Assembly: GCF_021117405.1 (NCBI RefSeq)
Contig: NZ_CP088251.1
Location: 248,001 to 312,000, forward strand
Reading direction: 5' to 3'
From: Frateuria edaphi
GTDB taxonomy: Bacteria; Pseudomonadota; Gammaproteobacteria; Xanthomonadales; Rhodanobacteraceae
DNA: 64,000 nucleotides
Both the position numbers and the translations under genes were made by a program. Position 1 is the stretch's first letter. The number at the start of each line of letters is the position of its first letter. This document shows positions 1-64,000 of the stretch, piece after piece. The notes beneath the pieces are model-generated. The model worked only from the letters and a program-made list of their open reading frames with translations. It ran no database searches and was not told where the DNA came from.

Positions 1-519
1 GGCGCCGCCGCTGCCGCCGACGCACCGAACGAGGCGATCGCGACGGGCAAGCGCGACGGCGACATCCCCGGTTGGACCGTGGCCGCGCCCACGCCCGCGG
101 GCTGGACCGCCGATTGCTGCACCTACGCGCGCGCCATCGGCGTCGACGAGGTGATCTACCGCGGCGAGTGGACCGGCGAGCCCTATGGCGTGATGGTGCT
201 CAACGTGTGGCCGCGCAAGCTGGCAACCCTGGGCGCAGAACTTGATGCCGACCGCAAGCATTACCTGCAGCGCGACCCGGCTGCGAAGGTCGATCGCTTT
301 ACCGTGCGCCATCGCGGCATGCCGTGCGAGGCGCTGGTGTTCCAGGGCAGCGACCAGGTCGATGATGCCGTGGTGTTCTGCGATCCGGGCAAGGCGTCGG
401 GCGTCCGCCTGAGCTGGTCGATGAGTTTCAAGGATGCCGATCCGCAGCGTGCCGCGTCGCTCGATGCGTTCATGCGCGTGGTCGTCGGCACGCGCTACCG
501 AACCGGGGTGTCGCGCTAG
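1..519 (+). CDS. Hypothetical protein, 5' end outside the window
   Basis: The frame is open to the left edge, so only the last 172 residues are visible. A GTG at 79 exists, but the reading frame continues upstream of it with sensible codon use (Ala-rich, then DGDIPGWTV), so I treat the gene as truncated by the window and not as starting there. The visible part is soluble, with no membrane segment, and has three well-spaced cysteine positions (CC near the start of the visible region, a Cys in GMPCEA and one in VFCDPG). I recognise no family. It ends 27 bases before the sensor kinase on the same strand, so the two could be cotranscribed. Function unknown. Confidence 0.6.
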   Translation, partial: GAAAAADAPNEAIATGKRDGDIPGWTVAAPTPAGWTADCCTYARAIGVDEVIYRGEWTGEPYGVMVLNVWPRKLATLGAELDADRKHYLQRDPAAKVDRFTVRHRGMPCEALVFQGSDQVDDAVVFCDPGKASGVRLSWSMSFKDADPQRAASLDAFMRVVVGTRYRTGVSR

Positions 520-546
520 CCCGTGACATCGGTCTAGGCTCGCCCG

Positions 547-2571
547 ATGAACCTGCGCCGCAAGCTGCTGCTGGTCGCCCTGTGCACGCTGGCCCTGCCG
601 GTGGCCGGGTGGCTGTACGTGCGGCAGATGGAAACCCTGCTGCGCGAAGGCCAGGCGCAGGCGCTTGCCGCCTCCGCGCGGGCGGTGGCGCGCAGCCTGG
701 TGGCGACCGGCGCCACGCTGCCGCGCGAGGCGCAGGGCTGGTACGTCGAGCAGGTCACTACGCCGATCACGATCGACGGCTACGGCGACGACTGGGCGCC
801 GCTGACGCCATGGAGCCAGCCGCTGGGTCCGCGCGGCAGCGTGCTGCTGGCCGAGGATGCGGACGGGCTCTACCTCTACGTGCAGCAGCGCGGCACCCGG
901 CGCGTGCGTGCCGACGCGGACGACCCCGGCGCGCTGCATGCCGATCACCTGGTCCTCGAACTCGATCGCGGCGACACGCGCCTGCGCTATCTGCTGGCCA
1001 GCGCCGCGCCCGGTACGTTCACTGCGCGCCTGCTCGACCCGCCGGTCGCCGACTGGCCCGACCGCCTGGTTGGGCAGTGGCAGGAGGATGGCGGCGGCTG
1101 GCGCCTCGAAGTGCGGCTGCCTCGCCCGCTGATCGTGGACCGGCTCGGCCTGGGCTTGTACGAGGCCTCGGCCGGCGGCGACCCGCTGGCGGTCGAGGCG
1201 CGCCCGCTGTGGCACTACTCGCCGACGCTGGCGGAGGAACTCTCGCGCCTGGCGCCGGAGGACACCCGCGCCCGCGTGCTGGCGCCGACCGGCTGGCTGC
1301 TGGCGCAAAGCGGTCGCCTGCAGGCCGCCGGCCCTCAGCCGGGATGGTTCGCCGCACTGGTCTACCGTGCGCTGCTGGCCAATCCAGTCGAGGACGCCGC
1401 ACCCTGGGCGCAGGACGCGCCGCGCCTGGAGCTGCCGGAAATCGTCCGCGCCCGCGACGGTGAACCGGCGATCGCCTGGCGCGATGGCGAAACCCGCGCC
1501 AGCGTGGTGCTTGCCGCCGCGGTGCCGATCGGCGCGCCGGGCCACGTGCGCGGCGTGCTGCTGCTCGAACAAGCCAGCACCACCGTGCCGCTGCTGGCCA
1601 ACCGCGCGCTGCTCACGCTGCTGCTGACCAGCTTCGGTGTGATGCTGGTGGCCGGCGGCATCCTGCTGTGGTTCGCCACGCGGCTGAGCCTGCGGCTGGG
1701 ACGCCTGCGCGATGCGGCCGAGCGTGCGCAGCTGGCGGATGGACGTCTGGACGGCCTTTTCGCCCAGGGCCGCTTCCCGCTCACCGCCGCACCGGACGAG
1801 ATCGGCGACCTCGCGCGCAGCTTCGAGCGGCTGTTCGAGGCGGTCGGCGGCTACACCGACTACCTGCGGACGCTTGCCTCCAAGCTCTCGCACGAGCTCA
1901 ACACGCCGCTGGCCATCGTGAAGAGTTCGCTGGACAACCTGGAGCACGCGCTGGAGGCCCACGCCGCGCTGCCGCCGGAAGCGAAGCCCTACCTTGCGCG
2001 GGCCCGTGACGGCGTGGCGCGGCTGGGAACGCTGGTGCGCGCGATGAGCGAGGCCAGCCGCATGGAGCGCGCGATCGCCGCTGCCGAAGCCGAGGACGTC
2101 GACTTGCGCGAAGTGGTGCGCGGTTGCGCCGAGGCCTACCGTCCGCTGATCGGCACCCGCACGCTGGCCTGCGAGCTGCCGCAGTCGCCGCTACCGATGC
2201 ACTGCGCCCCCGAGCTGATCGCCCAGGCGCTGGACAAGCTGCTCGACAACGCGCTCTCGTTTGCCCCGGCCGATGGCTGGCTGCGCCTGGTGCTCGCCTC
2301 GTGCGACGGCGGCGCCGAAATCACCCTCGCCAACCAGGGCCCGCCGCTGCCCGCGGCCATGCAGGCGCGCCTGTTCGATTCGCTGGTCAGCCTGCGCGAC
2401 AAGGCGACCCCGGGCGACGCACCGCATCTGGGTCTCGGCCTCTACGTGGTGCGCCTGGTCGCCGAACGCCACGGCGGCCACGCCAGCGCCCGCAACCTGG
2501 ACGACGGCAGCGGGGTGGCCTTCACCCTGCGCCTGCGCAACATGCCGCGCCTGCGGATCGGCGGAGGCTGA
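547..2571 (+). CDS. Membrane sensor histidine kinase with large periplasmic domain (PdsS-like)
   Basis: 674 residues. An N-terminal membrane segment (about residues 7-25) is followed by roughly 320 periplasmic residues. These contain a CBM9/DOMON-like stretch (ITIDGYGDDWA near residue 75, then alternating beta-rich segments to about 220). A second membrane segment lies near 355-380, followed by a HAMP-like linker. The H-box SKLSHELNTP places the phospho-accepting His at residue 449. The N-box Asn is near 568 (DKLLDNALSF) and the G-box GLGLYVVRL near 629. It is therefore a complete HisKA/HATPase kinase. The N-terminal layout resembles, from memory, the histidine kinase of the proteobacterial dedicated sortase system (PdsS), but no sortase or response regulator is visible here. 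A partner may lie to the left of the window. Family-level call secure, ligand unknown. Confidence 0.88.
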   Translation: MNLRRKLLLVALCTLALPVAGWLYVRQMETLLREGQAQALAASARAVARSLVATGATLPREAQGWYVEQVTTPITIDGYGDDWAPLTPWSQPLGPRGSVLLAEDADGLYLYVQQRGTRRVRADADDPGALHADHLVLELDRGDTRLRYLLASAAPGTFTARLLDPPVADWPDRLVGQWQEDGGGWRLEVRLPRPLIVDRLGLGLYEASAGGDPLAVEARPLWHYSPTLAEELSRLAPEDTRARVLAPTGWLLAQSGRLQAAGPQPGWFAALVYRALLANPVEDAAPWAQDAPRLELPEIVRARDGEPAIAWRDGETRASVVLAAAVPIGAPGHVRGVLLLEQASTTVPLLANRALLTLLLTSFGVMLVAGGILLWFATRLSLRLGRLRDAAERAQLADGRLDGLFAQGRFPLTAAPDEIGDLARSFERLFEAVGGYTDYLRTLASKLSHELNTPLAIVKSSLDNLEHALEAHAALPPEAKPYLARARDGVARLGTLVRAMSEASRMERAIAAAEAEDVDLREVVRGCAEAYRPLIGTRTLACELPQSPLPMHCAPELIAQALDKLLDNALSFAPADGWLRLVLASCDGGAEITLANQGPPLPAAMQARLFDSLVSLRDKATPGDAPHLGLGLYVVRLVAERHGGHASARNLDDGSGVAFTLRLRNMPRLRIGGG

Positions 2572-2586
2572 CCGGCAAGTGCGTGG

Positions 2587-3534
2587 CTAGCGACAACCGG
2601 CCGGCAGGTAGCGCGGGTCGATGTCCGGGCTCTCGCAGGCCCAGGTGATCACGCCATCGCGGCCTTCGGCGATCAATGCCAGCTGCTTGCCGCGAAGGGC
2701 CACGGGCGCGTTGCCGGCGAAGGTGGCCACCAGCACCGTGCCTTCACCGATCGGCTGCACTTCGAAACCGGCCAGGTTGCTGCTGGCATAGGCGCCGGCT
2801 TCCTTGAGGCCGGCCTGGCCGTTGTCCTGCGGCCACGCGTGGTTGCGCCCGATCGCGTCCAGCACCTGCTGCTTGAGCGGTTCGGCCTGCGCCAGCGCGC
2901 TGGCCACCTGCGCGCGCACCACGTACATCTGGTAGGCGGGCAGCGCCACGGCCGCCACGATGAGCGCGAACGGCACGACCATGACGACCCAGAACACCGC
3001 CTTGGGCGGCTTGGCCAGGGTCTGGCCGGTCTGCTGCCATCGTGCCAGCCAGGTCAGCTGGCCCTGCAGGTACAGCGTGTTGAAGAAGAACAGGGTGATG
3101 CCGCCGATCCGCATCGGAACCCGGTAGCCCGCCATCACCCGGCGGATCGTTCCGGCCATCGCGAAATAGGCACCGAGGAACAGCACCACGTAGACCAGCT
3201 CCAGCAGCCAGCCCAGGCGCTCCATGGTGGTCGTGGGCGATGCCTCGTCGGCCGGGGCGCCGGCCGCGGCGAGGAAATACCCGACGAAATAGCAGGCCAG
3301 CGCGGCGCCCAGCATGGGCGTCGCGCGGCTTTCCGGATCGATCTTGCGCACCCAGTTGGCCTGGATGAACGGCCAGACGATCGCGAAGATGCCGAGGGTG
3401 ACGATGCTGAGCAGGAACACCCAGCCCCAGTGCAGCGAGGGCGGCGTCGGCAGGGCGGCGCGGTCGGCCACCTCCCTGTGCCACTGCCCGGCGTCCCGCT
3501 CCATGAGCCCGGGCATCGTATCGGTACGTTCCAT
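2587..3534 (-). CDS. Multi-pass membrane protein with C-terminal type IV pilin-like domain
   Basis: 315 residues. The first half has about four hydrophobic segments (residues 35-60, 75-95, 110-130 and 140-160), like small DUF4234/YIP-type integral membrane proteins. A fifth hydrophobic segment (about 180-200, VVMVVPFALIVAAVALPAY) is followed by MYVVRAQVASALAQAEPLK and a beta-rich tail ending ITWACESPDIDPRYLPAGCR. That tail has the hallmarks of type IVa pilins: the helix register after the hydrophobic stretch, a G.I.W.C motif, and a terminal YLPA.CR with a paired Cys. No prepilin peptidase site precedes it in the usual N-terminal position, so it is probably not a classical assembled pilin. It converges on the sensor kinase and is divergent from trpE. 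Function unknown. Confidence 0.75.
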   Translation of the reverse strand: MERTDTMPGLMERDAGQWHREVADRAALPTPPSLHWGWVFLLSIVTLGIFAIVWPFIQANWVRKIDPESRATPMLGAALACYFVGYFLAAAGAPADEASPTTTMERLGWLLELVYVVLFLGAYFAMAGTIRRVMAGYRVPMRIGGITLFFFNTLYLQGQLTWLARWQQTGQTLAKPPKAVFWVVMVVPFALIVAAVALPAYQMYVVRAQVASALAQAEPLKQQVLDAIGRNHAWPQDNGQAGLKEAGAYASSNLAGFEVQPIGEGTVLVATFAGNAPVALRGKQLALIAEGRDGVITWACESPDIDPRYLPAGCR

Positions 3535-3641
3535 GTTTTTTCCCCTTGTCCCGGCGCGCAGATTAAGCGGGCGTCTCGCGCGGTCGCAAGCGACGGTGCC
3601 CGCCGGCGAATGGACTGCTATCGTGATGGGCCGCCATATCG

Positions 3642-5129
3642 ATGCTTGAGCCCGTGATCTCCCGAGACCAATTCGACGCGCTGGCCGCCCAGGGCCATAC
3701 GCGCATCCCGCTGGTGCGCGAGGTGTTCTCCGACCTCGACACGCCGCTGTCGGTGTACCTGAAGCTCGCCGACGGGCCCTACACCTTCTTGTTCGAATCG
3801 GTCGAGGGCGGCGCCACCTGGGGGCGCTATTCGATCATCGGCCTGCCGGCCAGGCGCGTGTACCGCCTGCGCGGGCACGAGCTGGAAGTGGAGGATGCCG
3901 GCGAGGTCATCGAGCGCCGCCACCTCGAGGACCCGCTGGGCGAAATCGAAACGCTGCGCGCGCAGTACTCGGTGCCGCGCCTGCCCGAACTGCCCGCCTT
4001 CACCGGCGGCCTGGTCGGCTACTTCGGCTTCGAGACGATCGGCTACATCGAACCGCGCCTGGCGCAGTGGGACCGGCCGGACGAGCTGGGCACCCCCGAC
4101 GTGCTGCTGATGCTGGCCGAGGAAGTGGCCGTGTTCGACAACCTCAAAGGCCGCCTGTACCTCATCGTGCACGCCGACCCCGCGCAGCCGCAGGCCTACG
4201 CGAAGGCGCAGCGGCGGCTCGACGCGCTGGTCTACCGCCTGCGCCAGGGCGGCGCGGCCTATCCGCAGCTGACCCAGTCCACCGCGCTGGACGAGAGCGA
4301 CTTCAAGTCGTCCTTCACCAAGGCCGAGTTCGAGGCGATGGTGGAGAAGGCCAAGGAATACATTCGCGCCGGCGATATCTTCCAGGTGGTGCCTTCGCAG
4401 CGCCTGAGCGTGGGCTTCAACGCGCGGCCGGTCGATGTCTACCGCGCGCTGCGTGCGTTGAATCCTTCACCGTACATGTATTTCGTCGATCTGGGGAACA
4501 CGCAGATCGTCGGCTCCTCGCCGGAAATCCTGGCGCGCTTGAAGGACGGCAAGGTCGTCGTGCGGCCGCTTGCCGGCACGCGCAAGCGTGGCGCCACGGA
4601 AGCGGAAGACGCGGCGCTGGAGGCCGAGCTGCTGGCCGATCCCAAGGAGCGCGCCGAGCACGTGATGCTGATCGACCTGGGCCGCAACGACATCGGCCGC
4701 ATCAGCGACACCGGCACGGTCGAGGTGAGCGAATCGTTCGTGATCGAGCGCTACTCGCACGTCATGCACATCGTCTCCCAGGTGCAGGGCACGGCACGCC
4801 CGGGCCTGTCCTACATGGACGTGCTCAAGGCGACCTTTCCCGCCGGCACGCTCTCTGGCGCGCCGAAAATCCGTGCGCTGGAAATCATCCAGGAGCTCGA
4901 ACCCTACAAGCGCAACATCTACGCCGGCGCGATCGGCTGGATCGGCTGGTGGGGCGACGCGGACACCGCGATCGCCATCCGCACCGCGGTGATCCAGGAC
5001 GGCCGCCTGCACGTGCAGGCCGGCGCCGGCATCGTCTACGACTCCGATCCCGCGGCCGAGTGGGAGGAGACGATGAACAAGGGGCGTGCGCTGTTCCGAG
5101 CGGTGGCGCAGGCGGCCAGAGGGCTCTGA
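3642..5129 (+). CDS. trpE: Anthranilate synthase component I
   Basis: 495 residues, the normal TrpE length. It converts chorismate plus ammonia (or glutamine, with TrpG) to anthranilate, the first step of tryptophan synthesis in the cytoplasm. The N-terminal domain (TPLSVYLKL, FLFESVEGG) carries the usual tryptophan-feedback region. The C-terminal chorismate-binding domain shows IFQVVPSQR, SPEIL, PLAGTRKRG, DLGRNDIGR and FPAGTLSGAPK in the right order. It starts at ATG 3642, preceded by a weak TATCGT-type -10 candidate. It stands alone: its partner trpG and the trpD and trpC genes lie about 38 kb downstream. No leader peptide with Trp codons or attenuator was seen upstream, so regulation is not evident. 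Confidence 0.97.
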   Translation: MLEPVISRDQFDALAAQGHTRIPLVREVFSDLDTPLSVYLKLADGPYTFLFESVEGGATWGRYSIIGLPARRVYRLRGHELEVEDAGEVIERRHLEDPLGEIETLRAQYSVPRLPELPAFTGGLVGYFGFETIGYIEPRLAQWDRPDELGTPDVLLMLAEEVAVFDNLKGRLYLIVHADPAQPQAYAKAQRRLDALVYRLRQGGAAYPQLTQSTALDESDFKSSFTKAEFEAMVEKAKEYIRAGDIFQVVPSQRLSVGFNARPVDVYRALRALNPSPYMYFVDLGNTQIVGSSPEILARLKDGKVVVRPLAGTRKRGATEAEDAALEAELLADPKERAEHVMLIDLGRNDIGRISDTGTVEVSESFVIERYSHVMHIVSQVQGTARPGLSYMDVLKATFPAGTLSGAPKIRALEIIQELEPYKRNIYAGAIGWIGWWGDADTAIAIRTAVIQDGRLHVQAGAGIVYDSDPAAEWEETMNKGRALFRAVAQAARGL

Positions 5130-5176
5130 GGGCACGTCACCGTCCCCGACTCAGCGGACGTGCCGACGATCGAGCT

Positions 5177-5210
5177 CCCTCTCCCCTTGGGGGAGAGGGT
5201 TGGGTGAGGG
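5177..5210. repeat. Short intergenic palindrome, CCCTCTCCCC family
   Basis: An inverted repeat (CCCTCTCCCC, two bases, GGGGGAGAGGG) with a TTGGGTGAGGG tail lies between trpE and the RND operon. A second copy of the core sits between recB and recD at 18998-19020. It has no T-tract, so it is more likely a dispersed intergenic repeat than an intrinsic terminator. Confidence 0.7.
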
Positions 5211-5332
5211 TCCGGTGCTCGCCCGACTGTCGAAACGAAGCATGCTCTGCTTTCCCGCGCGGCTCAGGGCGCGTCACGACGCAAGAACTTTCGCTCCCGC
5301 CCATGACTTTCGGCAGGGAGGATGCCGGTTGC

Positions 5333-5346
5333 AACGTTATATCGTT
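5333..5346. promoter_or_regulatory. Candidate operator AACGTTATATCGTT upstream of the RND operon
   Basis: A 14-bp near-perfect palindrome (12 of 14 positions symmetric, form AACGnTATAnCGTT) ends 32 bases before the ATG of the efflux outer-membrane gene. It is strikingly AT-rich in this GC-rich setting. Its size and symmetry suit a dimeric repressor or metal sensor, but no regulator gene adjoins the operon. Assignment as an operator is inference. Confidence 0.45.
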
Positions 5347-5378
5347 TCGGCCCTCGTTTCCCGCCGAAACCGCATCGC

Positions 5379-6896
5379 ATGATCAAGCCGTCCACTGCCG
5401 TGCTGGCCTCGCTCCTGTTGGCCGGATGCACAGTGGGCCCGGACTTCCAGCGTCCGGCGGCGCCGACCGTCCGCGGTTACACCGCCGCACCGGTGAGCGC
5501 GACGGTCGCGAGCGCCGGTATTCCCGGCGGCGCCTCCCAGCACTTCGACCGGGGCGGTGACATTCCTGCACAGTGGTGGCAGCTCTTCCACTCCAAGCCG
5601 CTTGACGCGTTGATCAAGCAGGCGCTGGCCAACAATCCCGACCTCAAGGCCGCACAGGCCGCGCTGCTGGCGGCGAGGGAAAACGCGTTGGCCGGGCGGG
5701 GCGCGTACTACCCGAGCGTGGGCGTGGGTCTCTCCGCCAACCGCCAGCAGGATCCACCGGGCGCGCTGGCGCCGGTGCCCAGTTCCAACGCCTCGCTGTA
5801 CAACCTGCTGTCCGCGCAGGTCAGCGTTTCCTACATGCCCGACGTGTTCGGCCTGAACCGGCGTACGGTCGAATCGCTCGACGCGCAGGCACAGGCCGCG
5901 CGCTACGAGATGATCGCCACCGACATGGCGCTGGCGGCGAACGTGGCGGTGACGGCGATCCAGGCCGCGTCGTTGCGCGACCAGGTACAGGCCACGCAGG
6001 CGCTGGCCGGCATCGACGCACACGTGCTCTCGATCATGCGCTACCAGTTGGCCAAGGGGTACATCGGCCGGCTCGACGTGGCCGCGCAGGAAACCCAGCT
6101 GGCTCAGGTCAACGCCTCGCTGCCGTCGCTGCGCACCCAGCTCGCGCAGCAGCAGCACCGGCTGGCGGTACTGGCCGGCCAGTTTCCGGGCGAAGGCGCA
6201 GGCGCGACGTTCGCGTTGGCCGACCTGACGCTACCCGAGGAACTGCCGCTCAGCCTGCCCTCCGCGCTGGTCGCGCAGCGGCCGGACGTGCTGCAGGCGC
6301 AGGCCAACCTGCACGCGGCCAGTGCGCAGGTCGGCATCGCCATCGCCAACCGGCTGCCCAACCTCACGCTGAGCGCCGATGCCGGCAGCACGGCGCTGGC
6401 GATCGGACGGGTGTTCCAGTCCGGCACCGGTTTCTGGGGGCTGGGCGCCGCGCTCGCCGCACCCGTGTTCGAGGGTGGCTCGCTCCGGCACCAGGAGCGC
6501 GCCGCCAAGGCCGGCTATATGCAGGCGGCCGAGCAGTACCGCGGCGCTGTGCTTGCCGCCTTCGAGGACGTCGCCGACACGCTGACCGCGCTGCAGCAGG
6601 ACGCGCAGGCGCTCCAGGCCGCCGCCGCGGCCGACCAGGCGGCCAAGGTGACACTGGATCTTTCGCAGCGGCAGTGGAAGGACGGCTACGCCGGCTATCT
6701 CGCCGTGCTCAATGCCGAACAGGCCGCGCTGCAGGCGCGCATCGGCCTGGTGCAGGCGCAGGGCAGCCGCTATGCCGACACCGTGGCGCTGTTCCAGGCG
6801 CTCGGTGGCGGTTGGTGGCACCGCTCCGACCTGACGCAGGGCGATGCGCCTCCCGCTTCCACCACGCTTTTGACCAAGGGTGACCATGAACATTGA
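5379..6896 (+). CDS. RND efflux outer membrane lipoprotein (NodT/CusC/CzcC-type)
   Basis: 505 residues from ATG 5379. This start gives a lipoprotein signal peptide with lipobox LLLAGC, whereas a longer upstream frame from 5322 would bury it. The mature protein begins VGPDFQRP, the canonical start of the OMF/NodT family. Two TolC-like halves rich in long Ala/Gln helices follow, including the repeated patterns ALANNPDLKAAQAALLAARE and VAQRPDVLQAQANLHAA. The protein forms the outer-membrane channel of a tripartite pump. It overlaps the next gene (adaptor) and is first in a C-B-A order operon, so it works with the RND pump at 8034-11153. The substrate is inferred from that pump to be a divalent metal. 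Confidence 0.93.
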   Translation: MIKPSTAVLASLLLAGCTVGPDFQRPAAPTVRGYTAAPVSATVASAGIPGGASQHFDRGGDIPAQWWQLFHSKPLDALIKQALANNPDLKAAQAALLAARENALAGRGAYYPSVGVGLSANRQQDPPGALAPVPSSNASLYNLLSAQVSVSYMPDVFGLNRRTVESLDAQAQAARYEMIATDMALAANVAVTAIQAASLRDQVQATQALAGIDAHVLSIMRYQLAKGYIGRLDVAAQETQLAQVNASLPSLRTQLAQQQHRLAVLAGQFPGEGAGATFALADLTLPEELPLSLPSALVAQRPDVLQAQANLHAASAQVGIAIANRLPNLTLSADAGSTALAIGRVFQSGTGFWGLGAALAAPVFEGGSLRHQERAAKAGYMQAAEQYRGAVLAAFEDVADTLTALQQDAQALQAAAAADQAAKVTLDLSQRQWKDGYAGYLAVLNAEQAALQARIGLVQAQGSRYADTVALFQALGGGWWHRSDLTQGDAPPASTTLLTKGDHEH

Positions 6897-8037
6897 CGCT
6901 CGCGCGATGGCGCGCGTGCGGCTTGCCGCCACGACGCTGGCGCTGGCCGGCCTGCTCGCCGGCTGCGGCTCGCACGACTCCGCGCCGCCCGCTGCCGATA
7001 CGCCGCACAACCCCACGCTGACCGCCGCGCAGCGCCAGCACATCACGCTCGACACGGTGGCCCTCGCACCCTTCCACAAGGCGGTCGAGGCGACCGGCGT
7101 GGTCGACTTCGACAACGACCAGGCGACCAGCGTGCTGGCGCCGTTCTCCGGTCCGGTCACGCAACTGTTGGTGAGCGCCGGCCAGCACGTCGCCAAGGGC
7201 CAGCCGCTGGCGCGCGTCGACTCGCCCGACTTCGCCGCCGCCGTGGGCGCCTACGGCAAGGCGCTGGTCGTCGCGCGCAACGCGCGCCGTCTCGCCGACG
7301 CGGACCGCGACCTGAGCGAACACGAAGGCCTGCCCCGACGCGAGCTCGAGCAGGCCCAGGCCGACGCCGCCAGCGCCGACGCCGACCGCGACGCCGCGCT
7401 GCAGGCGCTGCTCGCGCTGGGTGCCGATGCGCCCACGATCAAGGCGATCCAGGCCGGCCAGCCGCTGTCGCGCATCCAGGCGGTGATCCGCGCGCCGGTC
7501 GCGGGCACCGTGGCGGAGAAACTCATCACGCCCGGCCAACTGCTGCAGGCCGGCAGCACCGCCTGCTTCACCGTGGCCGACCTCTCGCGCATGTGGGTGA
7601 TGGCGCAGGTGGCGCCGTCCGAGTCGGGCGGGGTCGCCGTGGGCAATCCCGCCGCCATCGACGCCGGCGGCGCCGGCACGCTGCAGGGCACGGTGGACAA
7701 CATCGGCGCCGTGGTCGATCCGGACACGCGCGCGATCCCGGTGCGCGTGCTGGTGGACAACGCCAGCGGCCGGCTGAAGAAGCAGATGTACGTGCGCGTG
7801 CAGATCCAGTCGCGCCAGACGGAACGCGGTTTGCTGGTGCCGGCGTCGGCGATCCTGCGCGACGAACAGAACCTGCCGTTCGTCTACGTCGCGCAACCCG
7901 ATGGCAGCTTCGCCCGCCGCGGCGTGACGCTTGGCTACCGCGCCGGCGACCGCTACCAGGTGTCCGAGGGACTCCACGCCGGCGACCGCGTGGTCGCCCA
8001 GGGTGGCCTGTTCGTCCAGTTCATGCAGAACCAATGA
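6886..8037 (+). CDS. RND efflux periplasmic adaptor (CzcB/CusB-like) lipoprotein
   Basis: 383 residues from ATG 6886. AAGGG at 6876-6880 provides a well-placed ribosome site for it, while a GTG at 6880 is the weaker alternative. It overlaps the channel gene by 11 bases. The N-terminus ends in LAGLLAGC, a lipobox, anchoring the adaptor to the inner membrane. The lipoyl/barrel-sandwich halves (VLAPFSGPVTQLLVSAGQHVAKGQPLARV and VIRAPVAGTVAEKLITPGQLL in two segments) flank a short alpha-helical hairpin. A beta-barrel and membrane-proximal domain follow (ADLSRMWVMAQV, GTVDNIGAVVDPDTRAIPVRV), typical of metal-efflux adaptors. It links the inner-membrane pump to the outer-membrane channel. No His-rich metal-binding extension is present. 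Confidence 0.93.
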   Translation: MNIDARAMARVRLAATTLALAGLLAGCGSHDSAPPAADTPHNPTLTAAQRQHITLDTVALAPFHKAVEATGVVDFDNDQATSVLAPFSGPVTQLLVSAGQHVAKGQPLARVDSPDFAAAVGAYGKALVVARNARRLADADRDLSEHEGLPRRELEQAQADAASADADRDAALQALLALGADAPTIKAIQAGQPLSRIQAVIRAPVAGTVAEKLITPGQLLQAGSTACFTVADLSRMWVMAQVAPSESGGVAVGNPAAIDAGGAGTLQGTVDNIGAVVDPDTRAIPVRVLVDNASGRLKKQMYVRVQIQSRQTERGLLVPASAILRDEQNLPFVYVAQPDGSFARRGVTLGYRAGDRYQVSEGLHAGDRVVAQGGLFVQFMQNQ

Positions 8038-11000
8038 ACGAGCACCTGCCCCCGATGCCGCCGCGCTCGGCGTCGCTGATGAACCGCCTCATCGGCGCAT
8101 CACTGGCGCAGCGTTTCCTGGTCGCGCTGCTGGCGCTGGTGCTCGTCGGCGCGGGCATCCGCGCACTGCAACGCCTGCCGGTCGATGCGTACCCGGACCT
8201 CTCGCCGCCCAGCGTCGACATCGTCACGCAATGGCCCGGGCATACCGCCGAAGAGGTCGAGCGACTGATCACCGTGCCGGTCGAGCGCGGCATGACCGGC
8301 ATCCCCAGGACCACCAGCACGCGCTCGGTCTCGCTGTACGGCCTGTCCGACGTCACCCTGAATTTCGCCAGCGGCAGCGACTACGCGCAGGACCGCCAGG
8401 AAGTCTTCAACCGCCTGGGCGACCTCGAGCTGCCCGACGGCACCGCGCCGTCGGTGTCGCCGATGTCCTCGCCTTCGGGGCTGATCTACCGCTACGTGCT
8501 GCAGAGCTCCGATCGCACGCCGACCGAACTGAAAACCTTCGAGGACTGGGTGGTCGAGCCGCAGTATCGCGCCGTGCCCGGCGTGGCGGACGATTCCGGC
8601 TTCGGCGGCGGCACCTTGCAGTATCAGGTATTGCTCGACCCGCTGAAGCTTGCCGGCGTGGGCCTGACCGCCACGCAGGTGCAGGCGGCGCTGGCGGCCA
8701 ACAACGCCAACGCCGGCGGCGGCTTCTACGCGCAGGGCGGGCAGTTCTATTACGTGCGCGGCGAAGGCCGCCTGCGCTCGCTGGAGGACATCGGCAACGT
8801 GGTGCTGGCCGTGCACGACGGCAAGCCGGTGCTGGTCAGGGACGTCGGCCGCGTGACCACCGGCATCGCACCGCGGCTGGGCGAGTTCGGCTACGAGAAC
8901 CAGGACGACGCGGTCGAGGGCGTGATCTCCCTGCGCACCGGCGAGAAGACCCAGGACGTGCTCGAGCGCGTCGAGGCGAAGACGAAGGAACTCAACGAAC
9001 GCATCCTGCCGCCGGACATCAAGGTCCATGCCTTCTACGACCGCAGCGACCTGGTCGCGCTGACCGTGCAGATCGTGCGCGAGAACCTCGTGCGCGGCAT
9101 GCTGCTGGTGGTCGTGGTGCTGATCTTCTTCCTCTACGACGTGCGCGCCGGCCTGATCGTCGCCACCACCATCCCGCTGGCGCTGCTGTTCGCCTTCGCC
9201 TGCCTGGACCTGCAGGGCGCCTCGGCCAACCTGCTGTCGATCGGCGCGGTGGACTTCGGCATCCTGGTCGACGCGGCGGTGGTGATGGTGGAGAACATCT
9301 ACCGCCAGATCGCCGACCGCGAGGGCGGCGACTTCGATGTCATCGAGGTCATCCGCGACGCCGCCGCCGAGGTGGACCGCCCGCTGTTCTACGCGGTGGC
9401 GGTGATCGTGGTCAGCTTCCTGCCGATCTACGTGCTGTCCGGTCCCTCCGGCACGCTCTTCAAGCCGATGGCCGACACCATGGTGTTCGCCCTGGCCGGC
9501 TCGCTGATCGTCACGCTGACGCTGCTGCCGGTGTTGTGCTCGTGGTTCATGCGCAAGGGCGTGCGCGAGCGGCGCAACGCGATCTTCGAGGCGATCAAAC
9601 GCTCCTACGCGAAAGGCCTGGACGTCTGTCTCGCGCACGCGCGCGGCACCATCATCGCTTCGGTGCTTCTGCTGGGCGCCTCGCTGTTGCTGATTCCCGC
9701 GATCGGCGCGGAGTTCATGCCGCACCTGGACGAAGGCGCGCTGTGGGTGCGCGCGACCATGCCCTACACCATCTCGTTCGACGAGTCGGCCAAGATCACG
9801 CCGCAGATCCGCGACATCCTGCACTCGTTCCCCGAGGTCACCACGGTGGCCTCCGAGCTCGGACGCCCGGATGACGGCACCGACGCCACCGGCTTCTTCA
9901 ACGTCGAGTTCTACGTGGCGCTCAAGCCGTACGACCAATGGCACGGCGCCTACCGCACCAAGGCCGAACTGACGGCGGCGATCAACAAGAAGCTGGCCGC
10001 TTTCCCCGGCATCATCTTCAACTACACCCAGCCGGCCGAGGATGCGGTCGACGAGGCCGAGACGGGCCTCAAGAGCGCGCTGGCGGTGAAGGTGTTCGGC
10101 CCGGACCTCGGCACGCTGGAAACCAAGGGCAAGGCGATCAAGCACGTGCTCGAGCATGTCCGCGGGATCCATGACGTGACGCTGGTGCAGGAGCTCGGCC
10201 AACCGTCGCTGAGCATCGTCGTCGACCGCGCCGCGATCGCCCGCTACGGGCTCAACGTGGACGACATCAACGGGCTGATCCAGACCGCCATCGGCGGCGA
10301 CGTCGCCACGCAGGTGATCCAGGGCGAGAAGCAGTTCGACCTGGTCGTGCGGCTGGACAAGCCCTACCGCGACGGTCCCGAGGCGATCGGCAACATCCTG
10401 GTCGCCACGCCAGGCGGACAGCAGATCCCGCTCAGGACGCTGGCGCACATCCAGGTGACCGACGGCGCCGCCTTCATCTACCGCGAGAACGACTCGCGCT
10501 ACATCGGCGTCCAGTTCTCGGTGGAAGGCCGCGATCTGGCCGGTGCGGTGGAGGACACCATCGCCCAGGTGAACAGGCAGGTCAAGCTGCCGCAGGGCTA
10601 CCGCGCCGACTGGGGCGGCGAGTATTCGGAGTACACCGCCTCGCGCGCGCAGCTCAACGTGATCGTGCCGCTGACCCTGGCGCTGATCTTCCTGCTGCTG
10701 TTCACCCTTTATGGCAACTTCAAGTTCCCGCTCATCACCGTGGCCGGCGTGCTCCTGTCGGCACCGGTCGGCGGACTGCTGGCGCTGTGGCTGACCGGGA
10801 CGCCGTTCTCGGTGTCCTCGGGGATCGGCTTCCTCGCACTGTTCGGCGTCTCGGTGCAGACCGCGGTGGTGTACATCTCCTACGTCAACGAGCTGCGGCG
10901 CAACGGCACGCCGCTGGCGGAGGCGGTCCGCGAAGGCGCGATCCTGCGCCTGCGCCCGATCATGATGACCGCGCTGGTCGCCGCGCTCGGCCTCCTGCCG

Positions 11001-11153
11001 GCGGCGCTCGCCACCGGCGTGGGCACCGACACGCAGCGGCCGTTCGCGCTGGTGATCGTCAGCGGCCTGTTCACGCGCCTGCTGATCAGCGTGTTCCTGA
11101 TGCCGGCGCTGTACGCGGTGGTGGCGCGGCCGCAGGATCGGCTGGAGGTGTAG
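8034..11153 (+). CDS. Heavy-metal efflux RND pump, CzcA-type
   Basis: 1039 residues from ATG 8034, which overlaps the adaptor stop (ATGA). It is a proton-driven inner-membrane exporter with 12 membrane helices and two large periplasmic loops. The fourth helix reads DFGILVDAAVVMVEN, with D407, D413 and E420 spaced exactly as the D/D/E proton-relay residues of CzcA (402, 408, 415 in Cupriavidus). This points to divalent ions (Co/Zn/Cd/Ni class) and not to the monovalent Cu/Ag CusA class, which lacks the first Asp. The N-terminus (LPVDAYPDLSPPSVDIVTQWPG) and the TGxxPFSVSSGIGFLALFGVS segment are typical of the heavy-metal RND family. It is the third gene of the channel-adaptor-pump operon. Confidence 0.94.
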   Translation: MNEHLPPMPPRSASLMNRLIGASLAQRFLVALLALVLVGAGIRALQRLPVDAYPDLSPPSVDIVTQWPGHTAEEVERLITVPVERGMTGIPRTTSTRSVSLYGLSDVTLNFASGSDYAQDRQEVFNRLGDLELPDGTAPSVSPMSSPSGLIYRYVLQSSDRTPTELKTFEDWVVEPQYRAVPGVADDSGFGGGTLQYQVLLDPLKLAGVGLTATQVQAALAANNANAGGGFYAQGGQFYYVRGEGRLRSLEDIGNVVLAVHDGKPVLVRDVGRVTTGIAPRLGEFGYENQDDAVEGVISLRTGEKTQDVLERVEAKTKELNERILPPDIKVHAFYDRSDLVALTVQIVRENLVRGMLLVVVVLIFFLYDVRAGLIVATTIPLALLFAFACLDLQGASANLLSIGAVDFGILVDAAVVMVENIYRQIADREGGDFDVIEVIRDAAAEVDRPLFYAVAVIVVSFLPIYVLSGPSGTLFKPMADTMVFALAGSLIVTLTLLPVLCSWFMRKGVRERRNAIFEAIKRSYAKGLDVCLAHARGTIIASVLLLGASLLLIPAIGAEFMPHLDEGALWVRATMPYTISFDESAKITPQIRDILHSFPEVTTVASELGRPDDGTDATGFFNVEFYVALKPYDQWHGAYRTKAELTAAINKKLAAFPGIIFNYTQPAEDAVDEAETGLKSALAVKVFGPDLGTLETKGKAIKHVLEHVRGIHDVTLVQELGQPSLSIVVDRAAIARYGLNVDDINGLIQTAIGGDVATQVIQGEKQFDLVVRLDKPYRDGPEAIGNILVATPGGQQIPLRTLAHIQVTDGAAFIYRENDSRYIGVQFSVEGRDLAGAVEDTIAQVNRQVKLPQGYRADWGGEYSEYTASRAQLNVIVPLTLALIFLLLFTLYGNFKFPLITVAGVLLSAPVGGLLALWLTGTPFSVSSGIGFLALFGVSVQTAVVYISYVNELRRNGTPLAEAVREGAILRLRPIMMTALVAALGLLPAALATGVGTDTQRPFALVIVSGLFTRLLISVFLMPALYAVVARPQDRLEV

Positions 11154-11197
11154 CGGGTCTCGCTACACTTCCGGTCCGGCCGTTCACGGGAAGACAC

Positions 11198-11911
11198 ATG
11201 CAGCGCGACAAGCCACGGCACAGGGTTCCCAGGCTGTCGGGCACGCGATGCCTGGCCGTCCTGTTGCTCGGCATGCTGATGCCGGCCGCCACCCTGGCAG
11301 GCGACTGGCCGGACACGCCACTCGCGCGAACCGAGGCGTTGGCGTTGTTGCAGACGCTCAACGCGGACCTGCTCAGCCATCCGAGCGCCACCCTCACGCT
11401 GGAACGCTGGTGCGGCGCGCACCGGTTGGCGGCCGCGCCGACGGTGATTGCCCGGCGCGACCGCAAGGCGGACAGGCCGCTGCCCGAGGACCTGCGGCGC
11501 GCACTCGGTATCGGTGCGGGCACGCCGGTGCGCTACCGTCGCGTGCAGCTCGCCTGCGGCGGCCGCGTGCTGTCCGAGGCGGACAACTGGTACCTGCCAG
11601 GTCGCCTCACCGCCGCGATGAACCATGCGCTCGAACACGGCGACACACCGTTTGGCAAGGTGGTCGCGCCGTTGCACTTCCGCCGCCACACGCTTTCCGC
11701 GCAACTGCTGTGGTCGCCGCTGCCGCAGGGCTGGGAGATGCACGGCCTTCCGGCGGCCACCGAACAGCCGCTTGCCCTGCCGCACCACCTCCTGCAACAC
11801 CGCGCCCTGCTGGAGGATGCGCAAGGCCGCCCGTTCAGTGCGCTGGTGGAGACCTATACCGAACAGGTGCTCGCCTTCCCGCCGCCCGCGGCGAGACAGG
11901 ACGCCGACTGA
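11198..11911 (+). CDS. Secreted protein, possible chorismate-lyase-like (UbiC) fold
   Basis: 237 residues from ATG 11198, with GGGAAG at 11189-11194. A longer upstream frame overlaps the RND pump and is rejected. The signal peptide ends near TLAGDW. The mature part contains GIGAGTPVRYRRVQLACGG followed by VLSEADNWYLP, HALEHGDTPFG and VVAPLHFRRHT. The order (R-x-V-x-L strand, an A.NWYLP segment, then TPFG and an arginine-containing strand) is reminiscent of chorismate pyruvate-lyase/UTRA folds. Catalytic equivalence is unproven, and a signal peptide would be odd for UbiC. It lies between the RND operon and recC. Function unknown; the fold suggestion is only inference. Confidence 0.6.
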   Translation: MQRDKPRHRVPRLSGTRCLAVLLLGMLMPAATLAGDWPDTPLARTEALALLQTLNADLLSHPSATLTLERWCGAHRLAAAPTVIARRDRKADRPLPEDLRRALGIGAGTPVRYRRVQLACGGRVLSEADNWYLPGRLTAAMNHALEHGDTPFGKVVAPLHFRRHTLSAQLLWSPLPQGWEMHGLPAATEQPLALPHHLLQHRALLEDAQGRPFSALVETYTEQVLAFPPPAARQDAD

Positions 11912-11968
11912 GCATTCAGGCCGTCGCGGGTCGCAGGGCATGCGACCTTGGGCGGCTATCATCGGCGC

Positions 11969-14900
11969 ATGGCAGCACTTCCCCTCGACGACCTCACCCG
12001 TGGCCTGGCCGTGATCCGTGCCAGCCGCCTGGAAGCGCTGCTCGATCCGCTGGTGCAGTTGCTCGACGCGGTGCCGCCGGCCAACGTGCTGGCGCCGCAG
12101 ACGGTGATCGCGGCGCATCCTGGCATGCGCCAGTGGCTCTCCGCGGCGCTGGCCCGCGCCCGCGGGCCGGGTGGGATCGTGGCCAACCTCGACATCCGCC
12201 TGCCCAGCGCGTGGCTGGACGACCTGGCGCGCATGCTGCTGGGCGAATCGGCCGTGGCCCTCGCGCCGTATCGCCGCGAGCGGCTGCGCTGGCGCATCCA
12301 CGCCATGCTGGACGCGATCGACGATGCGCAGCTGCGCGGCTACCTCGCCGGCGGCGATCCGGCGCGCCGCCGCTACCAGCTCGCCGACCGCCTCGCCCGG
12401 CTCTACTCGCAATACCTGGTCTACCGGCCGGACTGGCTGCGTGCCTGGCAGGCCGGCCGCGACGACGTGCCCGAGCGCAGCTTCCTCGCGCCACTGTGGC
12501 GCGCGTTGCGCCGGGCGATCGACAAGCCGCACCGCGCCGAAGTGCTGGGCGAACTGCTGCAGAAGCTGCAGCGCGACGCGCCCGCCAGCCTGCCGCGCGA
12601 ACCGCTGCACGTGTTCGGCATCAGCCACCTCGCGCCGGCGGAACTGGCCGTGCTCGCCGCGGTGGCACGGCACCGGCTGGTGGTGCTCTACGTGCCCGAT
12701 CCCTGCCGCGAGTATTGGGCCGGCCTGCGCGGCGAACGCGCGCAGCTGCGCGAGCTCGCCCGCCGCCTGGACGAGGGCGAACGCGAGGAGGGCTGGTTCC
12801 TCGAGCGCATGGGCCACCCGCTGCTCGCCGACTGGGGACGCCTGGGCCAGCACTTCATGCTGGCCCTCTCGGGCCAGGCCGAGATCCGCCTGGACGTGCG
12901 CCACTGGCAGGACGAGGACGCGCACGCGCCAGCCCGGCTCTCGCTGCTGCACCGCCTGCAGGAAAGCATCCGCCGCCTGGACCCCGCGCTGCTGCAGCCG
13001 GGGCATGGCGATGCGATGCACGACCGCTCGCTGCGCGTGCACCTGTGCCACACCCGCCTGCGCGAACTGGAAGTGCTGCGCGACGTGCTGCTCGACGCCC
13101 TGGCCCGCGACCCCACGTTGCAGCCGGCCGACATCGTGGTGATGGCGCCCGACATCGGCGCGTACGTGCCGCTGCTGCCGGCGGTGTTCGGCGAACCCGG
13201 CCGCGCGCACGGGCCGCTGCCCTACCACCTGGCCGACGTCGCGGTGGCGCGCGTGCATCCGCTTCTCGCCGCGTTCGATCGCCTGCTCGACACGCCGCAG
13301 TCGCGCCTCACCGCGCCGCAGGTGCTGGACTTCCTGCAGACGCCGCCGATCGCCGCCGCGCTCGGCCTGGACGAAAGCGCGGTGGACCTGCTCGGCCAGT
13401 GGCTGGGCGAGGCGCGCGTGGCCTGGGGCCTGGACGGCGACTGGCGCGAGGCCTTCGGCGTGCCCGGCATCGAGGAATACACCTTCGCCTGGGGCATGGA
13501 CCGCCTGCTGGCCGGCTACGTGATGGGCGAGGACGCGATCGCGGCCTTGCCCGATGGCGAGCTGTCGCCGGTCGCCGGCGCGCACGGTCCGCAAGCGGCT
13601 GCGCTCGGCGCGCTTGACCGCCTGCTGCAGGAATTGGCCGCACTGCATCGCGATGCCGCCCAGCCTCGCAGCGCCTCGGCGTGGGCCACGCGGCTGGAGT
13701 CGCTGCTCGACGGGCTGTTCCGGGTCGACGCGGGCGACCATGCCGGCCATGAGGCGATGGGCCTGCTGCGCCGCATGATCCGCGCGACCGTCGCGGAAAC
13801 CGAAGACAGCGGCCTGGACCCGGAGCTGGACTTCACCGTGATGCGCGAGGTGCTGCGCGAACGGCTCGCGGCCACGCCCGAGCGCCAACGCTTCCTGCTC
13901 GGCGGCATCACCTTCTGCGGCATGGTGCCCCAGCGTGCGATCCCGTTCCGCGTGATCGCCGTGGTCGGCCTGAACGACGGCGAGTTCCCGCGCAGCGCCA
14001 GCGACGCCGGCCTGGACCTCATGCTGCGCCATCCGCGGCTGGGCGATCGCGACGTGCGCAGCGACGACCGCTACCTGTTCCTGGAAACGGTGATGGCCGC
14101 GCGCGATGCGCTGCACCTGTCCTACCTGGGCGAGGGCGTGCGCGACGGCAAGCCGCGCAATCCGGCCGCGCCGCTGGCCGAACTGCTCGCCCTGCTCGAC
14201 GCGCAGGCGGGGCTGGCCGACGTGCCTACCGACGCCGACGACAAGGCGCGCGCCGAGGACCCTGCCGCGCCGGTGCGCCGTCCCTGGCGCGTGCGCCATC
14301 CGCTGCAGCCGTTCGACGCGCGCTATTTCGACGGCAGCGATCCGCGGCTGTTTTCCTACCAGTCCGCGTTCGCCGCGATGGTGCCGGGCGACCGACGCGC
14401 CGGCTTCCTGGTCGGCACTGACACGCTCGACGTGCTGCCGCTGGAAGCACCGGTCCCGCTGCGCGAGCTGCTGGCCTGGTACCGCGATCCGGCCCGGCAA
14501 CTGCTGCGCGGGCGTCTGGACGTCCGCCTGGATGCGCTGGACGAGGACCGCCTGCGCGAGAGCGAGCCGCTGGAACCAAAGTTCGAGGCACTGGACCGGG
14601 TCGGCCGGCGCCTGCTGCTCGATGCGCTGGAGGCCGGGCTGGTGCTGCCGGCCGAACCGCCCGAATGGCTGCGCCTGACCGGCTTGCTGCCGCCGGGTCG
14701 CAGCGGGATCGCCGCGTGGACCACCGAACGCGAGCGCGCGCAGGCGCTGCTGGAAGTGGCCCGCCAGCATCCGCTGTTTGCCGACGGCCTGCCGCCCCAC
14801 CTGCCTGTCGCGCTTGAGCTGGACGTCGGCGGCGCGCGCGTCGAGGGCGAGCTCGGGCGCGTCCACCAGCACGCGGGCACGCGCTGGGTGTTCGAGCTCT

Positions 14901-15409
14901 TCGTCGGCCGGAAGGAGGGCGAGCTGGGTTTCCGCGAGCGCCTGCCGCTGTTCATCGAATGGGCACTGCTGCGCCTGGTCACGCCGGCCGACACGCCGGT
15001 GCGCCTGTGCCTGCTCGCCGAGGGCGAACATCCCTGGCAGGAACACATCAACGCGTGGGACGCGGCGCTGGTCGGTGCCTCGCCCGACGAACAGGGCACG
15101 CTGCGCGCGGATCTGGAATCGCGTCTGGCTGTGTTGCTCGACCTGTGGCGCGAGGCCCAGCGCCAGCCCGCGCGCTACTTCCCGCGCACCAGCTGGGCCG
15201 TGGCGCAGTGCCTGAGTGGCGACAAGCCGCCGAACTTCACCTCCTGGCTGGGCAACGACCGCAGCCACGGCGAGTGCGACTACGCGCCGGGCTACGCGCG
15301 CCTGCTCGCCGGCGACGTGCGCTTCGAACCCGGCCAGCCCGAATACGTGGCGCTGCTGGATACCGCCGCGCGGCTGTCGCGGCTGATCGAACTGGGCGTG
15401 CCCGCATGA
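11969..15409 (+). CDS. recC: Exodeoxyribonuclease V subunit gamma
   Basis: 1146 residues from ATG 11969. RecC has inactive helicase and nuclease folds, splits the duplex and recognises Chi within the RecBCD repair and recombination enzyme. The N-terminal part shows LAPQTVIAAHPGMRQWLSAAL and IRLPSAWLDD. The middle has HVFGISHLAPAELAVL, and further on LVGTDTLDVLPLEAPVPLREL and ARYFPRTSWAVAQ are typical of the family. A TATCAT -10-like hexamer at 11957-11962 lies only seven bases before the ATG, so the transcript could be leaderless or nearly so. Its stop overlaps the recB ATG (ATGA), implying translational coupling. The very long antisense open frame opposite is a composition artefact. Confidence 0.93.
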   Translation: MAALPLDDLTRGLAVIRASRLEALLDPLVQLLDAVPPANVLAPQTVIAAHPGMRQWLSAALARARGPGGIVANLDIRLPSAWLDDLARMLLGESAVALAPYRRERLRWRIHAMLDAIDDAQLRGYLAGGDPARRRYQLADRLARLYSQYLVYRPDWLRAWQAGRDDVPERSFLAPLWRALRRAIDKPHRAEVLGELLQKLQRDAPASLPREPLHVFGISHLAPAELAVLAAVARHRLVVLYVPDPCREYWAGLRGERAQLRELARRLDEGEREEGWFLERMGHPLLADWGRLGQHFMLALSGQAEIRLDVRHWQDEDAHAPARLSLLHRLQESIRRLDPALLQPGHGDAMHDRSLRVHLCHTRLRELEVLRDVLLDALARDPTLQPADIVVMAPDIGAYVPLLPAVFGEPGRAHGPLPYHLADVAVARVHPLLAAFDRLLDTPQSRLTAPQVLDFLQTPPIAAALGLDESAVDLLGQWLGEARVAWGLDGDWREAFGVPGIEEYTFAWGMDRLLAGYVMGEDAIAALPDGELSPVAGAHGPQAAALGALDRLLQELAALHRDAAQPRSASAWATRLESLLDGLFRVDAGDHAGHEAMGLLRRMIRATVAETEDSGLDPELDFTVMREVLRERLAATPERQRFLLGGITFCGMVPQRAIPFRVIAVVGLNDGEFPRSASDAGLDLMLRHPRLGDRDVRSDDRYLFLETVMAARDALHLSYLGEGVRDGKPRNPAAPLAELLALLDAQAGLADVPTDADDKARAEDPAAPVRRPWRVRHPLQPFDARYFDGSDPRLFSYQSAFAAMVPGDRRAGFLVGTDTLDVLPLEAPVPLRELLAWYRDPARQLLRGRLDVRLDALDEDRLRESEPLEPKFEALDRVGRRLLLDALEAGLVLPAEPPEWLRLTGLLPPGRSGIAAWTTERERAQALLEVARQHPLFADGLPPHLPVALELDVGGARVEGELGRVHQHAGTRWVFELFVGRKEGELGFRERLPLFIEWALLRLVTPADTPVRLCLLAEGEHPWQEHINAWDAALVGASPDEQGTLRADLESRLAVLLDLWREAQRQPARYFPRTSWAVAQCLSGDKPPNFTSWLGNDRSHGECDYAPGYARLLAGDVRFEPGQPEYVALLDTAARLSRLIELGVPA

Positions 15410-18400
15410 GCGCGCCGCTGCGCGTGCATGACTGGCGCGAGCTGCCGTTGGCGCACGCGCCGCGGCAGGGTGGCCGCTGCCTGATCGAGGCGAGCGCGGG
15501 CACCGGCAAGACCTGGACCATCGCGGTGCTGTACCTGCGGCTGCTGCTGGAGCAGTCGCTGAGCCCGCGCCAGATCGTGGTGACCACCTTTACCGACGCG
15601 GCAGCCCAGGAGTTGCGCGAACGCCTGCGCGCGAAGCTGCGCGCCGCGGAGCGGCTGGCGCAGTCGCCCGGCGCGCCGGCCGATGGCGCGGACGCGGCGT
15701 GGCTGCAGGCGCGCTGGGCCGACGATCCGTCGCGCGCCGCCGCCGACGCCTTGCGCCTGCGGCTGGCGCAGGCCGACCTCGATCTCGCGCCGGTCGGCAC
15801 GCTGCACGGGCTGTGCCGGCGCATCCTCACCGACTTCCCGTTCGAATGCGGCAGCGCCTTCCGGCTGGGCGAGCTGGTGCCCGGCCGCGCGCTGGACGAC
15901 GAACTGATCGACGACCTGTGGCGGCGGCTCGGCCAGTCCGCCGGCGAACTCGCGCCGGGTGACCTCGCCTGGTGGCGGCAGGGTTTGGACAAGCTGCGCC
16001 GCACGCTGCGCGCGGTGATGCGGCCCGGCGTGCGCGTGCGAGTCGAAGCCGGCGGCGAGACCGCCGAACTGATGCAGCCGGAGCAGGCGCAGGCGATCCG
16101 CGACTTCATCGGTGACGGCACGCCGTTCAAGCGAAGCAACAGCGCGCTGCTGACCGCGCTGCGCAAGCTCGCCGAGTACCTCGAGGCTGGCGACCACTCG
16201 ACTCCCTTGCCGGATCTGTCCGATGCACTCGGCAAGCCGCTGGACACGCAACTCAAGCCGGCCTTCGTGGAGGCGGCGCAAGGAAGCGAGGTGCTCGCCT
16301 TCGCCCGGCGTGCCGCCGCCGTGCTCGCCGATCCGGACCTGCCCGCGCGCAGCGCCGCTCTTGCCCACTATCGCGAAGACCTGCTCGCGCGCCGCGACGC
16401 ACACCTGCGCGAGCGCGGCCAGCTCACCTTCGACGAGCTGATCGCCCAGGTACACCATGCGCTGGCCACCCGCGGCGGCGTGCTCGCCGACCGGTTGTTC
16501 CGCGAATGGCCGGTGGCGCTGGTGGACGAATTCCAGGACACCGACCAGCAGCAGTACGCGATCCTCGACCGCATCTACCGCGACGACGAAGGCGCCACGC
16601 GCGGGCGGCTGGTGATGATCGGCGACCCGAAGCAGGCGATCTACCGCTTCCGCGGCGGCGACATCCATGCCTACCTGTCCGCCCGCCAGGACGTCGACGC
16701 CGAGCTGCGCCTGGACCGCAACTTCCGCTCTTCCGGAGCCTTGGTCGAAGGCTTCAACGAGCTGTATGCACTGGCCGGGCCCGCGCTTTCGCAACGCGCC
16801 GAGGACGCCATTGCCTACGAGCCGGTCAGCGCGGGACGCCCGGCACGCGTGCTGCGCCATCGTGGCGAGGTGGTTGCGCACCCGCTCGCGCTGCACCTGT
16901 GCGCCGAGCTGCCGGTCAACAAGGACGCGCGCATCGCCTTCGCCCTGGATGCCTGCGCCAACCACGTCGCGCAACTGCTCGCGGACGACTGGCAGATCGA
17001 CGACAAGCCGCTGCGGCCGGGCGACATCGCGGTGCTGCTGCCGACCAACGATCACGTTGCCAGCCTGCGAGAGCGCCTTCGCGAGCGGCACGTGCCGTGC
17101 GTCGGTGCGGGACGCAGCAGCGTGTTCGCCACGGCGCTGGCGCGCGAGCTGCAGGTCGTGCTCTACGCGGTCGACCAGCCGGGCGACGAGGGCGCGTTGC
17201 GCGCGGCGCTGGCCACGCGCCTGCTCGGCGTCGGGCTGGCGGAACTGGCCGCGCTGCGCGACCGGCCCGACGACTGGGCGCGCCACGAACAACGCTTTGC
17301 GCTTTGGCACCGGCAGTGGCGCGAAGAAGGCGTGCTGGCGGTGGTGCAGTCGCTGCTCCACCACGCCGCACCGGCCCTGCTGGCCACGCCCGCGGGCGAG
17401 CGCGCGCTGACCGACCTTCGCCACCTGGGCGAACTCCTGCAGCAGGCCGAGGACGAACATCCCGGCCGCGAGCAGCTGCTCGCGTGGCTGGCCCAGCAAC
17501 GCGGCGGCGAGGGCGCGGCAAGCGACGACGCGGCGGAGGAGCAGCAGCTGCGCATCGAATCCGACGCACGCCGTGTGCGCCTGATGACGCTGCACGCCAG
17601 CAAGGGCCTGGAGTTCCCGCTGGTGCTGCTACCGCTGATGTGGGCGCAGGAGGGCCGCGAAGAAAAATTGCCGCTGCGCTACGACCCCGCTACCGGCGGG
17701 CGCGAGCTGGTGCTCGGCGGCCCCGGCCACGCCGATGCCTGTGGCGAAGTGGCGGCGGAGGACCAGGACGAACGCTTCCGCGTGTTCTACGTGGCGCTGA
17801 CCCGCGCCGAGCTCGCCTGCCACGTGTACGTGCTGAACCCGGAGCGCCCGACCAATGGCAGCGTGAAGCGCCCGCCGGCCGACCCGGCGCGCTCCGCGCT
17901 GGACGCCACCGTCGAGCGCCTGCTCGCCGCGAACGTGGCCGCAGCGGCGCAGCACATGGCCTGGCTGGCCGATGATTGGCCCTGGCCCTATCCGGCGATC
18001 CCCGCCGCCGTTCCGGCGGCGACGCACGCGCGCCAGGCTCTCGCGCCGCCGCCGCCGCGCCCGATGCAGCAGTTGCACAGCTTCTCCACGCTGGCCCGGG
18101 TCGAAGCCGTCGGTGCCCTCGAAGAGCAGTCGGCGAGCGACGAGGCGGCCGCCACGGAGGCGCCGGACCTGACCGACGAAGCTGGCGCGGACATGCTGCC
18201 GGCGCCTGCGCCCGGCGAACCGGCATTGCTCGCGCTGGCACCCTGGCGCGGCGCCGAATTCGGCAACGCGATGCACGCGGTATTCGAGCACCGCGAGGTC
18301 GGCGTGCCGGTGATTCAGCAGCACGCACTGGTCGCGCGGTGCCTGCACGAAGCCGGCGTGAGACGCGGCGAGGAACCGGCCGAGGTGCTAGTGCGCCGGT

Positions 18401-18963
18401 TGGCGGCGCGGGTGCAGGCGACGCTCGATGCACCGCTTCTGCCCGGCCTGTCGCTGGGGGCGCTGCCGGTTTCGGCGCTGCGTGCGGAGATGGCGTTCCA
18501 CTACCTGCTCGACGCGGTCTCGCTGGACGCGCTGCGCGAGGCGTGCGCGCGGCATGGCGAACCGGCGCTGGTACCGCGCGCCCCGTTCGGCGCCCTGCGC
18601 GGGCTGATGACCGGCAAGATCGACCTGGTGTTCGAGCATGCCGGGCGCTTCCACGTGCTCGACTACAAGAGCAACTGGCTGGGCGAGCGGCTGGATGCTT
18701 ATGCACCCGAGCGCCTGCCGGCCGCGATGGACGCGCATTACTACCGCTTCCAGGCACTGCTCTACACGGTGGCGCTGGACCGCCTGCTGCGCCAGCGCCT
18801 GCCGACGTATCGGCGCGAGGCGCACCTGGGCGAAGCGATCTACCTGTTCGTGCGCGCGGTCGGCCTGGCCCCGGGCGCGGGCGTGTGGCGGCAGCGTTTC
18901 GACGATGCGCTGCTGGACGCCGTCGACGGCGTGCTGGCGGCACGCGTGGGAGAGCCGGCATGA
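15406..18963 (+). CDS. recB: Exodeoxyribonuclease V subunit beta (helicase-nuclease)
   Basis: 1185 residues from ATG 15406. RecB is a 3'-5' SF1 helicase fused to the only nuclease domain of RecBCD. Walker A is ASAGTGKT with the Lys at residue 35. Motif II is VDEFQDTD, motif III GDPKQAIYRFRGGD, motif IV LDRNFRSS, motif V MTLHASKGLEFP and motif VI YVALTRAE. The C-terminal nuclease shows FGNAMHAVFEH, Asp 1073 in GKIDLVF, and DYKSNWLG with Asp 1086 and Lys 1088. These match the E. coli active-site residues Asp 1067, Asp 1080 and Lys 1082. Everything needed for activity is present. It sits between recC (ATGA overlap) and recD (82-base gap carrying a palindromic repeat). Confidence 0.96.
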   Translation: MSAPLRVHDWRELPLAHAPRQGGRCLIEASAGTGKTWTIAVLYLRLLLEQSLSPRQIVVTTFTDAAAQELRERLRAKLRAAERLAQSPGAPADGADAAWLQARWADDPSRAAADALRLRLAQADLDLAPVGTLHGLCRRILTDFPFECGSAFRLGELVPGRALDDELIDDLWRRLGQSAGELAPGDLAWWRQGLDKLRRTLRAVMRPGVRVRVEAGGETAELMQPEQAQAIRDFIGDGTPFKRSNSALLTALRKLAEYLEAGDHSTPLPDLSDALGKPLDTQLKPAFVEAAQGSEVLAFARRAAAVLADPDLPARSAALAHYREDLLARRDAHLRERGQLTFDELIAQVHHALATRGGVLADRLFREWPVALVDEFQDTDQQQYAILDRIYRDDEGATRGRLVMIGDPKQAIYRFRGGDIHAYLSARQDVDAELRLDRNFRSSGALVEGFNELYALAGPALSQRAEDAIAYEPVSAGRPARVLRHRGEVVAHPLALHLCAELPVNKDARIAFALDACANHVAQLLADDWQIDDKPLRPGDIAVLLPTNDHVASLRERLRERHVPCVGAGRSSVFATALARELQVVLYAVDQPGDEGALRAALATRLLGVGLAELAALRDRPDDWARHEQRFALWHRQWREEGVLAVVQSLLHHAAPALLATPAGERALTDLRHLGELLQQAEDEHPGREQLLAWLAQQRGGEGAASDDAAEEQQLRIESDARRVRLMTLHASKGLEFPLVLLPLMWAQEGREEKLPLRYDPATGGRELVLGGPGHADACGEVAAEDQDERFRVFYVALTRAELACHVYVLNPERPTNGSVKRPPADPARSALDATVERLLAANVAAAAQHMAWLADDWPWPYPAIPAAVPAATHARQALAPPPPRPMQQLHSFSTLARVEAVGALEEQSASDEAAATEAPDLTDEAGADMLPAPAPGEPALLALAPWRGAEFGNAMHAVFEHREVGVPVIQQHALVARCLHEAGVRRGEEPAEVLVRRLAARVQATLDAPLLPGLSLGALPVSALRAEMAFHYLLDAVSLDALREACARHGEPALVPRAPFGALRGLMTGKIDLVFEHAGRFHVLDYKSNWLGERLDAYAPERLPAAMDAHYYRFQALLYTVALDRLLRQRLPTYRREAHLGEAIYLFVRAVGLAPGAGVWRQRFDDALLDAVDGVLAARVGEPA

Positions 18964-18997
18964 CGTGCGCTAGTCACCCAAACCGGCGGGACCTGCG

Positions 18998-19020
18998 CCC
19001 TCTCCCCGGAGGGGAGAGGG
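18998..19020. repeat. Short intergenic palindrome, CCCTCTCCCC family (copy 2)
   Basis: CCCTCTCCCC, three bases, GGGGAGAGGG. It shares its arms with the copy at 5177-5199 and fills most of the gap between recB and recD. It has no T-tract, and cotranscription of recD probably passes through it. Confidence 0.7.
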
Positions 19021-19045
19021 AGCTAGGCGCGAGGCGGAACCAGCC

Positions 19046-20872
19046 ATGACCCACTTCGATTTCCGCCTCCGCGGCGATGAACCCATCGAGGCGGCCTGGC
19101 GCCCGCTCGACCGCACGCTGTGGCGCTGGGTACGCGCGCACGGCGGCTCACCACGGCTGGCGGCGCTGGCGGCGTGGGCCTCGTTCGCCGACGGCGCCGG
19201 CGACACCGCGTTACCGCTGCTGGGCGGGGAAGCCGGTCGTCATGGACTGGAGCCGCCCGCGCGGGACGAGGTCGAGGCGCTGCGCGACGAAGCGCTGGTG
19301 GGCGACGGTGCCGGGGTCACTCCCTTCGTGCTGGACGGAGCCGGTCGCCTGTACCTGCGGCGCAACTATGCCGACGAACTGGCGGTCGCCGCGCTGATCC
19401 ACCAGCGCCTGCGCGACGGCCAGCCGGGCGTGGCCGATGACGACGCGCTGGACGTGCTGTTCCACGGCGAGCGTGGCGCCGCGGTGCAGCGCCAGCGCGA
19501 GGCCGTGCGCGGCGTCGCCGGGCGGCGCCTGTTCGTGTTGACTGGCGGACCGGGTACGGGCAAGACCACCACCGTGCTGCGCATGCTGCTGATGCTCCAG
19601 CGCCGGGCGGCGCAGCCGTTGCGCATGGCCGTCGCCGCGCCCACCGGCAAGGCCGCGCAGCGCCTGCTGCAGTCGCTGCGCGCGGGAAAGCAGGGACTGC
19701 TCGATCATCCACGCGCGCCGCTGCCGGGCGACTGGCAGCCGCTGCTGGAGCGCATTCCGGACACCGAGGCGCTGACCCTGCACCGCCTGCTCGGCTACAG
19801 CCCGCGCAGCCACCGCTTCGGCCGCGACCGCGAGCATCCGCTGGCGGCCGACGTAGTGGTGGTCGACGAGGCATCGATGGTCGATCTCGGCCTCCTGCGC
19901 GCCCTGCTCGACGCGGTGCGCCCGGACGCCACGCTGATCCTGGTCGGCGATGCCGACCAGCTCACGTCAGTCGCTGCCGGCTCAGTGCTGATGGATCTGG
20001 TCGCGGTGCTGGAAGCCGAGCGCTCCCCCGCGCTGGTGCGGCTGGAACACAGCTTCCGCGCGGAGCTGCCGCTGGTCTCGCTCAACCGTGCCGTGCGCGC
20101 CGGCGACACTGCGGCGCTGGAGGCCACTTTCGGCGATCAGGTGATACGGCAGCCGTTGGCCGGGGGATCGTCCCTGCGGCAGGCGATCGAGGCGTGGGCC
20201 GATGCGCTCGCGGCATTGCCGATCCATCCGGCGCTGCCGGTGGCGAACGGCGATGCGGTCGATCCCGCGCAGGTGACCACGGCGCTCGCGGCGCTGCGCG
20301 CGCTCGGCTCGCGTCAATTGCTGTGCGCGCTGCGCGAGGGGGAGTTCGGCGCGCTCGCTGCCAGCGCGCTGATCGAGCAGCGCCTCAAGCGCCGCTGGAA
20401 CATGGCGGCCGACCGCGTTTGGTATCCGGGGCGTGCCGTGCTGATCACCCGCAACGACTACGCCAGCCGGCTGTTCAATGGTGACGTGGGCCTGTGCCTG
20501 GCCGACGCCGAAGGGCGGCTGCGCGTGTGGTTCGAAAGCGCAGGCAGCGACGGCCTGGCCGGCGTGCGCAGCTTCAGCCCCGGTGCGTTGCCGGCACATG
20601 AGAGCGCGTTCGCGATCACCATCCACAAGTCGCAGGGCTCCGAATACGCCCGCGTGGCGGTGCTGCTGCCGCCGGATCCCGCCCATCGCATCCTGTCGCG
20701 CCAGCTGCTTTACACCGGCGTGTCGCGTGCGCGGCAGGTGGTGGAGCTGTGGGCGGGCGAGGCGACGCTGCGCGCGGCGCTGGCATTGCCGGTCCGCCGC
20801 GCCGGCGGCCTGGCCGACCGGCTCGCGAGCGTGCCGTCCGGCGGCGAGCCGCAACAGCTGGCCTTGCTGTAG
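19046..20872 (+). CDS. recD: Exodeoxyribonuclease V subunit alpha (5'-3' helicase)
   Basis: 608 residues, the usual RecD length. It starts at ATG 19046. The SF1B helicase motifs are intact: Walker A GGPGTGKTTT with the Lys at residue 173, VAAPTGKAAQRL (motif Ia), VVVDEASMVDL (motif II), LVGDADQLTSV (motif III), AITIHKSQGSEY (motif V) and LLYTGVSRAR (motif VI). It is the fast 5'-3' motor of RecBCD and controls the RecB nuclease. With recC and recB upstream, the window carries a full RecBCD enzyme. The order recC-recB-recD lacks the ptrA gene found between recC and recB in enterics. Confidence 0.96.
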   Translation: MTHFDFRLRGDEPIEAAWRPLDRTLWRWVRAHGGSPRLAALAAWASFADGAGDTALPLLGGEAGRHGLEPPARDEVEALRDEALVGDGAGVTPFVLDGAGRLYLRRNYADELAVAALIHQRLRDGQPGVADDDALDVLFHGERGAAVQRQREAVRGVAGRRLFVLTGGPGTGKTTTVLRMLLMLQRRAAQPLRMAVAAPTGKAAQRLLQSLRAGKQGLLDHPRAPLPGDWQPLLERIPDTEALTLHRLLGYSPRSHRFGRDREHPLAADVVVVDEASMVDLGLLRALLDAVRPDATLILVGDADQLTSVAAGSVLMDLVAVLEAERSPALVRLEHSFRAELPLVSLNRAVRAGDTAALEATFGDQVIRQPLAGGSSLRQAIEAWADALAALPIHPALPVANGDAVDPAQVTTALAALRALGSRQLLCALREGEFGALAASALIEQRLKRRWNMAADRVWYPGRAVLITRNDYASRLFNGDVGLCLADAEGRLRVWFESAGSDGLAGVRSFSPGALPAHESAFAITIHKSQGSEYARVAVLLPPDPAHRILSRQLLYTGVSRARQVVELWAGEATLRAALALPVRRAGGLADRLASVPSGGEPQQLALL

Positions 20873-20897
20873 CTCTGCGCGCGGGCGTGCCTGCGCG

Positions 20898-21944
20898 TCA
20901 GTGCGCCAGGAACGGCTGCGCGATCTTCAGCGCCGTCTGGTACGGCTCCGGCTCGTTGCGGTTGCTGAGCAGGATGACGGTGAGGTGCTGCTTCGGCCAG
21001 CGCACGATCACATTGCGGAAGCCGATGCTCTCGCCCGAGTGCCACAACGTGTCGCCGGTGATGCGCCAGCCGTAGCCGTAGTCCGCTTCGTAGGGCTCGC
21101 CGGTGACCTTGGCGTGCGGGCTGAAGGCGGCCTTGCGCGAGGCGTCGCTGAGCAGGCGGTCGTCGTAGAGCGCGGCGTCCCATTTGGCGAGGTCGTCGAT
21201 GTTCGAGTAGATGCCGCCGTCCCCGCGGGTGGCGGAGGTGAGGCTCTGGTCGGTGCGCAGCCAGCGCCCCTTGGTCCAGCTGTAGCCGTAGGCGCGGTTG
21301 GGTATGGCCTTGTCGTCGTGCACGTAGAGCAGCGTGTGGTCCATGTGCAGCGGCTGGAAGATGCGCTGCGCGAGGAAGTCCTGCAGGGTCTTGCCGGAGG
21401 CCTTTTCCACCACCAGTCCGAGCAGCACGTAACCGGAATTGCTGTAGCGATAGGCCGTGCCCGGCGCGAAGTAGCTGCGCGACGTGGCCGAAAGCAGCCG
21501 CAACACGTCCTGGTCGTTGAGCTGGGCGGTCTGATCGGGAGGCATGAGGTCCTCGTAGTCGATCAGGCCGCCGGTGTGGCTGAGCAACTGGCGCAAGGTG
21601 ACCTTGTCGGTGCTCGCCGGCAGCGAGGGCAGCCAGTGACGGATCGAATCATCGAGCTTGAGCTTGCCGTCCTCGGCCAGCAGCAGGATCGCCGCGGCGG
21701 TGAACTGCTTGCTCACCGAAGCGAGGCGGAAATCGGTGTGCGGCGTGACCTGCGCATGCTGTTCGAGATCGGCCAGGCCATAGCCCTTGCGCAGGAGTGG
21801 GTTGCCGTCCTTGAGCACGAGCAGGGCGGCGCCGGGGACGTCGCCCCGGTAGTCGTGCATCAGGCGGTCGGCGTTCTGCACGGCATCGGTCGCGTTGACC
21901 GAGCCGGCAAAGAAGATCGAAGCGAACAGCAGGGCGATGCGCAT
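20898..21944 (-). CDS. Secreted SxxK serine hydrolase (beta-lactamase/D,D-peptidase family)
   Basis: 348 residues with a signal peptide cleaved near SVNA-TD. The penicillin-binding/class C beta-lactamase fold is marked by SVSK (Ser 76, Lys 79), YSNSGY as the YxN motif, and HSGESIG in place of KTG. The HxG third motif is typical of EstB/D-aminopeptidase-like members and less so of true beta-lactamases, so resistance activity is not implied. The mature enzyme should act in the periplasm on D-amino-acid-containing peptides or esters. It is the most distal minus-strand gene of the putative wall-peptide locus, following a VanX-type dipeptidase. The substrate is not determinable from sequence. Confidence 0.88.
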   Translation of the reverse strand: MRIALLFASIFFAGSVNATDAVQNADRLMHDYRGDVPGAALLVLKDGNPLLRKGYGLADLEQHAQVTPHTDFRLASVSKQFTAAAILLLAEDGKLKLDDSIRHWLPSLPASTDKVTLRQLLSHTGGLIDYEDLMPPDQTAQLNDQDVLRLLSATSRSYFAPGTAYRYSNSGYVLLGLVVEKASGKTLQDFLAQRIFQPLHMDHTLLYVHDDKAIPNRAYGYSWTKGRWLRTDQSLTSATRGDGGIYSNIDDLAKWDAALYDDRLLSDASRKAAFSPHAKVTGEPYEADYGYGWRITGDTLWHSGESIGFRNVIVRWPKQHLTVILLSNRNEPEPYQTALKIAQPFLAH

Positions 21945-22016
21945 GCGTTTCTCCGTGCGTTGAACTTGACCACCCTCCCGAGGGCAGAGGGGTTCAGCCG
22001 CGTGCCGCGGGAAGAC

Positions 22017-22811
22017 CTACCTCACCGGCACGTCGTAGATCACGTGCGGTGTAGGCTCGCGGGCCCAGGTGTAGTGCCACCACTCCAGCGGGTAGTTCTT
22101 GAAGCCCTCGCGCTCCATCGCCGCGCGCAGGCGCAGCCGGTTGGCGTGCTGCGCGGGCGTGACGTCCGGGGCATCGGTGTGCGCGCGCACGTCGAAGAAG
22201 TCGAACGGCGTGCCCATGTCCAGTGCCTTGCAGCGGCTGCCGTGGTCGTCACACTGCTCCATCGTGAGGTCGGCCGTGCCGCCGCGACTGTGTCCCGACA
22301 CCGGCGCGATGTAGTCGCCCAGCAGCACGGACTTGTCCAGCCGCGGATAGTGCGCAGCCTTGGTGTGCTGGTCGGACAGGTCGTGCGCCCAGCGCACGAA
22401 GTGCGCCACGGCCCGCGCGGGGCGGTAGCAGTCCCACAGCTTCAGGCGCTGGTGCGTCGCGCGCAATGCATGCTCGACGCGTGCCAGCGCCTCGGCCACG
22501 GGGCGCTTGAGCAGGCACTTGGGCGCGAGATAGCCGTCCACCGGCGAGCCGACGAAGTTGTCATGGCCGGCGTACTTGATGTCCTGGGCGATGTCGGGCA
22601 CGAGGGTACGGATGTCGACCAGGTCGGCTGCGGCGGCGGTCGGGGCGGGGGAGAGCGTGACGGTGTCCTTGGCGGGCGCCGGCATCGACAGCACCCATGC
22701 GCATGCCAGTGCGATCCGACAGCAGGAGCGCACCCTGTGCGCGACCCGGCCATTCCGCTCTGCCCGGCCGCGCAGAGGGTGCGCTCCTGCAAGTGCGATG
22801 AGGCGTCTCAT
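22017..22811 (-). CDS. D-alanyl-D-alanine dipeptidase (VanX/DdpX family), signal region carrying an inserted palindrome
   Basis: A zinc-dependent D-Ala-D-Ala dipeptidase. SGHSRGGTADLT supplies the His and Asp ligands, and EWWHY supplies the catalytic Glu and third ligand His; WDCYRPARA is the substrate Arg region. The ATG at 22811 overlaps the stop of the upstream serine hydrolase (ATGA), giving 264 residues. However, an 84-bp palindromic insert splits the signal peptide: MRRLIAL is separated from ACAWVLSMPAPA by a charged stretch. Deleting the insert restores a textbook signal peptide. A GTG at 22733, inside the insert, would give a 238-residue protein with signal MRSCCRIALACAWVL, and may now be the working start. 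The neighbours are all D-peptide or wall-peptide enzymes, which suggests catabolic use and not glycopeptide resistance. Confidence 0.88.
   Translation of the reverse strand: MRRLIALAGAHPLRGRAERNGRVAHRVRSCCRIALACAWVLSMPAPAKDTVTLSPAPTAAAADLVDIRTLVPDIAQDIKYAGHDNFVGSPVDGYLAPKCLLKRPVAEALARVEHALRATHQRLKLWDCYRPARAVAHFVRWAHDLSDQHTKAAHYPRLDKSVLLGDYIAPVSGHSRGGTADLTMEQCDDHGSRCKALDMGTPFDFFDVRAHTDAPDVTPAQHANRLRLRAAMEREGFKNYPLEWWHYTWAREPTPHVIYDVPVR
22708..22799. repeat. REP/MITE-like palindromic element with 8-bp flanking direct repeat
   Basis: AGTGCGAT occurs at 22708-22715 and again at 22792-22799, exactly 84 bases apart. Between them are two 22-base inverted arms (22722-22743 and 22769-22790, each reading GCAGGAGCGCACCC inward, one mismatch) with a 25-base loop. 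The layout is that of a mobile palindrome with target duplication. The arms resemble the element at 45069-45136. Confidence 0.82.
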
Positions 22812-24391
22812 GGGCAATCTCCGATGCGCTCGAAGTGCAGATCCTCGTAGTCCGAGCTGAAGTCGCCCTCGGGATCGAGCTTGGCCATGGTGAGCGTGGG
22901 CGGCGAGCCGGCATGGGGGTCGAGCCAGGCATCCAGGTCCACGGCCGGGTCGTCCCAGTGCACCAGGTAGCGCGCGTCCAGGTGCTTGACCGTGCCGTGC
23001 ATGTGCGGCGACTTGCGCGAGGCCCATTCGACGCGATCCCCGCGCGGGCACAGCGTGATCTCGCCGAACCACGGGTCGCGGTAGCGGCCACTCCAGGCGA
23101 AGCCGGTCGGCGCCACGGCAGTGGCCGCGTCGGTGTCGGGCGGACGCGCGGCGGCGGGACGCTGTGCCGCGTCGTGGTCGAGCGCGTCGGCGTACCACGC
23201 CACGCCGTGGCCGCCGTCGGGCGCGGTGAAGTGCTTGGTCAGCACCTCGCCCAGCACGGTGCGTGCGTCCTCGGCCTCGCCATTGATCATGAATACGAAG
23301 CCGCTCCGGCGATCGGGCAACAGCGCCAGCATCGAATACATGCCGCCCAGCGTGCCGGTGTGCCAGACCACCCAGGTTCCGTCCACGTCGGCCATGCGCC
23401 AGCCGTAGCCGTAGGCCATCACGTGGCTGTGGTCCCAGGCGCGGCGCTGGTTGGACACCGGGATCAGCATGTGCGGCGACTGCAGCACCTCGCGCTGGGT
23501 GGAAGAAAGCCACTTCAACTGCGCAGGCGTGGGCGTCAGCCAGTTCCGTGCCCAGCTCAGCATGTCGGTGAGATCGCAGCGGATGCCGCCTGCCGGGTCG
23601 GAGGTGATCGCGGGAATAACCGCGCCGTCCTGGCGCATGGGCAGGTTCTGGCCGTCCTTGCGGTAGTGCGGCTGGGCCACGTTGCCGACCTGCTCGCGGT
23701 TCCACGTGCCGACCTGGCAGCGGGACAATCCCAGCGGCTGGAACACCTCGCGGTGCATCAGCTCCTCGTAGGGCGCGCCGCCGGCGGCCGCGGCGACTTC
23801 GCCGGCCACCACGTAGAGCAGGTTGTCGTACTGGTACTGCGAGCGGAAGCTGTAGCCGGGCTTGATGTAGCGCAGCCCGTGAATGATGTCCTGGCGCGTG
23901 AAGGCGTTCGGCTCGGGCCACAGCATCAGGTCGCCGCCGCCTTCGGGCAGGCCGCTGGAGTGGGTGAGCAGGTCGCCCACGCGCATGTGCTTCGTGACCC
24001 ACGGGTCGGACATGCGGAAGTCGGGCAGGTATTTCGTGACCGGGTCGTCCCAGGCGAGCTCGCCCTTGTCGACCAGCCGCCCGAGCAGCGCGGTGGTCAT
24101 CGCCTTGCTGTTGGAGGCGATCTTGAAGAGCGTCCGCGGGGTGATCCTTTCGCCGGAGCCGGCGACGGTTTCGCCGCGGGTGGCGATGTAGGTGACCTGG
24201 CCGTTTTCGATCACGCCCACCGCAATGCCCGGCAGATGGTAGCGGGCGACGACCGCATCGACGACCGGGTCGAAAGTCCTTCCAGCCGGAGGCTGGATGG
24301 GCGAGGCCTGCGCGCTGCCCGCCAGGCAGGCCGTGACGAGCAGGGCGAGAGCGAGGCTTTTCGGTGCGCCAGGGCGCTCAGTGCCGCGCAT
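22808..24391 (-). CDS. Secreted SxxK serine hydrolase, beta-lactamase superfamily with C-terminal extension
   Basis: 527 residues from ATG 24391. The start is chosen because it gives a clean signal peptide (SLALALLVTACLAGSAQA); longer frames overlap the dipeptidase gene by more than needed. The catalytic motifs are SNSK (Ser 93, Lys 96), a YDN motif in QYQYDNLLY, and WHTGTLGG. After about residue 390 there is a lipocalin-like C-terminal domain (GRYRDPWFGEITLCPRGDRVEW), as in DUF3471-bearing serine hydrolases and D-aminopeptidases. It overlaps the upstream dipeptidase by 14 bases and the downstream VanX-type gene by an ATGA junction, so the three are one translational unit. The likely substrate is a D-amino-acid peptide, by context. 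Confidence 0.88.
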   Translation of the reverse strand: MRGTERPGAPKSLALALLVTACLAGSAQASPIQPPAGRTFDPVVDAVVARYHLPGIAVGVIENGQVTYIATRGETVAGSGERITPRTLFKIASNSKAMTTALLGRLVDKGELAWDDPVTKYLPDFRMSDPWVTKHMRVGDLLTHSSGLPEGGGDLMLWPEPNAFTRQDIIHGLRYIKPGYSFRSQYQYDNLLYVVAGEVAAAAGGAPYEELMHREVFQPLGLSRCQVGTWNREQVGNVAQPHYRKDGQNLPMRQDGAVIPAITSDPAGGIRCDLTDMLSWARNWLTPTPAQLKWLSSTQREVLQSPHMLIPVSNQRRAWDHSHVMAYGYGWRMADVDGTWVVWHTGTLGGMYSMLALLPDRRSGFVFMINGEAEDARTVLGEVLTKHFTAPDGGHGVAWYADALDHDAAQRPAAARPPDTDAATAVAPTGFAWSGRYRDPWFGEITLCPRGDRVEWASRKSPHMHGTVKHLDARYLVHWDDPAVDLDAWLDPHAGSPPTLTMAKLDPEGDFSSDYEDLHFERIGDCP

Positions 24392-25586
24392 CGCGCTCCA
24401 CCTCGTGCCACACGCGCAGCAGGTTGCCGCCCCAGACCTTGGCGATGTCGGCGTCGCTGAATCCGGCACGGCGCAGCGCGGCGGCGACGTTGCGGGTCTC
24501 GCTGGCGTCCTTCCAGCCGGTGATGCCGCCGCCGCCGTCGAAATCCGAGGCGATGCCGACGTGATCGATGCCGGCCACATCCGCAATGTGGCGGATCTGC
24601 TTGGCGTAATCCTCGACCGTGGGGAGCGGGAATTCCTGCTGGATCTTCGCCATGCCCGCGGCCATCGCCGGCAGGTAATCGTGCTTGTCGCTGTCGTATT
24701 CCTTGTCGCCGGCCGCGTGCGCGACCTCGGCCTGCAATTTCTTCTCCGCCGCTTCGCGGCCCGGGTCGTTCTTGAGGAACTCCTTGTAGGCCACCGCCTG
24801 GATCACGCCGCCCTTGGCAGCGATCGCGCGCAGCAGGTCGTCGGGCAGGTTGCGCGGATGGTCAAGCACGGCGCGGGCGCCCGAATGGGAGGCGATGAGT
24901 GGCGCCCTGGATACGGCGAGCGCGTCACGCACGCAGGCGTCCGAGGCATGCGAGACATCGACCATCATGCCGAGCGCGTTGGCGCGCGCGACCACCTGGC
25001 GGCCGAAGTCGGTCATGCCATGGTCGCCCTTGCTGTTCATCGCCGGCTCGCCGTTGTCCTTGTCCGGCAGCGAGCTGGTGCACAGGTCGTTGTTGCCCAC
25101 ATGCACCAGCCCGACGTAGCGCGCGCCGCGGTCGTAGGCGGCATCCAGCCGGTGCAGGTCGTGGCCGAGCGAATAGGCGTTCTCGATGCCGATCATCGCC
25201 GAGAGCAGGCCGGACTTGCGGTTGGCCAGCGCCTGTTCGGGCGAGGTGGCCAGGCGGATGCGGTCCGGATACATCATCAGCATCCGGCCGATCGCTTCGT
25301 ACTTTTCCTCGGCCTGGTCGACCGCCCTGGCGTAGCCGGCCGCATCGAGCTTGTGCTGCGGCACCCAGATCACGAAGAAGGCGGCATCCAGCCCACCGCG
25401 CTGCATCTTTCCAAGGTCCACCAGCAGCGGCGTGGCCTTGCCGACGTCGAAGCGTGGCTCGCGCATGTAGGTGAAGGGGATATCGACGTGGGTGTCGATG
25501 GTGATCGGCGGGTCCTGCTGCGCCTGGGCGGGAAGCGCGGCGGCGAGCGGCAGGGCGAGCAGGGCAAGATGGGCGAGTCTACGCAT
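24378..25586 (-). CDS. Secreted membrane dipeptidase (peptidase M19, renal dipeptidase family)
   Basis: 402 residues with a signal peptide ending LPAQA-QQD. It is a binuclear zinc dipeptidase of the amidohydrolase fold. The first ligands are His 33 and Asp 35 in DTHVDIP, a bridging Glu is in IGIENAYSLG, and further His residues are in VDVSHASD and IASHSGAR. The C-terminal IDHVGIASDFDGGGG is a family hallmark. Bacterial members often prefer dipeptides with a C-terminal D-residue or L-Ala-Glu-type substrates. In this cluster the enzyme could cleave periplasmic dipeptides released from the wall. It shares 14 bases with the serine hydrolase and lies 16 bases before the decarboxylase gene's stop. 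Confidence 0.93.
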   Translation of the reverse strand: MRRLAHLALLALPLAAALPAQAQQDPPITIDTHVDIPFTYMREPRFDVGKATPLLVDLGKMQRGGLDAAFFVIWVPQHKLDAAGYARAVDQAEEKYEAIGRMLMMYPDRIRLATSPEQALANRKSGLLSAMIGIENAYSLGHDLHRLDAAYDRGARYVGLVHVGNNDLCTSSLPDKDNGEPAMNSKGDHGMTDFGRQVVARANALGMMVDVSHASDACVRDALAVSRAPLIASHSGARAVLDHPRNLPDDLLRAIAAKGGVIQAVAYKEFLKNDPGREAAEKKLQAEVAHAAGDKEYDSDKHDYLPAMAAGMAKIQQEFPLPTVEDYAKQIRHIADVAGIDHVGIASDFDGGGGITGWKDASETRNVAAALRRAGFSDADIAKVWGGNLLRVWHEVERDARH

Positions 25587-25601
25587 GTGCGGCGGATGTC
25601 C

Positions 25602-26900
25602 TCATGGCGTGGCCCAATCCTGCGCCGACTGCTCGCCGGCGACCATCTCCTCGAGGGTCTGCCGGCGCCGGATGACCGCGTAGCGGCCATCGTCCAGCAG
25701 TACCTCGGCGGCGAGCGGGCGCGAGTTGTAGGTGGAAGCCATCGACGCGCCGTACGCGCCGGTGCCCTGGATGGCGAGCAGGTCGCCCGGTTGGCACGCC
25801 GGCAGAACGCGTGCGCGTGCGAAGGTGTCGCCGGTCTCGCAGACCGGGCCGACCACGTCGTAGGTGGCCAGCGGCCGAGGATCGGGCGCGACCGGCACGA
25901 TGTCGTGCCAGGCGTCGTAGAGGCTTGGCCGCTGCAGGTCGTTCATCGCCGCATCGAGTACCAGGAAGGACCGCTCGGTACCTTCCTTGATGCGCAGCAC
26001 ACGGGTGAGCAGCACGCCGGCCTCCGCCACCAGGTAACGGCCGGGCTCCAGCAGCAGGCGGCCCTCGAAGCCGGCCAGTGCCTCGCGGACCACGTTGGCG
26101 TAGTCGCCGGCGGCGACGGGCCGGTCGTGGCCGGCGCGGTAGCGCACGCCGAGGCCGCCACCGACGTCGATGCTGGCGATCGGGTGGCCGGCATGGAGCA
26201 ATTCGCGCCAGAACGACGCGACGCGGTTCAATGCCAGCCGGAAGGGTTCCAGGTCGAGGATCTGCGAGCCGATGTGCACGTGCAGGCCGTCCAGCCGCAC
26301 GTGCGGCAGTTGCCGGCGTTCGGCGAACCAGCGGCGCGCCTCGGCGATGCTCACGCCGAACTTGTTCTCGGCGCGGCCGGTGGAAATCTTGGCGTGGGTG
26401 AGCGCATCGACGTCCGGGTTGATGCGCACCGCGGCGTTCGCCACCACGCGTCGTGCGGCGGCCACCCGCTCGATGGCGTGCAGCTCGTCCAGCGATTCGA
26501 CATTGAAGCGCGCAACGCCGGCGGCGAGCGCCGCGGCGATCTCCCCCTTGGTCTTGCCGACGCCGGAGAACACGATGCGGTTGGCCGGGATGCCCGCGGC
26601 GAGGGCGCGCTGCATTTCGCCGGCGGAAACGATGTCCGCGCCCAGCCCGGCGGCGGCCATCAGTTCGAGGATGGCGCGGTTGCTGTTGGCCTTGACCGCG
26701 TAGCAGATGGTGGCGTCCAGGCCGTGCAGGGCAGACTGGAGTTCGCCGATCCGCCCGCGGATTGCGTTGGCCGAGTAGGCATACAGCGGCGTGCCCAGTC
26801 GCGAGGCCAGCGCCTGCAGGTCCACGCCATCGAAGGTCGGTTGCGGGTCGGGCACGGACGCGGTGTCGTCGTGCCGGGAGGAGACGGTCATGGGGTCCAT
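25602..26900 (-). CDS. lysA: Diaminopimelate decarboxylase
   Basis: About 432 residues if started at ATG 26900. An ATG at 26891 with GGA seven bases upstream is equally plausible, and an earlier TTG at 26915 lies in the preceding terminator's T-tract and is rejected. It is a PLP fold-type III enzyme: CYAVKANSN carries the PLP Lys, HVHIGSQ and ENKFGV are typical, and GPVCETGD and GAYGASMASTYNSRP form the meso-DAP site at the dimer interface. It decarboxylates meso-DAP to L-lysine in the cytoplasm. Xanthomonads are known for a fused LysA-aspartokinase for biosynthesis, so this stand-alone copy, placed among murein-peptide genes, may serve DAP catabolism. That last point is inference. Confidence 0.92.
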   Translation of the reverse strand: MDPMTVSSRHDDTASVPDPQPTFDGVDLQALASRLGTPLYAYSANAIRGRIGELQSALHGLDATICYAVKANSNRAILELMAAAGLGADIVSAGEMQRALAAGIPANRIVFSGVGKTKGEIAAALAAGVARFNVESLDELHAIERVAAARRVVANAAVRINPDVDALTHAKISTGRAENKFGVSIAEARRWFAERRQLPHVRLDGLHVHIGSQILDLEPFRLALNRVASFWRELLHAGHPIASIDVGGGLGVRYRAGHDRPVAAGDYANVVREALAGFEGRLLLEPGRYLVAEAGVLLTRVLRIKEGTERSFLVLDAAMNDLQRPSLYDAWHDIVPVAPDPRPLATYDVVGPVCETGDTFARARVLPACQPGDLLAIQGTGAYGASMASTYNSRPLAAEVLLDDGRYAVIRRRQTLEEMVAGEQSAQDWATP

Positions 26901-26913
26901 TCGAGCGAGGCCC

Positions 26914-26943
26914 AAAAAAGACGGCCCGCGGTGACCGCGGGCC
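26914..26943 (-). terminator. Intrinsic terminator of the TonB receptor gene
   Basis: On the minus strand, the perfect hairpin GGCCCGCGG-TCA-CCGCGGGCC (26923-26943) is followed by GTC and six Ts (26914-26919). It begins 18 bases after the receptor stop and ends just before lysA. It should separate the receptor transcript from the lysA-dipeptidase-hydrolase unit. Confidence 0.9.
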
Positions 26944-26960
26944 GCCAGGCGGGGAGGGCC

Positions 26961-29960
26961 TTAGAAGTCCACGGCCACGGTCAGCTGCGTGAAGCGCGGC
27001 GACTGGAAGCCGATCGGCTGCATGAAGCTGGCGCTGGTGTCGTTGGAGATGGTGGTCTGCAGGTCCTGGTCCACCTGTACCGTGCGCTGCTGGTTGAGCA
27101 GGTTGTACACGGCCAGTTTCACGCGCAGGTTGCCGCCGCCCTGGAAGGGCAGGATGTAGCTGATGCCGGCATTGAGCGTGTAGGTCCAGGGCAGGCGGCC
27201 GTAGGCGCCGCGGGGCGAACGCTCGTACACGCGATCCTCGGAATTGGGCGACGTGCAGTTCTCCACGCAGATGAAGTAGCTGTGGTAGTTCTGCGCGTCA
27301 TACGGGTTGCCTACGCCGAAGCCGGTGATCGGGCCGCCCGAATGGACGTCCAGGTCGCCGCTGACCTGCCAGTGCGGGGTGATCGCATAGGCGCCGCGCA
27401 GCTTCAGCTGGTGGCGGCGATCGTTCGGCAGGTAGCCGTCGCCGCCGAAGTTCACCCACGGATCGTCGAAGTTCTCGGTGCGGCCGGTGTCGTCGAAGTT
27501 GGTGTCGGAGTTGACCGGACCTTCGGCGTTGCCGCGGTTCCAGGCCAGCACGTAGGACGCGTTGAACGACCACTTCTCGTCCCACGCGCGGTCGAGCTGG
27601 AACTCCAGCGAGGTGTAGGTGCGCTTGGGCTTCACCCAGCCGCGCTGGCCCAGGTAGTTGCCGTCGGCGTCGTACAGCGCCCAGCCTTCCTTGGAGGTGT
27701 CGACCGTCAGGTAGCCGTCGGCGGTGCCGTCACAGTTGGTGTCGCCCCAGACCGTGACCTTCTCGCCCGGGTTGGCCATCACCCAGCCGACATAGCCATT
27801 CTCGCCGCACTGCGCGGTGGCGCTGATTTCCATGTCGTCGATGGCGTTGTGCAGGCGGCGGTAGGTGCCGCTGACGCCCCACGACCAGTTGTTGCCGATC
27901 ATCTGCTGGAACCCCAGGATCGCTTCGTCCTGGTAGACCGGGTCCATGTCGTGGTCGACTTCCGAACGCAGGTCGCCGACGGTGCCGTCGCCCTGCGAGG
28001 TGTCGACCGGGCCGATCTGCGGACCCAGCCGCGGCACGACGTAGCTGACGCCGTTGAGCTCGCGCGTCTCCCAGCCGTCGAACGCGTAGAAGGTGCGCTC
28101 GTCGAGCAGGCCGCCGGCCTGCTTGATGTTGATCACGTTGGCCACCGGCAGGAAGTAGCGGCCCAGGTTGCCGAACAGCTTGGTGGTGCCGTCGCCGGTC
28201 ATGTCCCAGGAGAAGCCCAGGCGCGGCGCGATCTGGCGGTCCATCTTGATGTAGCTGTTGCCCGCCGAATCCTGGTTGTCGAAGCTGTCGTTGCGCAGGC
28301 CCATGTTGAGCACGAAGTTGGGCGTGATCTGCCAGTTGTCTTCCAGGTAGTACGCCGAGTCGATGGTCTTGAAGGTCCCCTCGATCTCGTAGCGGCGCGC
28401 ACGGACGTAGTTGGTGTAGCCGGCCGGGATCACCCCGCCGTTGTCGATGGTGTCGCCCGCCGCACCGGCATACACGGTGTAGTAGAGCGCGCCGGGACCG
28501 GGGTAGTAGCGGCTGTATTCGGAGGTGTTGACCTCGTGGTCGTAGCCGAAGCGCAGCAGGTGGTCGCCCAGCGTCCACTCGAAGTCGGCGCGGCCCTGCT
28601 TGCGCTCGTCGTTGCGCTTTTCGACGCGCGTGCTGGTGGAGCAGCCCAGCTGCGGGCCGGGCGGCGGCACGGCAGTGGTGTCGTCGATGGCGACCGGGTT
28701 GCACTCGAGGTCCAGCTGCGAGCGGGTGAAGGCCTCGCGGTTGTTCTTGCCGTACATCAACTTCATCGACAGGTCGTTGGTCAGGTAACTGGTCCAGGTC
28801 AGCGCCCAGTTCTTGCCGCCGGTGTCGGTGTAGACCTCGTTGGTCTTGGTGCCGCGGGTGTCGGTGTCGTAGTCGTACTCGTAGACGTCGCCGACGTTCT
28901 TGTTCTTGTCGGAGAAGGCCATCAGCGACAGCGTGTTGCTGTCGGTGATGTTCCAGTCGACCGTGGTGCCCCAGAAGCCCTGGTCCGAGGAGTTGTCGGT
29001 GATCGCGTTGCCTTCGTCGTTCGTATTGCGGGGCGATGCGCCGCGCGCCTCGTACATGGCGAAGAAGAACAGCTTGTCCTTCACGATCGGGCCGGACGCC
29101 CACACGTTGGTCTTGATCAGCGAATCGCGGTCGCGGCTGGCGGTGATGTAGCGGTTGCCGTTGGCGTCGTAGTGGTTCGCCGCTACCGAATGCCAGTTGC
29201 CCGGCTCCATCGTGAGTTCGGCGCCCGCCTTGAACTCATTGGTGCCCGAACGCGCCACGGCGTTGACCACGCCGCCGGTGGTGCGGCCGAACTCCACCGA
29301 ATAGCCGCCGGTCTTGACCTGGAACTGGTCGTAGAAGGCGAACGGCGCCTCGGAGAAGCCGTTGCGGTTGTAGAAGTCGGTGACGTTGAGGCCGTTAACG
29401 TAGAACGCGTTCTCGGCGATCGACGAACCGCCGAAGGAGATGCCGCCGAAGCCGGCGTTGCCCTTGACCACGCCCGGCGCGAGCAGCGCCACCGAGGCCA
29501 CGTTCTGGTCGACCGGCAGGCGCACCAGGTCGGCACGCGAGACGATCGTGGCCGATTCGGTCGAGCTCACGTCGATCACCGGCAGCACCGAGCTGGTGAC
29601 GTTGATGGTCGCCAGGCTGGTCGCGTCGACCGCGCCCAGGTCCACCGTGGTCGTGGTGCCCAGCGCGACGGTCACGTTGCGGGTCGGGCCGACCTGCTGG
29701 CCGCCGCTGGTCGCGCTGATGGTGTACTGGCCTACCGGCAGGTACGGCAGGCGGTAGTTGCCCTCGTCGTCGGCGATGACCGAGCGGGTCAAGCCGGTGT
29801 CCGGGCTGGTCACCGTCACCGTGGCGCCGGCCTGGGTGTGGCCGGCCACCGTGCCGTCGGTGTTGGCCGCCTGCGCCGGTGGCGCGCCAAAGGCGGCGAG
29901 CGCCAGTCCGAGTGCCGTGCCGAGCACGGTCCTGCGCATGTTCCAAACCTTGCTGCTCAT
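26961..29960 (-). CDS. Oar-like TonB-dependent outer membrane receptor
   Basis: 999 residues. A signal peptide (ending PPAQA) is followed by a carboxypeptidase-regulatory-like beta-sandwich (about residues 35-110, GHTQAGATVTVTSPDTG... EGNYRLPYLPVGQYTI). Next come a plug domain (about 120-260, with GFGGISFGGSSIAENAFYVNG and EFGRTTGGVVNAV) and a long 22-strand-type barrel ending in aromatic VAVDF. This is the Oar/OmpA-related TonB-dependent family, which imports or processes larger peptidic ligands. No TonB-box can be assigned confidently, though a short acidic stretch precedes the plug. The gene is monocistronic by its terminator. Its position between the transglutaminase-like gene and lysA suggests it brings in peptide fragments. 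The ligand is unproven. Confidence 0.93.
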   Translation of the reverse strand: MSSKVWNMRRTVLGTALGLALAAFGAPPAQAANTDGTVAGHTQAGATVTVTSPDTGLTRSVIADDEGNYRLPYLPVGQYTISATSGGQQVGPTRNVTVALGTTTTVDLGAVDATSLATINVTSSVLPVIDVSSTESATIVSRADLVRLPVDQNVASVALLAPGVVKGNAGFGGISFGGSSIAENAFYVNGLNVTDFYNRNGFSEAPFAFYDQFQVKTGGYSVEFGRTTGGVVNAVARSGTNEFKAGAELTMEPGNWHSVAANHYDANGNRYITASRDRDSLIKTNVWASGPIVKDKLFFFAMYEARGASPRNTNDEGNAITDNSSDQGFWGTTVDWNITDSNTLSLMAFSDKNKNVGDVYEYDYDTDTRGTKTNEVYTDTGGKNWALTWTSYLTNDLSMKLMYGKNNREAFTRSQLDLECNPVAIDDTTAVPPPGPQLGCSTSTRVEKRNDERKQGRADFEWTLGDHLLRFGYDHEVNTSEYSRYYPGPGALYYTVYAGAAGDTIDNGGVIPAGYTNYVRARRYEIEGTFKTIDSAYYLEDNWQITPNFVLNMGLRNDSFDNQDSAGNSYIKMDRQIAPRLGFSWDMTGDGTTKLFGNLGRYFLPVANVINIKQAGGLLDERTFYAFDGWETRELNGVSYVVPRLGPQIGPVDTSQGDGTVGDLRSEVDHDMDPVYQDEAILGFQQMIGNNWSWGVSGTYRRLHNAIDDMEISATAQCGENGYVGWVMANPGEKVTVWGDTNCDGTADGYLTVDTSKEGWALYDADGNYLGQRGWVKPKRTYTSLEFQLDRAWDEKWSFNASYVLAWNRGNAEGPVNSDTNFDDTGRTENFDDPWVNFGGDGYLPNDRRHQLKLRGAYAITPHWQVSGDLDVHSGGPITGFGVGNPYDAQNYHSYFICVENCTSPNSEDRVYERSPRGAYGRLPWTYTLNAGISYILPFQGGGNLRVKLAVYNLLNQQRTVQVDQDLQTTISNDTSASFMQPIGFQSPRFTQLTVAVDF

Positions 29961-30008
29961 TTCCCCTACTCCCCTCGACGCCGGGTCGATGTCAGATGAA
30001 CTTGTTGG

Positions 30009-31514
30009 TTACTTGTCGTTGCGTCCGTGCAGGAACTGCCAGTCGAAGTGGTAATCCCACTTGTCGAAATAGAGATTGCCGCCGCGCCACTCGACCTCGC
30101 CGCGCTGCGAGTCGACCGTTTCGGAGCGCGGGAACTGCTTGGCCGGCACGAACGGGCGGCTGAAGTCGTCGTTGAACGCGATGCGGTAGGCGTCCAGGCC
30201 GCCCAGGTAGAACCAGCGCAGGCGCGGATCGTCGCCGGGCTTGGGTTCGAGCTGGCCGAAGGTCACGTCCACCGGCACCCAGCCGTAGGGGGCGAGATAG
30301 AGCTGGCCCCAGTCGTGGATGTTGTCGTAGTCGACGTCGGAGAACATCCAGCCGGACTGCCAGCGCGCCGGGATGCCGTTCAGGCGCAGCAGGGTGAGCA
30401 GCAGCAGTGTCTGCTCGCCGCAGTCGCCGTGGCCGGCGTGCAGGGTGTAGTCGCTGATGTTGCTGATCGTGGAGTATTCGCGCGCGCCGGCCCAGGGGAT
30501 CCGGTCGACGGCCGCGAACAGTTTCTGCGCGATGCGGTAAGGGTTCTTTTCCTCACCCACCACCTTGCGCGAGAACGCGCGCAGGTCGTCGGTGAAGACG
30601 ATGTGCGGCGCGCGTTGTTCGACGAAAGGCTTAAGTTCGGGCGTGATCGTGGCCGGCACCACTTTGTCCGGGTCGATCGGGTGGGATTGCGCGCGCAGGG
30701 TCAGCTCGTAGGTGAGCTTGAACACGGTCGGCTGGCCGGCCTTCGCCGGCGCCTCCATGTAGGCGGTGCGCTGCAGCGTGTCCACCGGCGCGACACGCGC
30801 GCCGGCCGGTTGGCTGGCGACGAAGCGGATGTCGTCCTGCTGGCCGGGGATGGCGCGCGGGTAGGGGATCCAGGCCTTGACCGTCTCCCCGGCCGGCACG
30901 GCGGTGGCGTCGACGGTGACCGTCTGGGTCACGCGCACGCGCATCGGCAGTACGCCGGCCTTGCCGGTCGCGAGCGCCTCGCGGAAGGCGGCGCGGTGGT
31001 GGTCGTTCAACGTCTCGTTGGGGCCGTCGGCGATCGGCGTCTGCACCGCGCGGCGATCGCGCGCCTCGGCGCTCAGGCGATACAGATTGGACGGTGCGCG
31101 GTTGAAGTAGAGCGTGCGGCCGTCGATCACCATGTGTTCGAGCAGGCCGGCCTGGTCCCAGCGCGCGAACTCGGCGTCGGTGAGGTCGGGGATCTGCTTG
31201 CGGATGCGCGCCTTGGCTTCGTCGGCGGTCAGCGTGAAGTCGAGCAGGATGCGATGCATGCGCTCGCGCTGGAACTCGAGCGCCTCGCGTGCTTCGGGCG
31301 CAAGGCCCGGCTGTGCGAGCGCGGCGTCGATGGCCTTGCGGGCGGCATCGAAGTGGCCCTGATCGATCTGCGCCACGATGGCGGGCGGGCCGGGCGGCGG
31401 CAGGCTGGCCAGCGCAGGGATCGCGCAGCAGAGCAGGCCCGCCAGGGCGGCGCACGCCAGTGCCCGCCGGTGCGCCGGTTCGTGTTTGCCTCGCGTCGCT
31501 GGCACCCTCGTCAT
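30009..31514 (-). CDS. Secreted transglutaminase-like (cysteine protease fold) protein
   Basis: 501 residues from ATG 31514, which gives a signal peptide ending AIPALA; longer frames run into the opposite gene and are rejected. The N-terminal half is helical (residues 40-130). A beta-sandwich follows, and then the transglutaminase core has HGDCGEQ (Cys 365), NIHDWGQ (His 400) and WVPVDVTFG (Asp 416), a complete Cys-His-Asp triad. Bacterial members of this fold usually act as peptidases or amide hydrolases, not cross-linkers. It is divergently transcribed from the DUF819 permease gene with a palindrome between them. By context it may trim wall or protein-derived peptides in the periplasm. Precise activity unknown. 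Confidence 0.87.
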   Translation of the reverse strand: MTRVPATRGKHEPAHRRALACAALAGLLCCAIPALASLPPPGPPAIVAQIDQGHFDAARKAIDAALAQPGLAPEAREALEFQRERMHRILLDFTLTADEAKARIRKQIPDLTDAEFARWDQAGLLEHMVIDGRTLYFNRAPSNLYRLSAEARDRRAVQTPIADGPNETLNDHHRAAFREALATGKAGVLPMRVRVTQTVTVDATAVPAGETVKAWIPYPRAIPGQQDDIRFVASQPAGARVAPVDTLQRTAYMEAPAKAGQPTVFKLTYELTLRAQSHPIDPDKVVPATITPELKPFVEQRAPHIVFTDDLRAFSRKVVGEEKNPYRIAQKLFAAVDRIPWAGAREYSTISNISDYTLHAGHGDCGEQTLLLLTLLRLNGIPARWQSGWMFSDVDYDNIHDWGQLYLAPYGWVPVDVTFGQLEPKPGDDPRLRWFYLGGLDAYRIAFNDDFSRPFVPAKQFPRSETVDSQRGEVEWRGGNLYFDKWDYHFDWQFLHGRNDK

Positions 31515-31603
31515 CGCACAACGCCCCCGCCAGTTGGCATCAAGGCCTTGTGTAACACGCTTGCAAAAGGTGGTCAATAATTTATGCTTCGAGATAACGT
31601 ATG

Positions 31604-31620
31604 AGGAATGGCATATTCCT
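31604..31620. promoter_or_regulatory. Candidate operator AGGAAT-N5-ATTCCT in divergent promoter region
   Basis: A perfect 6-base inverted repeat with a 5-base spacer (GGCAT) lies between the transglutaminase-like gene (minus) and the DUF819 gene (plus), 24 bases before the latter's GTG. The flanking region is the most AT-rich of the locus. It is a plausible site for the MurR/RpiR regulator encoded at 35379-36230; binding is inference. Confidence 0.5.
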
Positions 31621-31644
31621 GACGCGACGCATGAGGGGTAGCGC

Positions 31645-32796
31645 GTGATCCACACGGTATGGCCGTACCTGGCCGTGATGCTGCTGGCTGCCGGCCTGTT
31701 CCCGGCGCTGGAGCGGCGAACCGGCTGGCGGGTGTTCAACGTGCTGCCGCCGATCGTCTTCACCTACCTGCTGGTGACCGCGCTGGCGGTGACCGGGCTG
31801 TGGGAGGTCAACGACGAAATCCACGCCGCGCAGTCGATGCTGGTCTCGCGCATGGTGCCGGCGCTGCTGTTCCTGCTGATGATCAACTGCGACCTGCGCG
31901 CGATCTTCAAGCTGGGGCCGCGGGTGCTGGGCGTGTTCGCCTGCACCTCGGTAAGCCTGTTCATCGCCTTCATTGCCACCTTCCTGATCTACCGGCGCTG
32001 GTTGCCGGGCGATGCCTGGCACCCGCTGGCGGCGCTGTCGGGCAGTTGGGTGGGTGGTACGGCGAACATGATCGCGGTGAAGCAGGCGATCGGCATGTCG
32101 GACCAGCACCTGGCGATGAGCCTGCTGACCGACGCGCTCTGCTATTCGACCTGGGTGGCCGTGCTGTTCGCGGTGGCGCGGCTGGCGCCGGCGTTCAACC
32201 ATTGGACCAGGGCCAAGTCGACCGGCGACCTGCCGGTGGCCGAGGCGAAGGCGACCGGGCCGACCACCCCCGATTCGGTGCTGCTGTGGCTGGGCATGGC
32301 GCTGGCGGCGGCGGCGCTGAGCGCCTGGCTGGCCGGGTACCTGCCGACCTCGACCATGATCAGCCCCACCACCTGGACGATCCTGCTCGCCACCGGCGCG
32401 GGGCTGGTGGTGGCGCACACGCCGCTCGCGCGCTATCCCGGCGCGGGGACCATCTCCAGTGCGATGCTGATCAGCGTGGTGGCGGTGCTCGCCTCGCAGA
32501 GCAACTTCCACGGTATCGGCGCGGCGCCGTTGTACCTGCTGTGCGGCGTGACCATCATCGCGTTGCACGCGGTGTTGCTGGTCGGCTTCGCCAAGCTGTT
32601 CCGTTTCGATCTCTATCTGTGCGGGATCTCCTCGCTGGCCCACATCGGCGGCGTCGCGGCCACGCCGGTGCTGGCGGCGAGCTATTCGCGCGCGCTGGTG
32701 CCGGTGGGCATCCTGCTCGCGCTGCTGGGCTACATACTGGGCACCGGTTTCGGCCTGCTGGTCGCGTCGATCATGTCGGCGCTGGCCGGAACCTGA
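31645..32796 (+). CDS. DUF819 family integral membrane protein (putative permease)
   Basis: 383 residues, starting at GTG 31645 with GAGGGG at 31633-31638 upstream. It has about ten to twelve hydrophobic segments with short loops. Family marks include GSWVGGTANMIAVKQA, SAMLISVVAVLASQSNFHGIGAAP and ISSLAHIGGVAATPVLAASY, which place it in DUF819 (YjcL-like). The inverted internal arrangement of the Gly-rich motifs suggests a transporter. The family's substrate is not established to my knowledge. It is the first plus-strand gene after the divergent region and precedes the NlpC/P60 and Ala-Glu epimerase genes. An inner-membrane importer of wall-derived dipeptides is an attractive guess. Confidence 0.88.
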   Translation: MIHTVWPYLAVMLLAAGLFPALERRTGWRVFNVLPPIVFTYLLVTALAVTGLWEVNDEIHAAQSMLVSRMVPALLFLLMINCDLRAIFKLGPRVLGVFACTSVSLFIAFIATFLIYRRWLPGDAWHPLAALSGSWVGGTANMIAVKQAIGMSDQHLAMSLLTDALCYSTWVAVLFAVARLAPAFNHWTRAKSTGDLPVAEAKATGPTTPDSVLLWLGMALAAAALSAWLAGYLPTSTMISPTTWTILLATGAGLVVAHTPLARYPGAGTISSAMLISVVAVLASQSNFHGIGAAPLYLLCGVTIIALHAVLLVGFAKLFRFDLYLCGISSLAHIGGVAATPVLAASYSRALVPVGILLALLGYILGTGFGLLVASIMSALAGT

Positions 32797-32815
32797 CCCC
32801 ATGAGGACCACGACC

Positions 32816-34216
32816 ATGCGAACCCTTCTTCCTTCGGCGCTGCTGGCCCTGCTGCTGGCGACGCAGCCGCTGCATGCGCGCGAGCAGGTGTCGACGCTGA
32901 GCGTTCCACCCTCGGGCGTGCTGGGCGTGGGGGAGGCGCAGCTGACGCCCGCGTTCTGGATCGGCCTGCAGCCGCAGCCGGACCGGGTGATCCTCAGCCG
33001 CCAGCAAATCGAGGCGCAGAACGCGAAGCTGTTCGCGCAGGACAAGTCCATGCACGAGCTGGCCAAGCTGCCGGCGAGCTTGAGTGCCACGCAGGTGCGC
33101 GGCTGGATCGAGGACCTCGCCGACCCGCCGTCCAAGCCGCTCTACGACGTCGATGGCAAGCCGGTGCCGCAGAGGGCGCTCAGGAAAATCGTCGACGCGC
33201 GTGCGCTCGATGCGATTCCCGCCAGCCAGAAGACCCGCTTCGGGCTGGTGGTGCGCCGCGCCGCGCTGCGCACCTTTCCGACCACGCTGCGCGTGTTCAG
33301 CCATCCGGGCGACACCGACATCGACCGCTTCCAGGAAACGGCCGAGTTCCCCGGCACGCCGGTGGTGATCGCCCATGCCACCCGCGACGGCCGCTGGCTG
33401 TTCGTGGTGAGCCCGCGCTACGCCGCCTGGACCGAGGCGAAGAACATCGCCGAAGGCAGCCGGGACGCGGTGCTGGGCTACGCCGACAAGACGCCGTACC
33501 GCATCGTCACCGGCGCCAAGGTCTACACGGTCTACACCCGCGAAGCGCCCGCCGTCTCGCAGGTGGAGCTGGACATGGGCACGCGCGTGCCGGTGCTCAC
33601 CGACTTGGCCGCAGACCAGGCGGTCAACGGCCAGACGCCCTACGCCGCGCACGTGATCGAGCTGCCGGTACGCAAGGCCGACGGATCGCTCGCCTTCAGT
33701 CCCGCGCTGATCCAGAAGAACGCCGACACCGCGTCCGACTACCTGCCGCTGACCGCGCGCAACCTGATCACCCAGGCGTTCAAGTTCCTGGGCGAGCGCT
33801 ACGGCTGGGGCCATGCCTACGACGGGCGCGACTGCTCCGGTTTCGTCTCGGACGTCTACCGCTCGATGGGCGTGCAGATGCCGCGCAATACCTCCACCCA
33901 GGGCGTGAGCCCAGCCTTCGCCAGGCACGCCTTCAGCGACGCGAGCTCGCACGAGGAACGCCTGCAGGCGGCGCATGCGCTGCAGCTCGGCGACCTGGTC
34001 TACATCCCCGGCCACGTGATGATGTCGCTCGGCCAGTGGCAGGGTCAGCCGTGGATGATCCACGACGTGCTGGGCATGAGCTACCGCAAGGCCGACGGCT
34101 CGACCGCGCGCGTGACGCTCAACGCCGTCTCGGTCACGCCGTTGCTTCCGATGCTCTACGGCAAGGATTCGACCTTCATCGACCACATGACCAGCAACGT
34201 GCGGATGCGGCCCTGA
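32816..34216 (+). CDS. Secreted NlpC/P60 endopeptidase with SH3-type domains
   Basis: 466 residues from ATG 32816 (GAGG nine bases before). An in-frame ATG at 32801 is the alternative, adding MRTTT. The signal peptide ends QPLHA. The middle contains an N-terminal stabilising region and SH3b-like domains (about residues 120-290, e.g. GLVVRRAALRTFPTTLRVF and TGAKVYTVYTREAP). The C-terminal NlpC/P60 domain has the catalytic Cys 340 in GRDCSGF and His 400 in GHVMM. This architecture matches gamma-D-Glu-L-diamino-acid endopeptidases (YkfC-like), which cut L-Ala-gamma-D-Glu from meso-DAP. The next gene encodes the L-Ala-D/L-Glu epimerase, exactly the enzyme that would use the released dipeptide. 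Confidence 0.92.
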   Translation: MRTLLPSALLALLLATQPLHAREQVSTLSVPPSGVLGVGEAQLTPAFWIGLQPQPDRVILSRQQIEAQNAKLFAQDKSMHELAKLPASLSATQVRGWIEDLADPPSKPLYDVDGKPVPQRALRKIVDARALDAIPASQKTRFGLVVRRAALRTFPTTLRVFSHPGDTDIDRFQETAEFPGTPVVIAHATRDGRWLFVVSPRYAAWTEAKNIAEGSRDAVLGYADKTPYRIVTGAKVYTVYTREAPAVSQVELDMGTRVPVLTDLAADQAVNGQTPYAAHVIELPVRKADGSLAFSPALIQKNADTASDYLPLTARNLITQAFKFLGERYGWGHAYDGRDCSGFVSDVYRSMGVQMPRNTSTQGVSPAFARHAFSDASSHEERLQAAHALQLGDLVYIPGHVMMSLGQWQGQPWMIHDVLGMSYRKADGSTARVTLNAVSVTPLLPMLYGKDSTFIDHMTSNVRMRP

Positions 34217-34235
34217 GCGTTCCCGCGCAAGGGCC

Positions 34236-34253
34236 GGTGGGCGCCAACCCACC
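34236..34253. repeat. Small intergenic palindrome GGTGGG-N6-CCCACC
   Basis: GGTGGGCGCCAACCCACC with a CCTACGG tail lies between the NlpC/P60 and epimerase genes. It has the form of a short dispersed intergenic repeat and has no T-tract. Only one copy was found in this window, so its repeat status is inferred from resemblance to elements in related genomes. Confidence 0.4.
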
Positions 34254-34281
34254 CTACGGACAACAGAAGACCAACAACATC

Positions 34282-35379
34282 ATGAAGATCACAGACATCC
34301 AGTTCGGCATGCTGCGGGTGCCCTTGAAGACACCCTTCAAGACCGCGTTGCGCACCGTCAACCAGGTGGAAGACATCGTGGTGATGGTGCACACCGACAC
34401 CGGCCAGGTCGGCTACGGCGAGGCGCCGGCCACCGCGGTGATCACCGGCGACACGCACGGCTCGATCGTCGACGCGATCCGCCATTACATCTCCCCGCGC
34501 CTGATCGGCCAGGAAATCGCCAACCTCAACCGGATCACCCACCTGATCCAGGGCTCGATGGAAAAGAACTCCTCCGCCAAGGCGGCGGTGGAGATCGCCA
34601 TCTACGACCTGTGGGGCCAGCTCTACGGCGCGCCGTTGTACAAGCTGCTGGGTGGCGGCGACCCGGTGATCACCACCGACATCACCATCAGCGTGGACTA
34701 CATCGACAAGATGGTGTCGGACTCGGTCGCGGCGGTGGAGCGCGGTTTCGAGTCGCTCAAGATCAAGGTCGGCAAGGACATCGGCGTCGACATCGAGCGG
34801 GTCAAGGCGATCTACGCGGCGGTCGAAGGCCGCGCGCTGCTGCGCCTGGACGCCAACCAGGGCTGGACCGCCAAGCAGGCGGTGTACGCGCTGCAGACGC
34901 TGGAAGAGGCCGGCATCAAGCTGGAGCTGGTCGAGCAGCCGGTCAAGGCGCGCGACCTGGAAGGCATGCGCTACGTCACCGAGCGCGTGCACACCCCGGT
35001 GATGGCCGACGAGAGCGTGTTCGGTCCGATGGAGGTGATCGAGCTGATCCGCATGCGCGCGGCGGACATCATCAACATCAAGCTGATGAAGACCGGCGGC
35101 ATCTCCAACGCGATCAAGATCGCCGACATCGCCGCGCTGCACGGCATCGACTGCATGATCGGCTGCATGCTCGAGTCTTCCATCAGCGTGGCGGCCGCCG
35201 TGCACGTGGCGGTGGCGCGCGCCGACGCGATCAGCAAGATCGACCTGGACGGGCCGTCGCTGGCCCAGTTCAACCCGGTCGACGGTGGGGTAATCTTCAA
35301 CGAATCGGAAATCTCCGTGACCGACGCCCCGGGCCTCGGCATCCGCGAGATCAGGGGCCTGGAGAGGATCGCCGACTGA
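34282..35379 (+). CDS. L-Ala-D/L-Glu (dipeptide) epimerase, enolase superfamily
   Basis: 365 residues from ATG 34282. A longer in-frame extension from 34036 overlaps the NlpC gene and is rejected. Catalytic residues sit almost exactly at the positions of the characterised B. subtilis enzyme YkfB: K160 and K162 in KIKVG, metal ligands D190 (DANQGW), E218 (VEQPV) and D243 (ADES), second base K267 (IKLMKTGG), and D321/D323 in DLDGP, which hold the dipeptide amino group. It interconverts L-Ala-D-Glu and L-Ala-L-Glu in the cytoplasm, allowing murein dipeptide to be split by ordinary peptidases. Its stop overlaps the RpiR-type regulator start (TGATG). Specificity is a strong inference from the Asp pair. 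Confidence 0.95.
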   Translation: MKITDIQFGMLRVPLKTPFKTALRTVNQVEDIVVMVHTDTGQVGYGEAPATAVITGDTHGSIVDAIRHYISPRLIGQEIANLNRITHLIQGSMEKNSSAKAAVEIAIYDLWGQLYGAPLYKLLGGGDPVITTDITISVDYIDKMVSDSVAAVERGFESLKIKVGKDIGVDIERVKAIYAAVEGRALLRLDANQGWTAKQAVYALQTLEEAGIKLELVEQPVKARDLEGMRYVTERVHTPVMADESVFGPMEVIELIRMRAADIINIKLMKTGGISNAIKIADIAALHGIDCMIGCMLESSISVAAAVHVAVARADAISKIDLDGPSLAQFNPVDGGVIFNESEISVTDAPGLGIREIRGLERIAD

Positions 35380-36230
35380 TGTCGCCGCTGGTCAAAATCC
35401 GTTCGGAACGCGACCAGATGTCGGCGGTCGAGCGGCGCGTGGCCGACTTCATCCTGGAAAACGCGCACCTGCTGCGCGACTACTCCTCGCAGCAACTGGC
35501 CAACGCGCTGGGGATCAGCCAGTCCAGCGTGGTCAAGTTCACCCAGAAGCTGGGCTTCAAGGGCTACCCCGACCTCAAGTACTCCGTCAGCGAGGCGATC
35601 GCCCGCGCCGACAACGGCGACGCGCCGGCGCTGGCGCGGGCAGGCGAGGGCGAGGAGGAAGGCCCGGGCGCACTGTGGCGGCAAAAGTCCGAGGCGGAGG
35701 AGGCCAGCCGGCTGATCAATCCTCCGGAAGTGATCCACGCCATCGCGACCGCCATCGAGCAGGCCGGGCGCGCGGGCAAGGTTTTCATCATTGGCCTCGG
35801 CGAGGATGACATCTACGCGCGCAACTTCGCGCTGCGGCTGTCGCTGCTGGGCATTCTCACCGTGCACAACTTCGACACCGCGCGGATGACCGCGAACGTG
35901 TCGGCGGCCGGCGCCGGCGACGTGCTGCTGGTGTTCTCCGAGCACGGCAACCATCCGGCGCTGTGCAAGATCGCGCGTTACTTCCGCGAGCGGCGCGGCA
36001 AGGTGATCACCGTCACCCGGCACACCGCCAATCCGCTGCGCACGCTGGCCGATATCCAGTTGCTGGTCAGTGCGCACGACGAGCGGCCGTACATCCAGCC
36101 GCTGCTCTACCAGTCGGCGCTGCAGCACCTGCTGGACAACGTGTTCGTGCGCCTGTGCGAGGAACACGACGATCGCCATGCACAGCTCCTGGCCAACCTG
36201 GAGCGCATCCAGTTGATGCTGGAGCCGTGA
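35379..36230 (+). CDS. MurR/RpiR family transcriptional regulator
   Basis: 283 residues from ATG 35379, overlapping the epimerase stop by one base, so the two are coupled. The N-terminal HTH_6 domain (residues 1-77) shows YSSQQLANALGISQSSVVKFTQKLGFKGYPDLK. After an acidic linker, the C-terminal SIS domain (about 125-265, VFIIGLGEDDIYARNFALRLSLLG and LLVFSEHGNHPALCKIA) normally binds a phosphosugar or related effector. In E. coli, MurR controls MurNAc-6P use, so a wall-derived effector is plausible here. It is likely the local regulator, with the 31604-31620 palindrome as a candidate site. Effector and sites are not shown by sequence. Confidence 0.93.
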   Translation: MSPLVKIRSERDQMSAVERRVADFILENAHLLRDYSSQQLANALGISQSSVVKFTQKLGFKGYPDLKYSVSEAIARADNGDAPALARAGEGEEEGPGALWRQKSEAEEASRLINPPEVIHAIATAIEQAGRAGKVFIIGLGEDDIYARNFALRLSLLGILTVHNFDTARMTANVSAAGAGDVLLVFSEHGNHPALCKIARYFRERRGKVITVTRHTANPLRTLADIQLLVSAHDERPYIQPLLYQSALQHLLDNVFVRLCEEHDDRHAQLLANLERIQLMLEP

Positions 36231-36301
36231 GGTGGCCGTTCGCTCTTGCGCTTGCCATCCACGCGGGCAGGCGCTCGCTTACCCCGAGAGATCGATTTCC
36301 C

Positions 36302-37066
36302 ATGCGTAACTGTCTGCTGCTGGGTCTGGCGTTGGTCTTCGCCGGAAATGCCGTCGCCGCGGCCGACGAATCCGCCGCCTGGTCCGACGCCGGCCAGATG
36401 GTCGTGGTCACCACGCCCGGCTGGAACGTCAACCACGGCACCCTGCGCACCTACGAGCGCACCGCCGACGGCTGGAAGGAAGCCGGCGCGCCCGCCCTGG
36501 TCACCATCGGCAAGGCCGGCGCGGGCTGGGGGCTCGGCCTCAACGCCCCGCGCCACGACGGCCCGGTCAAGCGCGAAGGCGACCTGCGCAGCCCGGCCGG
36601 CGTGTTCGACATCGGCGAGGCGTTCGGCTACGCCGCCAAGGCGGACACCGCGATGCCCTACCGCGCGCTCAGCGCCACCGACTATTGCGTCGACGTCAGC
36701 GGCTCGCCCCAGTACAACCGCATCGTCGACGCCAAGGTCGCGGGCGAGAAGGCGGTAGAGGGTTCCACCGAACCGATGCGCCGCGACCTGCACGTGCACG
36801 GCGACCAGCGTTACCGGCAGGGCTTCGTGATCGAGCACAACCCGCAGCAGCGCGCACAGGGCGGCAGCTGCATCTTTGCCCATCTGTGGAAGTCGCCGGT
36901 CGACGCGACTACCGGTTGCACCGCCATGGATCCCTCGCTGATGCACCGCCTGCTGGCATGGCTGCGTCCGGACGAGCATCCGGTGTTCGTGCTGTTGCCC
37001 GCGTCTACCTATGAAAAGCTGCAAGCCGAATGGCATCTGCCAGCGCTGGAGGAAGCGGCCCGATGA
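36302..37066 (+). CDS. Secreted L,D-transpeptidase-like (YkuD fold) enzyme
   Basis: 254 residues from ATG 36302, with a signal peptide ending GNAVA-A. The mature part holds GPVKREGDLRSPAGVFDIGE, a YkuD-family strand pair, and the catalytic segment FAHLWKSPVDATTGCTAM, with His 194 and Cys 206. The spacing H-x11-C is shorter than in classical L,D-transpeptidases (typically HGxx near a SHGC motif). The enzyme belongs to the divergent YafK/ErfK-like branch found in proteobacteria, some of which act as amidases or carboxypeptidases. Its stop overlaps the symporter start (ATGA). In this locus it could free D-amino acids or DAP from wall peptides. Fold confident, reaction uncertain. Confidence 0.85.
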   Translation: MRNCLLLGLALVFAGNAVAAADESAAWSDAGQMVVVTTPGWNVNHGTLRTYERTADGWKEAGAPALVTIGKAGAGWGLGLNAPRHDGPVKREGDLRSPAGVFDIGEAFGYAAKADTAMPYRALSATDYCVDVSGSPQYNRIVDAKVAGEKAVEGSTEPMRRDLHVHGDQRYRQGFVIEHNPQQRAQGGSCIFAHLWKSPVDATTGCTAMDPSLMHRLLAWLRPDEHPVFVLLPASTYEKLQAEWHLPALEEAAR

Positions 37067-38325
37067 GCCCCACCGCGCGCGTGCTGAGCGGCCTGGCCGC
37101 CGGCGCCATCCTCGGCCTGGTCCTGGCGGCGTGGAATCCACTGGTGGCCACGCAAGTGGCCGATGTGGTGTACCCGGTCGGCAAGCTCTGGCTCAACGGC
37201 CTGCAGATGACGGTCGTGCCGCTGGTGCTGGCGCTGGTGGTGGTCGGCGTCAATACGGCCACCGACGCGGCGGCGTCCGGGCGCATCGCGCGGCGCGCGA
37301 TCGTGGTGTTCATCCTGTTGCTGTTGCTCGGTGCGTTGTTCACCGCCGCGGCGGCGCCGGCGCTGTTCTCGCTCTTCCCGCACAACCCGGCCCTGCGCGA
37401 TGCGCTGGACCACGCGGTCGTGGGCAGCGCGGCGCAGGCCGCGCCGGTGAGTTGGTCGGCGGCGTTGATCGCGATGATTCCCAGCAACGCCATCATGGCC
37501 GCCGCGCAGAGCGCGATGCTGCCGCTGGTGGTGTTCGCGCTGTTCCTGGGCTTCGCGCTGACCCGCATCGCGCCCGCGCGGCGGGCCATGCTGGTGGAGT
37601 TCTTCCAGGCGATCGCCGACGCGATGATCGTGATCGTGCGCTGGGTGCTGTGGGTGGCGCCGCTGGGCGTGTTCGCGCTGATCCTGGGCGTGTGCGCGCG
37701 CTCGGGGCTGGGCATGCTGAGCGCGCTGGGTGTGTACGTGCTGGCGGAGATCGTGTTGTACCTGGCGGTGACCGCGATGATGTACGTCGTGGCGGTGGTC
37801 TGGGGCGGCGAGAAGCTGCGCCGCTTCGCCAGCGCGCTGCTGCCGCCGCAGGCGGTGGCGATCAGCACGCAGTCCTCGCTCGCCTCGTTGCCGGCGATGC
37901 TGGAAAGCGCCGAGCAACGGCTGGGCTACCCCAAGCAGGTCAACGCGCTCGTGCTGCCGATGGCGGTCACGCTGTGCCGCCTGACCAGTCCGGTGCAGTA
38001 CCTGACCTCGGCTGCCTTCATCGCGTGGGCCTACGGCGTCGACCTGTCCGCCGCCCAACTGATTGCCGGCGCGCTGCTGGCGGTGGTGATCAGCCTGGGC
38101 TCGGTGGGCCTGCCCGGCGCGGTGACCTTCATCGCGACGAATCTCCCGGTGGCGCAGTCGATGGGCCTGCCGCTCGGGCCGCTGGGCCTGATGCTGGCGG
38201 TCGACACGCTGCCTGATGCCTTCGCCACCCTCGGCAACGTCACCGCCGACGTCACCGCCACCAGCGTGGTGGCAAGGCAGTCGCGCGATGCCGCGCCGGC
38301 GCAGCCAGACGCAGGCCAGGCATAA
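37063..38325 (+). CDS. Dicarboxylate/amino acid:cation symporter (SDF/DAACS family)
   Basis: 420 residues from ATG 37063, overlapping the previous stop. Eight or so membrane helices with two re-entrant loops are expected. The family signatures are the Ser-rich AVAISTQSSLASLPAML in HP1, the substrate-site stretch VLPMAVTLCRLTSPVQYL, and VDTLPDAFATLGNVTADV (TM8) carrying the Asp residues. In canonical GltP proteins TM7 reads NMDGT; here the corresponding region is LPMAVTLCR, which departs from it, so the substrate may differ from glutamate/aspartate. By position it should import an acidic or D-amino acid for the next gene's product, a D-amino acid dehydrogenase. Substrate unproven. Confidence 0.9.
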   Translation: MSPTARVLSGLAAGAILGLVLAAWNPLVATQVADVVYPVGKLWLNGLQMTVVPLVLALVVVGVNTATDAAASGRIARRAIVVFILLLLLGALFTAAAAPALFSLFPHNPALRDALDHAVVGSAAQAAPVSWSAALIAMIPSNAIMAAAQSAMLPLVVFALFLGFALTRIAPARRAMLVEFFQAIADAMIVIVRWVLWVAPLGVFALILGVCARSGLGMLSALGVYVLAEIVLYLAVTAMMYVVAVVWGGEKLRRFASALLPPQAVAISTQSSLASLPAMLESAEQRLGYPKQVNALVLPMAVTLCRLTSPVQYLTSAAFIAWAYGVDLSAAQLIAGALLAVVISLGSVGLPGAVTFIATNLPVAQSMGLPLGPLGLMLAVDTLPDAFATLGNVTADVTATSVVARQSRDAAPAQPDAGQA

Positions 38326-38385
38326 CCCGCGCACAAACTTCCCTGCCTCCCCGCGACAGGGGAGAGATTCCCTGAGAGTCCCAGC

Positions 38386-39519
38386 ATGCAATCGATCGAA
38401 ACCGATGTGATCGTGATCGGCGCCGGCATGGCCGGTGCCTCGGTCGCCTATTTCCTCGCGCCGCACGCACGCGTGCTGGTGCTGGAGCGCGAGGCCTACG
38501 CCGGCATGCACTCCACCGGTCGTTCCGCGGCGCTGTTCAGCGAAACCTACGGCTCGCCGCAGGTGCGCGCGCTGACCCGCGCGACACGGCCGTTCCTCGA
38601 CCATCCACCTGAGGGTTTCGCCAGCGCGCCGATCCTCACGCCGCGCGGTTCAACCGTGATCGGCACCGCCGCCGATGCCGACCGGGTGCGCGCGGAGTAC
38701 GAGGCGATCCTGCCGTACACGCGCGATCTCGAGCTGCACGATGCCGCGCGCCTGCGTGCGAGCGTGCCGGTGCTGCGACCGGAAGCGGCCGCCATCGGCA
38801 TGCATGAGCCGGGTGCCGCCGACATCGACGTCAACGAGCTGCACCAGGGTTTCCTGCGCGGCCTGCGCGCACGCGGCGGGCAGTTGCGCCTGGACGTGGC
38901 CATTCGCGCCATCGAACGCACGGCCGCCGGCTGGGAAGTCGACGCGGGCGAGACGGTCTACCGCGCGCCACTGTTGCTCGACGCCGCCGGCGCGTGGGCC
39001 GACCAGGTCGCACGGATGGCCGGCGTCGCGCCGCTGGGCCTGCAACCGAAGCGCCGCTCGGCCTTCGTGTTCGAACCGCCGGCCGGCATGGAGGTGCACC
39101 GCTGGCCGTTCGTCTGCGACATCGCCGAGACCTTCTACTTCAAGCCCGACGCCGGCCTGCTGCTCGGCTCGGCGGCCAACGCGGACCCGGTCGACCCGCA
39201 CGACGTGCAGCCGGAGGAGTACGACATCGCGCTCGGCATCCACGGCATCGAGCAGGCCACTACCATGGAGATCCGCCGCCCGACCCGCACCTGGGCCGGC
39301 CTGCGCTCGTTCGTTGCCGATGGCGACCTGGTCGGCGGCTTTGCAGCCGACGCGCAGGGCTTCTTCTGGGTCGCCGCCCAGGGCGGCTACGGCATCCAGA
39401 CCAGCGCCGCGATGGGCGAGGCCTGCGCAAACCTGGCACTGGGCCGGCCGTTGCCGGGCCCGCTGACCGACGCCGGCATCACCGCGGAGATGCTGTCGCC
39501 CGCGCGCCTGTCCAGGTGA
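38386..39519 (+). CDS. FAD-dependent D-amino acid dehydrogenase (D-arginine dehydrogenase DauA-like)
   Basis: 377 residues. The FAD site is VIVIGAGMAGASVAYFL near the N-terminus with the acidic LEREA end. The segments HSTGRSAALFSETYGSPQVRALT, GADIDVNELHQG, GLQPKRRSAF, FYFKPDAG.LLGSAANADPV, TWAGLRSFVADGDLV and FFWVAAQGGYGIQTSAAMG follow, in short blocks, the Pseudomonas aeruginosa D-arginine dehydrogenase as I recall it. The His that contacts substrate there (His 48) aligns with Leu 50 here, while the loop Tyr is kept (Tyr 55), so substrate range may differ. The enzyme oxidises D-amino acids to keto acids plus ammonia, passing electrons to the quinone pool. It closes the plus-strand arm of the putative wall-peptide locus. 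Confidence 0.9.
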   Translation: MQSIETDVIVIGAGMAGASVAYFLAPHARVLVLEREAYAGMHSTGRSAALFSETYGSPQVRALTRATRPFLDHPPEGFASAPILTPRGSTVIGTAADADRVRAEYEAILPYTRDLELHDAARLRASVPVLRPEAAAIGMHEPGAADIDVNELHQGFLRGLRARGGQLRLDVAIRAIERTAAGWEVDAGETVYRAPLLLDAAGAWADQVARMAGVAPLGLQPKRRSAFVFEPPAGMEVHRWPFVCDIAETFYFKPDAGLLLGSAANADPVDPHDVQPEEYDIALGIHGIEQATTMEIRRPTRTWAGLRSFVADGDLVGGFAADAQGFFWVAAQGGYGIQTSAAMGEACANLALGRPLPGPLTDAGITAEMLSPARLSR

Positions 39520-39687
39520 GGGCTTTCGCCGCGAGGTCCGGGCAGTAGGCAGTCACTTCGCTTTCGGAGGCCGCCGTGCAACGGATTCTGCGCACACCGT
39601 GGGTGTTCTCCACGGAGCTGTTGCGCGACGGCATAGACCTGCAACCACCGACGCGTCCGGCTGGCTCGGCGGTTGGAGATGCGACGA

Positions 39688-40323
39688 CTAGGCGGCGCGC
39701 CGCGGCCGGCGTACGACGCGCAGCTTGCCGCTGCCGCCGCCGCCGCAGAAGAAGCGTTCGCCGTCGCTGTCCAGGCCGGAGACACCGGTGCCCTCGGGCA
39801 TGTCGATGCGTTCCAGCACCGCGCCGTCGCGCGGGTCGATCCGGCGCAATTCGCTTTCGCCGCCTTCCCAGGTGCCGTGCCAGAGCTCGCCGTCCACCCA
39901 GGTGACGCCGGTGACGAAGCGGTTCGATTCGATGGTGCGCAGGATCGCGCCGGTGTCCGGGTCCAACTGGTGGATCTTGCGGTCCTGGTACTCGCCCACC
40001 CACAGCGATCCTTCGGCCCAGGCCAGGCCCGAGTCGCTGCTGCCGGGGGCCGGAATGGCGGCGAGCACGCGGCCTGTCTGCGGATCGATCTTGTGGATCC
40101 GGTTCTCGGCGATCTGGTACAGGTGCCGGCCGTCGAAGGCGGTGCCCGCGTGCGCGGCCACCTCGATCGAGCGCAACGGCTTGCCGCTGTCCGGGTCCAC
40201 GGCGGTGAGGCCTTCGCCGCCGGCGAACCACACCTGATGACCGTCCCAGGTCACGCCATGGACCATGTCGACGCCCGGATAGGGACCCAGTTCGGCGAGG
40301 ATGTCGGCTTGGGATCGTTTCAT
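39688..40323 (-). CDS. Beta-propeller protein (SMP-30/virginiamycin-lyase-like)
   Basis: 211 residues from ATG 40323; a longer frame runs into the regulator gene and is rejected. There is no signal peptide. Repeating blades of about 42 residues are visible: VTWDGHQVWFAGGEGLTAVDPDSGK, HAGTAFDGRHLYQIAENRIHKIDPQTG, GLAWAEGSLWVGEYQDRKIHQLDPDTG and TGVTWVDGELWHGTWEG, in alternating segments. This gives about five blades, so it may dimerise or be a small propeller. A Cys lies in ERFFCGGGGSGK. It lies ten bases downstream of an HTH regulator gene with which it is probably cotranscribed, and the pair is divergent from a DUF899 gene. Catalytic function unknown. Confidence 0.8.
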   Translation of the reverse strand: MKRSQADILAELGPYPGVDMVHGVTWDGHQVWFAGGEGLTAVDPDSGKPLRSIEVAAHAGTAFDGRHLYQIAENRIHKIDPQTGRVLAAIPAPGSSDSGLAWAEGSLWVGEYQDRKIHQLDPDTGAILRTIESNRFVTGVTWVDGELWHGTWEGGESELRRIDPRDGAVLERIDMPEGTGVSGLDSDGERFFCGGGGSGKLRVVRRPRRAA

Positions 40324-40333
40324 GCGGGGCATC

Positions 40334-41554
40334 CTAGTCGCCCGGCAGCGGGGCGGGGAGTAACAAGGCCGTCGCGAAACCGGGCATCGGCGGGCACATC
40401 CAGCGGCGCGCGCGCCCGCGGCCGAGTGACTGCACCTTGCCGGCCCCGGCGAGCGCGTCGAGCGAGCGCTGCACGGTGCGCTGGCTGGCGCCGAGCGCCA
40501 GCGCGAGGGCCGAACTGGACCACGACTCGCCGTCGGCAAGCAGGGCGAGCACCGCCGCATGGGCCTCCTCGGCCGGCCGCGCCAGCACTGCAACGTCGCG
40601 CGCCCCATGTGGCATCAGCGCAAAACCCTGCTGCGTCGCGCGAACGTCGGCCAGGGGCCTGAGCAAGGCGCGCAGCCGGCCGATCTCCACGCGCAGCCGC
40701 GCGCGATGCGTTTCGTCCGGCAGTTTCGCGCGGAACGCGTGACGGATAAGCACTTCGCGCGGTACATCGCCGGGCCAGGCTTCCGCCAGCTTGCGCGCGA
40801 GTGCGAACAGCACCGGGCGGCTCGCCAGCGCGACCGTCGTGCCGGCGGCGTGCATGGCGTGGCGGCAGCCATCCAGCACCAGCGTCTCCGAGGCCAGCAG
40901 TGCTTCGACGTCCGCCAGCAGCAGCGATCGTTCCCCGTCCCTGGAAACCAGGCGCGCCCCGGGTGCATGCAGGGCCAGCGCCAGGCTCTCCACTTCCGCC
41001 GCCAGCGCCGGGATGCCCGCGTGGCGCACCGCGTGGCGGGCGCGTTCGAGTGCGGCCTGCGCCACCGCGGCCCGCAGTCGCCGCATGGCGATGCCGGCGA
41101 CCGCCAGTTCGTGCGCCGTGCGCAGGGCGGGCGGCAGCAACGCGGGCCGGATCCCTTCGAGTTCGTGCTCGGCCTCGCGCAGGCGGCCGATCAGCAGGAG
41201 GCGGCGGGTCGCGAGGCAGCGGGCGTGGGCGGCATTGATGTGGTCGCCATGCTCCTCCAGCGCCTCCCGTGCGGCCGCGAGCGTCTTCTCGGGCCAGCCC
41301 AGGTCACGCGAGACCAGCGCGATCTCCGCCTCGGCCACGACGCAGCGCGCGCGGGCCAGCGCCTCCTTCGGACCGAACGTGCGCGCGGCCTGCCGTACCA
41401 GCGCACGGGCCCGAGCGAGATCGCCCAGCTGCGCCATCGCGATACCGCGCAGTGCGAGCGCCGGCGCGTCCTCGCGAAGCGCGACGCGGTTCAGCGCGCC
41501 GAGCGGATCGCCGGCGGCAAGCGCGCGACCCGCGGCCACGATCAGGGAATCCAT
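40334..41554 (-). CDS. HTH-domain transcriptional regulator with helical repeat N-terminus
   Basis: 406 residues. The N-terminal two thirds is built of Ala-rich helical hairpins, TPR-like (LALRGIAMAQLGDLARARALVRQAARTF and similar units to about residue 190). A central winged-helix-like region has ASRPVLFALARKLAEAWPGDVPREVLIRHAF...HRARLRVEIGRLRALLRPL (about 265-325), the pattern of an OmpR/SARP-type DNA-binding wing. The C-terminus holds a second HTH, SSSALALALGASQRTVQRSLDALAGAGKV. Two DNA-binding folds in one protein are unusual. It is divergent from the DUF899 gene and upstream of the propeller gene, and so is a good candidate controller of this cassette. Confidence 0.82.
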   Translation of the reverse strand: MDSLIVAAGRALAAGDPLGALNRVALREDAPALALRGIAMAQLGDLARARALVRQAARTFGPKEALARARCVVAEAEIALVSRDLGWPEKTLAAAREALEEHGDHINAAHARCLATRRLLLIGRLREAEHELEGIRPALLPPALRTAHELAVAGIAMRRLRAAVAQAALERARHAVRHAGIPALAAEVESLALALHAPGARLVSRDGERSLLLADVEALLASETLVLDGCRHAMHAAGTTVALASRPVLFALARKLAEAWPGDVPREVLIRHAFRAKLPDETHRARLRVEIGRLRALLRPLADVRATQQGFALMPHGARDVAVLARPAEEAHAAVLALLADGESWSSSALALALGASQRTVQRSLDALAGAGKVQSLGRGRARRWMCPPMPGFATALLLPAPLPGD

Positions 41555-41666
41555 CGCAATCCCGCCAAAGTTGTCACTCCCGCCTGCCCACGCCGCCGCG
41601 CCAATCTAGCCCACGACCACCACGCGCGTCGCCACGGCGACCGCGCCATCCACGGGAGCGCGAAAC

Positions 41667-42461
41667 ATGGCAAGCCACGAGACCACCACACGAGAGCAAT
41701 GGCTGGCAGAACGACTCGATCTGCTGGCAGCGGAAAAGGAACTCACCAGGCGCAGCGACGAGCTGGCGCGACGTCGCCAGGCCCTGCCGTGGGTACGCAT
41801 CGACAAGCCGTACCGCTTCATCACCGAGCTGGGCAGCGCCACGCTGGCGGAGCTGTTCCAGGGCCGCTCGCAGCTGATGGTCTATCACTTCATGTTCGGG
41901 CCCGACTATGCCGCCGGATGCCCATCCTGCTCGGCGATCGCCGACGGCTTCGACGGCATCGCAATGCACCTGGCCAACCATGACGTGACGCTGATGGCGG
42001 TATCGCGGGCGCCGCTGGACAAGCTGCTGGCCTACCGCCGGCGGATGGGCTGGTCGTTCCCGTGGGCGTCCGCCCATGGCAGCGATTTCGCGGAGGACTT
42101 CAACGTCGCCTTCGACCAGGCGCAGCAGCGCGCCGGCACGGTCGAGTACAACTACCGTCGCGGCGGCCATGCCATGGACGTGGTGCCCGCGCCCGCGCCG
42201 GTGGAGCAGTTCGCCGCCACCTGCGGCACCGACGCGCCGACCTACGCGCGCGACCGGCCGGGCATGAGCACCTTCGTCCTGGAAGACGGCGTGGTCTATC
42301 ACAGCTATTCGACCTATGCGCGCGGCCTGGACGGGTTGTGGAACATGTACCAGTGGCTGGACCGGGCGCCGCGGGGGCGCAACGAAACCGGGATCTGGTG
42401 GCGTCGCCACGACGAATACGGCGGTGCGAAGCGCGGCATGGAGGCGCCATGCTGCGGCTGA
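41667..42461 (+). CDS. DUF899 family thioredoxin-fold protein
   Basis: 264 residues. It opens ETTTREQWLAERLDLLAAEKELTRRSDELARRRQALPWV, the standard DUF899 N-terminus, in successive helices. The core FMFGPDYAAGCPSCSAIADGFDGI carries a CxxC pair in a thioredoxin/AhpC-like position. It ends with WMYQWLD/RHDEY-type segments typical of the family. DUF899 members are predicted dithiol-disulfide oxidoreductases; the reductant and target are unknown. The gene overlaps the following DUF2182 gene by 13 bases, so the two products probably act together. It is divergent from an HTH regulator. Cytoplasmic by absence of a signal peptide. Confidence 0.92.
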   Translation: MASHETTTREQWLAERLDLLAAEKELTRRSDELARRRQALPWVRIDKPYRFITELGSATLAELFQGRSQLMVYHFMFGPDYAAGCPSCSAIADGFDGIAMHLANHDVTLMAVSRAPLDKLLAYRRRMGWSFPWASAHGSDFAEDFNVAFDQAQQRAGTVEYNYRRGGHAMDVVPAPAPVEQFAATCGTDAPTYARDRPGMSTFVLEDGVVYHSYSTYARGLDGLWNMYQWLDRAPRGRNETGIWWRRHDEYGGAKRGMEAPCCG

Positions 42462-43285
42462 GCCCCGCCGCGCCCGCGGGGTCGCCGCGAAAGGTTTCGC
42501 GGCGAGCGCTCCCGGGCATCCTGGCGCTGGCGTTCGCCGCCAGCGTGGCCGTCACGGTGCTCTGTGGCAACGCCACGGCCTCGATGGGTGCCATGCCCAT
42601 GCCGGGGGGCTGGACACCGTCGATGGCCTGGATGCGGATGGGCGGGCAGGGCTGGCCCGCGGCGGCCCGAGGCTTCCTGCTCATGTGGATGCCCATGACG
42701 GCGGCGATGATGCTGCCGTCGCTGGGACCGGTGCTGTCGCGCTACGGCCGCACGCTGGCATGCGCCGGCGTCCGGCGACCCGGTCGGGTCATGTCCGCGG
42801 CCGCGCTGGGCTATTTCCTCGTCTGGGCCGCGCTCGGCGCGGCGATCTATCCGTTCGGTGCCGCATTGGCACAGGCGGCGATGGGCCATCGGTGGCTGGC
42901 GCACGGGGTGGCGTTCGTGGCCCCGATGGTCGTAATGCTCGCCGGCGCGCTCCAATTCACCGCATGGAAGGCGCGCCGCCTCGCCTGCTGCCGCGCGGCG
43001 CCTGGCGCCATGCCGACGCCACCGGGCAGCATGGCTGCGGGCCTTCGCCGTGGCGTACGCCTCGGGCTCGAGTGCGCTTGCTGCTGCGGCAACCTGATGG
43101 CGGTCTCGCTGGTCGCGGGAATGATGGACCTGCGAGCCATGGTGGCGGTGACGCTGGCGATCACGGCGGAGCGCCTGCTGCCCGCGGGCGAGCGGGTGGC
43201 CCGAGGCGTCGGCCTGCTCGCCGTCGGTGCAGGCGTGCTGTTGACCGTGCACGCCGTCAGCGGGGGCTGGCACCTCCGGCCCTGA
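42449..43285 (+). CDS. DUF2182 integral membrane protein
   Basis: 278 residues from ATG 42449, overlapping the DUF899 gene. About seven hydrophobic segments are visible. The family marks are LLMWMPMTAAMMLPS, the QFTAWKARRLACCR segment and GVRLGLECACCCGNLMAV, a cluster of Cys, Met and His residues in the membrane that suggests metal or haem-like binding. The family has been described as predicted metal-binding integral membrane proteins. Unusually many Met residues also occur in the periplasmic loop (MGAMPMPGGW, MAWMRMGG). With DUF899 it may form a redox or metal-handling pair. Function unknown. Confidence 0.88.
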   Translation: MLRLSPAAPAGSPRKVSRRALPGILALAFAASVAVTVLCGNATASMGAMPMPGGWTPSMAWMRMGGQGWPAAARGFLLMWMPMTAAMMLPSLGPVLSRYGRTLACAGVRRPGRVMSAAALGYFLVWAALGAAIYPFGAALAQAAMGHRWLAHGVAFVAPMVVMLAGALQFTAWKARRLACCRAAPGAMPTPPGSMAAGLRRGVRLGLECACCCGNLMAVSLVAGMMDLRAMVAVTLAITAERLLPAGERVARGVGLLAVGAGVLLTVHAVSGGWHLRP

Positions 43286-43309
43286 ACCCCCGGGCAAACC
43301 GGGTGGCGA

Positions 43310-43338
43310 TTGCCACGGGATCGGCGCGGGCGGATACA
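43310..43338 (+). promoter_or_regulatory. Sigma-70-like promoter upstream of trpG
   Basis: TTGCCA (43310-43315), 17 bases, GATACA (43333-43338), about 85 bases before the trpG start. No attenuator or Trp-rich leader peptide was recognised in the remaining leader. Predicted from consensus spacing only. Confidence 0.5.
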
Positions 43339-43423
43339 CTTTGGGCATCCATCTGGAATCGAACCCGCGCTCGCCGGCAGGCGACCGACGCGGCAAGTTT
43401 CCGCCCGCCGGAGGCCCAGGCCC

Positions 43424-44023
43424 GTGCTGCTGATGATCGACAACTACGACAGTTTTACCTTCAATCTCGTGCAGTACCTGGGCGAGCTGGGGCAGGAGGT
43501 GAAGGTGGTGCGCAACGATGCGCTGGACGTGGCCGGCATCCGCGCGCTCGAGCCTTCGCACATCATGATCTCGCCCGGGCCGGGCACGCCGGACGATGCG
43601 GGCGTATCGCTGGCGGTGCTGCGCGAGCTGGCGGGGGAGATTCCGGTGTTCGGCGTGTGCCTGGGGCACCAGGCGATCGGTCAGGCGTTTGGCGGCAGGG
43701 TGATCCGCGCCAAGCAGATCATGCATGGCAAGACGTCGCCGGTGCGCCATCGCGGGCGCGGCGTGTTCGCCGGCCTTCCCGATCCGTTCGAGGCCACGCG
43801 CTACCACTCGCTGGTGGTCGAGCAGGGCTCGCTACCGGATTGCCTGGAAGTCACGGCGTGGACCGAGCACGCCGATGGCTCGATCGACGAGATCATGGGC
43901 CTGCGCCACAAGACGCTGCCGGTCGAGGGCGTGCAGTTCCATCCCGAATCGATCCTGACCCAGTACGGCCATGACCTGCTGGCCAACTTCCTCGGGTTGC
44001 CGCGGCGGAAGCTCGCTGCATGA
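43424..44023 (+). CDS. trpG: Anthranilate synthase component II (glutamine amidotransferase)
   Basis: 199 residues from GTG 43424, chosen because GGAGG lies at 43410-43414, nine bases upstream; an ATG at 43433 is too far from it. A class I glutamine amidotransferase: [18 protein letters not shown] at the start, oxyanion [11 protein letters not shown], nucleophile Cys 79 in GVCLGHQ, and the catalytic His-Glu in [11 protein letters not shown]. It feeds ammonia to TrpE; in many bacteria the same subunit also serves p-aminobenzoate synthase. It overlaps trpD by four bases. Its TrpE partner is encoded about 38 kb upstream on the same strand. Confidence 0.96.
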
Positions 44024-45072
44024 GTCCGCGCGGGATTTCGATCACGCCCCAGGAAGCGCTCCAGCGGACCATCGAACATCGCGAGATCTTCCACGACGAG
44101 ATGATCGCGCTGATGCGCCAGATCATGGGTGGCGAGGTGAGCCCGCTGATGACCGCCGCGATCATCACCGGTCTACGCGTCAAGAAGGAGACGGTGGGCG
44201 AGATCACCGGTGCGGCGCGGGTGATGCGAGAGCTGTCGGCCAAGGTCGAGGCGCCGGCACATCCTCATTTCGTCGACATCGTCGGCACCGGTGGCGACGG
44301 CGCGTCGAGTTTCAACATTTCCACCGCCTCGATGTTCGTCGCTGCCGCGGCCGGCGCGCGCGTGGCCAAGCACGGCGGGCGCAGCGTGTCGTCCAAATCC
44401 GGCAGCGCCGACGTGCTCGAGGCGCTGGGCGCCGTGATCGACCTGGATCCGGCGCGGGTCGCCCAGTGCATGGAAGAGACCGGCATCGGCTTCATGTTCG
44501 CGCCCAACCACCATCCGGCGATGAAGGTCGTCGCGCCGGTGCGCAAGGAAATGGGCGTGCGCACCTTGTTCAACATTCTGGGTCCGCTGACCAACCCGGC
44601 CGATGCGCCGAACATCCTGATGGGCGTGTTCCACCCCGACCTGGTCGGCATCCAGGTACGCGTGCTGCAGGCGCTGGGCGCGCGCCACGCGATGGTGGTG
44701 TGGGGCCGCGACGGCATGGACGAGATCTCGCTGGGCGCGTCCACGCTGGTCGGTGAACTGCATGGTGGCGAAGTACGCGAGTACGAGATCGAGCCGGAGG
44801 ATTTCGGCCTGGCAATGGCCTCCAGCCGCAACCTCAGGGTGGAGAGCGTGGACGAATCGCGCGCCATGCTGCTGGACGCGCTGGGCGGACGCCACGGCGT
44901 GGCGCACGACATCGTTTGTCTAAACGCGGGTGCGGCGCTTTACACCTCCGGGGTGGCGGCAGACATCGACGAAGGAATCGCGCTGGCGCGCCATACCATC
45001 GCCAGCGGCGCCGCGCATGCGAAAATGATGGAATTCATCGCCGCGACGCGAAGGCTCGCCGGACCCATGTAG
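44020..45072 (+). CDS. trpD: Anthranilate phosphoribosyltransferase
   Basis: 350 residues. It transfers phosphoribose from PRPP to anthranilate, the second step of the pathway. The PRPP/Mg signature [15 protein letters not shown] starts at residue 89. [21 protein letters not shown] and [12 protein letters not shown] follow as in all TrpD proteins. The ATG overlaps the trpG stop (ATGA). The TAG stop codon at 45070-45072 is part of a palindromic element (GTAGGAGCG...) that fills the gap to trpC, so the present 3' end may have been created by its arrival. Confidence 0.97.
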
Positions 45073-45136
45073 GAGCGCCCCCGGGCGCGACCGCGTGTCG
45101 CCGGCTCGCCCCGGCCGCGCCCAAGTGCGCTCCTAC
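45069..45136. repeat. REP-like palindrome GTAGGAGCGC...GCGCTCCTAC between trpD and trpC
   Basis: A 68-base imperfect palindrome with ends GTAGGAGCGC and GCGCTCCTAC and GGGCGCGACC / GGCCGCGCCC inner arms. It contains the trpD stop codon. The arms share the form GyAGGAGCGC(n)GCGCGACC with the element inserted in the VanX-type gene at 22708-22799. It resembles REP sequences mobilised by RAYT transposases, but no such gene is in the window. Confidence 0.8.
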
Positions 45137-45152
45137 GGAAATCCATTCCGCC

Positions 45153-45947
45153 ATGACCGATATCCTGCAACGCATCCTCGCCCGCAAAGCGGAGGAGATC
45201 GCCGAGCGCAGCGCCGCGCTGCCGCTGGCCGAGCTCGCCTCGCGCATCGGGGAACTGCCGCCCACGCGTGGCTTCGCCGCCGCCATCGAGGACAGGCTTG
45301 CCGCTGGCTTGCCGGCGGTGATCGCCGAGGTGAAGAAGGCCAGCCCGAGCAAGGGTGTGATCCGGGCCGACTTCGATCCGGCCGCGATCGCGCGCAGCTA
45401 TGCCGGGGGCGGCGCGACCTGCCTGTCGGTGCTGACCGACCGCGACTTCTTCCAGGGCAGCGAGGAGTACCTCAGGCAGGCACGCGAAGCTTGTGCGCTG
45501 CCGGTCCTGCGCAAGGACTTCATCATCGATCCCTACCAGGTGTACGAGGCCCGTGCGATCGGCGCCGACTGCATCCTGCTGATCGTCGCCGCGCTCGGCG
45601 ACGCGGCGCTGCTGGATCTATCGCTGGTTGCCGCCGAGCTCGACCTGGACGTGTTGTGCGAAGTGCACGACGCGCAGGAGCTGGAACGCGCGCTGGCGCT
45701 GCCGGTGCCGCTGATCGGCGTGAACAACCGCAACCTGCGCACCTTCGAGACCTCGCTCGATACCTCGCTCGCGCTTCGGCCGCGCATGGCGGGCGAGGAC
45801 CGCGTGCTCGTGGCCGAGTCCGGCATCCACGCGCGCGAGGACGTGGCACGCCTGCGCGAGGCAGGCATCCACGCCTTCCTGGTCGGCGAAGCATTCATGC
45901 GTGCCGAGGATCCGGGCCAGGCGCTCGATCGGCTGTTCGCGGCCTGA
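45153..45947 (+). CDS. trpC: Indole-3-glycerol phosphate synthase
   Basis: 264 residues from ATG 45153; a longer frame through the REP-like element is rejected. It is a monofunctional TIM-barrel enzyme closing the indole ring of CdRP. The catalytic Lys is in [11 protein letters not shown], with [24 protein letters not shown] as the second strand-loop. [10 protein letters not shown] holds the second catalytic Lys/Asp, and [30 protein letters not shown] and [12 protein letters not shown] follow in order. It is not fused to TrpF. It is separated from trpD by 80 bases that are mostly a palindromic repeat, but probably stays in the same transcript. Confidence 0.97.
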
Positions 45948-45951
45948 CGCG

Positions 45952-46629
45952 ATGGACGACGGGCAGGACACCGCAGCCGCCGGCGCACCACCGGTCGTGT
46001 TGTTCGACTTCGACGGCGTGCTTACCCACGCCGATACCTATGCCTTGTTCGTGCGCGAGCGCTACGCCCGCTCGGCCTGGCGCCAGCTGTTCGCCCTGCT
46101 GGCGCTGCCCTGGTTGATGTTGCTGTGGCCATTGACGCGCCGGCTGCAACGCCCGCTGGTGCACATCGCGTTGCTGGGGCTGGACGAGAAGCGCTACGGC
46201 ACCGCCGTCGATGCCTTTGCCGCCGAGCTCGTGCGGCGCCCCGGCCATTTCTGCCGTGATGGCGTGCGGGCACTCCGACGCCACCAGGCGGCGGGCGAGC
46301 GGGTGATCGTGGTGACTGGCTGCGAGCACACGCTGGTCGAGAGCCTGCTCGCCCAGCTGGGCCTCGCCGGGGTGGAACTGGTCGCCTCGCGGCTCAAGCG
46401 CGGCCCGTTCGGCCTGCGCGTGGCGCACCACAACATCGGCGCGGGCAAGCTCAAGGCGCTGACTGCGCATGGTGTCCCTGCCTGGCGACGCGCCTACGGC
46501 GATTCGCTGCATGACCTGCACATGCTCAAAGCGGCGGCCGAACCGGTGCTGGTCAACGGCACGCCCAAGCTGTGCAAACGGATCGAGCGGGCGCTGGGCC
46601 GGTCGATCGAACGGGTGGCCTGGCACTGA
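45952..46629 (+). CDS. HAD-family (subfamily IB) phosphatase
   Basis: 225 residues from ATG 45952, four bases after the trpC stop. HAD motif I is VVLFDFDGVLTHADTYALF, with both Asp residues. Motif II is VIVVTGCEHTLVES, and motif III/IV include YGDSLHDLHML, with the Lys in KRGPFGLR. A short hydrophobic stretch (residues 45-62, FALLALPWLMLLWPLT) sits in the cap region. This matches HAD-IB phosphoserine-phosphatase-like proteins, whose substrates are phosphoserine or lipid head-group phosphates. Coupling to trpC suggests coexpression, but there is no known link to tryptophan synthesis. Substrate unknown. Confidence 0.85.
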   Translation: MDDGQDTAAAGAPPVVLFDFDGVLTHADTYALFVRERYARSAWRQLFALLALPWLMLLWPLTRRLQRPLVHIALLGLDEKRYGTAVDAFAAELVRRPGHFCRDGVRALRRHQAAGERVIVVTGCEHTLVESLLAQLGLAGVELVASRLKRGPFGLRVAHHNIGAGKLKALTAHGVPAWRRAYGDSLHDLHMLKAAAEPVLVNGTPKLCKRIERALGRSIERVAWH

Positions 46630-46682
46630 CGACGCGCGGAGCGACTACCCCCGAAAGGGACTTGCAAGGCATCGGCGCATTA

Positions 46683-46704
46683 AATACGTTAGTGCTTACG
46701 TATT
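46683..46704. promoter_or_regulatory. Candidate operator AATACGT-N8-ACGTATT upstream of MarR-GNAT gene
   Basis: A perfect 7-base inverted repeat with an 8-base spacer ends 18 bases before the ATG. The AT-rich block also looks like the core promoter. MarR proteins commonly bind such palindromes at their own promoters, so autoregulation is the simplest reading; binding is inferred. Confidence 0.5.
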
Positions 46705-46722
46705 GGTCTGGTGGGCAGTCGC

Positions 46723-47691
46723 ATGTATCTGGCATCCCTTGGCAAGCTGGCGCTCGGCAGCCGGCTGAAGGCACTCAGCGATCACTTCTACGGCGCCGCG
46801 GATGAGGTCTACCGGACGCTCGGTGCGCCCATCGAATCGCGCTGGCTGCCGGTACTGCGCTATCTATGGGATGCCGGCCCGAACACGGTGACGGACGTGG
46901 CACACGCCATCGGCCAGACCCATTCGGCGGTGAGCCAGCTCACCGACAAGCTGGTGCGCGCCGGGATGGTCCGGCGCCGACGCGACCCCGCGGACGGACG
47001 GCGCAGCGTGCTGACGCTCACCGACAAGGCGCATGCGGCACTCGCCGGGCTGGGTCCGATCTGGTGTGCCGTGCAGCGTGGAGTGAGCAGCTCGCTGGAA
47101 GCGCACGCCGCCCAGCTGCTGGACGCCATCGCGGCGTGCGAGCGGTCCCTGCAGGAACGTCCCGTCGCCGCCGCCATTCTCGCCGAGCATGAAGCCATCA
47201 AGGCGACGCCGTTGCGGATCGTGCCGTATGAGCCGGCGTTGCGCGAACACTTCTACCGGTTGAACGCGCAATGGCTGGAACGCCACTTCCGTATCGAGGA
47301 GATCGATCGCGCGGTGCTGAGCGACCCGGAGCGCTACATCCTGCAGCCGGGCGGCGCGATCTTTTTCGCGCGACTGGACGAGGAGGTCATCGGCACCTGT
47401 GCGCTGTTGCAGGAATCGCCCGGGGTGTTCGAGCTGACCAAGATGGGCGTGGACGAGACATTCCGTGGCCTGGGAGCGGGCAAGCGACTGCTCGGGGCCT
47501 GCATCGCCGAGTTCCACCGCCGCGGCGGGCAGACGCTGTTCCTGGAGTCCAACAGCCGCCTGCAGACCGCGTTGCGGATGTACGAGAAGGCCGGATTCGT
47601 GATGCAGCCGTCGGTACGTCCCGGCTCGCATTACGAGCGCGCGGATGTCTACATGATCTATCGGCCGGAAACGTCGCCGCGGGAATCCTGA
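46723..47691 (+). CDS. MarR-type regulator fused to GNAT acetyltransferase
   Basis: 322 residues from ATG 46723; a GTG at 46711 would add four residues. Residues 30-140 form a MarR winged helix (WLPVLRYLWDAGPNTVTDVAHAIGQTHSAVSQLTDKLVRAGMV with the wing RRRDPADGRRSVLTLT, in pieces). Residues 165-315 form a GNAT domain with the acetyl-CoA loop MGVDETFRGLGAGKRLL and the C-terminal LFLESNSRLQTALRMYEKAGFV. Such two-domain proteins are widespread, but targets are rarely known. The gene stands alone between a phosphatase and clp, with a palindrome just upstream. Confidence 0.92.
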   Translation: MYLASLGKLALGSRLKALSDHFYGAADEVYRTLGAPIESRWLPVLRYLWDAGPNTVTDVAHAIGQTHSAVSQLTDKLVRAGMVRRRRDPADGRRSVLTLTDKAHAALAGLGPIWCAVQRGVSSSLEAHAAQLLDAIAACERSLQERPVAAAILAEHEAIKATPLRIVPYEPALREHFYRLNAQWLERHFRIEEIDRAVLSDPERYILQPGGAIFFARLDEEVIGTCALLQESPGVFELTKMGVDETFRGLGAGKRLLGACIAEFHRRGGQTLFLESNSRLQTALRMYEKAGFVMQPSVRPGSHYERADVYMIYRPETSPRES

Positions 47692-47739
47692 TGACGCCGC
47701 GGCCGTGGTGGCCTTGCCGCGAAGCGGCGAGGGCGAAGA

Positions 47740-48483
47740 TCAGCGCGTGCCCTTGACCACGATCGTCTTGCCGGACACGTTGATCATGCCCTGTTCTTCA
47801 AGCTGCTTGAGCACGCGACCGACCATCTCGCGCGAGCAGCCCACGATGCGGCTGACTTCCTGGCGCGAGATGCGGATCTGCGTGCCGTCAGGATGGGTCA
47901 TGGCGTCGGGCTCCTGGCACAGGTCCAGCAGCGTGCGCGAGATGCGGTTGGTGACGTCCATGAAGGCCATGCGGCTGACCTGGCGCGAAGTGCGCAGCAA
48001 ACGGTTGGTCAGTTGCGAGCCGATCGCGAATAGGATCTTCGGGCATTCCTCGCGCAGCGGGCCTTCCATCAGCTGGAACAGGCGCTCGTAGCTGATCTCG
48101 GCCATCTCGCACGGCGTGCGGCTGCGCACGATCGACTCGCGCTGCGCCTGCTCGACGAACAGGCCCATCTCGCCGATGAACTGGCCGCGGTTGAGATAGG
48201 CCAGGATCAGTTCGCGGCCCTGCTCGTCTTCGGTGCAGACCGCGAGCGAGCCTTCGATGATGTAGTAGAGCGTGTTGGCCGGGTCGCCCGGGCGGATGAT
48301 CGCGGTCTTGCCGGGATAGCGCCGGCGGTGGCACAGCGCCAGGAAGCGCTCCATCGATGCCGGGTCCGGCGCAAAGCTCAGCGGCGCCTGGGACCGTTCG
48401 AAAGCCTGCTGGAGTTGGTACTTGAGTTGTGCCACGAGAGTATCCGCTGTTGAGCCACGGCGCTGCCGCGATGCCGTTACCAT
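47740..48483 (-). CDS. clp: CRP/FNR-family regulator, Clp homologue
   Basis: 247 residues. A cyclic-nucleotide-binding-like beta-barrel (about 45-160: RRRYPGKTAIIRPGDPANTLYYIIEGSL and GQFIGEMGLF, in pieces) is joined by a long helix (LLRTSRQVSRMAFMDVTNRI) to an HTH (SRQEVSRIVGCSREMVGRVLKQL). The sequence follows the Xanthomonas Clp protein, which is inactivated by c-di-GMP and controls virulence and extracellular-enzyme genes. The N-terminal 40 residues are poorly conserved, so a later start (e.g. GTG before AQLKYQLQQ) is possible. It is divergent from speD, with a 226-base region between them holding a hairpin plus T-tract on the speD strand. Confidence 0.92.
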   Translation of the reverse strand: MVTASRQRRGSTADTLVAQLKYQLQQAFERSQAPLSFAPDPASMERFLALCHRRRYPGKTAIIRPGDPANTLYYIIEGSLAVCTEDEQGRELILAYLNRGQFIGEMGLFVEQAQRESIVRSRTPCEMAEISYERLFQLMEGPLREECPKILFAIGSQLTNRLLRTSRQVSRMAFMDVTNRISRTLLDLCQEPDAMTHPDGTQIRISRQEVSRIVGCSREMVGRVLKQLEEQGMINVSGKTIVVKGTR

Positions 48484-48606
48484 GCATCACGCGTCTCGCC
48501 TGATCAAGAGATGATGCGGCTTGCGCCCGTGAGTTCTGTTTTCCGGCGTTTTGCCGCATACTTCGCAGTCTTTCGGCCAAGCTGCATGTCGGGCCGGAAT
48601 ACAGGT

Positions 48607-48643
48607 CGCGCAGGATGAGGGTCCTGGCGCGCCTTTTTCTTTT
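48607..48643 (+). terminator. Terminator-like hairpin in the speD leader
   Basis: CGCGCAGGA, a short loop, and TCCTGGCGCG (one bulged G) are followed by CC and TTTTTCTTTT at 48634-48643. It lies 67 bases upstream of the speD start on the same strand. It could end a short leader RNA or act as an attenuator of speD; no alternative pairing was worked out. Confidence 0.5.
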
Positions 48644-48709
48644 CGCGGGGACCCTTAAGCTGCTAACCCGCCTCATCTGCTGGCCGCATTCCGGCCATGG
48701 AGAGTCGCC

Positions 48710-49495
48710 GTGGTGAAACCGCTCCCGCGCCTGCGCCTGCAGGGCTTCAACAACCTGACCAAGGCCCTGAGCTTCAACATCTACGACATCTGCTATGCGG
48801 TGTCCGAAGACCAGCGCCAGCGCTATATCGAGTACATCGACGAACAGTACGATGCCGATCGCCTGACCCAGATCCTCACCGACGTGGCGGAGATCATCGG
48901 CGCGAACATCCTCAACATTGCGCGTCAGGACTACGACCCGCAGGGCGCTTCGGTCACCATCCTCATCTCCGAGGAGCCGGTGGTGGAGAAGCTTGGCCGC
49001 GACACCATCTCCGGTGCCGTCGTCGCGCACATGGACAAGAGCCACATCACCGTCCACACCTATCCGGAAACGCACCCGCACAACGGCATCGCGACTTTTC
49101 GCGCGGACATCGATGTCGCCACCTGCGGCGTGATCTCGCCGCTGAAGGCTCTGAACTACCTGATCGACAGCTTCGAGTCGGACATCGTGGTGTGCGACTA
49201 CCGCGTGCGCGGCTTCACCCGCGACGTGAAGGGCAAGAAGCACTTCATCGACCACAAGATCAATTCGGTGCAGGACTACCTGGCGCGCCACATCCGCCAG
49301 AAGTACGAGATGTTCGACGTCAACGTGTACCAGGAAAACATCTTCCACACGAAGATGCACATCAAGGACTTCGACCTGGACACCTACCTGTTCGAGGCAC
49401 ACGCGGACGACCTGTCGTTCAAGGAGCGCCAGAGGATCGAGTCGCTGCTCAAGCGCGAGATCGAGGAACTGTTCCACGGCCGCAACCTGATGTGA
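48710..49495 (+). CDS. speD: S-adenosylmethionine decarboxylase proenzyme
   Basis: 261 residues from GTG 48710 with GGAGAG at 48699-48704. It makes decarboxylated AdoMet, the aminopropyl donor for spermidine. The proenzyme self-cleaves at Lys-Ser in [10 protein letters not shown], and Ser 111 becomes the pyruvoyl cofactor (Ser 112 in E. coli). The length and sequence ([45 protein letters not shown]) fit the large class 1A enterobacterial-type enzyme, not the short archaeal type. No speE is adjacent. A strong terminator follows. The upstream hairpin and T-tract suggest possible leader control. Confidence 0.96.
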
Positions 49496-49501
49496 TCGAG
49501 A

Positions 49502-49524
49502 CCCCGCCGCGAGGCGGGGTTTTT
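49502..49524 (+). terminator. Intrinsic terminator of speD
   Basis: CCCCGCC-GCGA-GGCGGGG followed by TTTTT, starting six bases after the speD stop. Confidence 0.93.
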
Positions 49525-49599
49525 CGTTGCGCGGCTCGCCAAGCCCGCTTGGGAGCCAGGACCACGCCCCGCAAGCGGTCCCGCATGGAAGCAGTGCCG

Positions 49600-50241
49600 T
49601 CAGATGCGGTAGGCGACGCCCTTCATCACCAGTGAACTCAGGTGCATCAGGCCGGGGATCGGGAAGGGCAGGTCAATGCCGCCGCGCGCCTTGGCGTTAT
49701 CGGCATGGCGCACCTCGTCGGCCTGCATCTGCGCGAGCACTGCGCGCGAGCGTTCGTCCTGTGGCGGCAGGCGCTGGAGGTGGTCTTCCAGGTGCGCCTC
49801 CACCTGACGCTCGGTTTCCACCACGAAGCCCAAGCTGACCTTGTCGCCGACCAGCGCGGCGGCGGCGCCGATCGCGTAGCTGCCGGCGTACCACAACGGG
49901 TTGAGCAGGCTGGGACGGCTGTCCAGTTCGCGCAGCCGTTGCGCGCACCAGGCCAGATGGTCGGTCTCCTCGTCGGCCGCGTGTTGCAGATGGCGGCGGG
50001 TGTCGTCGTCGCGCGCGAGCGCGGCCTGGCCGTCGTACAGCGCCTGCGCGCAGACCTCGCCGGTGTGGTTGATGCGCATCAGGCCGGCGGCGTGGCGGCG
50101 CTCCTGTTCGTCGAGCGGGGCGTCTTCCATGTCTTCGGCCGGTGACGGGCGAGCCGGTTCCGGCGCCCCGGCGACGGTTTCCAGGGCGCGCTCGATGCCG
50201 GTCAGCAGGCGGTCGAAAGGGGAGAGCGTGCGGGCGTTCAT
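49600..50241 (-). CDS. coq7: 2-polyprenyl-3-methyl-6-methoxy-benzoquinol hydroxylase (Coq7/CAT5 di-iron enzyme)
   Basis: 213 residues from ATG 50241, overlapping the Fe-S protein gene stop by four bases; longer frames are rejected. It is a ferritin-like di-iron monooxygenase for the last hydroxylation in ubiquinone synthesis. The ligand motifs come as two pairs: [15 protein letters not shown] with [10 protein letters not shown], and [16 protein letters not shown] with QADEVRHAD. The first 40 residues are a variable extension. It replaces UbiF, the flavin enzyme used in E. coli; Coq7 in this role is known from many proteobacteria. Cotranscription with a GlcF-like protein is likely from the overlap. 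Confidence 0.95.
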
Positions 50242-51434
50242 GAGTGTTGTCCCGTTGCAAGTTGCTGCGCCAGCAGCACCAGTGGATGCAGGGTCGGTAC
50301 GGTCGAGCCTTGTTCGGCAAGGCCCGCGGCCAGATGCAGCCGGCATCCGATATTGGACGACAGCAACGCTTGCGGCGCCACCGCGCCGGCGGCCTCGAGC
50401 GTCGGTGCACGCAAGGCTGCCGCGCGTTCGGGGAATTCCAGCAGGTGGCTGCCGGCCGCCCCGCAGCAGCGTGCCGGCAGCGGCATGACCTCCAGCGTCG
50501 GCACGCGCCCCAGCAGCGCCTGCAAGGCTTCGCCGCTGCGCGCGACATTCAGTTGCGTGCAGGGCAGATGGAGCGCCACGCGCCGTGGGAGCGGCCGGAA
50601 CTGCAGATGTTCGGCCTGGGCGGCCAGCAACGCGTAGGGATCGTCCACCCTAGCGTCGGGCAGGGCATTGCGCAGTTGGCCGATGCAGCCGGGGGTAACC
50701 GTCACCAGCACGGACGCGCCGCTGGCCTGCCAGGCATCGCGTACACGCCGGGCCGCGCGCGCGGCCGCCTGCGTGTCACCGCCGTGGGCGTCCAGCGCGC
50801 CACAACAGAGGCCCGGCAGGCGGATGACCGGGTGACCGACCGCCTCGAGCAGGGCGATGGCCGCCTGTTGCGCCGCCGCGTCTTCCACGCTGGCCACGCA
50901 GCCCGGGAAGAGCGCCACGCGCGCCAGCGTCCGAGCGCGCGGCGCATCTGCAAGCGATGGCGCCAGTTGCGGAGCCGACGTCGAGGCCGCAAGCGCCAGG
51001 GCGGTACGCCAGCGGGAGGGCAGCGGCAGCCAGCGAGCGAGGCCGGCATGCCAGCGGTGCAATCCGACGAGCCGGGTCAGGCGCAACAGGGCGGGTTGCC
51101 TGGCCAGCGCGAGCAGCACGCGCGGACGTTGCGGTGCGGGACCGAGCAGGCCACGGGTTTCCATCAGCAGCTCGCCGAAACGCACCTGGGCGGGGCACAC
51201 CCGTTCGCAGCTCAGGCAACCCAGGCAGTGGTCCAGCGGCTCGCGTACTTCGTCGGTGACCGGCGCCAACCCCTTGGCCAGCGCCGCGGCAATCGCGATG
51301 CGCCCGCGTGGCGACTCGGCCTCGTTGCCGTCCAGCGCATAGGTCGGGCACACCGGCAGGCACAGGCCGCACTGCACGCACTGGTCGGCCAGCGCGGCGA
51401 TGTGCTGGGACTTGTTCTGGGGCATGGTCGGCAT
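50238..51434 (-). CDS. (Fe-S)-binding protein, glycolate oxidase subunit GlcF-like
   Basis: 398 residues from ATG 51434; ATG 51425 is an alternative, and neither has a clear Shine-Dalgarno sequence. Two 4Fe-4S ferredoxin motifs lie at the N-terminus ([12 protein letters not shown] and [12 protein letters not shown]). Two cysteine-rich CCG domains follow ([12 protein letters not shown]...LPGLCCGA, and LHLPCTQLN...[11 protein letters not shown]). This is the GlcF/LutA/HdrD-type layout that passes electrons from an FAD dehydrogenase to quinone. No glcD or glcE is adjacent in the window, so the flavin partner must be elsewhere or to be discovered. It overlaps coq7, tying it loosely to quinone metabolism. 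Confidence 0.88.
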
Positions 51435-51472
51435 GCTATCATTGGCAGCTCACAGTCGGCCGACCGGCAGGC

Positions 51473-51502
51473 TTGCGCGATCGATGACGGCTCCGCTATC
51501 AT
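51473..51502 (+). promoter_or_regulatory. Promoter of rplM-rpsI
   Basis: TTGCGC (51473-51478), 18 bases, TATCAT (51497-51502), followed by a leader of about 55 bases. Predicted from consensus; no L13-binding leader structure was resolved. Confidence 0.5.
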
Positions 51503-51565
51503 CTCGCGCCTTTGTTCCACCGATTCCGCTAACCGCCCTCATGGCGGCAGACAGGTATTCTTGAA

Positions 51566-51994
51566 ATGAAAACGTTCAGCGCCAAGCCGGAAAGCGTCAA
51601 GCGCGACTGGTACGTGGTCGATGCGACGGGCAAGACGCTCGGCCGTCTGTCCACCGAGATCGCCCGCCGCCTGCGCGGCAAGCACAAGCCGGAATTCACT
51701 CCGCACGTCGACACCGGCGACTACATCGTCGTGGTCAACGCCGAGAAGGTCGCGGTCACCGGCGCCAAGCTGGACGACAAGATGTACCACCGCTTCACCG
51801 GCTATGTCGGCAACCTCAAGACGATGTCCTTGAAGGACCTGCTGGCCACGCATCCGGAGCGGGTGATCGAGATCGCCGTCAAGGGCATGCTGCCGAAGAA
51901 CCCGCTGGGCCGCGCGATGTACCGCAAGCTCAAGGTGTACGGCGGCGCCGAACATCCGCATACCGCCCAGCAGCCGCAGGCGCTGGAGATCTAA
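51566..51994 (+). CDS. rplM: 50S ribosomal protein L13
   Basis: 142 residues, the standard length. It is a primary binder of 23S rRNA early in 50S assembly. Diagnostic segments are [81 protein letters not shown] and the tail [14 protein letters not shown], read in pieces. It starts at ATG 51566, and the usual partner rpsI follows after eight bases. The gene pair is preceded by its own promoter. It is divergent from the GlcF-like gene. Confidence 0.99.
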
Positions 51995-52002
51995 GGAAAC
52001 CC

Positions 52003-52395
52003 ATGGCTATCCAGCAGAATTACGGCACCGGCCGCCGCAAGACCTCCGCCGCCCGCGTGTTCCTGCGCAAGGGCAATGGCGCGATCGAAGTCAACGGCAA
52101 GACGCTCGACCAGTTCTTCGGTCGCGAGACCTCGCGCATGATCGTGCGCCAGCCGCTCGAGCTGACCCAGAGCGCCGACAAGTTCGACATCAAGGTCACG
52201 GTTGCCGGTGGCGGCATCACGGGCCAGGCCGGCGCGATCCGCCTGGGCATCGCCCGCGCGCTGATCGAATACGATGAATCCCTGAAGTCGGCGCTGCGCA
52301 AGGCCGGTTTCGTGACCCGCGATGCCCGCGAGGTCGAGCGCAAGAAGGTCGGTCTGCACAAGGCCCGCCGCGCTACCCAGTTCTCGAAGCGTTAA
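52003..52395 (+). CDS. rpsI: 30S ribosomal protein S9
   Basis: 130 residues. It begins [20 protein letters not shown] and ends in the conserved basic tail RRATQFSKR, whose last Arg reaches the P-site tRNA anticodon loop. The middle [19 protein letters not shown] is the family signature. GGAAAC precedes the ATG at a normal distance. Its stop codon lies inside a TTAAAAT stretch at 52394-52399 that may also serve as a -10 element for the tRNA-Gln downstream. Confidence 0.99.
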
Positions 52396-52449
52396 AATCC
52401 GCTTCGAGGGGCGATGCATCGGGTCAGAGCGCATCGTTCCCAAGGGTTT

Positions 52450-52523
52450 TGGGAGATCGTCTAACGGTAGGACAACGGACTCTGACTCCGTTTATCTAGG
52501 TTCGAATCCTAGTCTCCCAGCCA
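52450..52523 (+). tRNA. tRNA-Gln (anticodon CTG)
   Basis: 74 bases including an encoded CCA. The acceptor stem is TGGGAGA / TCTCCCA with discriminator G. The anticodon arm is ACGGA-CTCTGAC-TCCGT, so anticodon CTG reads CAG. The T-arm contains GGTTCGAATCC. It is followed after seven bases by a strong terminator. Confidence 0.97.
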
Positions 52524-52530
52524 AACAAAA

Positions 52531-52559
52531 GAGGCCCGCCATTGGCGGGCCTCTTTTTT
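52531..52559 (+). terminator. Intrinsic terminator after tRNA-Gln
   Basis: GAGGCCCGCC-ATT-GGCGGGCCTC followed by six Ts. It probably ends the rplM-rpsI-tRNA transcript. Confidence 0.95.
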
Positions 52560-52837
52560 GCATGTGATGTGGCGACGGCGGAAAGCCGGCGCGCTTATTT
52601 TCGATGGCAGGTGTCCGGATACGAATCCTGCGACGCACGGCACAGCGAAACAGGGTCGCCGAACGTCGCACAGGGCCGGCTTGCGCTACGATGAGTGTCG
52701 TCGGCGATGGCTTGATAGGTTATTGGTTTCACTCGGTTTTCACGCGATAGATTGTTGTATGGGCGGAATAACATGACGACGTGGACCGGTCGCTGGATTG
52801 GGGCGATTCAGGCCAGCCACGCCAAGGGGGAAGGACG

Positions 52838-54415
52838 ATGCTGACAAGGATCTGGGACAACATCTGGTTTCGACAGCTGGCGGTCACGGCCGGCTATGCG
52901 GTGAGCTACCTCCTGCTCCGCGAGATTTCCTTCTCCCATTGGGTGCTGTTCGCAGGCTTGCGTCTGTGCGCGCTCATGTTGATGCCCTATCGCTACTGGC
53001 CGGCACTGCTGCTCGGAGAGTTGCTCCCGCTCAGCTACATCAGCTTCAGTTGCCTGGGCCAGTACGGCTGGATGTGGTCGGCAATCATGCTCGTGCCGCC
53101 GATCGGCCTGGCCATGCCGATCGTCCGTTTCTGCAGGGAACAGCGGCGCCTGTTCCCGTCGCGCTCGATCACCAGCATCAACGTCCTGCTGCTTTGCTCG
53201 TTGCTGGTTTCGGTCGTCTGGACGGTTGCCGACACCTCGGCACTGCTCGTGGCCACGGTCAAGCCGCAGTACGACTTCCGTACGGCGGCCGGATGGTATT
53301 TCCTGGGGTCGTACATCGGCATCCTGACCATCGTGCCGCTGGCCCTGGCGGTGCGCGAAGAGCTGACCACCCGGCCGCTCCGCCAGATCCTGGCGGGTAT
53401 TTCCGAAAGCCGCCTGGTACTTGAAACCGTTTCGCTGTTGCTGCCGGCCCTTGCATTGCTGGTCTGGCTGGCTTCGGGCGTGGCTGGTGACGCGAGCCAG
53501 GCTGCACGGATGGCGATGTTCCTGCCTGTCGCCTGGCTGTCGTTGCGCCACGGCTGGCGTGGGGCCGCGGTGGGTGGCACGGCGGCAAGCATTGCGGTCA
53601 TCCTGACCATGCCGGTGGTGCGCGACCACGAAACCGTCCAGGCCCAGGCATTCATCGCCTTCACGATCACCACCATGTTGATGCTCGGCGCGCGGATCGC
53701 GGTGCTGCACCAGCGGGAGGAGCGGGAGCGTACGGATTCGCGCCTGGCCCTGGCCATGGCGCAGCGGAACGTCTACCTGGGCGAACTGCAGTTGCGGCAA
53801 ACCTCCTATGCGCTGGAGCAGATGAGCGGCGCGATCCAGGCGTCCTATACCCAGTTGCTCGGCCGGTTGCGCTGCCTGCTGCCGGGGACTGACGAGCGCA
53901 CCTACTACCGCCAGGCGGCAGTGGCGCAGCATCAGATTTATCGCCTGGCCGATTCGCTGTATCCGCTTTCCTGGCGGGACCGCGGACTGCCGGCAGCGTT
54001 GCGCGAGGGGTCGATTCCCCGTGCGCTCGACGAGGGCGGCATCGTCTACTGGTGCGACATCCAGGGCGACGTCGAACAGCTGTCCACCAGCGTCCACATG
54101 GCCCTGTACCGGCTGGCGTCGGAAGCCATCGCGGTGGCCTGTGCCAAGCGCAACGTCAGCAAGGTCCGCCTGCGCCTGCGCGGCGGCCTCTCCGGCGGTC
54201 GTCGCTGGGCGGTGCTATGCGTCGACAGCGACGTGGACTACGAGCGGCTGGCCCGCGTGCGTTGGGACGACATCCAGTCGGCGCTCGGTGGGAGCGGCAT
54301 GGGCCTGGGGGCGCTGAAGGATCGCGCCGGCATCTTCGAGGGCAAGGTGCATGTGCGCGCCCACGGCACCGGCAACCGGATCAGCCTGATGTTGTTCGAT
54401 CCCGAGATCGCCTGA
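52838..54415 (+). CDS. MASE1-like membrane protein with degenerate histidine-kinase ATPase domain
   Basis: 525 residues from ATG 52838, with GGGGGAAGGA upstream. The N-terminal 300 residues hold about eight hydrophobic segments with the MASE1 pattern (LLREISFSHWVLFAGLRLCALML, YWPALLLGELLPLSY, GWYFLGSYIGILTIVPLAL). A coiled-coil linker (about 305-345) leads to a region resembling HPK7 kinases. The expected phospho-accepting His is missing (QASYTQLLGRLRCLL stands in the usual DHP position). The N-box Asn is also absent (LYRLASEAIAVACAKRNVSKVRLRL), although a G-box GSGMGLGALKDRAG remains. Autophosphorylation is therefore doubtful, and it may be a signalling pseudokinase. No response regulator is adjacent. 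A bidirectional terminator follows. Confidence 0.82.
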   Translation: MLTRIWDNIWFRQLAVTAGYAVSYLLLREISFSHWVLFAGLRLCALMLMPYRYWPALLLGELLPLSYISFSCLGQYGWMWSAIMLVPPIGLAMPIVRFCREQRRLFPSRSITSINVLLLCSLLVSVVWTVADTSALLVATVKPQYDFRTAAGWYFLGSYIGILTIVPLALAVREELTTRPLRQILAGISESRLVLETVSLLLPALALLVWLASGVAGDASQAARMAMFLPVAWLSLRHGWRGAAVGGTAASIAVILTMPVVRDHETVQAQAFIAFTITTMLMLGARIAVLHQREERERTDSRLALAMAQRNVYLGELQLRQTSYALEQMSGAIQASYTQLLGRLRCLLPGTDERTYYRQAAVAQHQIYRLADSLYPLSWRDRGLPAALREGSIPRALDEGGIVYWCDIQGDVEQLSTSVHMALYRLASEAIAVACAKRNVSKVRLRLRGGLSGGRRWAVLCVDSDVDYERLARVRWDDIQSALGGSGMGLGALKDRAGIFEGKVHVRAHGTGNRISLMLFDPEIA

Positions 54416-54460
54416 CCCCATCCGCGGGAGAGCGCGGCTTTCCCGCGGTCGTCCAGAAGA

Positions 54461-54488
54461 AAAAAACCGCCCTTGGGGCGGTTTTTTT
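54461..54488. terminator. Bidirectional intrinsic terminator
   Basis: AAAAAA-CCGCCC-TTG-GGGCGG-TTTTTTT: T-tracts on both strands, placed between the convergent MASE1-like gene and the secreted orphan. A second inverted repeat, CCGCGGGA/TCCCGCGG, lies just upstream at 54422-54448. Confidence 0.93.
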
Positions 54489-54508
54489 GTCGCAGTACCG
54501 CCCGCGGC

Positions 54509-54997
54509 TTACGGCGAATGGCTGCTGCATTCGACCGGATCATTGCACGGCGCAACCGTCGCGTTGGTGGTGGAAGGCGCCGCAGTAAACGTGGTCGTGC
54601 CATCGCTCATGGGCGTTGCCAGCACCTGGACGTCGCTGCCCTGGTAGATCGTCTCGGCGTACGAGGTCAACGGCACGGCCGTGCTGCTGGTCGAGGCCGT
54701 CTGCTGCGGGGTGGAGAGGCGTTGGGCATCGCGACCCATGGGCAGGACCAGGAACTGGCCGTTCACGCTGGCGAAGGCCACGCGCAGGTTGCCGTAGAAG
54801 TCGTTCACCTGGAAGTACTGCACGCCATTGTTGGCGAACGTGTACACATGCCAGTGCGTGCTTGCGCTCACGTCCTGTGCATTTGGCCAGGCTTGACCCA
54901 GGCCCGTGCTCGTCGCCGCCGTGGCGGAAGCCGAAAGACCCATGACGACCAGGCCGGCGAAAAGTGCACGGCGCGGCAGGAATTTGATCATAGCCAT
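54509..54997 (-). CDS. Secreted hypothetical protein
   Basis: 162 residues. The start codon is preceded by AAGGGG on the minus strand. The signal peptide runs to ATA-ATST (FAGLVVMGLSASATA). The mature protein has a beta-rich segment HWHVYTFANNGVQYFQVNDF with GNLRVAFASVNGQFLVLPMGRDAQRLS. A Thr/Ser-rich tail then ends with two Cys (PCNDPVECSSHSP) that could form a terminal disulfide. I recognise no family. It is isolated, with its own terminator downstream and a long upstream region shared with the CLC gene. Periplasmic or secreted location is predicted; function unknown. Confidence 0.8.
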   Translation of the reverse strand: MAMIKFLPRRALFAGLVVMGLSASATAATSTGLGQAWPNAQDVSASTHWHVYTFANNGVQYFQVNDFYGNLRVAFASVNGQFLVLPMGRDAQRLSTPQQTASTSSTAVPLTSYAETIYQGSDVQVLATPMSDGTTTFTAAPSTTNATVAPCNDPVECSSHSP

Positions 54998-55343
54998 GTC
55001 CCCTTGTTGGACTGCTCACTGATTGAGCAATCGCACTCTACCTTGCAATAGTGAGTTTTTCGCGAAGACAGATGGTGAAACTGAGCGTCACGTTAAGTTT
55101 TTCGGCGCACGTGGCGATCCGGGTCTGATAAGCCACCGAGCGGCAGCCGCCGACGCGCCGCAACTCGCTTTCCGCGCGGGCGTCCGCGCAGGTTTGCGAC
55201 ACCGCGTCGCAGCGGCATGCGGTTCTGCCGCTGGCTTCCCGAAGTGCGGCGACGCGAACGCGGCCGCAAGCGCCAAGGGGCAGCCGCTCTTCGGTTCCTC
55301 GACCAGGAGGCGTAAAATCTCCGTTTTACTTTGCGGTACTTCG
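54998..55343. other. 346-base intergenic region with one promoter-like palindrome
   Basis: The gap between the divergent secreted orphan and the CLC gene. Near its right end is GTAAAA-TCTCCG-TTTTAC (55312-55329), a perfect 6-base inverted repeat whose TAAAAT also fits a -10 element for the CLC gene. An AGGAGG at 55305-55310 is too far from the ATG to be its ribosome site. The rest shows no coding or RNA signal that I can support. Confidence 0.5.
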
Positions 55344-57230
55344 ATGACTTCCCCCACCGAGAAGCCGGCGCCGCCGCCGGGCGTGCGCCTGGAAGGCAGC
55401 ACGGACGCCTTGCCCCTTTCCCCCGCGTTGGGTGTCAGCCTCGATGCTACGCGCATGCCGCGCCGCTCCACGCTGGTGGATCGGCGGGTATTGCGCATCA
55501 CCGCGGTATCGGTGGTGCTGGGCGTTGCGGCGGCCCTCATCGCGCAAGTGTTGACCTCGCTGATCGGGCTGGTCACGAACCTGGCGTTCTATGGCCGTGT
55601 CTCGACCGCCTTCTCCTCGCCGGCAGGCAACCATCTGGGGATCTGGGTCATCGTGGTGCCGGTGATCGGTGGCCTGATCGTCGGCGCCATGGCGCGCTGG
55701 GGCTCGCGCGCCATTCGCGGCCACGGTATCCCCGAGGCGATGGAGCAGGTCCTGCTCAACGAGTCGAAGATCCCGCCGCGGATCACCTTCCTCAAGCCGG
55801 TGTCGTCGGCGATCGCCATCGGCACCGGTGGACCGTTCGGCGCCGAGGGCCCGATCATCGCCACCGGCGGCGCGCTGGGTTCATTCATCGGACAGCTCCT
55901 GCGGGTCACCGGCGGCGAGCGCAAGGTGCTGCTGGCTGCCGGTGCGGCCGCGGGCATGGCGGCGGTGTTCGCCTCGCCGGTGGCGGCAGTGGTGCTGGCG
56001 GTGGAGCTGCTGCTGTTCGAGCTGCGCCCGCGTTCGCTCATCCCCGTGGCACTGGCCACCGTGGCCGCCACCTCGGTGCGCTACGCCTTCCAGGGCACCG
56101 CGCCCGTGTTCGCCATGCCGGAACTGGCCGAGCCAGGTGCCGTCGCGCTGGCCTGTTACGTGGGCGTGGGCGCGCTGCTGGGCCTGATCAGCGTCGGCGT
56201 CACCCGGATCGTCTACGGCGTCGAGGATGCGTTCGAACGGTTGCCGATCCACTGGATGTGGTGGCCGGCGCTGGGTGGCATCGCGGTGGGCGTGGTCGGC
56301 TATTTCGCACCGCTGACGCTCGGCGTGGGCTACACCAACATCGAGGGCATCGTCAGCGGGCAGTTCACCCTGCACACGCTGTTCTTCCTGTGCGTGATGA
56401 AGTTCATCTCCTGGTCGATCTCGCTGGGCAGTGGTACCTCCGGCGGTACGCTGGCGCCGCTGTTCACCATCGGCGGCGCGCTGGGCGCGCTGATCGGGCT
56501 CGGCCTGGCGGCGATGCTGCCGCAGTTCGGCATCGATCCGCGCATCGCGGCGCTGGTGGGCATGGCGGCGATCTTCGCCGGCGCCTCGCGCGCGTTGCTG
56601 ACGGCGGTGGTGTTCGCATTCGAGACCACCGGCCAGCCGGCCGGCCTTTTGCCGCTGTTGGGTGGCTGCACCGCGGCCTACCTGATCTCGGCGCTGATGA
56701 TGCGCAACACCATCATGACCGAGAAGATCGCCCGCCGTGGCGTGCGCGTGCCCTCCGAGTACGCGGCCGATTACCTGGACCAGGTAGCGACCGGCGATGC
56801 CTGCTCGCGCCACGTGGTGACCCTGCGCACCACCCAGACCCTGGGAGAGGTGCGCAACTGGCTGGGCGAGGGCTTGCCCGAGGCGCAGCACCAAGGCTAT
56901 CCGGTCGTCGACGAAAACAACCAGGTGCAGGGCGTGCTGACCCGGCGCAGCCTGCTCGATCCGCAGTGGTCCTACTCGTTGCCGCTGGGCGACCTCATCA
57001 CGCGTCCTCCGATGATGGTCAAGGAGGATCATTCGTTGCGCGAAGCCGCCGACCACATGGTCGCCGAGCAGGTCGGTCGGTTGATCGTGGTCAGCAAGGA
57101 CGCGCCGCACCGGATGGTCGGCATCATCACCCGTGGCGACCTGCTGAGCGCGCACAAGCGCCGCCTGCAGGAGGCTCGGCAGGCCAGCCGTCACCTTCGC
57201 TTCGGCAGGAACGGCGTGCGCACGGCCTAG
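55344..57230 (+). CDS. CLC-family chloride channel/transporter with C-terminal CBS pair
   Basis: 628 residues from ATG 55344; the long frame extending to 55023 lacks a sensible start and is rejected. After a Pro-rich cytosolic leader, the CLC core (about residues 50-470) shows GHGIPEAM, GPFGAEGPIIATGG with the gating Glu, and GSGTSGGTLAPLFTIGGALG. In E. coli ClcA the first motif is GSGIP; here His replaces the chloride-coordinating Ser, as in a bacterial subfamily. Two CBS domains follow (about 480-610; VVTLRTTQTLGEVRNWL, GYPVVDENNQVQGVLTRRSL, VGRLIVVSKDAPHRMVGIITRGDLLS). CBS domains in CLC proteins often bind nucleotides and regulate transport. Proton antiport or channel mode cannot be told. 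Confidence 0.93.
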   Translation: MTSPTEKPAPPPGVRLEGSTDALPLSPALGVSLDATRMPRRSTLVDRRVLRITAVSVVLGVAAALIAQVLTSLIGLVTNLAFYGRVSTAFSSPAGNHLGIWVIVVPVIGGLIVGAMARWGSRAIRGHGIPEAMEQVLLNESKIPPRITFLKPVSSAIAIGTGGPFGAEGPIIATGGALGSFIGQLLRVTGGERKVLLAAGAAAGMAAVFASPVAAVVLAVELLLFELRPRSLIPVALATVAATSVRYAFQGTAPVFAMPELAEPGAVALACYVGVGALLGLISVGVTRIVYGVEDAFERLPIHWMWWPALGGIAVGVVGYFAPLTLGVGYTNIEGIVSGQFTLHTLFFLCVMKFISWSISLGSGTSGGTLAPLFTIGGALGALIGLGLAAMLPQFGIDPRIAALVGMAAIFAGASRALLTAVVFAFETTGQPAGLLPLLGGCTAAYLISALMMRNTIMTEKIARRGVRVPSEYAADYLDQVATGDACSRHVVTLRTTQTLGEVRNWLGEGLPEAQHQGYPVVDENNQVQGVLTRRSLLDPQWSYSLPLGDLITRPPMMVKEDHSLREAADHMVAEQVGRLIVVSKDAPHRMVGIITRGDLLSAHKRRLQEARQASRHLRFGRNGVRTA

Positions 57231-57237
57231 CGATCAC

Positions 57238-57268
57238 AAAAAAGGTCCTCCCGTTCGACGGGAGGGCC
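57238..57268 (-). terminator. Intrinsic terminator of rpiA
   Basis: On the minus strand, GGCCCTCCCG-TCGAA-CGGGAGGACC is followed by TTTTTT (57238-57243). A second short hairpin (CCCTCCC-N6-GGGAGGG, 57316-57335) lies nearer the rpiA stop. The CLC gene converges on it from the left, but no T-tract serves that strand. Confidence 0.88.
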
Positions 57269-57349
57269 TGAGCGGGGATGCGTTTGCGCAGGGCCGGCTT
57301 CGGCCCTAGCCCCGGCCCTCCCTTGCACGGGAGGGCGCCGCGCTTCGAG

Positions 57350-57985
57350 CTACATCTCCTTGTCGCCCACCAGCACGATGTCGGCGGCGCGCCGCGCGAA
57401 CAGGCCGACGGTCACCACGCCCGGAATCTGGTTCAGTTCGGCCTCCAGCGCCACCGGATCGGTGATCTGCCAACCGTGCACATCGATCACCCAGTTGCCG
57501 TTGTCGGTGACCACGCCATCGCGCCATACCGGCTGGCCGCCGCGCTTGACGATCTCGCGCCCGACCAAGCTGCGCGCCATCGGAATGACCTCGACCGGTA
57601 GCGGAAAGCGCCCGAGCAGGTCCACGCGCTTGCTCGCGTCGATGATGCAGACGAACTGCGCGCTCGCCTCGGCGATGATCTTCTCGCGGGTGAGCGCGGC
57701 GCCGCCGCCCTTGATCAGCCGCTTGTGCGGATCGCACTCGTCGGCTCCGTCGACGTACAGCGAGAGCGGACCGGTGGCGTTGAGGTCGAGCACCGGAATG
57801 CCGTGCCGCTTCAGCTGCGCGGTCGACTGCTCGGAACTGGACACCGCGCCATGGATGCGGTGCTTGATGCCGGCCAGCGCGTCGATGAAGTAGGCCACGG
57901 TCGAACCGGTGCCGACACCGACGATGGCGCCATCCTCGACGTAGCGGATGGCAGCCTCGCCAGCCAGACGCTTTTCGTTGCTCAT
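57350..57985 (-). CDS. rpiA: Ribose-5-phosphate isomerase A
   Basis: 211 residues, slightly short of E. coli RpiA (219). It interconverts ribose-5-P and ribulose-5-P in the pentose phosphate pathway. The phosphate-binding loop [15 protein letters not shown], the catalytic Asp/Glu region [28 protein letters not shown], and [11 protein letters not shown] are intact. It ends VLVGDKEM. The start ATG 57985 follows GAAAACC, with a weak ribosome site. It has its own terminator. Confidence 0.98.
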
Positions 57986-58042
57986 GAAAGGTTTTCCTCG
58001 GAGTGTGCGCGCCGGCCTGGAGCAGCAGGCATCGATCGGTAG

Positions 58043-58510
<468 letters not shown>

Positions 58511-58622
58511 CGGGATCTCCGGACGCAGCAACGTTGTAGAGGCGCATCCGGTGCGCAACCGCTGAGCCGGGCATGGCGGTTGCGCACAGCTGCAACGGAC
58601 ACAGGAGCGGCAACTGCCGCGC

Positions 58623-59228
58623 TCACGGCGCTTCTTCCGGGTGGCAATCGATCAGCTCGCGGTCGGTGGCGACGTAGTCCAGTGCCACGTCCCACGGCTC
58701 GGACGCGATCGCGGGCAGTTCCTGGAAATCGTAGGCGATGCCGACCAGTAACGGCTCGGTGGGGCGCGCCTGGTCGTTCAGGAAGGCAAAGCTGCGGTCG
58801 TACCAGCCGCCACCGTAGCCGAGCCGGTGGCCGCGACGATCGAAACCAAGCAAAGGCACCAGCACCAGGTCGAGCTGGAACGGCGCGAACCACTCGCGCG
58901 GCGCCACCGGTTCGGGGATGCCATAGCGGTTGGGCTGCACGTCCTCGCCGGCCGACCAGGGCGCGAAGCGCAGTTCGCGGTCCTCGCCCAGCAGGGGCAG
59001 CAGGAAGCGCTGGCCGCGCGCGGCCAATGGCGGAATCACCAGATTGAGCGGCAGCTCGCCGTCGCAGGCCCAGTAGCCGGCCACGCGCGCGTCGGTGTGG
59101 TATTCGGGGAGCTTTTCGAGGCTGTGCCGCAGGCCCTGTGCGGCGGCGATGCGCTGGGCCGGTGTCAGTGCGCGACGACGGGCGGCGAGATGCTGGCGCA
59201 GTTCGCGGCGTTGGGCGGTGGCGTCCAC
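58623..59228 (-). CDS. 5-formyltetrahydrofolate cyclo-ligase
   Basis: 201 residues if started at GTG 59228; the frame stays open upstream, but that part would lie in the 6S RNA gene and reads as low-complexity Arg, so it is rejected. It makes 5,10-methenyl-THF from 5-formyl-THF with ATP. It shows RRELRQHLAARRRAL at the N-terminus, YWACDGELP, FAPWSAGEDVQPNRYGIPEP and the ATP/folate signature VPLLGFDRRGHRLGYGGGWYDRSF. It lies directly downstream of the 6S RNA gene, as ygfA does in E. coli. The symbol fthC/ygfA would apply. Confidence 0.93.
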   Translation of the reverse strand: MDATAQRRELRQHLAARRRALTPAQRIAAAQGLRHSLEKLPEYHTDARVAGYWACDGELPLNLVIPPLAARGQRFLLPLLGEDRELRFAPWSAGEDVQPNRYGIPEPVAPREWFAPFQLDLVLVPLLGFDRRGHRLGYGGGWYDRSFAFLNDQARPTEPLLVGIAYDFQELPAIASEPWDVALDYVATDRELIDCHPEEAP

Positions 59229-59299
59229 GTTCGCGCGTCTCCTTGGAAGACGGCGCGACCGGCGCCGCTCGCGCCCGGCCGGCGTTGTATCAACGTCGG

Positions 59300-59500
59300 C
59301 CAGGCGGGGAAAAGGGGTGGCGTCAACCACGATGCCGCTGCCCACCGAACGACCTTGATCCACTTGGATCAGGTGGGAGGGCTACATGGCCTTCAAGGCT
59401 TTCCGCACGCGGCGGACATGCACAACAACCATGTGAAGCCGACCCGGGGCCGTATATAGGAACAAGGCAAATGTAGAGTGTGCTGGCGCACACCGCAGAA
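59300..59500 (-). ncRNA. ssrS: 6S RNA
   Basis: The 283-base gap between zapA and the cyclo-ligase gene, on the same strand, is the standard home of 6S RNA in gammaproteobacteria. On the minus strand it holds AGCCTTGAAGGCC followed by CACCTGATCCAAGTGGATC and AAGG, corresponding to the CACCTTGAACCAAGGGTTC hairpin of E. coli 6S RNA. GCAGCGGCATC near the 3' end corresponds to its GCGGCGGCATC. A 5' GGCGTT can pair with a 3' GACGCC to close the rod. Ends are approximate. 6S RNA mimics an open promoter and sequesters sigma-70 RNA polymerase in stationary phase. Confidence 0.82.
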
Positions 59501-59511
59501 AACGCCGGGGT

Positions 59512-59829
59512 CTATCTTACTTGTGCGTCGAGCGCTGCTTCAAGCTTGCGGCGCAGCGCGGCGAGGCCGTCAGTCACGCTGCGATCAGCACCGTCGTGTT
59601 GCTTGCGCAGGCCCAGGTATTCATGGGTGATGCTGATGGCCGCCAGCACCGCCAGCCGGTCGAAGCCGGGCGTGCGGGCGTTGGCGCGCAATTCGCGCAT
59701 CTTGCGGTCGAGGAAGGTGGCCGCTTCGAGCAGGCCCTCGCGTTCCTCGGGGGCGCAGGCGATCAGGAATTCGCGGTCCAGCAGGCGCAGCGCGACCGGC
59801 TCGGAGGCGGAGGGAGGCGTGCTGCTCAT
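59512..59829 (-). CDS. zapA: Cell division protein ZapA
   Basis: 105 residues from ATG 59829, whose ATGA overlaps the stop of the small coiled-coil gene upstream. ZapA bundles FtsZ filaments at the division ring. Segments VALRLLDREFLIACAPEEREGLLEAATFLDRKMREL and RLAVLAAISITHEYL fit the N-terminal globular domain, and the remainder is a helix for dimer/tetramer formation. The downstream neighbour is 6S RNA, as in E. coli. Confidence 0.95.
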   Translation of the reverse strand: MSSTPPSASEPVALRLLDREFLIACAPEEREGLLEAATFLDRKMRELRANARTPGFDRLAVLAAISITHEYLGLRKQHDGADRSVTDGLAALRRKLEAALDAQVR

Positions 59830-60053
59830 CAGCCGTTGTTCTCGAGGGCTTTCAACCGTTGGATCATCGCCTCGACGCGGCTGCGCGCCTGGTCGTTGCG
59901 CGCCATCAGGCCCGCCCGTTCGTTGGCCAGCTGTTCCTGGCTGTGCCGCAGGCTGCGGTTTTCTTCCTGCAGTCGGCGCACGAGGTCCAGCAGGCGATCC
60001 AGCTGCTGGTTCAGGATGGCCAATTCCTGCTGGGCGGGATCGGGCGTGCTCAT
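59829..60053 (-). CDS. Small coiled-coil protein, TIGR02449 / ZapB-like
   Basis: 74 residues, almost wholly a coiled coil: LAILNQQLDRLLDLVRRLQEENRSLRHSQEQL with a clear heptad pattern of Leu. It belongs to the short family found immediately upstream of zapA in pseudomonads and xanthomonads (TIGR02449, from memory). It overlaps zapA by ATGA, so the two are translationally coupled. It may act with ZapA at the Z-ring, like E. coli ZapB, but this is inference. Confidence 0.9.
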   Translation of the reverse strand: MSTPDPAQQELAILNQQLDRLLDLVRRLQEENRSLRHSQEQLANERAGLMARNDQARSRVEAMIQRLKALENNG

Positions 60054-60209
60054 GGTGTGAAATATAGCAAGCCTGCCGCAGGAAAAGGTGCCGCACTTGG
60101 CTGCAGGAAAGCGCTTGAGCGCAGCCGTATGCGCGGGCCGCGTCCAGGAGCGTTCCCGCGGCGCCCGGGCGGTTTAGACTTGGTGGTCGATTCCCGTGGA
60201 GGGGCCCCC

Positions 60210-60776
60210 ATGACTGCCACCGATATGCTCGCCTACGAAGACCTGGACGCCGCGCTTATGCGGATGCGTATCGGCGCGGACGCCAGCGAACTGCACGGCT
60301 CGTTGTGCGGCTACCTGGCGGGCGGTGGCTCGCTGGACAAGCAACCCTTGCTGGCGGCGCTGGAATTGGAGGGAGGCGAGGCGGTCGTGCCGGCCCCGAA
60401 CGACCAGGCCCTGCTCGAGCGGCTGGCGACCCAGTCCCGCGGCGAGCTGGCCGATCCCGAACTCGGCTTCGAGCCGATGTTGCCGGCCGACGACCGCCCC
60501 CTGACCGAGCGCGCCGACGCGCTGGTGGAGTGGTGCCGCGGCTTCCTCGGCGGCTTTGGCCTCGCCGGCGCCGGCGCGCACGCGCAGTTGTCGGACGAGG
60601 CACAGGAAATCCTGCGCGACCTCACCACCATCGCCAGTTCCGCCTTCGATTTCGGCGACGAAAGCGAAGACGAGGACGCGCTGATCGAGGTGCACGAATT
60701 CGTGCGCATGGGCGCGATGCTGTTGTTCGCCGAATGCCACAGCGCCCAGCGCCCGGCGAACGACACTCTGCATTGA
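60210..60776 (+). CDS. ygfB: UPF0149 family protein YgfB
   Basis: 188 residues from ATG 60210 with GGAGGGG at 60198-60204. The family segments are ASELHGSLCGYLAGGG at the N-terminus, WCRGFLGGFGLAG, and EAQEILRDLTTIA near the end, with an acidic tail region DFGDESEDEDALIEVHEFVRMG. In E. coli and Pseudomonas, ygfB precedes pepP, and in P. aeruginosa YgfB modulates ampC expression by suppressing AmpDh3 control. The gene is coupled to pepP by overlap. It is divergent from the zapB-like/zapA/6S unit. Confidence 0.94.
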   Translation: MTATDMLAYEDLDAALMRMRIGADASELHGSLCGYLAGGGSLDKQPLLAALELEGGEAVVPAPNDQALLERLATQSRGELADPELGFEPMLPADDRPLTERADALVEWCRGFLGGFGLAGAGAHAQLSDEAQEILRDLTTIASSAFDFGDESEDEDALIEVHEFVRMGAMLLFAECHSAQRPANDTLH

Positions 60777-62083
60777 GCATCGCGATCGCCGAATTCGCGC
60801 GCCGGCGGCGCCAGCTCATGCGCATGGCCGGCGCCGATGGCGCGCTGCTGGTCGCCGCGGCGCCCGAACGCATGCGCAATGCCGATGCCGCCTGGCCGTA
60901 CCGGCAGGATTCGGATTTCCACTATCTCACGGGCTTTCCGGAGGCGGACGCCGTGCTGGCGTTGTTGCCCGGGCGCGCGCACGGCGAGGCGGTGCTGTTC
61001 TGCCGCGAGCGTGACCCGGCGCACGAGCGCTGGCACGGCGAAGTGACCGGCACCGAGCGCGCTGTGAGTGCTTTCGGGTTGGACGACGCCTTCCCGATCG
61101 AGGACATCGACGACATCCTGCCCGGCATGATCGAGGGGCGCGCGCGGGTGTATTGCCATTTCGGGCGCGAACCGGATTTCGACGCGCGGTTGCTCGCCTG
61201 GATGCGTCGCCTGCGCCAGTTGCGCGGCGGTGGCGTGGTGCCGAAGGAGTTCGTGGCGCTGGGACACCTGCTGCACGACCTGCGGCTCTACAAGTCGCGC
61301 GGCGAGCTCAAGCTGATGCGCCAGGCCGCGGCCATCGCCGCCGAGGCACACGTGGCGGCAATGGCCGCCGCGTTGCCCGGTCGCCTGGAGTACGAGGTCG
61401 AGGCCGAGCTGCTGCGGGTGATGCGCAGCCGCGGCGCGGTGCCGGCATTCCCGCCGATCGTCGCCGGCGGGGCCAATGCCTGCACCATGCATTACCTGGC
61501 CAACCGCGCGCCGCTGAAGGACGGCGACCTGCTGCTGATCGACGCCGGCGCCGAGGTGGACTGCTACGCCTCGGACATCACGCGCACCTTCCCGGTCAAC
61601 GGCCGTTGGACGCGCGAGCAGCGCGCCCTGTACGAGGTGGTGCTCGCCGCGCAGCAGGCGGCGATCGACGAGGTGCAACCCGGTCGCCCGTTCGACGCCG
61701 CGCACCACGCGGCAGTGCGGGTGATTGCCGAGGGCTTGTGTGCGTTGGGATTGCTCAAGGGCTCGGCTGACGCGGCGATCGAAAGCGGGACGTACAAGAC
61801 GTTCTTCCCGTCCAAGACCGGGCACTGGCTCGGGCTGGATGTGCATGACGTGGGCGATTACCGCGTCGATGGCGAAGCGCGACTGCTCGAGCCAGGCATG
61901 GTGGTGACGGTGGAACCTGGCATTTACGTGCCGCCAGACCTGCGCGGCGTGGCCGAACGCTGGCGCGGCATCGGCATCCGCATCGAGGACGACGTCGCGG
62001 TGAGTCCGGAGGGCAACGTGGTGCTCACTGCAGCGGTGCCGAGGGACCCGGAGGAGTTGGCGCGAGTGCTGGGCGGGCGCTGA
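60773..62083 (+). CDS. pepP: Xaa-Pro aminopeptidase (aminopeptidase P)
   Basis: 436 residues when started at TTG 60773, which overlaps the ygfB stop TGA; an upstream extension is not plausible, and this start aligns with E. coli PepP. The N-terminal creatinase-like domain has YRQDSDFHYLTGFPEADAVL. The pita-bread domain has all metal ligands: Asp in LIDAGAEVD, Asp in SDITRTFPVNG, His in GHWLGLDVHDVG, Glu in VTVEPGIY and Glu in GIGIRIEDDV. It removes N-terminal residues preceding proline. E. coli ubiH/visC do not follow here. Confidence 0.96.
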   Translation: MSIAIAEFARRRRQLMRMAGADGALLVAAAPERMRNADAAWPYRQDSDFHYLTGFPEADAVLALLPGRAHGEAVLFCRERDPAHERWHGEVTGTERAVSAFGLDDAFPIEDIDDILPGMIEGRARVYCHFGREPDFDARLLAWMRRLRQLRGGGVVPKEFVALGHLLHDLRLYKSRGELKLMRQAAAIAAEAHVAAMAAALPGRLEYEVEAELLRVMRSRGAVPAFPPIVAGGANACTMHYLANRAPLKDGDLLLIDAGAEVDCYASDITRTFPVNGRWTREQRALYEVVLAAQQAAIDEVQPGRPFDAAHHAAVRVIAEGLCALGLLKGSADAAIESGTYKTFFPSKTGHWLGLDVHDVGDYRVDGEARLLEPGMVVTVEPGIYVPPDLRGVAERWRGIGIRIEDDVAVSPEGNVVLTAAVPRDPEELARVLGGR

Positions 62084-62288
62084 ATCGGGCGTGTGTCAGT
62101 CGCCCCGGGAAGCGCGCTGGGCGGCAATAGGACGCGGGTGACGGTTCGGGGGCTGGATGTTCCACGCGGCCCGCGCGCGCGAAAATCCGGCGCTGCGACG
62201 CCACGCCGCGCGGCAGCCTGTCGCGATGCCGCAGCCATCACGCGATACACGTCTATAGTCGCCGATGCCCTTCCTTCGGGAGTGAAGC

Positions 62289-63692
62289 ATGCCGACCGCG
62301 GAGTTCCTGTCCCGCCTGCAGTTCGCGTGGGTGATGTCCTTCCACATCCTGTTCCCCGCCTTCACCATCGGCACGGCGGCGTGGCTGGCGTTCATCGAGG
62401 GCGTGTGGCTGTTCAAGCGCACCGACCTGTGGCGCGACCTGTATTTCTTCTGGCTGAAGATCTTCGCCGTCGCCTTCGGCATGGGCGTGGTCTCGGGCAT
62501 CGTGATGAGCTTCCAGTTCGGCACCAACTGGGCCGGCTTCTCGATCGTCGCCGGTAATGTGGTCGGACCATTGCTCAACTACGAGGTGTTGACCGCGTTC
62601 TTCCTGGAAGCGACCTTCCTGGGCGTGATGCTGTTCGGCTGGAAGAAGGTCAGCGATCGCATGCACTTCCTTGCCACCTGCATGGTCTCGCTGGGCACGC
62701 TGTTGTCCTCGTTCTGGATCATGTCCGCCAACAGCTGGATGCAGACGCCGGCCGGCTACGAAATTCACGACGGTGTGTTCTATCCGGCCGACTGGTGGCG
62801 GGTGATCTTCAACCCGTCGTTCCTGGTGCGGTTGCCGCACATGGTGCTGGCCGCGTTCATCTCGACGGCGATGGTGGTCGGCGGCGTTTCGGCGGTTTAC
62901 CTGCTCAAGGGACGTTTTGTCGATCGCGCCGGGGCGATGCTCAAGCTGGCGCTGGCCTTCCTCGCCATCGTGATCCCGATCCAGATCGTCATCGGCGACA
63001 TGGCGGGCCTGAAGGTGCGCGAGTACCAGCCAGCCAAGCTGGCGGCCATCGAGGCGCGCTGGGACACCGCGAGCAGCGTGCCACTGGCGCTGTTCGCCTG
63101 GCCGGACGAACAGGCCGAAACCAATCACTACGCGGTGGAAGTGCCGCACCTGGGCAGCCTGATCCTCACCCATTCCTGGAATGGCGAGGTCAAGGGCCTG
63201 AAGGACTTCCCCCGCGACGAGCGGCCGCCGGTGAAGATCCCGTTCTTTTCCTTCCGCGTCATGGTAGGCCTGGGCCTGTTGATGCTGGCGCTGGCGTTGC
63301 TCGGCTTGTGGCGCTGGAAACGCGGCAGCCTGGTCCGTGACCGCTGGTACCTGAAGGCCTGGGTGGTGATGATTCCCTCCGGCTTCATCGCGCTGCTCAC
63401 CGGTTGGTGGGTGGCCGAGGTGGGCCGCCAGCCATGGGTGGTGCAGGGACTGATGCGTACCTCGCAGGCGGCATCGGACGTGCCGGCCTCCAGCGTGCTG
63501 GCTTCGCTGATCACCTTCGTGGTGGTCTACCTCGGCATCTTCGGTGCCGGTATCTGGTACCTGTTCAAACTGTTCCGCGACGGCCCCCTGCCGGCGCCGC
63601 AACGCGAACGGCCGGTCACGCCGGTGCACGGCAACCGCCGCCGCACGCCAGCGCGTCCGCTGTCGGCGCCCGACGACCCGATGGGAGACTGA
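62289..63692 (+). CDS. cydA: Cytochrome bd ubiquinol oxidase subunit I (cyanide-insensitive type)
   Basis: 467 residues with a short Q-loop, the mark of CioA-type oxidases found in Pseudomonas and xanthomonads. The haem b595/d ligand His 19 is in FAWVMSFHILFPAFT. The GRQPWVVQGLMRTSQA segment and WSIMSANSWMQTP-type stretch (here FWIMSANSWMQTPAGYE) are diagnostic. Nine membrane helices are expected. It reduces O2 to water with ubiquinol. It is followed by cydB after two bases. The family name cioA could equally be used. A 205-base gap upstream has no further gene. Confidence 0.96.
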   Translation: MPTAEFLSRLQFAWVMSFHILFPAFTIGTAAWLAFIEGVWLFKRTDLWRDLYFFWLKIFAVAFGMGVVSGIVMSFQFGTNWAGFSIVAGNVVGPLLNYEVLTAFFLEATFLGVMLFGWKKVSDRMHFLATCMVSLGTLLSSFWIMSANSWMQTPAGYEIHDGVFYPADWWRVIFNPSFLVRLPHMVLAAFISTAMVVGGVSAVYLLKGRFVDRAGAMLKLALAFLAIVIPIQIVIGDMAGLKVREYQPAKLAAIEARWDTASSVPLALFAWPDEQAETNHYAVEVPHLGSLILTHSWNGEVKGLKDFPRDERPPVKIPFFSFRVMVGLGLLMLALALLGLWRWKRGSLVRDRWYLKAWVVMIPSGFIALLTGWWVAEVGRQPWVVQGLMRTSQAASDVPASSVLASLITFVVVYLGIFGAGIWYLFKLFRDGPLPAPQRERPVTPVHGNRRRTPARPLSAPDDPMGD

Positions 63693-63694
63693 CG

Positions 63695-64000
63695 ATGGAC
63701 TGGCCAACCGTGCTACCGGTGGTGTGGTTCTTCATCATCGGCTTCGCCGTGATCATGTACGTGCTGCTGGATGGCTTCGTGCTGGGCCTGGGCATCCTGC
63801 TGCCGTTTGCCGACGACGAGGACCAGCGCGACCACATGATGAACACCGCCGCGCCGATATGGGACGGCAACGAGACCTGGCTGGTGCTCGGCGGTGCGGG
63901 CCTGATGGCGACCTTCCCCAAGGCCTATGCGGTAGTGCTCTCGGCGCTGTACCTGCCGATCCTGGTGATGCTGATCGCGCTGATCTTCCGCGGCGTGGCG
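63695..64000 (+). CDS. cydB: Cytochrome bd ubiquinol oxidase subunit II, truncated by window
   Basis: 102 residues visible from ATG 63695, two bases after the cydA stop. The opening WFFIIGFAVIMYVLLDGFVLGLGILLPFA and the signature APIWDGNETWLVLGGAGLMATFP are those of CydB/CioB. It packs against CydA without carrying haem. The reading frame runs to the right edge. Confidence 0.96.
   Translation, partial: MDWPTVLPVVWFFIIGFAVIMYVLLDGFVLGLGILLPFADDEDQRDHMMNTAAPIWDGNETWLVLGGAGLMATFPKAYAVVLSALYLPILVMLIALIFRGVA

Follow-up and report, generated by a model that had tools for sequence, protein, structure and literature searches.

The closest described counterparts of the locus analysed here are the ykfABCD genes of Bacillus subtilis and ycjG-mpaA of Escherichia coli, which form a murein tripeptide pathway (PMC2954226); judging from the consulted part of that paper, the same chemistry is expected in our locus. 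According to the same part, ykf-pathway peptides enter B. subtilis by a permease that was unidentified as of 2010; the dppB-E genes adjoin ykf in that species, and an oppA gene is found at that place in B. cereus (PMC2954226). Murein fragments are described as entering via AmpG and via an Opp ABC carrier in the consulted sections of PMC9928106, where Chlamydia YkfC recycling relies on an NlpC/P60 enzyme cutting gamma-D-Glu-mDAP, an activity also predicted here. Those sections ascribe import in Chlamydia to OppABCDF and do not name DUF819, whereas our locus contains a DUF819 gene.

The locus of Frateuria edaphi spans 20898-39519 of the window, by which we mean the whole stretch of 64,000 nucleotides analysed, and comprises 14 genes in two divergent arms by Pfam scan (Table 1). 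Relative to the ykf system as presented in the available part of PMC2954226, DUF819 occupies the place of the ykf-linked peptide ABC genes, a YkuD gene replaces that of the L,D-carboxypeptidase YkfA, and genes for an RpiR regulator, a VanX-like protein, LysA and a TonB receptor are added; the N-terminus of the endopeptidase is signal-like, which matches B. cereus and differs from B. subtilis. No S66 L,D-carboxypeptidase (YkfA/LdcA) was found among the window genes scanned with Pfam, the YkuD protein being there instead; an S66 gene does occur in one related locus, L161. The literature searched, subscription papers aside, yielded neither a description of this locus nor a murein-peptide role for DUF819 or YjcL.

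Gene identities and the proposed pathway

Table 1. Genes and candidate control features of the locus, in window coordinates; refined gene starts are the author's codon choice.
Feature	Position	Strand	Basis
BlaA, secreted SxxK serine hydrolase, class C / DD-peptidase fold	20898-21944	-	PF00144, Pfam 251 bits; signal-like N-terminus by reading sequence
VanX-like M15 D,D-dipeptidase, secreted	~22017-22811	-	Pfam 141 bits; start codon picked by eye
BlaB, second secreted SxxK serine hydrolase	~22808-24391	-	PF00144; start codon picked by eye
M19 membrane-dipeptidase family protein, signal-like N-terminus	24378-25586	-	Pfam 317 bits
LysA diaminopimelate decarboxylase	25602-26900	-	TIGR01048 467.7 bits vs cut-off 297.9
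Oar-like TonB-dependent outer-membrane receptor	26961-29960	-	Plug, CarboxypepD_reg, OMP barrel domains
TGL, secreted transglutaminase-core hydrolase	30009-31514	-	PF01841 61 bits
Conserved divergent promoter/operator element, candidate	31552-31590	.	GGTCAATAATTTATGCTTC at 31572-31590
Palindrome GGAAT-N5-ATTCC, candidate RpiR operator	31605-31619	+	Perfect repeat of this type in 20 of 41 RpiR loci
DUF819 membrane permease	31645-32796	+	PF05684 264.6 bits vs gathering cut-off 27
NlpC/P60 protein with SH3_6 domain, secreted; predicted gamma-D-Glu-DAP endopeptidase	32801-34216	+	Pfam
L-Ala-D/L-Glu epimerase (MR_MLE), cytoplasmic	34282-35379	+	Pfam; 1JPM/1TKK E 4e-101; catalytic residues
MurR/RpiR-family regulator with SIS domain	35379-36230	+	Pfam, NCBIfam scans
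YkuD-fold enzyme, secreted; predicted L,D-carboxypeptidase	36302-37066	+	PF03734 matches across alignment members
SDF sodium:dicarboxylate/glutamate symporter	37063-38325	+	Pfam 264 bits
DAO-superfamily FAD oxidoreductase, peripheral member	38386-39519	+	Pfam 162 bits

An earlier note, made by reading the DNA, had proposed a locus for scavenging murein peptides, and the genes that it named, including the embedded MurR/RpiR regulator, were recovered by Pfam at the places it gave, with YkuD below the cut-off when scanned alone (PF03734, 15.5 bits vs gathering score 23.4) and backed by the members of its alignment (13 of 13 matched with E no higher than 1, the lowest being 1.9e-7). Some of its functional labels were narrowed. 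The supposed VanX dipeptidase holds as an M15 dipeptidase and misses the NCBIfam VanX equivalog cut-off (NF033115, 184 vs 320 bits with the N-terminal part left out), and the D-amino acid dehydrogenase is reduced to a DAO-superfamily oxidoreductase, its NCBIfam scores falling far under the cut-offs. The top NCBIfam match of BlaB was AmpH, at 98 bits under a cut-off of 266. LysA is an extra copy, the genome also encoding an aspartokinase/DapDC fusion (PRK08961, 1220 bits, cut-off 802).

The MR_MLE protein is, by its sequence, an L-Ala-D/L-Glu epimerase of predicted activity: it aligns with B. subtilis 1JPM across nearly the full length, and K160, K162, D190, E218, D243, K267, D321 and D323 (the enolase catalytic set and DxD motif, the last two already pointed out in the earlier note) are all in place. 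For the NlpC/P60 protein the closest solved relative was 3M1U (E 1.6e-31), C345, H405 and H421 are present, and family and context together suggest a gamma-D-Glu-DAP endopeptidase. Asp256 of BcYkfC marks the YkfC subfamily in the part of PMC2954226 consulted; Asn363 replaces it in the window protein and in 11 of 11 relatives checked, 3M1U also having Asn, and the YkfC label was therefore dropped and the protein filed as NlpC/P60 with SH3_6. The YkuD gene product may be an L,D-carboxypeptidase by a weak fold match, the top PDB match of its model being Pgp2 at E 0.06; its sequence found no match among those of solved structures.

In the pathway that we propose, the YkuD enzyme would remove the terminal D-Ala from the stem peptide in the periplasm, and the NlpC/P60 protein would then split gamma-D-Glu-DAP to give L-Ala-D-Glu and DAP. 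The dipeptide would cross the inner membrane via DUF819 and would probably be converted by the epimerase to L-Ala-L-Glu, which ordinary peptidases can split. The VanX-like and M19 proteins may clear D-amino-acid dipeptides, LysA may convert DAP to lysine, and the released amino acids may be handled by SDF and DAO.

Conservation among relatives and the control region

Linkage in relatives, the point on which the earlier note had rested its own refutation, proved conserved in 30 relative loci; these were chosen by a close DUF819 copy, and Fisher tests on their counts ignore relatedness. The core quartet of DUF819, NlpC, epimerase and YkuD occurred in all 30, and twelve genes, VanX through SDF, stood together in 21. 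Oar, TGL and RpiR were each present in 28 loci, BlaB in 27, and the VanX-like, M19 and SDF genes in 26 each; BlaA (23), LysA (22) and DAO (21) are peripheral members. Two reduced loci without Oar retain the quartet alone (L054) or the quartet plus VanX (L058). A chance neighbourhood is ruled out by the gene order kept in relatives and by these reduced loci. Gene calls in the relatives' loci were mechanical, and L065 was left out of later alignments. The TGL gene was also found in the distant locus L175.

Across 119 genomes searched, a close DUF819 occurred in 31, Frateuria edaphi included, and the epimerase was present in 31 of these 31. A further 15 of the 46 epimerase genomes lacked a close copy; 12 carried a distant one and three had no DUF819 match at all. 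At 13 epimerase loci without close DUF819 that were examined, NlpC adjoins the epimerase in 12 and the epimerase stands alone in one, which rules out DUF819 as an obligate part; since NlpC-epimerase clusters persist in this way, another carrier can do the import step. Other permeases seen near epimerase clusters were an NhaC-family protein (L167, L175), a Gate-domain protein pair (L161) and an amino-acid permease (L164).

Of 41 loci carrying a close RpiR gene, 37 had the intergenic element, vs 0 of 17 lacking such a gene (L168 left out of the count); the figure is 35 of 38 RpiR loci once L078, L080 and L081, regarded as duplicate records of L042, L050 and L048, are removed. The element gave a single match in the Frateuria edaphi genome with up to 3 mismatches allowed. 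A perfect repeat of the GGAAT-N5-ATTCC type was present in 20 of the 41 RpiR loci vs 0 of the 17, and the palindrome itself matched once in the window, 0.01 matches being expected. This co-occurrence suggests that RpiR acts on both arms through the region they share, 31552-31619. A sigma-70 consensus scan gave one weak site, differing from the tentative -35/-10 read by eye. L163 and L167 were scored as without close RpiR, yet hold a 35-37% relative of it.

NamZ, MurQ and MurR serve muramic acid catabolism. Such genes follow the quartet in L172, the locus of a distant relative in another family: an SSS symporter comes first, then a NagK-like kinase, MurQ and NamZ, and further on a MurR/RpiR-type gene lies on the other strand. 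L173 holds a related DUF819 near Alr, SSS, MurQ, NamZ and a MurR/RpiR-type gene; its genome has no epimerase match at E 1e-45, unlike 11 of 398 genomes having one. By contrast with L172, the Frateuria edaphi genome had no NamZ match and MurQ reached only 27.6 bits vs a cut-off of 302, in line with the earlier view of a locus not directed at sugars. That view is tempered by AmpG, given as absent in the earlier note: it is not among the locus genes scanned and is present elsewhere in the genome (TIGR00901, 451 vs 350 bits).

DUF819 and the proposed import step

The endopeptidase being secreted and the epimerase cytoplasmic, L-Ala-D-Glu needs an importer, and linkage and compartments make DUF819 the best candidate. 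Its model (pLDDT 91.5) resembles CitS, with a query TM of 0.52-0.67 and 11-16% identity to CitS chains, pointing to a CitS-like elevator carrier; the consulted part of PMC8396727 classes DUF819 in the same re-entrant fold type as the CitS/GltS/AspT elevator carriers.

The neighbourhoods of the best 80 of at least 551 confirmed DUF819 relatives, ranked by likeness to the window protein and including many metagenome bins, were then compared. An epimerase gene lay at most 4 kb from the tblastn match of DUF819 in 26 of these 80 loci, a proportion that describes this best-matching set and not the whole DUF819 family; the 26 come from eight phyla and two separate DUF819 clades, and 25 of the pairs share a strand. 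In 4 of the 5 Campylobacterota loci of this set the pair shares a 4-base overlap. No second epimerase was matched in any of the 80, whose flanks more than 4 kb away total 664 kb. On the DUF819 tree (quick search, SH-aLRT only, unrooted, with long end branches for L117, L089, L088 and L097) the linked state requires 4 changes, against a shuffled mean of 23.9 and 0 of 500 shuffles as low, with 13 of 89 rows left out of the label count for too little flank.

No epimerase was seen nearby in the other 54 of the best 80, nor near distant DUF819 copies of relatives in ten loci (L062-L071), so the family does not all share one substrate. Neighbour clustering covered 69 loci, gene calling having missed the DUF819 frame in 11 of the 80; the epimerase group held 18 of the 69 and every other group at most 5, and a single transporter type for all DUF819 is thereby ruled out. 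Some non-linked copies adjoin POT, OPT or S9 peptidase genes. We consider it slightly better than an even bet that clades of DUF819 form a previously unassigned class of murein-dipeptide permeases, elevator carriers that would deliver periplasmic L-Ala-D-Glu to the epimerase across eight or more phyla.

Alternative readings and meaning

We favour, with a probability of roughly 0.7, a dedicated locus for murein stem-peptide catabolism under one regulator, with periplasmic trimming and DUF819 importing L-Ala-D-Glu. The murein-peptide reading, which upholds the core of the earlier proposal and its DUF819 transport arm, is supported because the linkage is conserved, the control element tracks RpiR, the L172 quartet precedes MurQ/NamZ, and DUF819 adjoins the epimerase across phyla. 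OppC_N gave no match in the genome, which also speaks for the favoured reading. Weighing against it are the 54 DUF819 loci showing no epimerase, the NlpC-epimerase clusters without close DUF819, the three POT-family genes, the Asn of NlpC at the YkfC aspartate position and the weak fold match of YkuD. A murein-peptide locus in which DUF819 carries DAP, D-Ala or an intact tri- or tetrapeptide, and a POT protein or SDF imports L-Ala-D-Glu, seems unlikely. The genome does have three POT-family genes, 12 of the 13 loci noted above keep NlpC-epimerase clusters without close DUF819, four of the 13 contain SDF (L156, L159, L160, L162), and in L173 DUF819 accompanies MurQ and Alr in a genome outside the epimerase-bearing ones. 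Against this, L088 (Brachybacterium) and L092 (Sulfurimonas) pair DUF819 with an epimerase and have no NlpC or LysA match nearby within full flanks, a finding that connects DUF819 with the dipeptide step; the flanks of another four Campylobacterota pairs are short.

Somewhat short of even odds, in our judgement, is a nutritional locus that draws in wall debris from outside, or other peptides containing D-amino acids, through the Oar-like receptor and does not recycle the cell's own wall; it overlaps the favoured reading, the source of the peptides being the only difference. AmpG, the usual route for own-wall muropeptides, is separately present, LysA is an extra copy, and Oar accompanies most of the 30 loci and also four loci of another family without DUF819; however, the reduced loci drop Oar and retain the quartet, and the receptor has no known substrate. 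An envelope-maintenance or antibiotic-response island, with the metabolic genes as passengers, would account for the two PF00144 proteins, the M15 dipeptidase and the YkuD enzyme. We regard it as highly improbable, given that epimerase, DUF819 and NlpC are invariant in the 30 DUF819-chosen loci while 7 of these lack BlaA and 3 lack BlaB, and that both SxxK proteins, at 109 and 92 bits, fall far short of the 415-bit cut-off for class C beta-lactamases.

The conserved gene set thus appears to let the bacterium degrade wall peptides on the outer side of its inner membrane and put the products to use again, in a periplasm-first layout where peptides would be cut outside and the dipeptide imported and then epimerised inside. 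The one-site control region would serve as a readout of the wall fragment being sensed. DUF819, a Pfam family of unknown function present in many phyla, now becomes a concrete, testable candidate for a murein-dipeptide carrier; if this is true, its clades would supply the inner-membrane step left open by the ykf literature, in bacteria whose stem-peptide cleavage takes place outside the inner membrane.

Linkage and layout of the locus

A DUF819 search of 119 genomes matched 59, of which 31, the window's own included, carried close copies (at least 56% identity), and up to 20 kb around each of the 30 close copies outside the own genome was read and compared with the window's proteins. Conserved linkage in relatives, which the earlier note had proposed as a check on the locus, was found: the quartet of DUF819, NlpC, L-Ala-D/L-Glu epimerase and YkuD was present in 30 of 30 loci, DUF819 being the bait. 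The Oar-like TonB-dependent receptor (Oar), the transglutaminase-core protein (TGL) and the MurR/RpiR-family regulator (RpiR) were each found in 28 of these loci, the SxxK hydrolase BlaB in 27, VanX, M19 and the dicarboxylate/glutamate symporter-family protein SDF in 26 each, the second SxxK hydrolase BlaA in 23, LysA in 22 and the FAD oxidoreductase DAO in 21. Twelve genes, VanX through SDF, were complete in 21 loci and all 14 in 16, some absences possibly reflecting stretch ends, and gene order and strand were conserved in the mapped loci. Two loci are reduced to the quartet (L054, and L058 with VanX in addition), which together with the gene counts marks the quartet as the core and the minus arm as an extension. 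In ten loci read around more distant DUF819 copies (about 30% identity; L062-L071), neither the epimerase nor NlpC was matched.

Pfam and NCBIfam scans bore out the gene families named for the locus, which form two divergent arms. The plus-arm genes are closely spaced, with 4 bases between DUF819 and NlpC, the first base of RpiR coinciding with the last of the epimerase frame, and a 4-base overlap of YkuD and SDF. By eye, the N-termini of both SxxK hydrolases, M15, M19, TGL, NlpC and YkuD look secreted, and those of LysA, the epimerase, RpiR and DAO cytoplasmic. Just outside the cluster lies a tentative gene model with a short match, in its later part, to glutamine cyclotransferase and weak beta-propeller matches. 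Elsewhere in the window lies a histidine kinase related below threshold to the proteobacterial dedicated sortase system model, at 465 bits where the cut-off is 612.

Positions of the locus and associated features (window coordinates unless another locus is named)
Feature	Position	Strand
Locus	20898-39519	
Minus arm, centre outward: TGL, Oar-like TonB receptor, LysA, M19, BlaB, VanX-like M15, BlaA		-
Plus arm: DUF819, NlpC/P60, epimerase, RpiR, YkuD, SDF, DAO		+
Meeting point of the arms	31514-31645	
First element, GGTCAATAATTTATGCTTC, between the arms	31572-31590	
Palindrome GGAAT-N5-ATTCC, after the first element	31605-31619	
Tentative ORF outside the cluster	39688-40608	-
Histidine kinase	547-2571	+
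OPT transporter	L068:4895-6865 and 9142-10398	
S9 peptidase	L137:7734-9800	
POT carrier	L147:5230-6852	
Two Gate-domain membrane proteins	L161:7231-8426	
NhaC-type permeases	L167:9310-10686; L175:12411-13790	

Between the arms, 37 of 41 loci with an RpiR homologue (>45% identity) carry the first-element pattern upstream of their plus arm, the other four having two mismatches each, and a perfect palindrome of the GGAAT-N5-ATTCC type occurs in 20 of the 41; both are absent from the 17 loci without such a homologue, which are also more distant, so that the contrast is partly one of relatedness. In L037 both palindrome arms are altered together (AGAAT...ATTCT), and in four loci with RpiR and no DUF819 (L159, L162, L164, L166) the first element stands upstream of NlpC. 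At up to three mismatches it has one match in the 3.77 Mb genome (control, 0). We infer that RpiR binds this region. Promoter-like hexamers seen face to face by eye were not returned by a consensus promoter scan.

DUF819 and the epimerase across and beyond their pairing

Named genomes were also scanned with a DUF819 alignment, and the best 80 of at least 551 confirmed relatives were kept irrespective of neighbours. Among these 80, an epimerase match lay within 4 kb of DUF819 in 26 (in 25 of them no farther than 1.8 kb away and with both genes on one strand) and in 54 it did not; NlpC matched in 17. Sixteen of the 26 linked loci, many of them metagenome bins, are outside Pseudomonadota: Campylobacterota (5), Omnitrophota (4), Thermodesulfobacteriota (3) and one each from Myxococcota, Actinomycetota, Planctomycetota and Candidatus Wallbacteria. 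DUF819 and the epimerase share a 4-base overlap in four of the five Campylobacterota loci. No second epimerase match was found in any of the 80 loci, 664 kb of whose flanks lie more than 4 kb from DUF819. When neighbours were clustered for 69 loci, the epimerase formed the largest group (18/69), the next, SDF and NlpC included, having five each.

A quick tree of DUF819 accounts for the linked label with 4 changes (shuffled mean 23.9; 0/500 as low), and the linked loci form two separate groups of opposite gene order, DUF819(-NlpC)-epimerase and epimerase-DUF819(-NlpC). Six catalytic residues are present in 19 of 20 linked epimerases checked and the DxD motif in 15, the alignments of the remainder stopping short of these positions. 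Arg24 of the B. subtilis epimerase binds the Glu side chain; its equivalent is conserved in those members of the first group that align there, and in one of eight in the second (L117, a long branch). Other DUF819 clades lie near an OPT transporter, an S9 peptidase or a POT carrier, which hints at a possible role of the wider family in handling small peptides. A Neisseria meningitidis map includes an M15 peptidase-DUF819 pair (PMC12671195).

The epimerase (E up to 1e-60) occurs in 46 of the 119 genomes, namely all 31 with close DUF819 and 15 others, of which 12 carry a distant DUF819 elsewhere and three have no DUF819 match. At the 13 such loci read, NlpC adjoins the epimerase in 12 (L168 has the epimerase alone) and YkuD is retained in eight (L156-L160, L162, L164, L166); L159, L162, L164 and L166, from another family, also retain VanX, BlaB, Oar, TGL and RpiR, and L160 VanX and SDF. 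L156 (genome G026) has seemingly lost DUF819, Oar and M19 and kept the other cluster genes, a joint loss from which these three may work as a unit. L161, L163, L165 and L167 form a separate cluster type; L161, the one checked, has an S66 L,D-carboxypeptidase with the epimerase and NlpC, and next to them a pair of Gate-domain (spore-maturation-like) membrane proteins; frames resembling this pair occur in L163 and L165. Outside the order, L174 and L175 retain epimerase, NlpC and YkuD (L175 has TGL and VanX besides), and neither epimerase has DUF819 nearby. Since epimerase/NlpC clusters occur without it, DUF819 is usual but replaceable.

A candidate carrier for L-Ala-D-Glu

The dipeptide would be generated outside the inner membrane by the secreted endopeptidase, carried across it by DUF819 and used inside the cell by the epimerase. 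Besides this placement of the two enzymes, the proposal draws on the recurrence of DUF819 as the permease beside the epimerase across phyla and on a profile search that returned no OppC_N match in the own genome; OppC_N matched in 30 of 119 genomes and, among the 31 with close DUF819, in G019 only, below cut-off. The window's DUF819 model (pLDDT 91.5, 54 sequences) ranked the sodium/citrate symporter CitS first in Foldseek (E 4e-6, query TM 0.52-0.67 across chains), with AspT lower, in line with the grouping of DUF819 with glutamate symporters in one re-entrant fold type (PMC8396727). The modelled fold suits L-Ala-D-Glu, as the dipeptide is a small acid, and does not prove the substrate.

POT carriers, with three genes in the own genome, are possible importers of the dipeptide instead, and what chiefly speaks against a strict one-carrier model is the occurrence of epimerase clusters without DUF819. 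NhaC-type Na+/H+ antiporter-family permeases near two of these clusters (L167, and L175 by Pfam) are possibly substitute carriers. Weighing these points, we lean modestly towards DUF819 as the L-Ala-D-Glu carrier.

A probable role in murein catabolism

A search of 398 genomes from the phylum turned up DUF819 at about 40% identity in two that lie outside the order. In one (G459, locus L172) the quartet is followed on a single strand by a sodium/solute symporter, an N-acetylglucosamine-kinase-like gene (under its equivalog cut-off), MurQ and NamZ (414 and 272 bits, against cut-offs of 302 and 27), with a MurR/RpiR-family gene, under equivalog cut-offs, farther out on the opposite strand. In the other (G400, L173), alanine racemase, a sodium/solute symporter, MurQ, NamZ and a MurR/RpiR-family gene lie within about 7 kb of DUF819. 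NamZ and MurQ, by their family names, act on murein sugars, so these loci provide a separate line of evidence that DUF819 and the quartet belong to murein catabolism. The locus had been described as peptide- and not sugar-directed, with no AmpG. The own genome does have AmpG; neither a NamZ match nor a MurQ score above cut-off was found in it, so the peptide part stands here without those sugar partners.

Gene content, conservation, linkage, residues, the modelled fold and the control element are computed results; the enzyme activities of the locus, like the cargo of its receptor, are predicted. The epimerase aligns nearly full length with B. subtilis 1JPM/1TKK. NlpC has the Cys-His-His set (the third His is replaced in a relative, L082) and may work like YkfC, judging by family and context; it is not filed in the YkfC subfamily because Asn replaces the aspartate that defines it (PMC2954226). 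The YkuD model (pLDDT 70.8) has a weak best PDB match (E 0.06) to Campylobacter Pgp2, which we take to be an L,D-carboxypeptidase. LysA, above its cut-off, is a second copy in a genome that also carries an aspartokinase/DAP decarboxylase fusion, making a catabolic role of the locus copy plausible.

Taken together, the locus very probably serves murein-peptide catabolism (probability about 0.85), and the whole model is, as a compromise, likely. The chemistry, murein stem-peptide salvage, would be of the ykf kind; the layout differs in that peptides would be cut in the periplasm and trimmed by a YkuD enzyme, DUF819 would act as the carrier, and the locus has a regulator of its own. A literature search found no publication describing the locus or DUF819 as a murein-dipeptide carrier. 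The parts belong to known families; a cross-phylum function for the DUF819 carrier family would be new as far as searched, and is directly testable.
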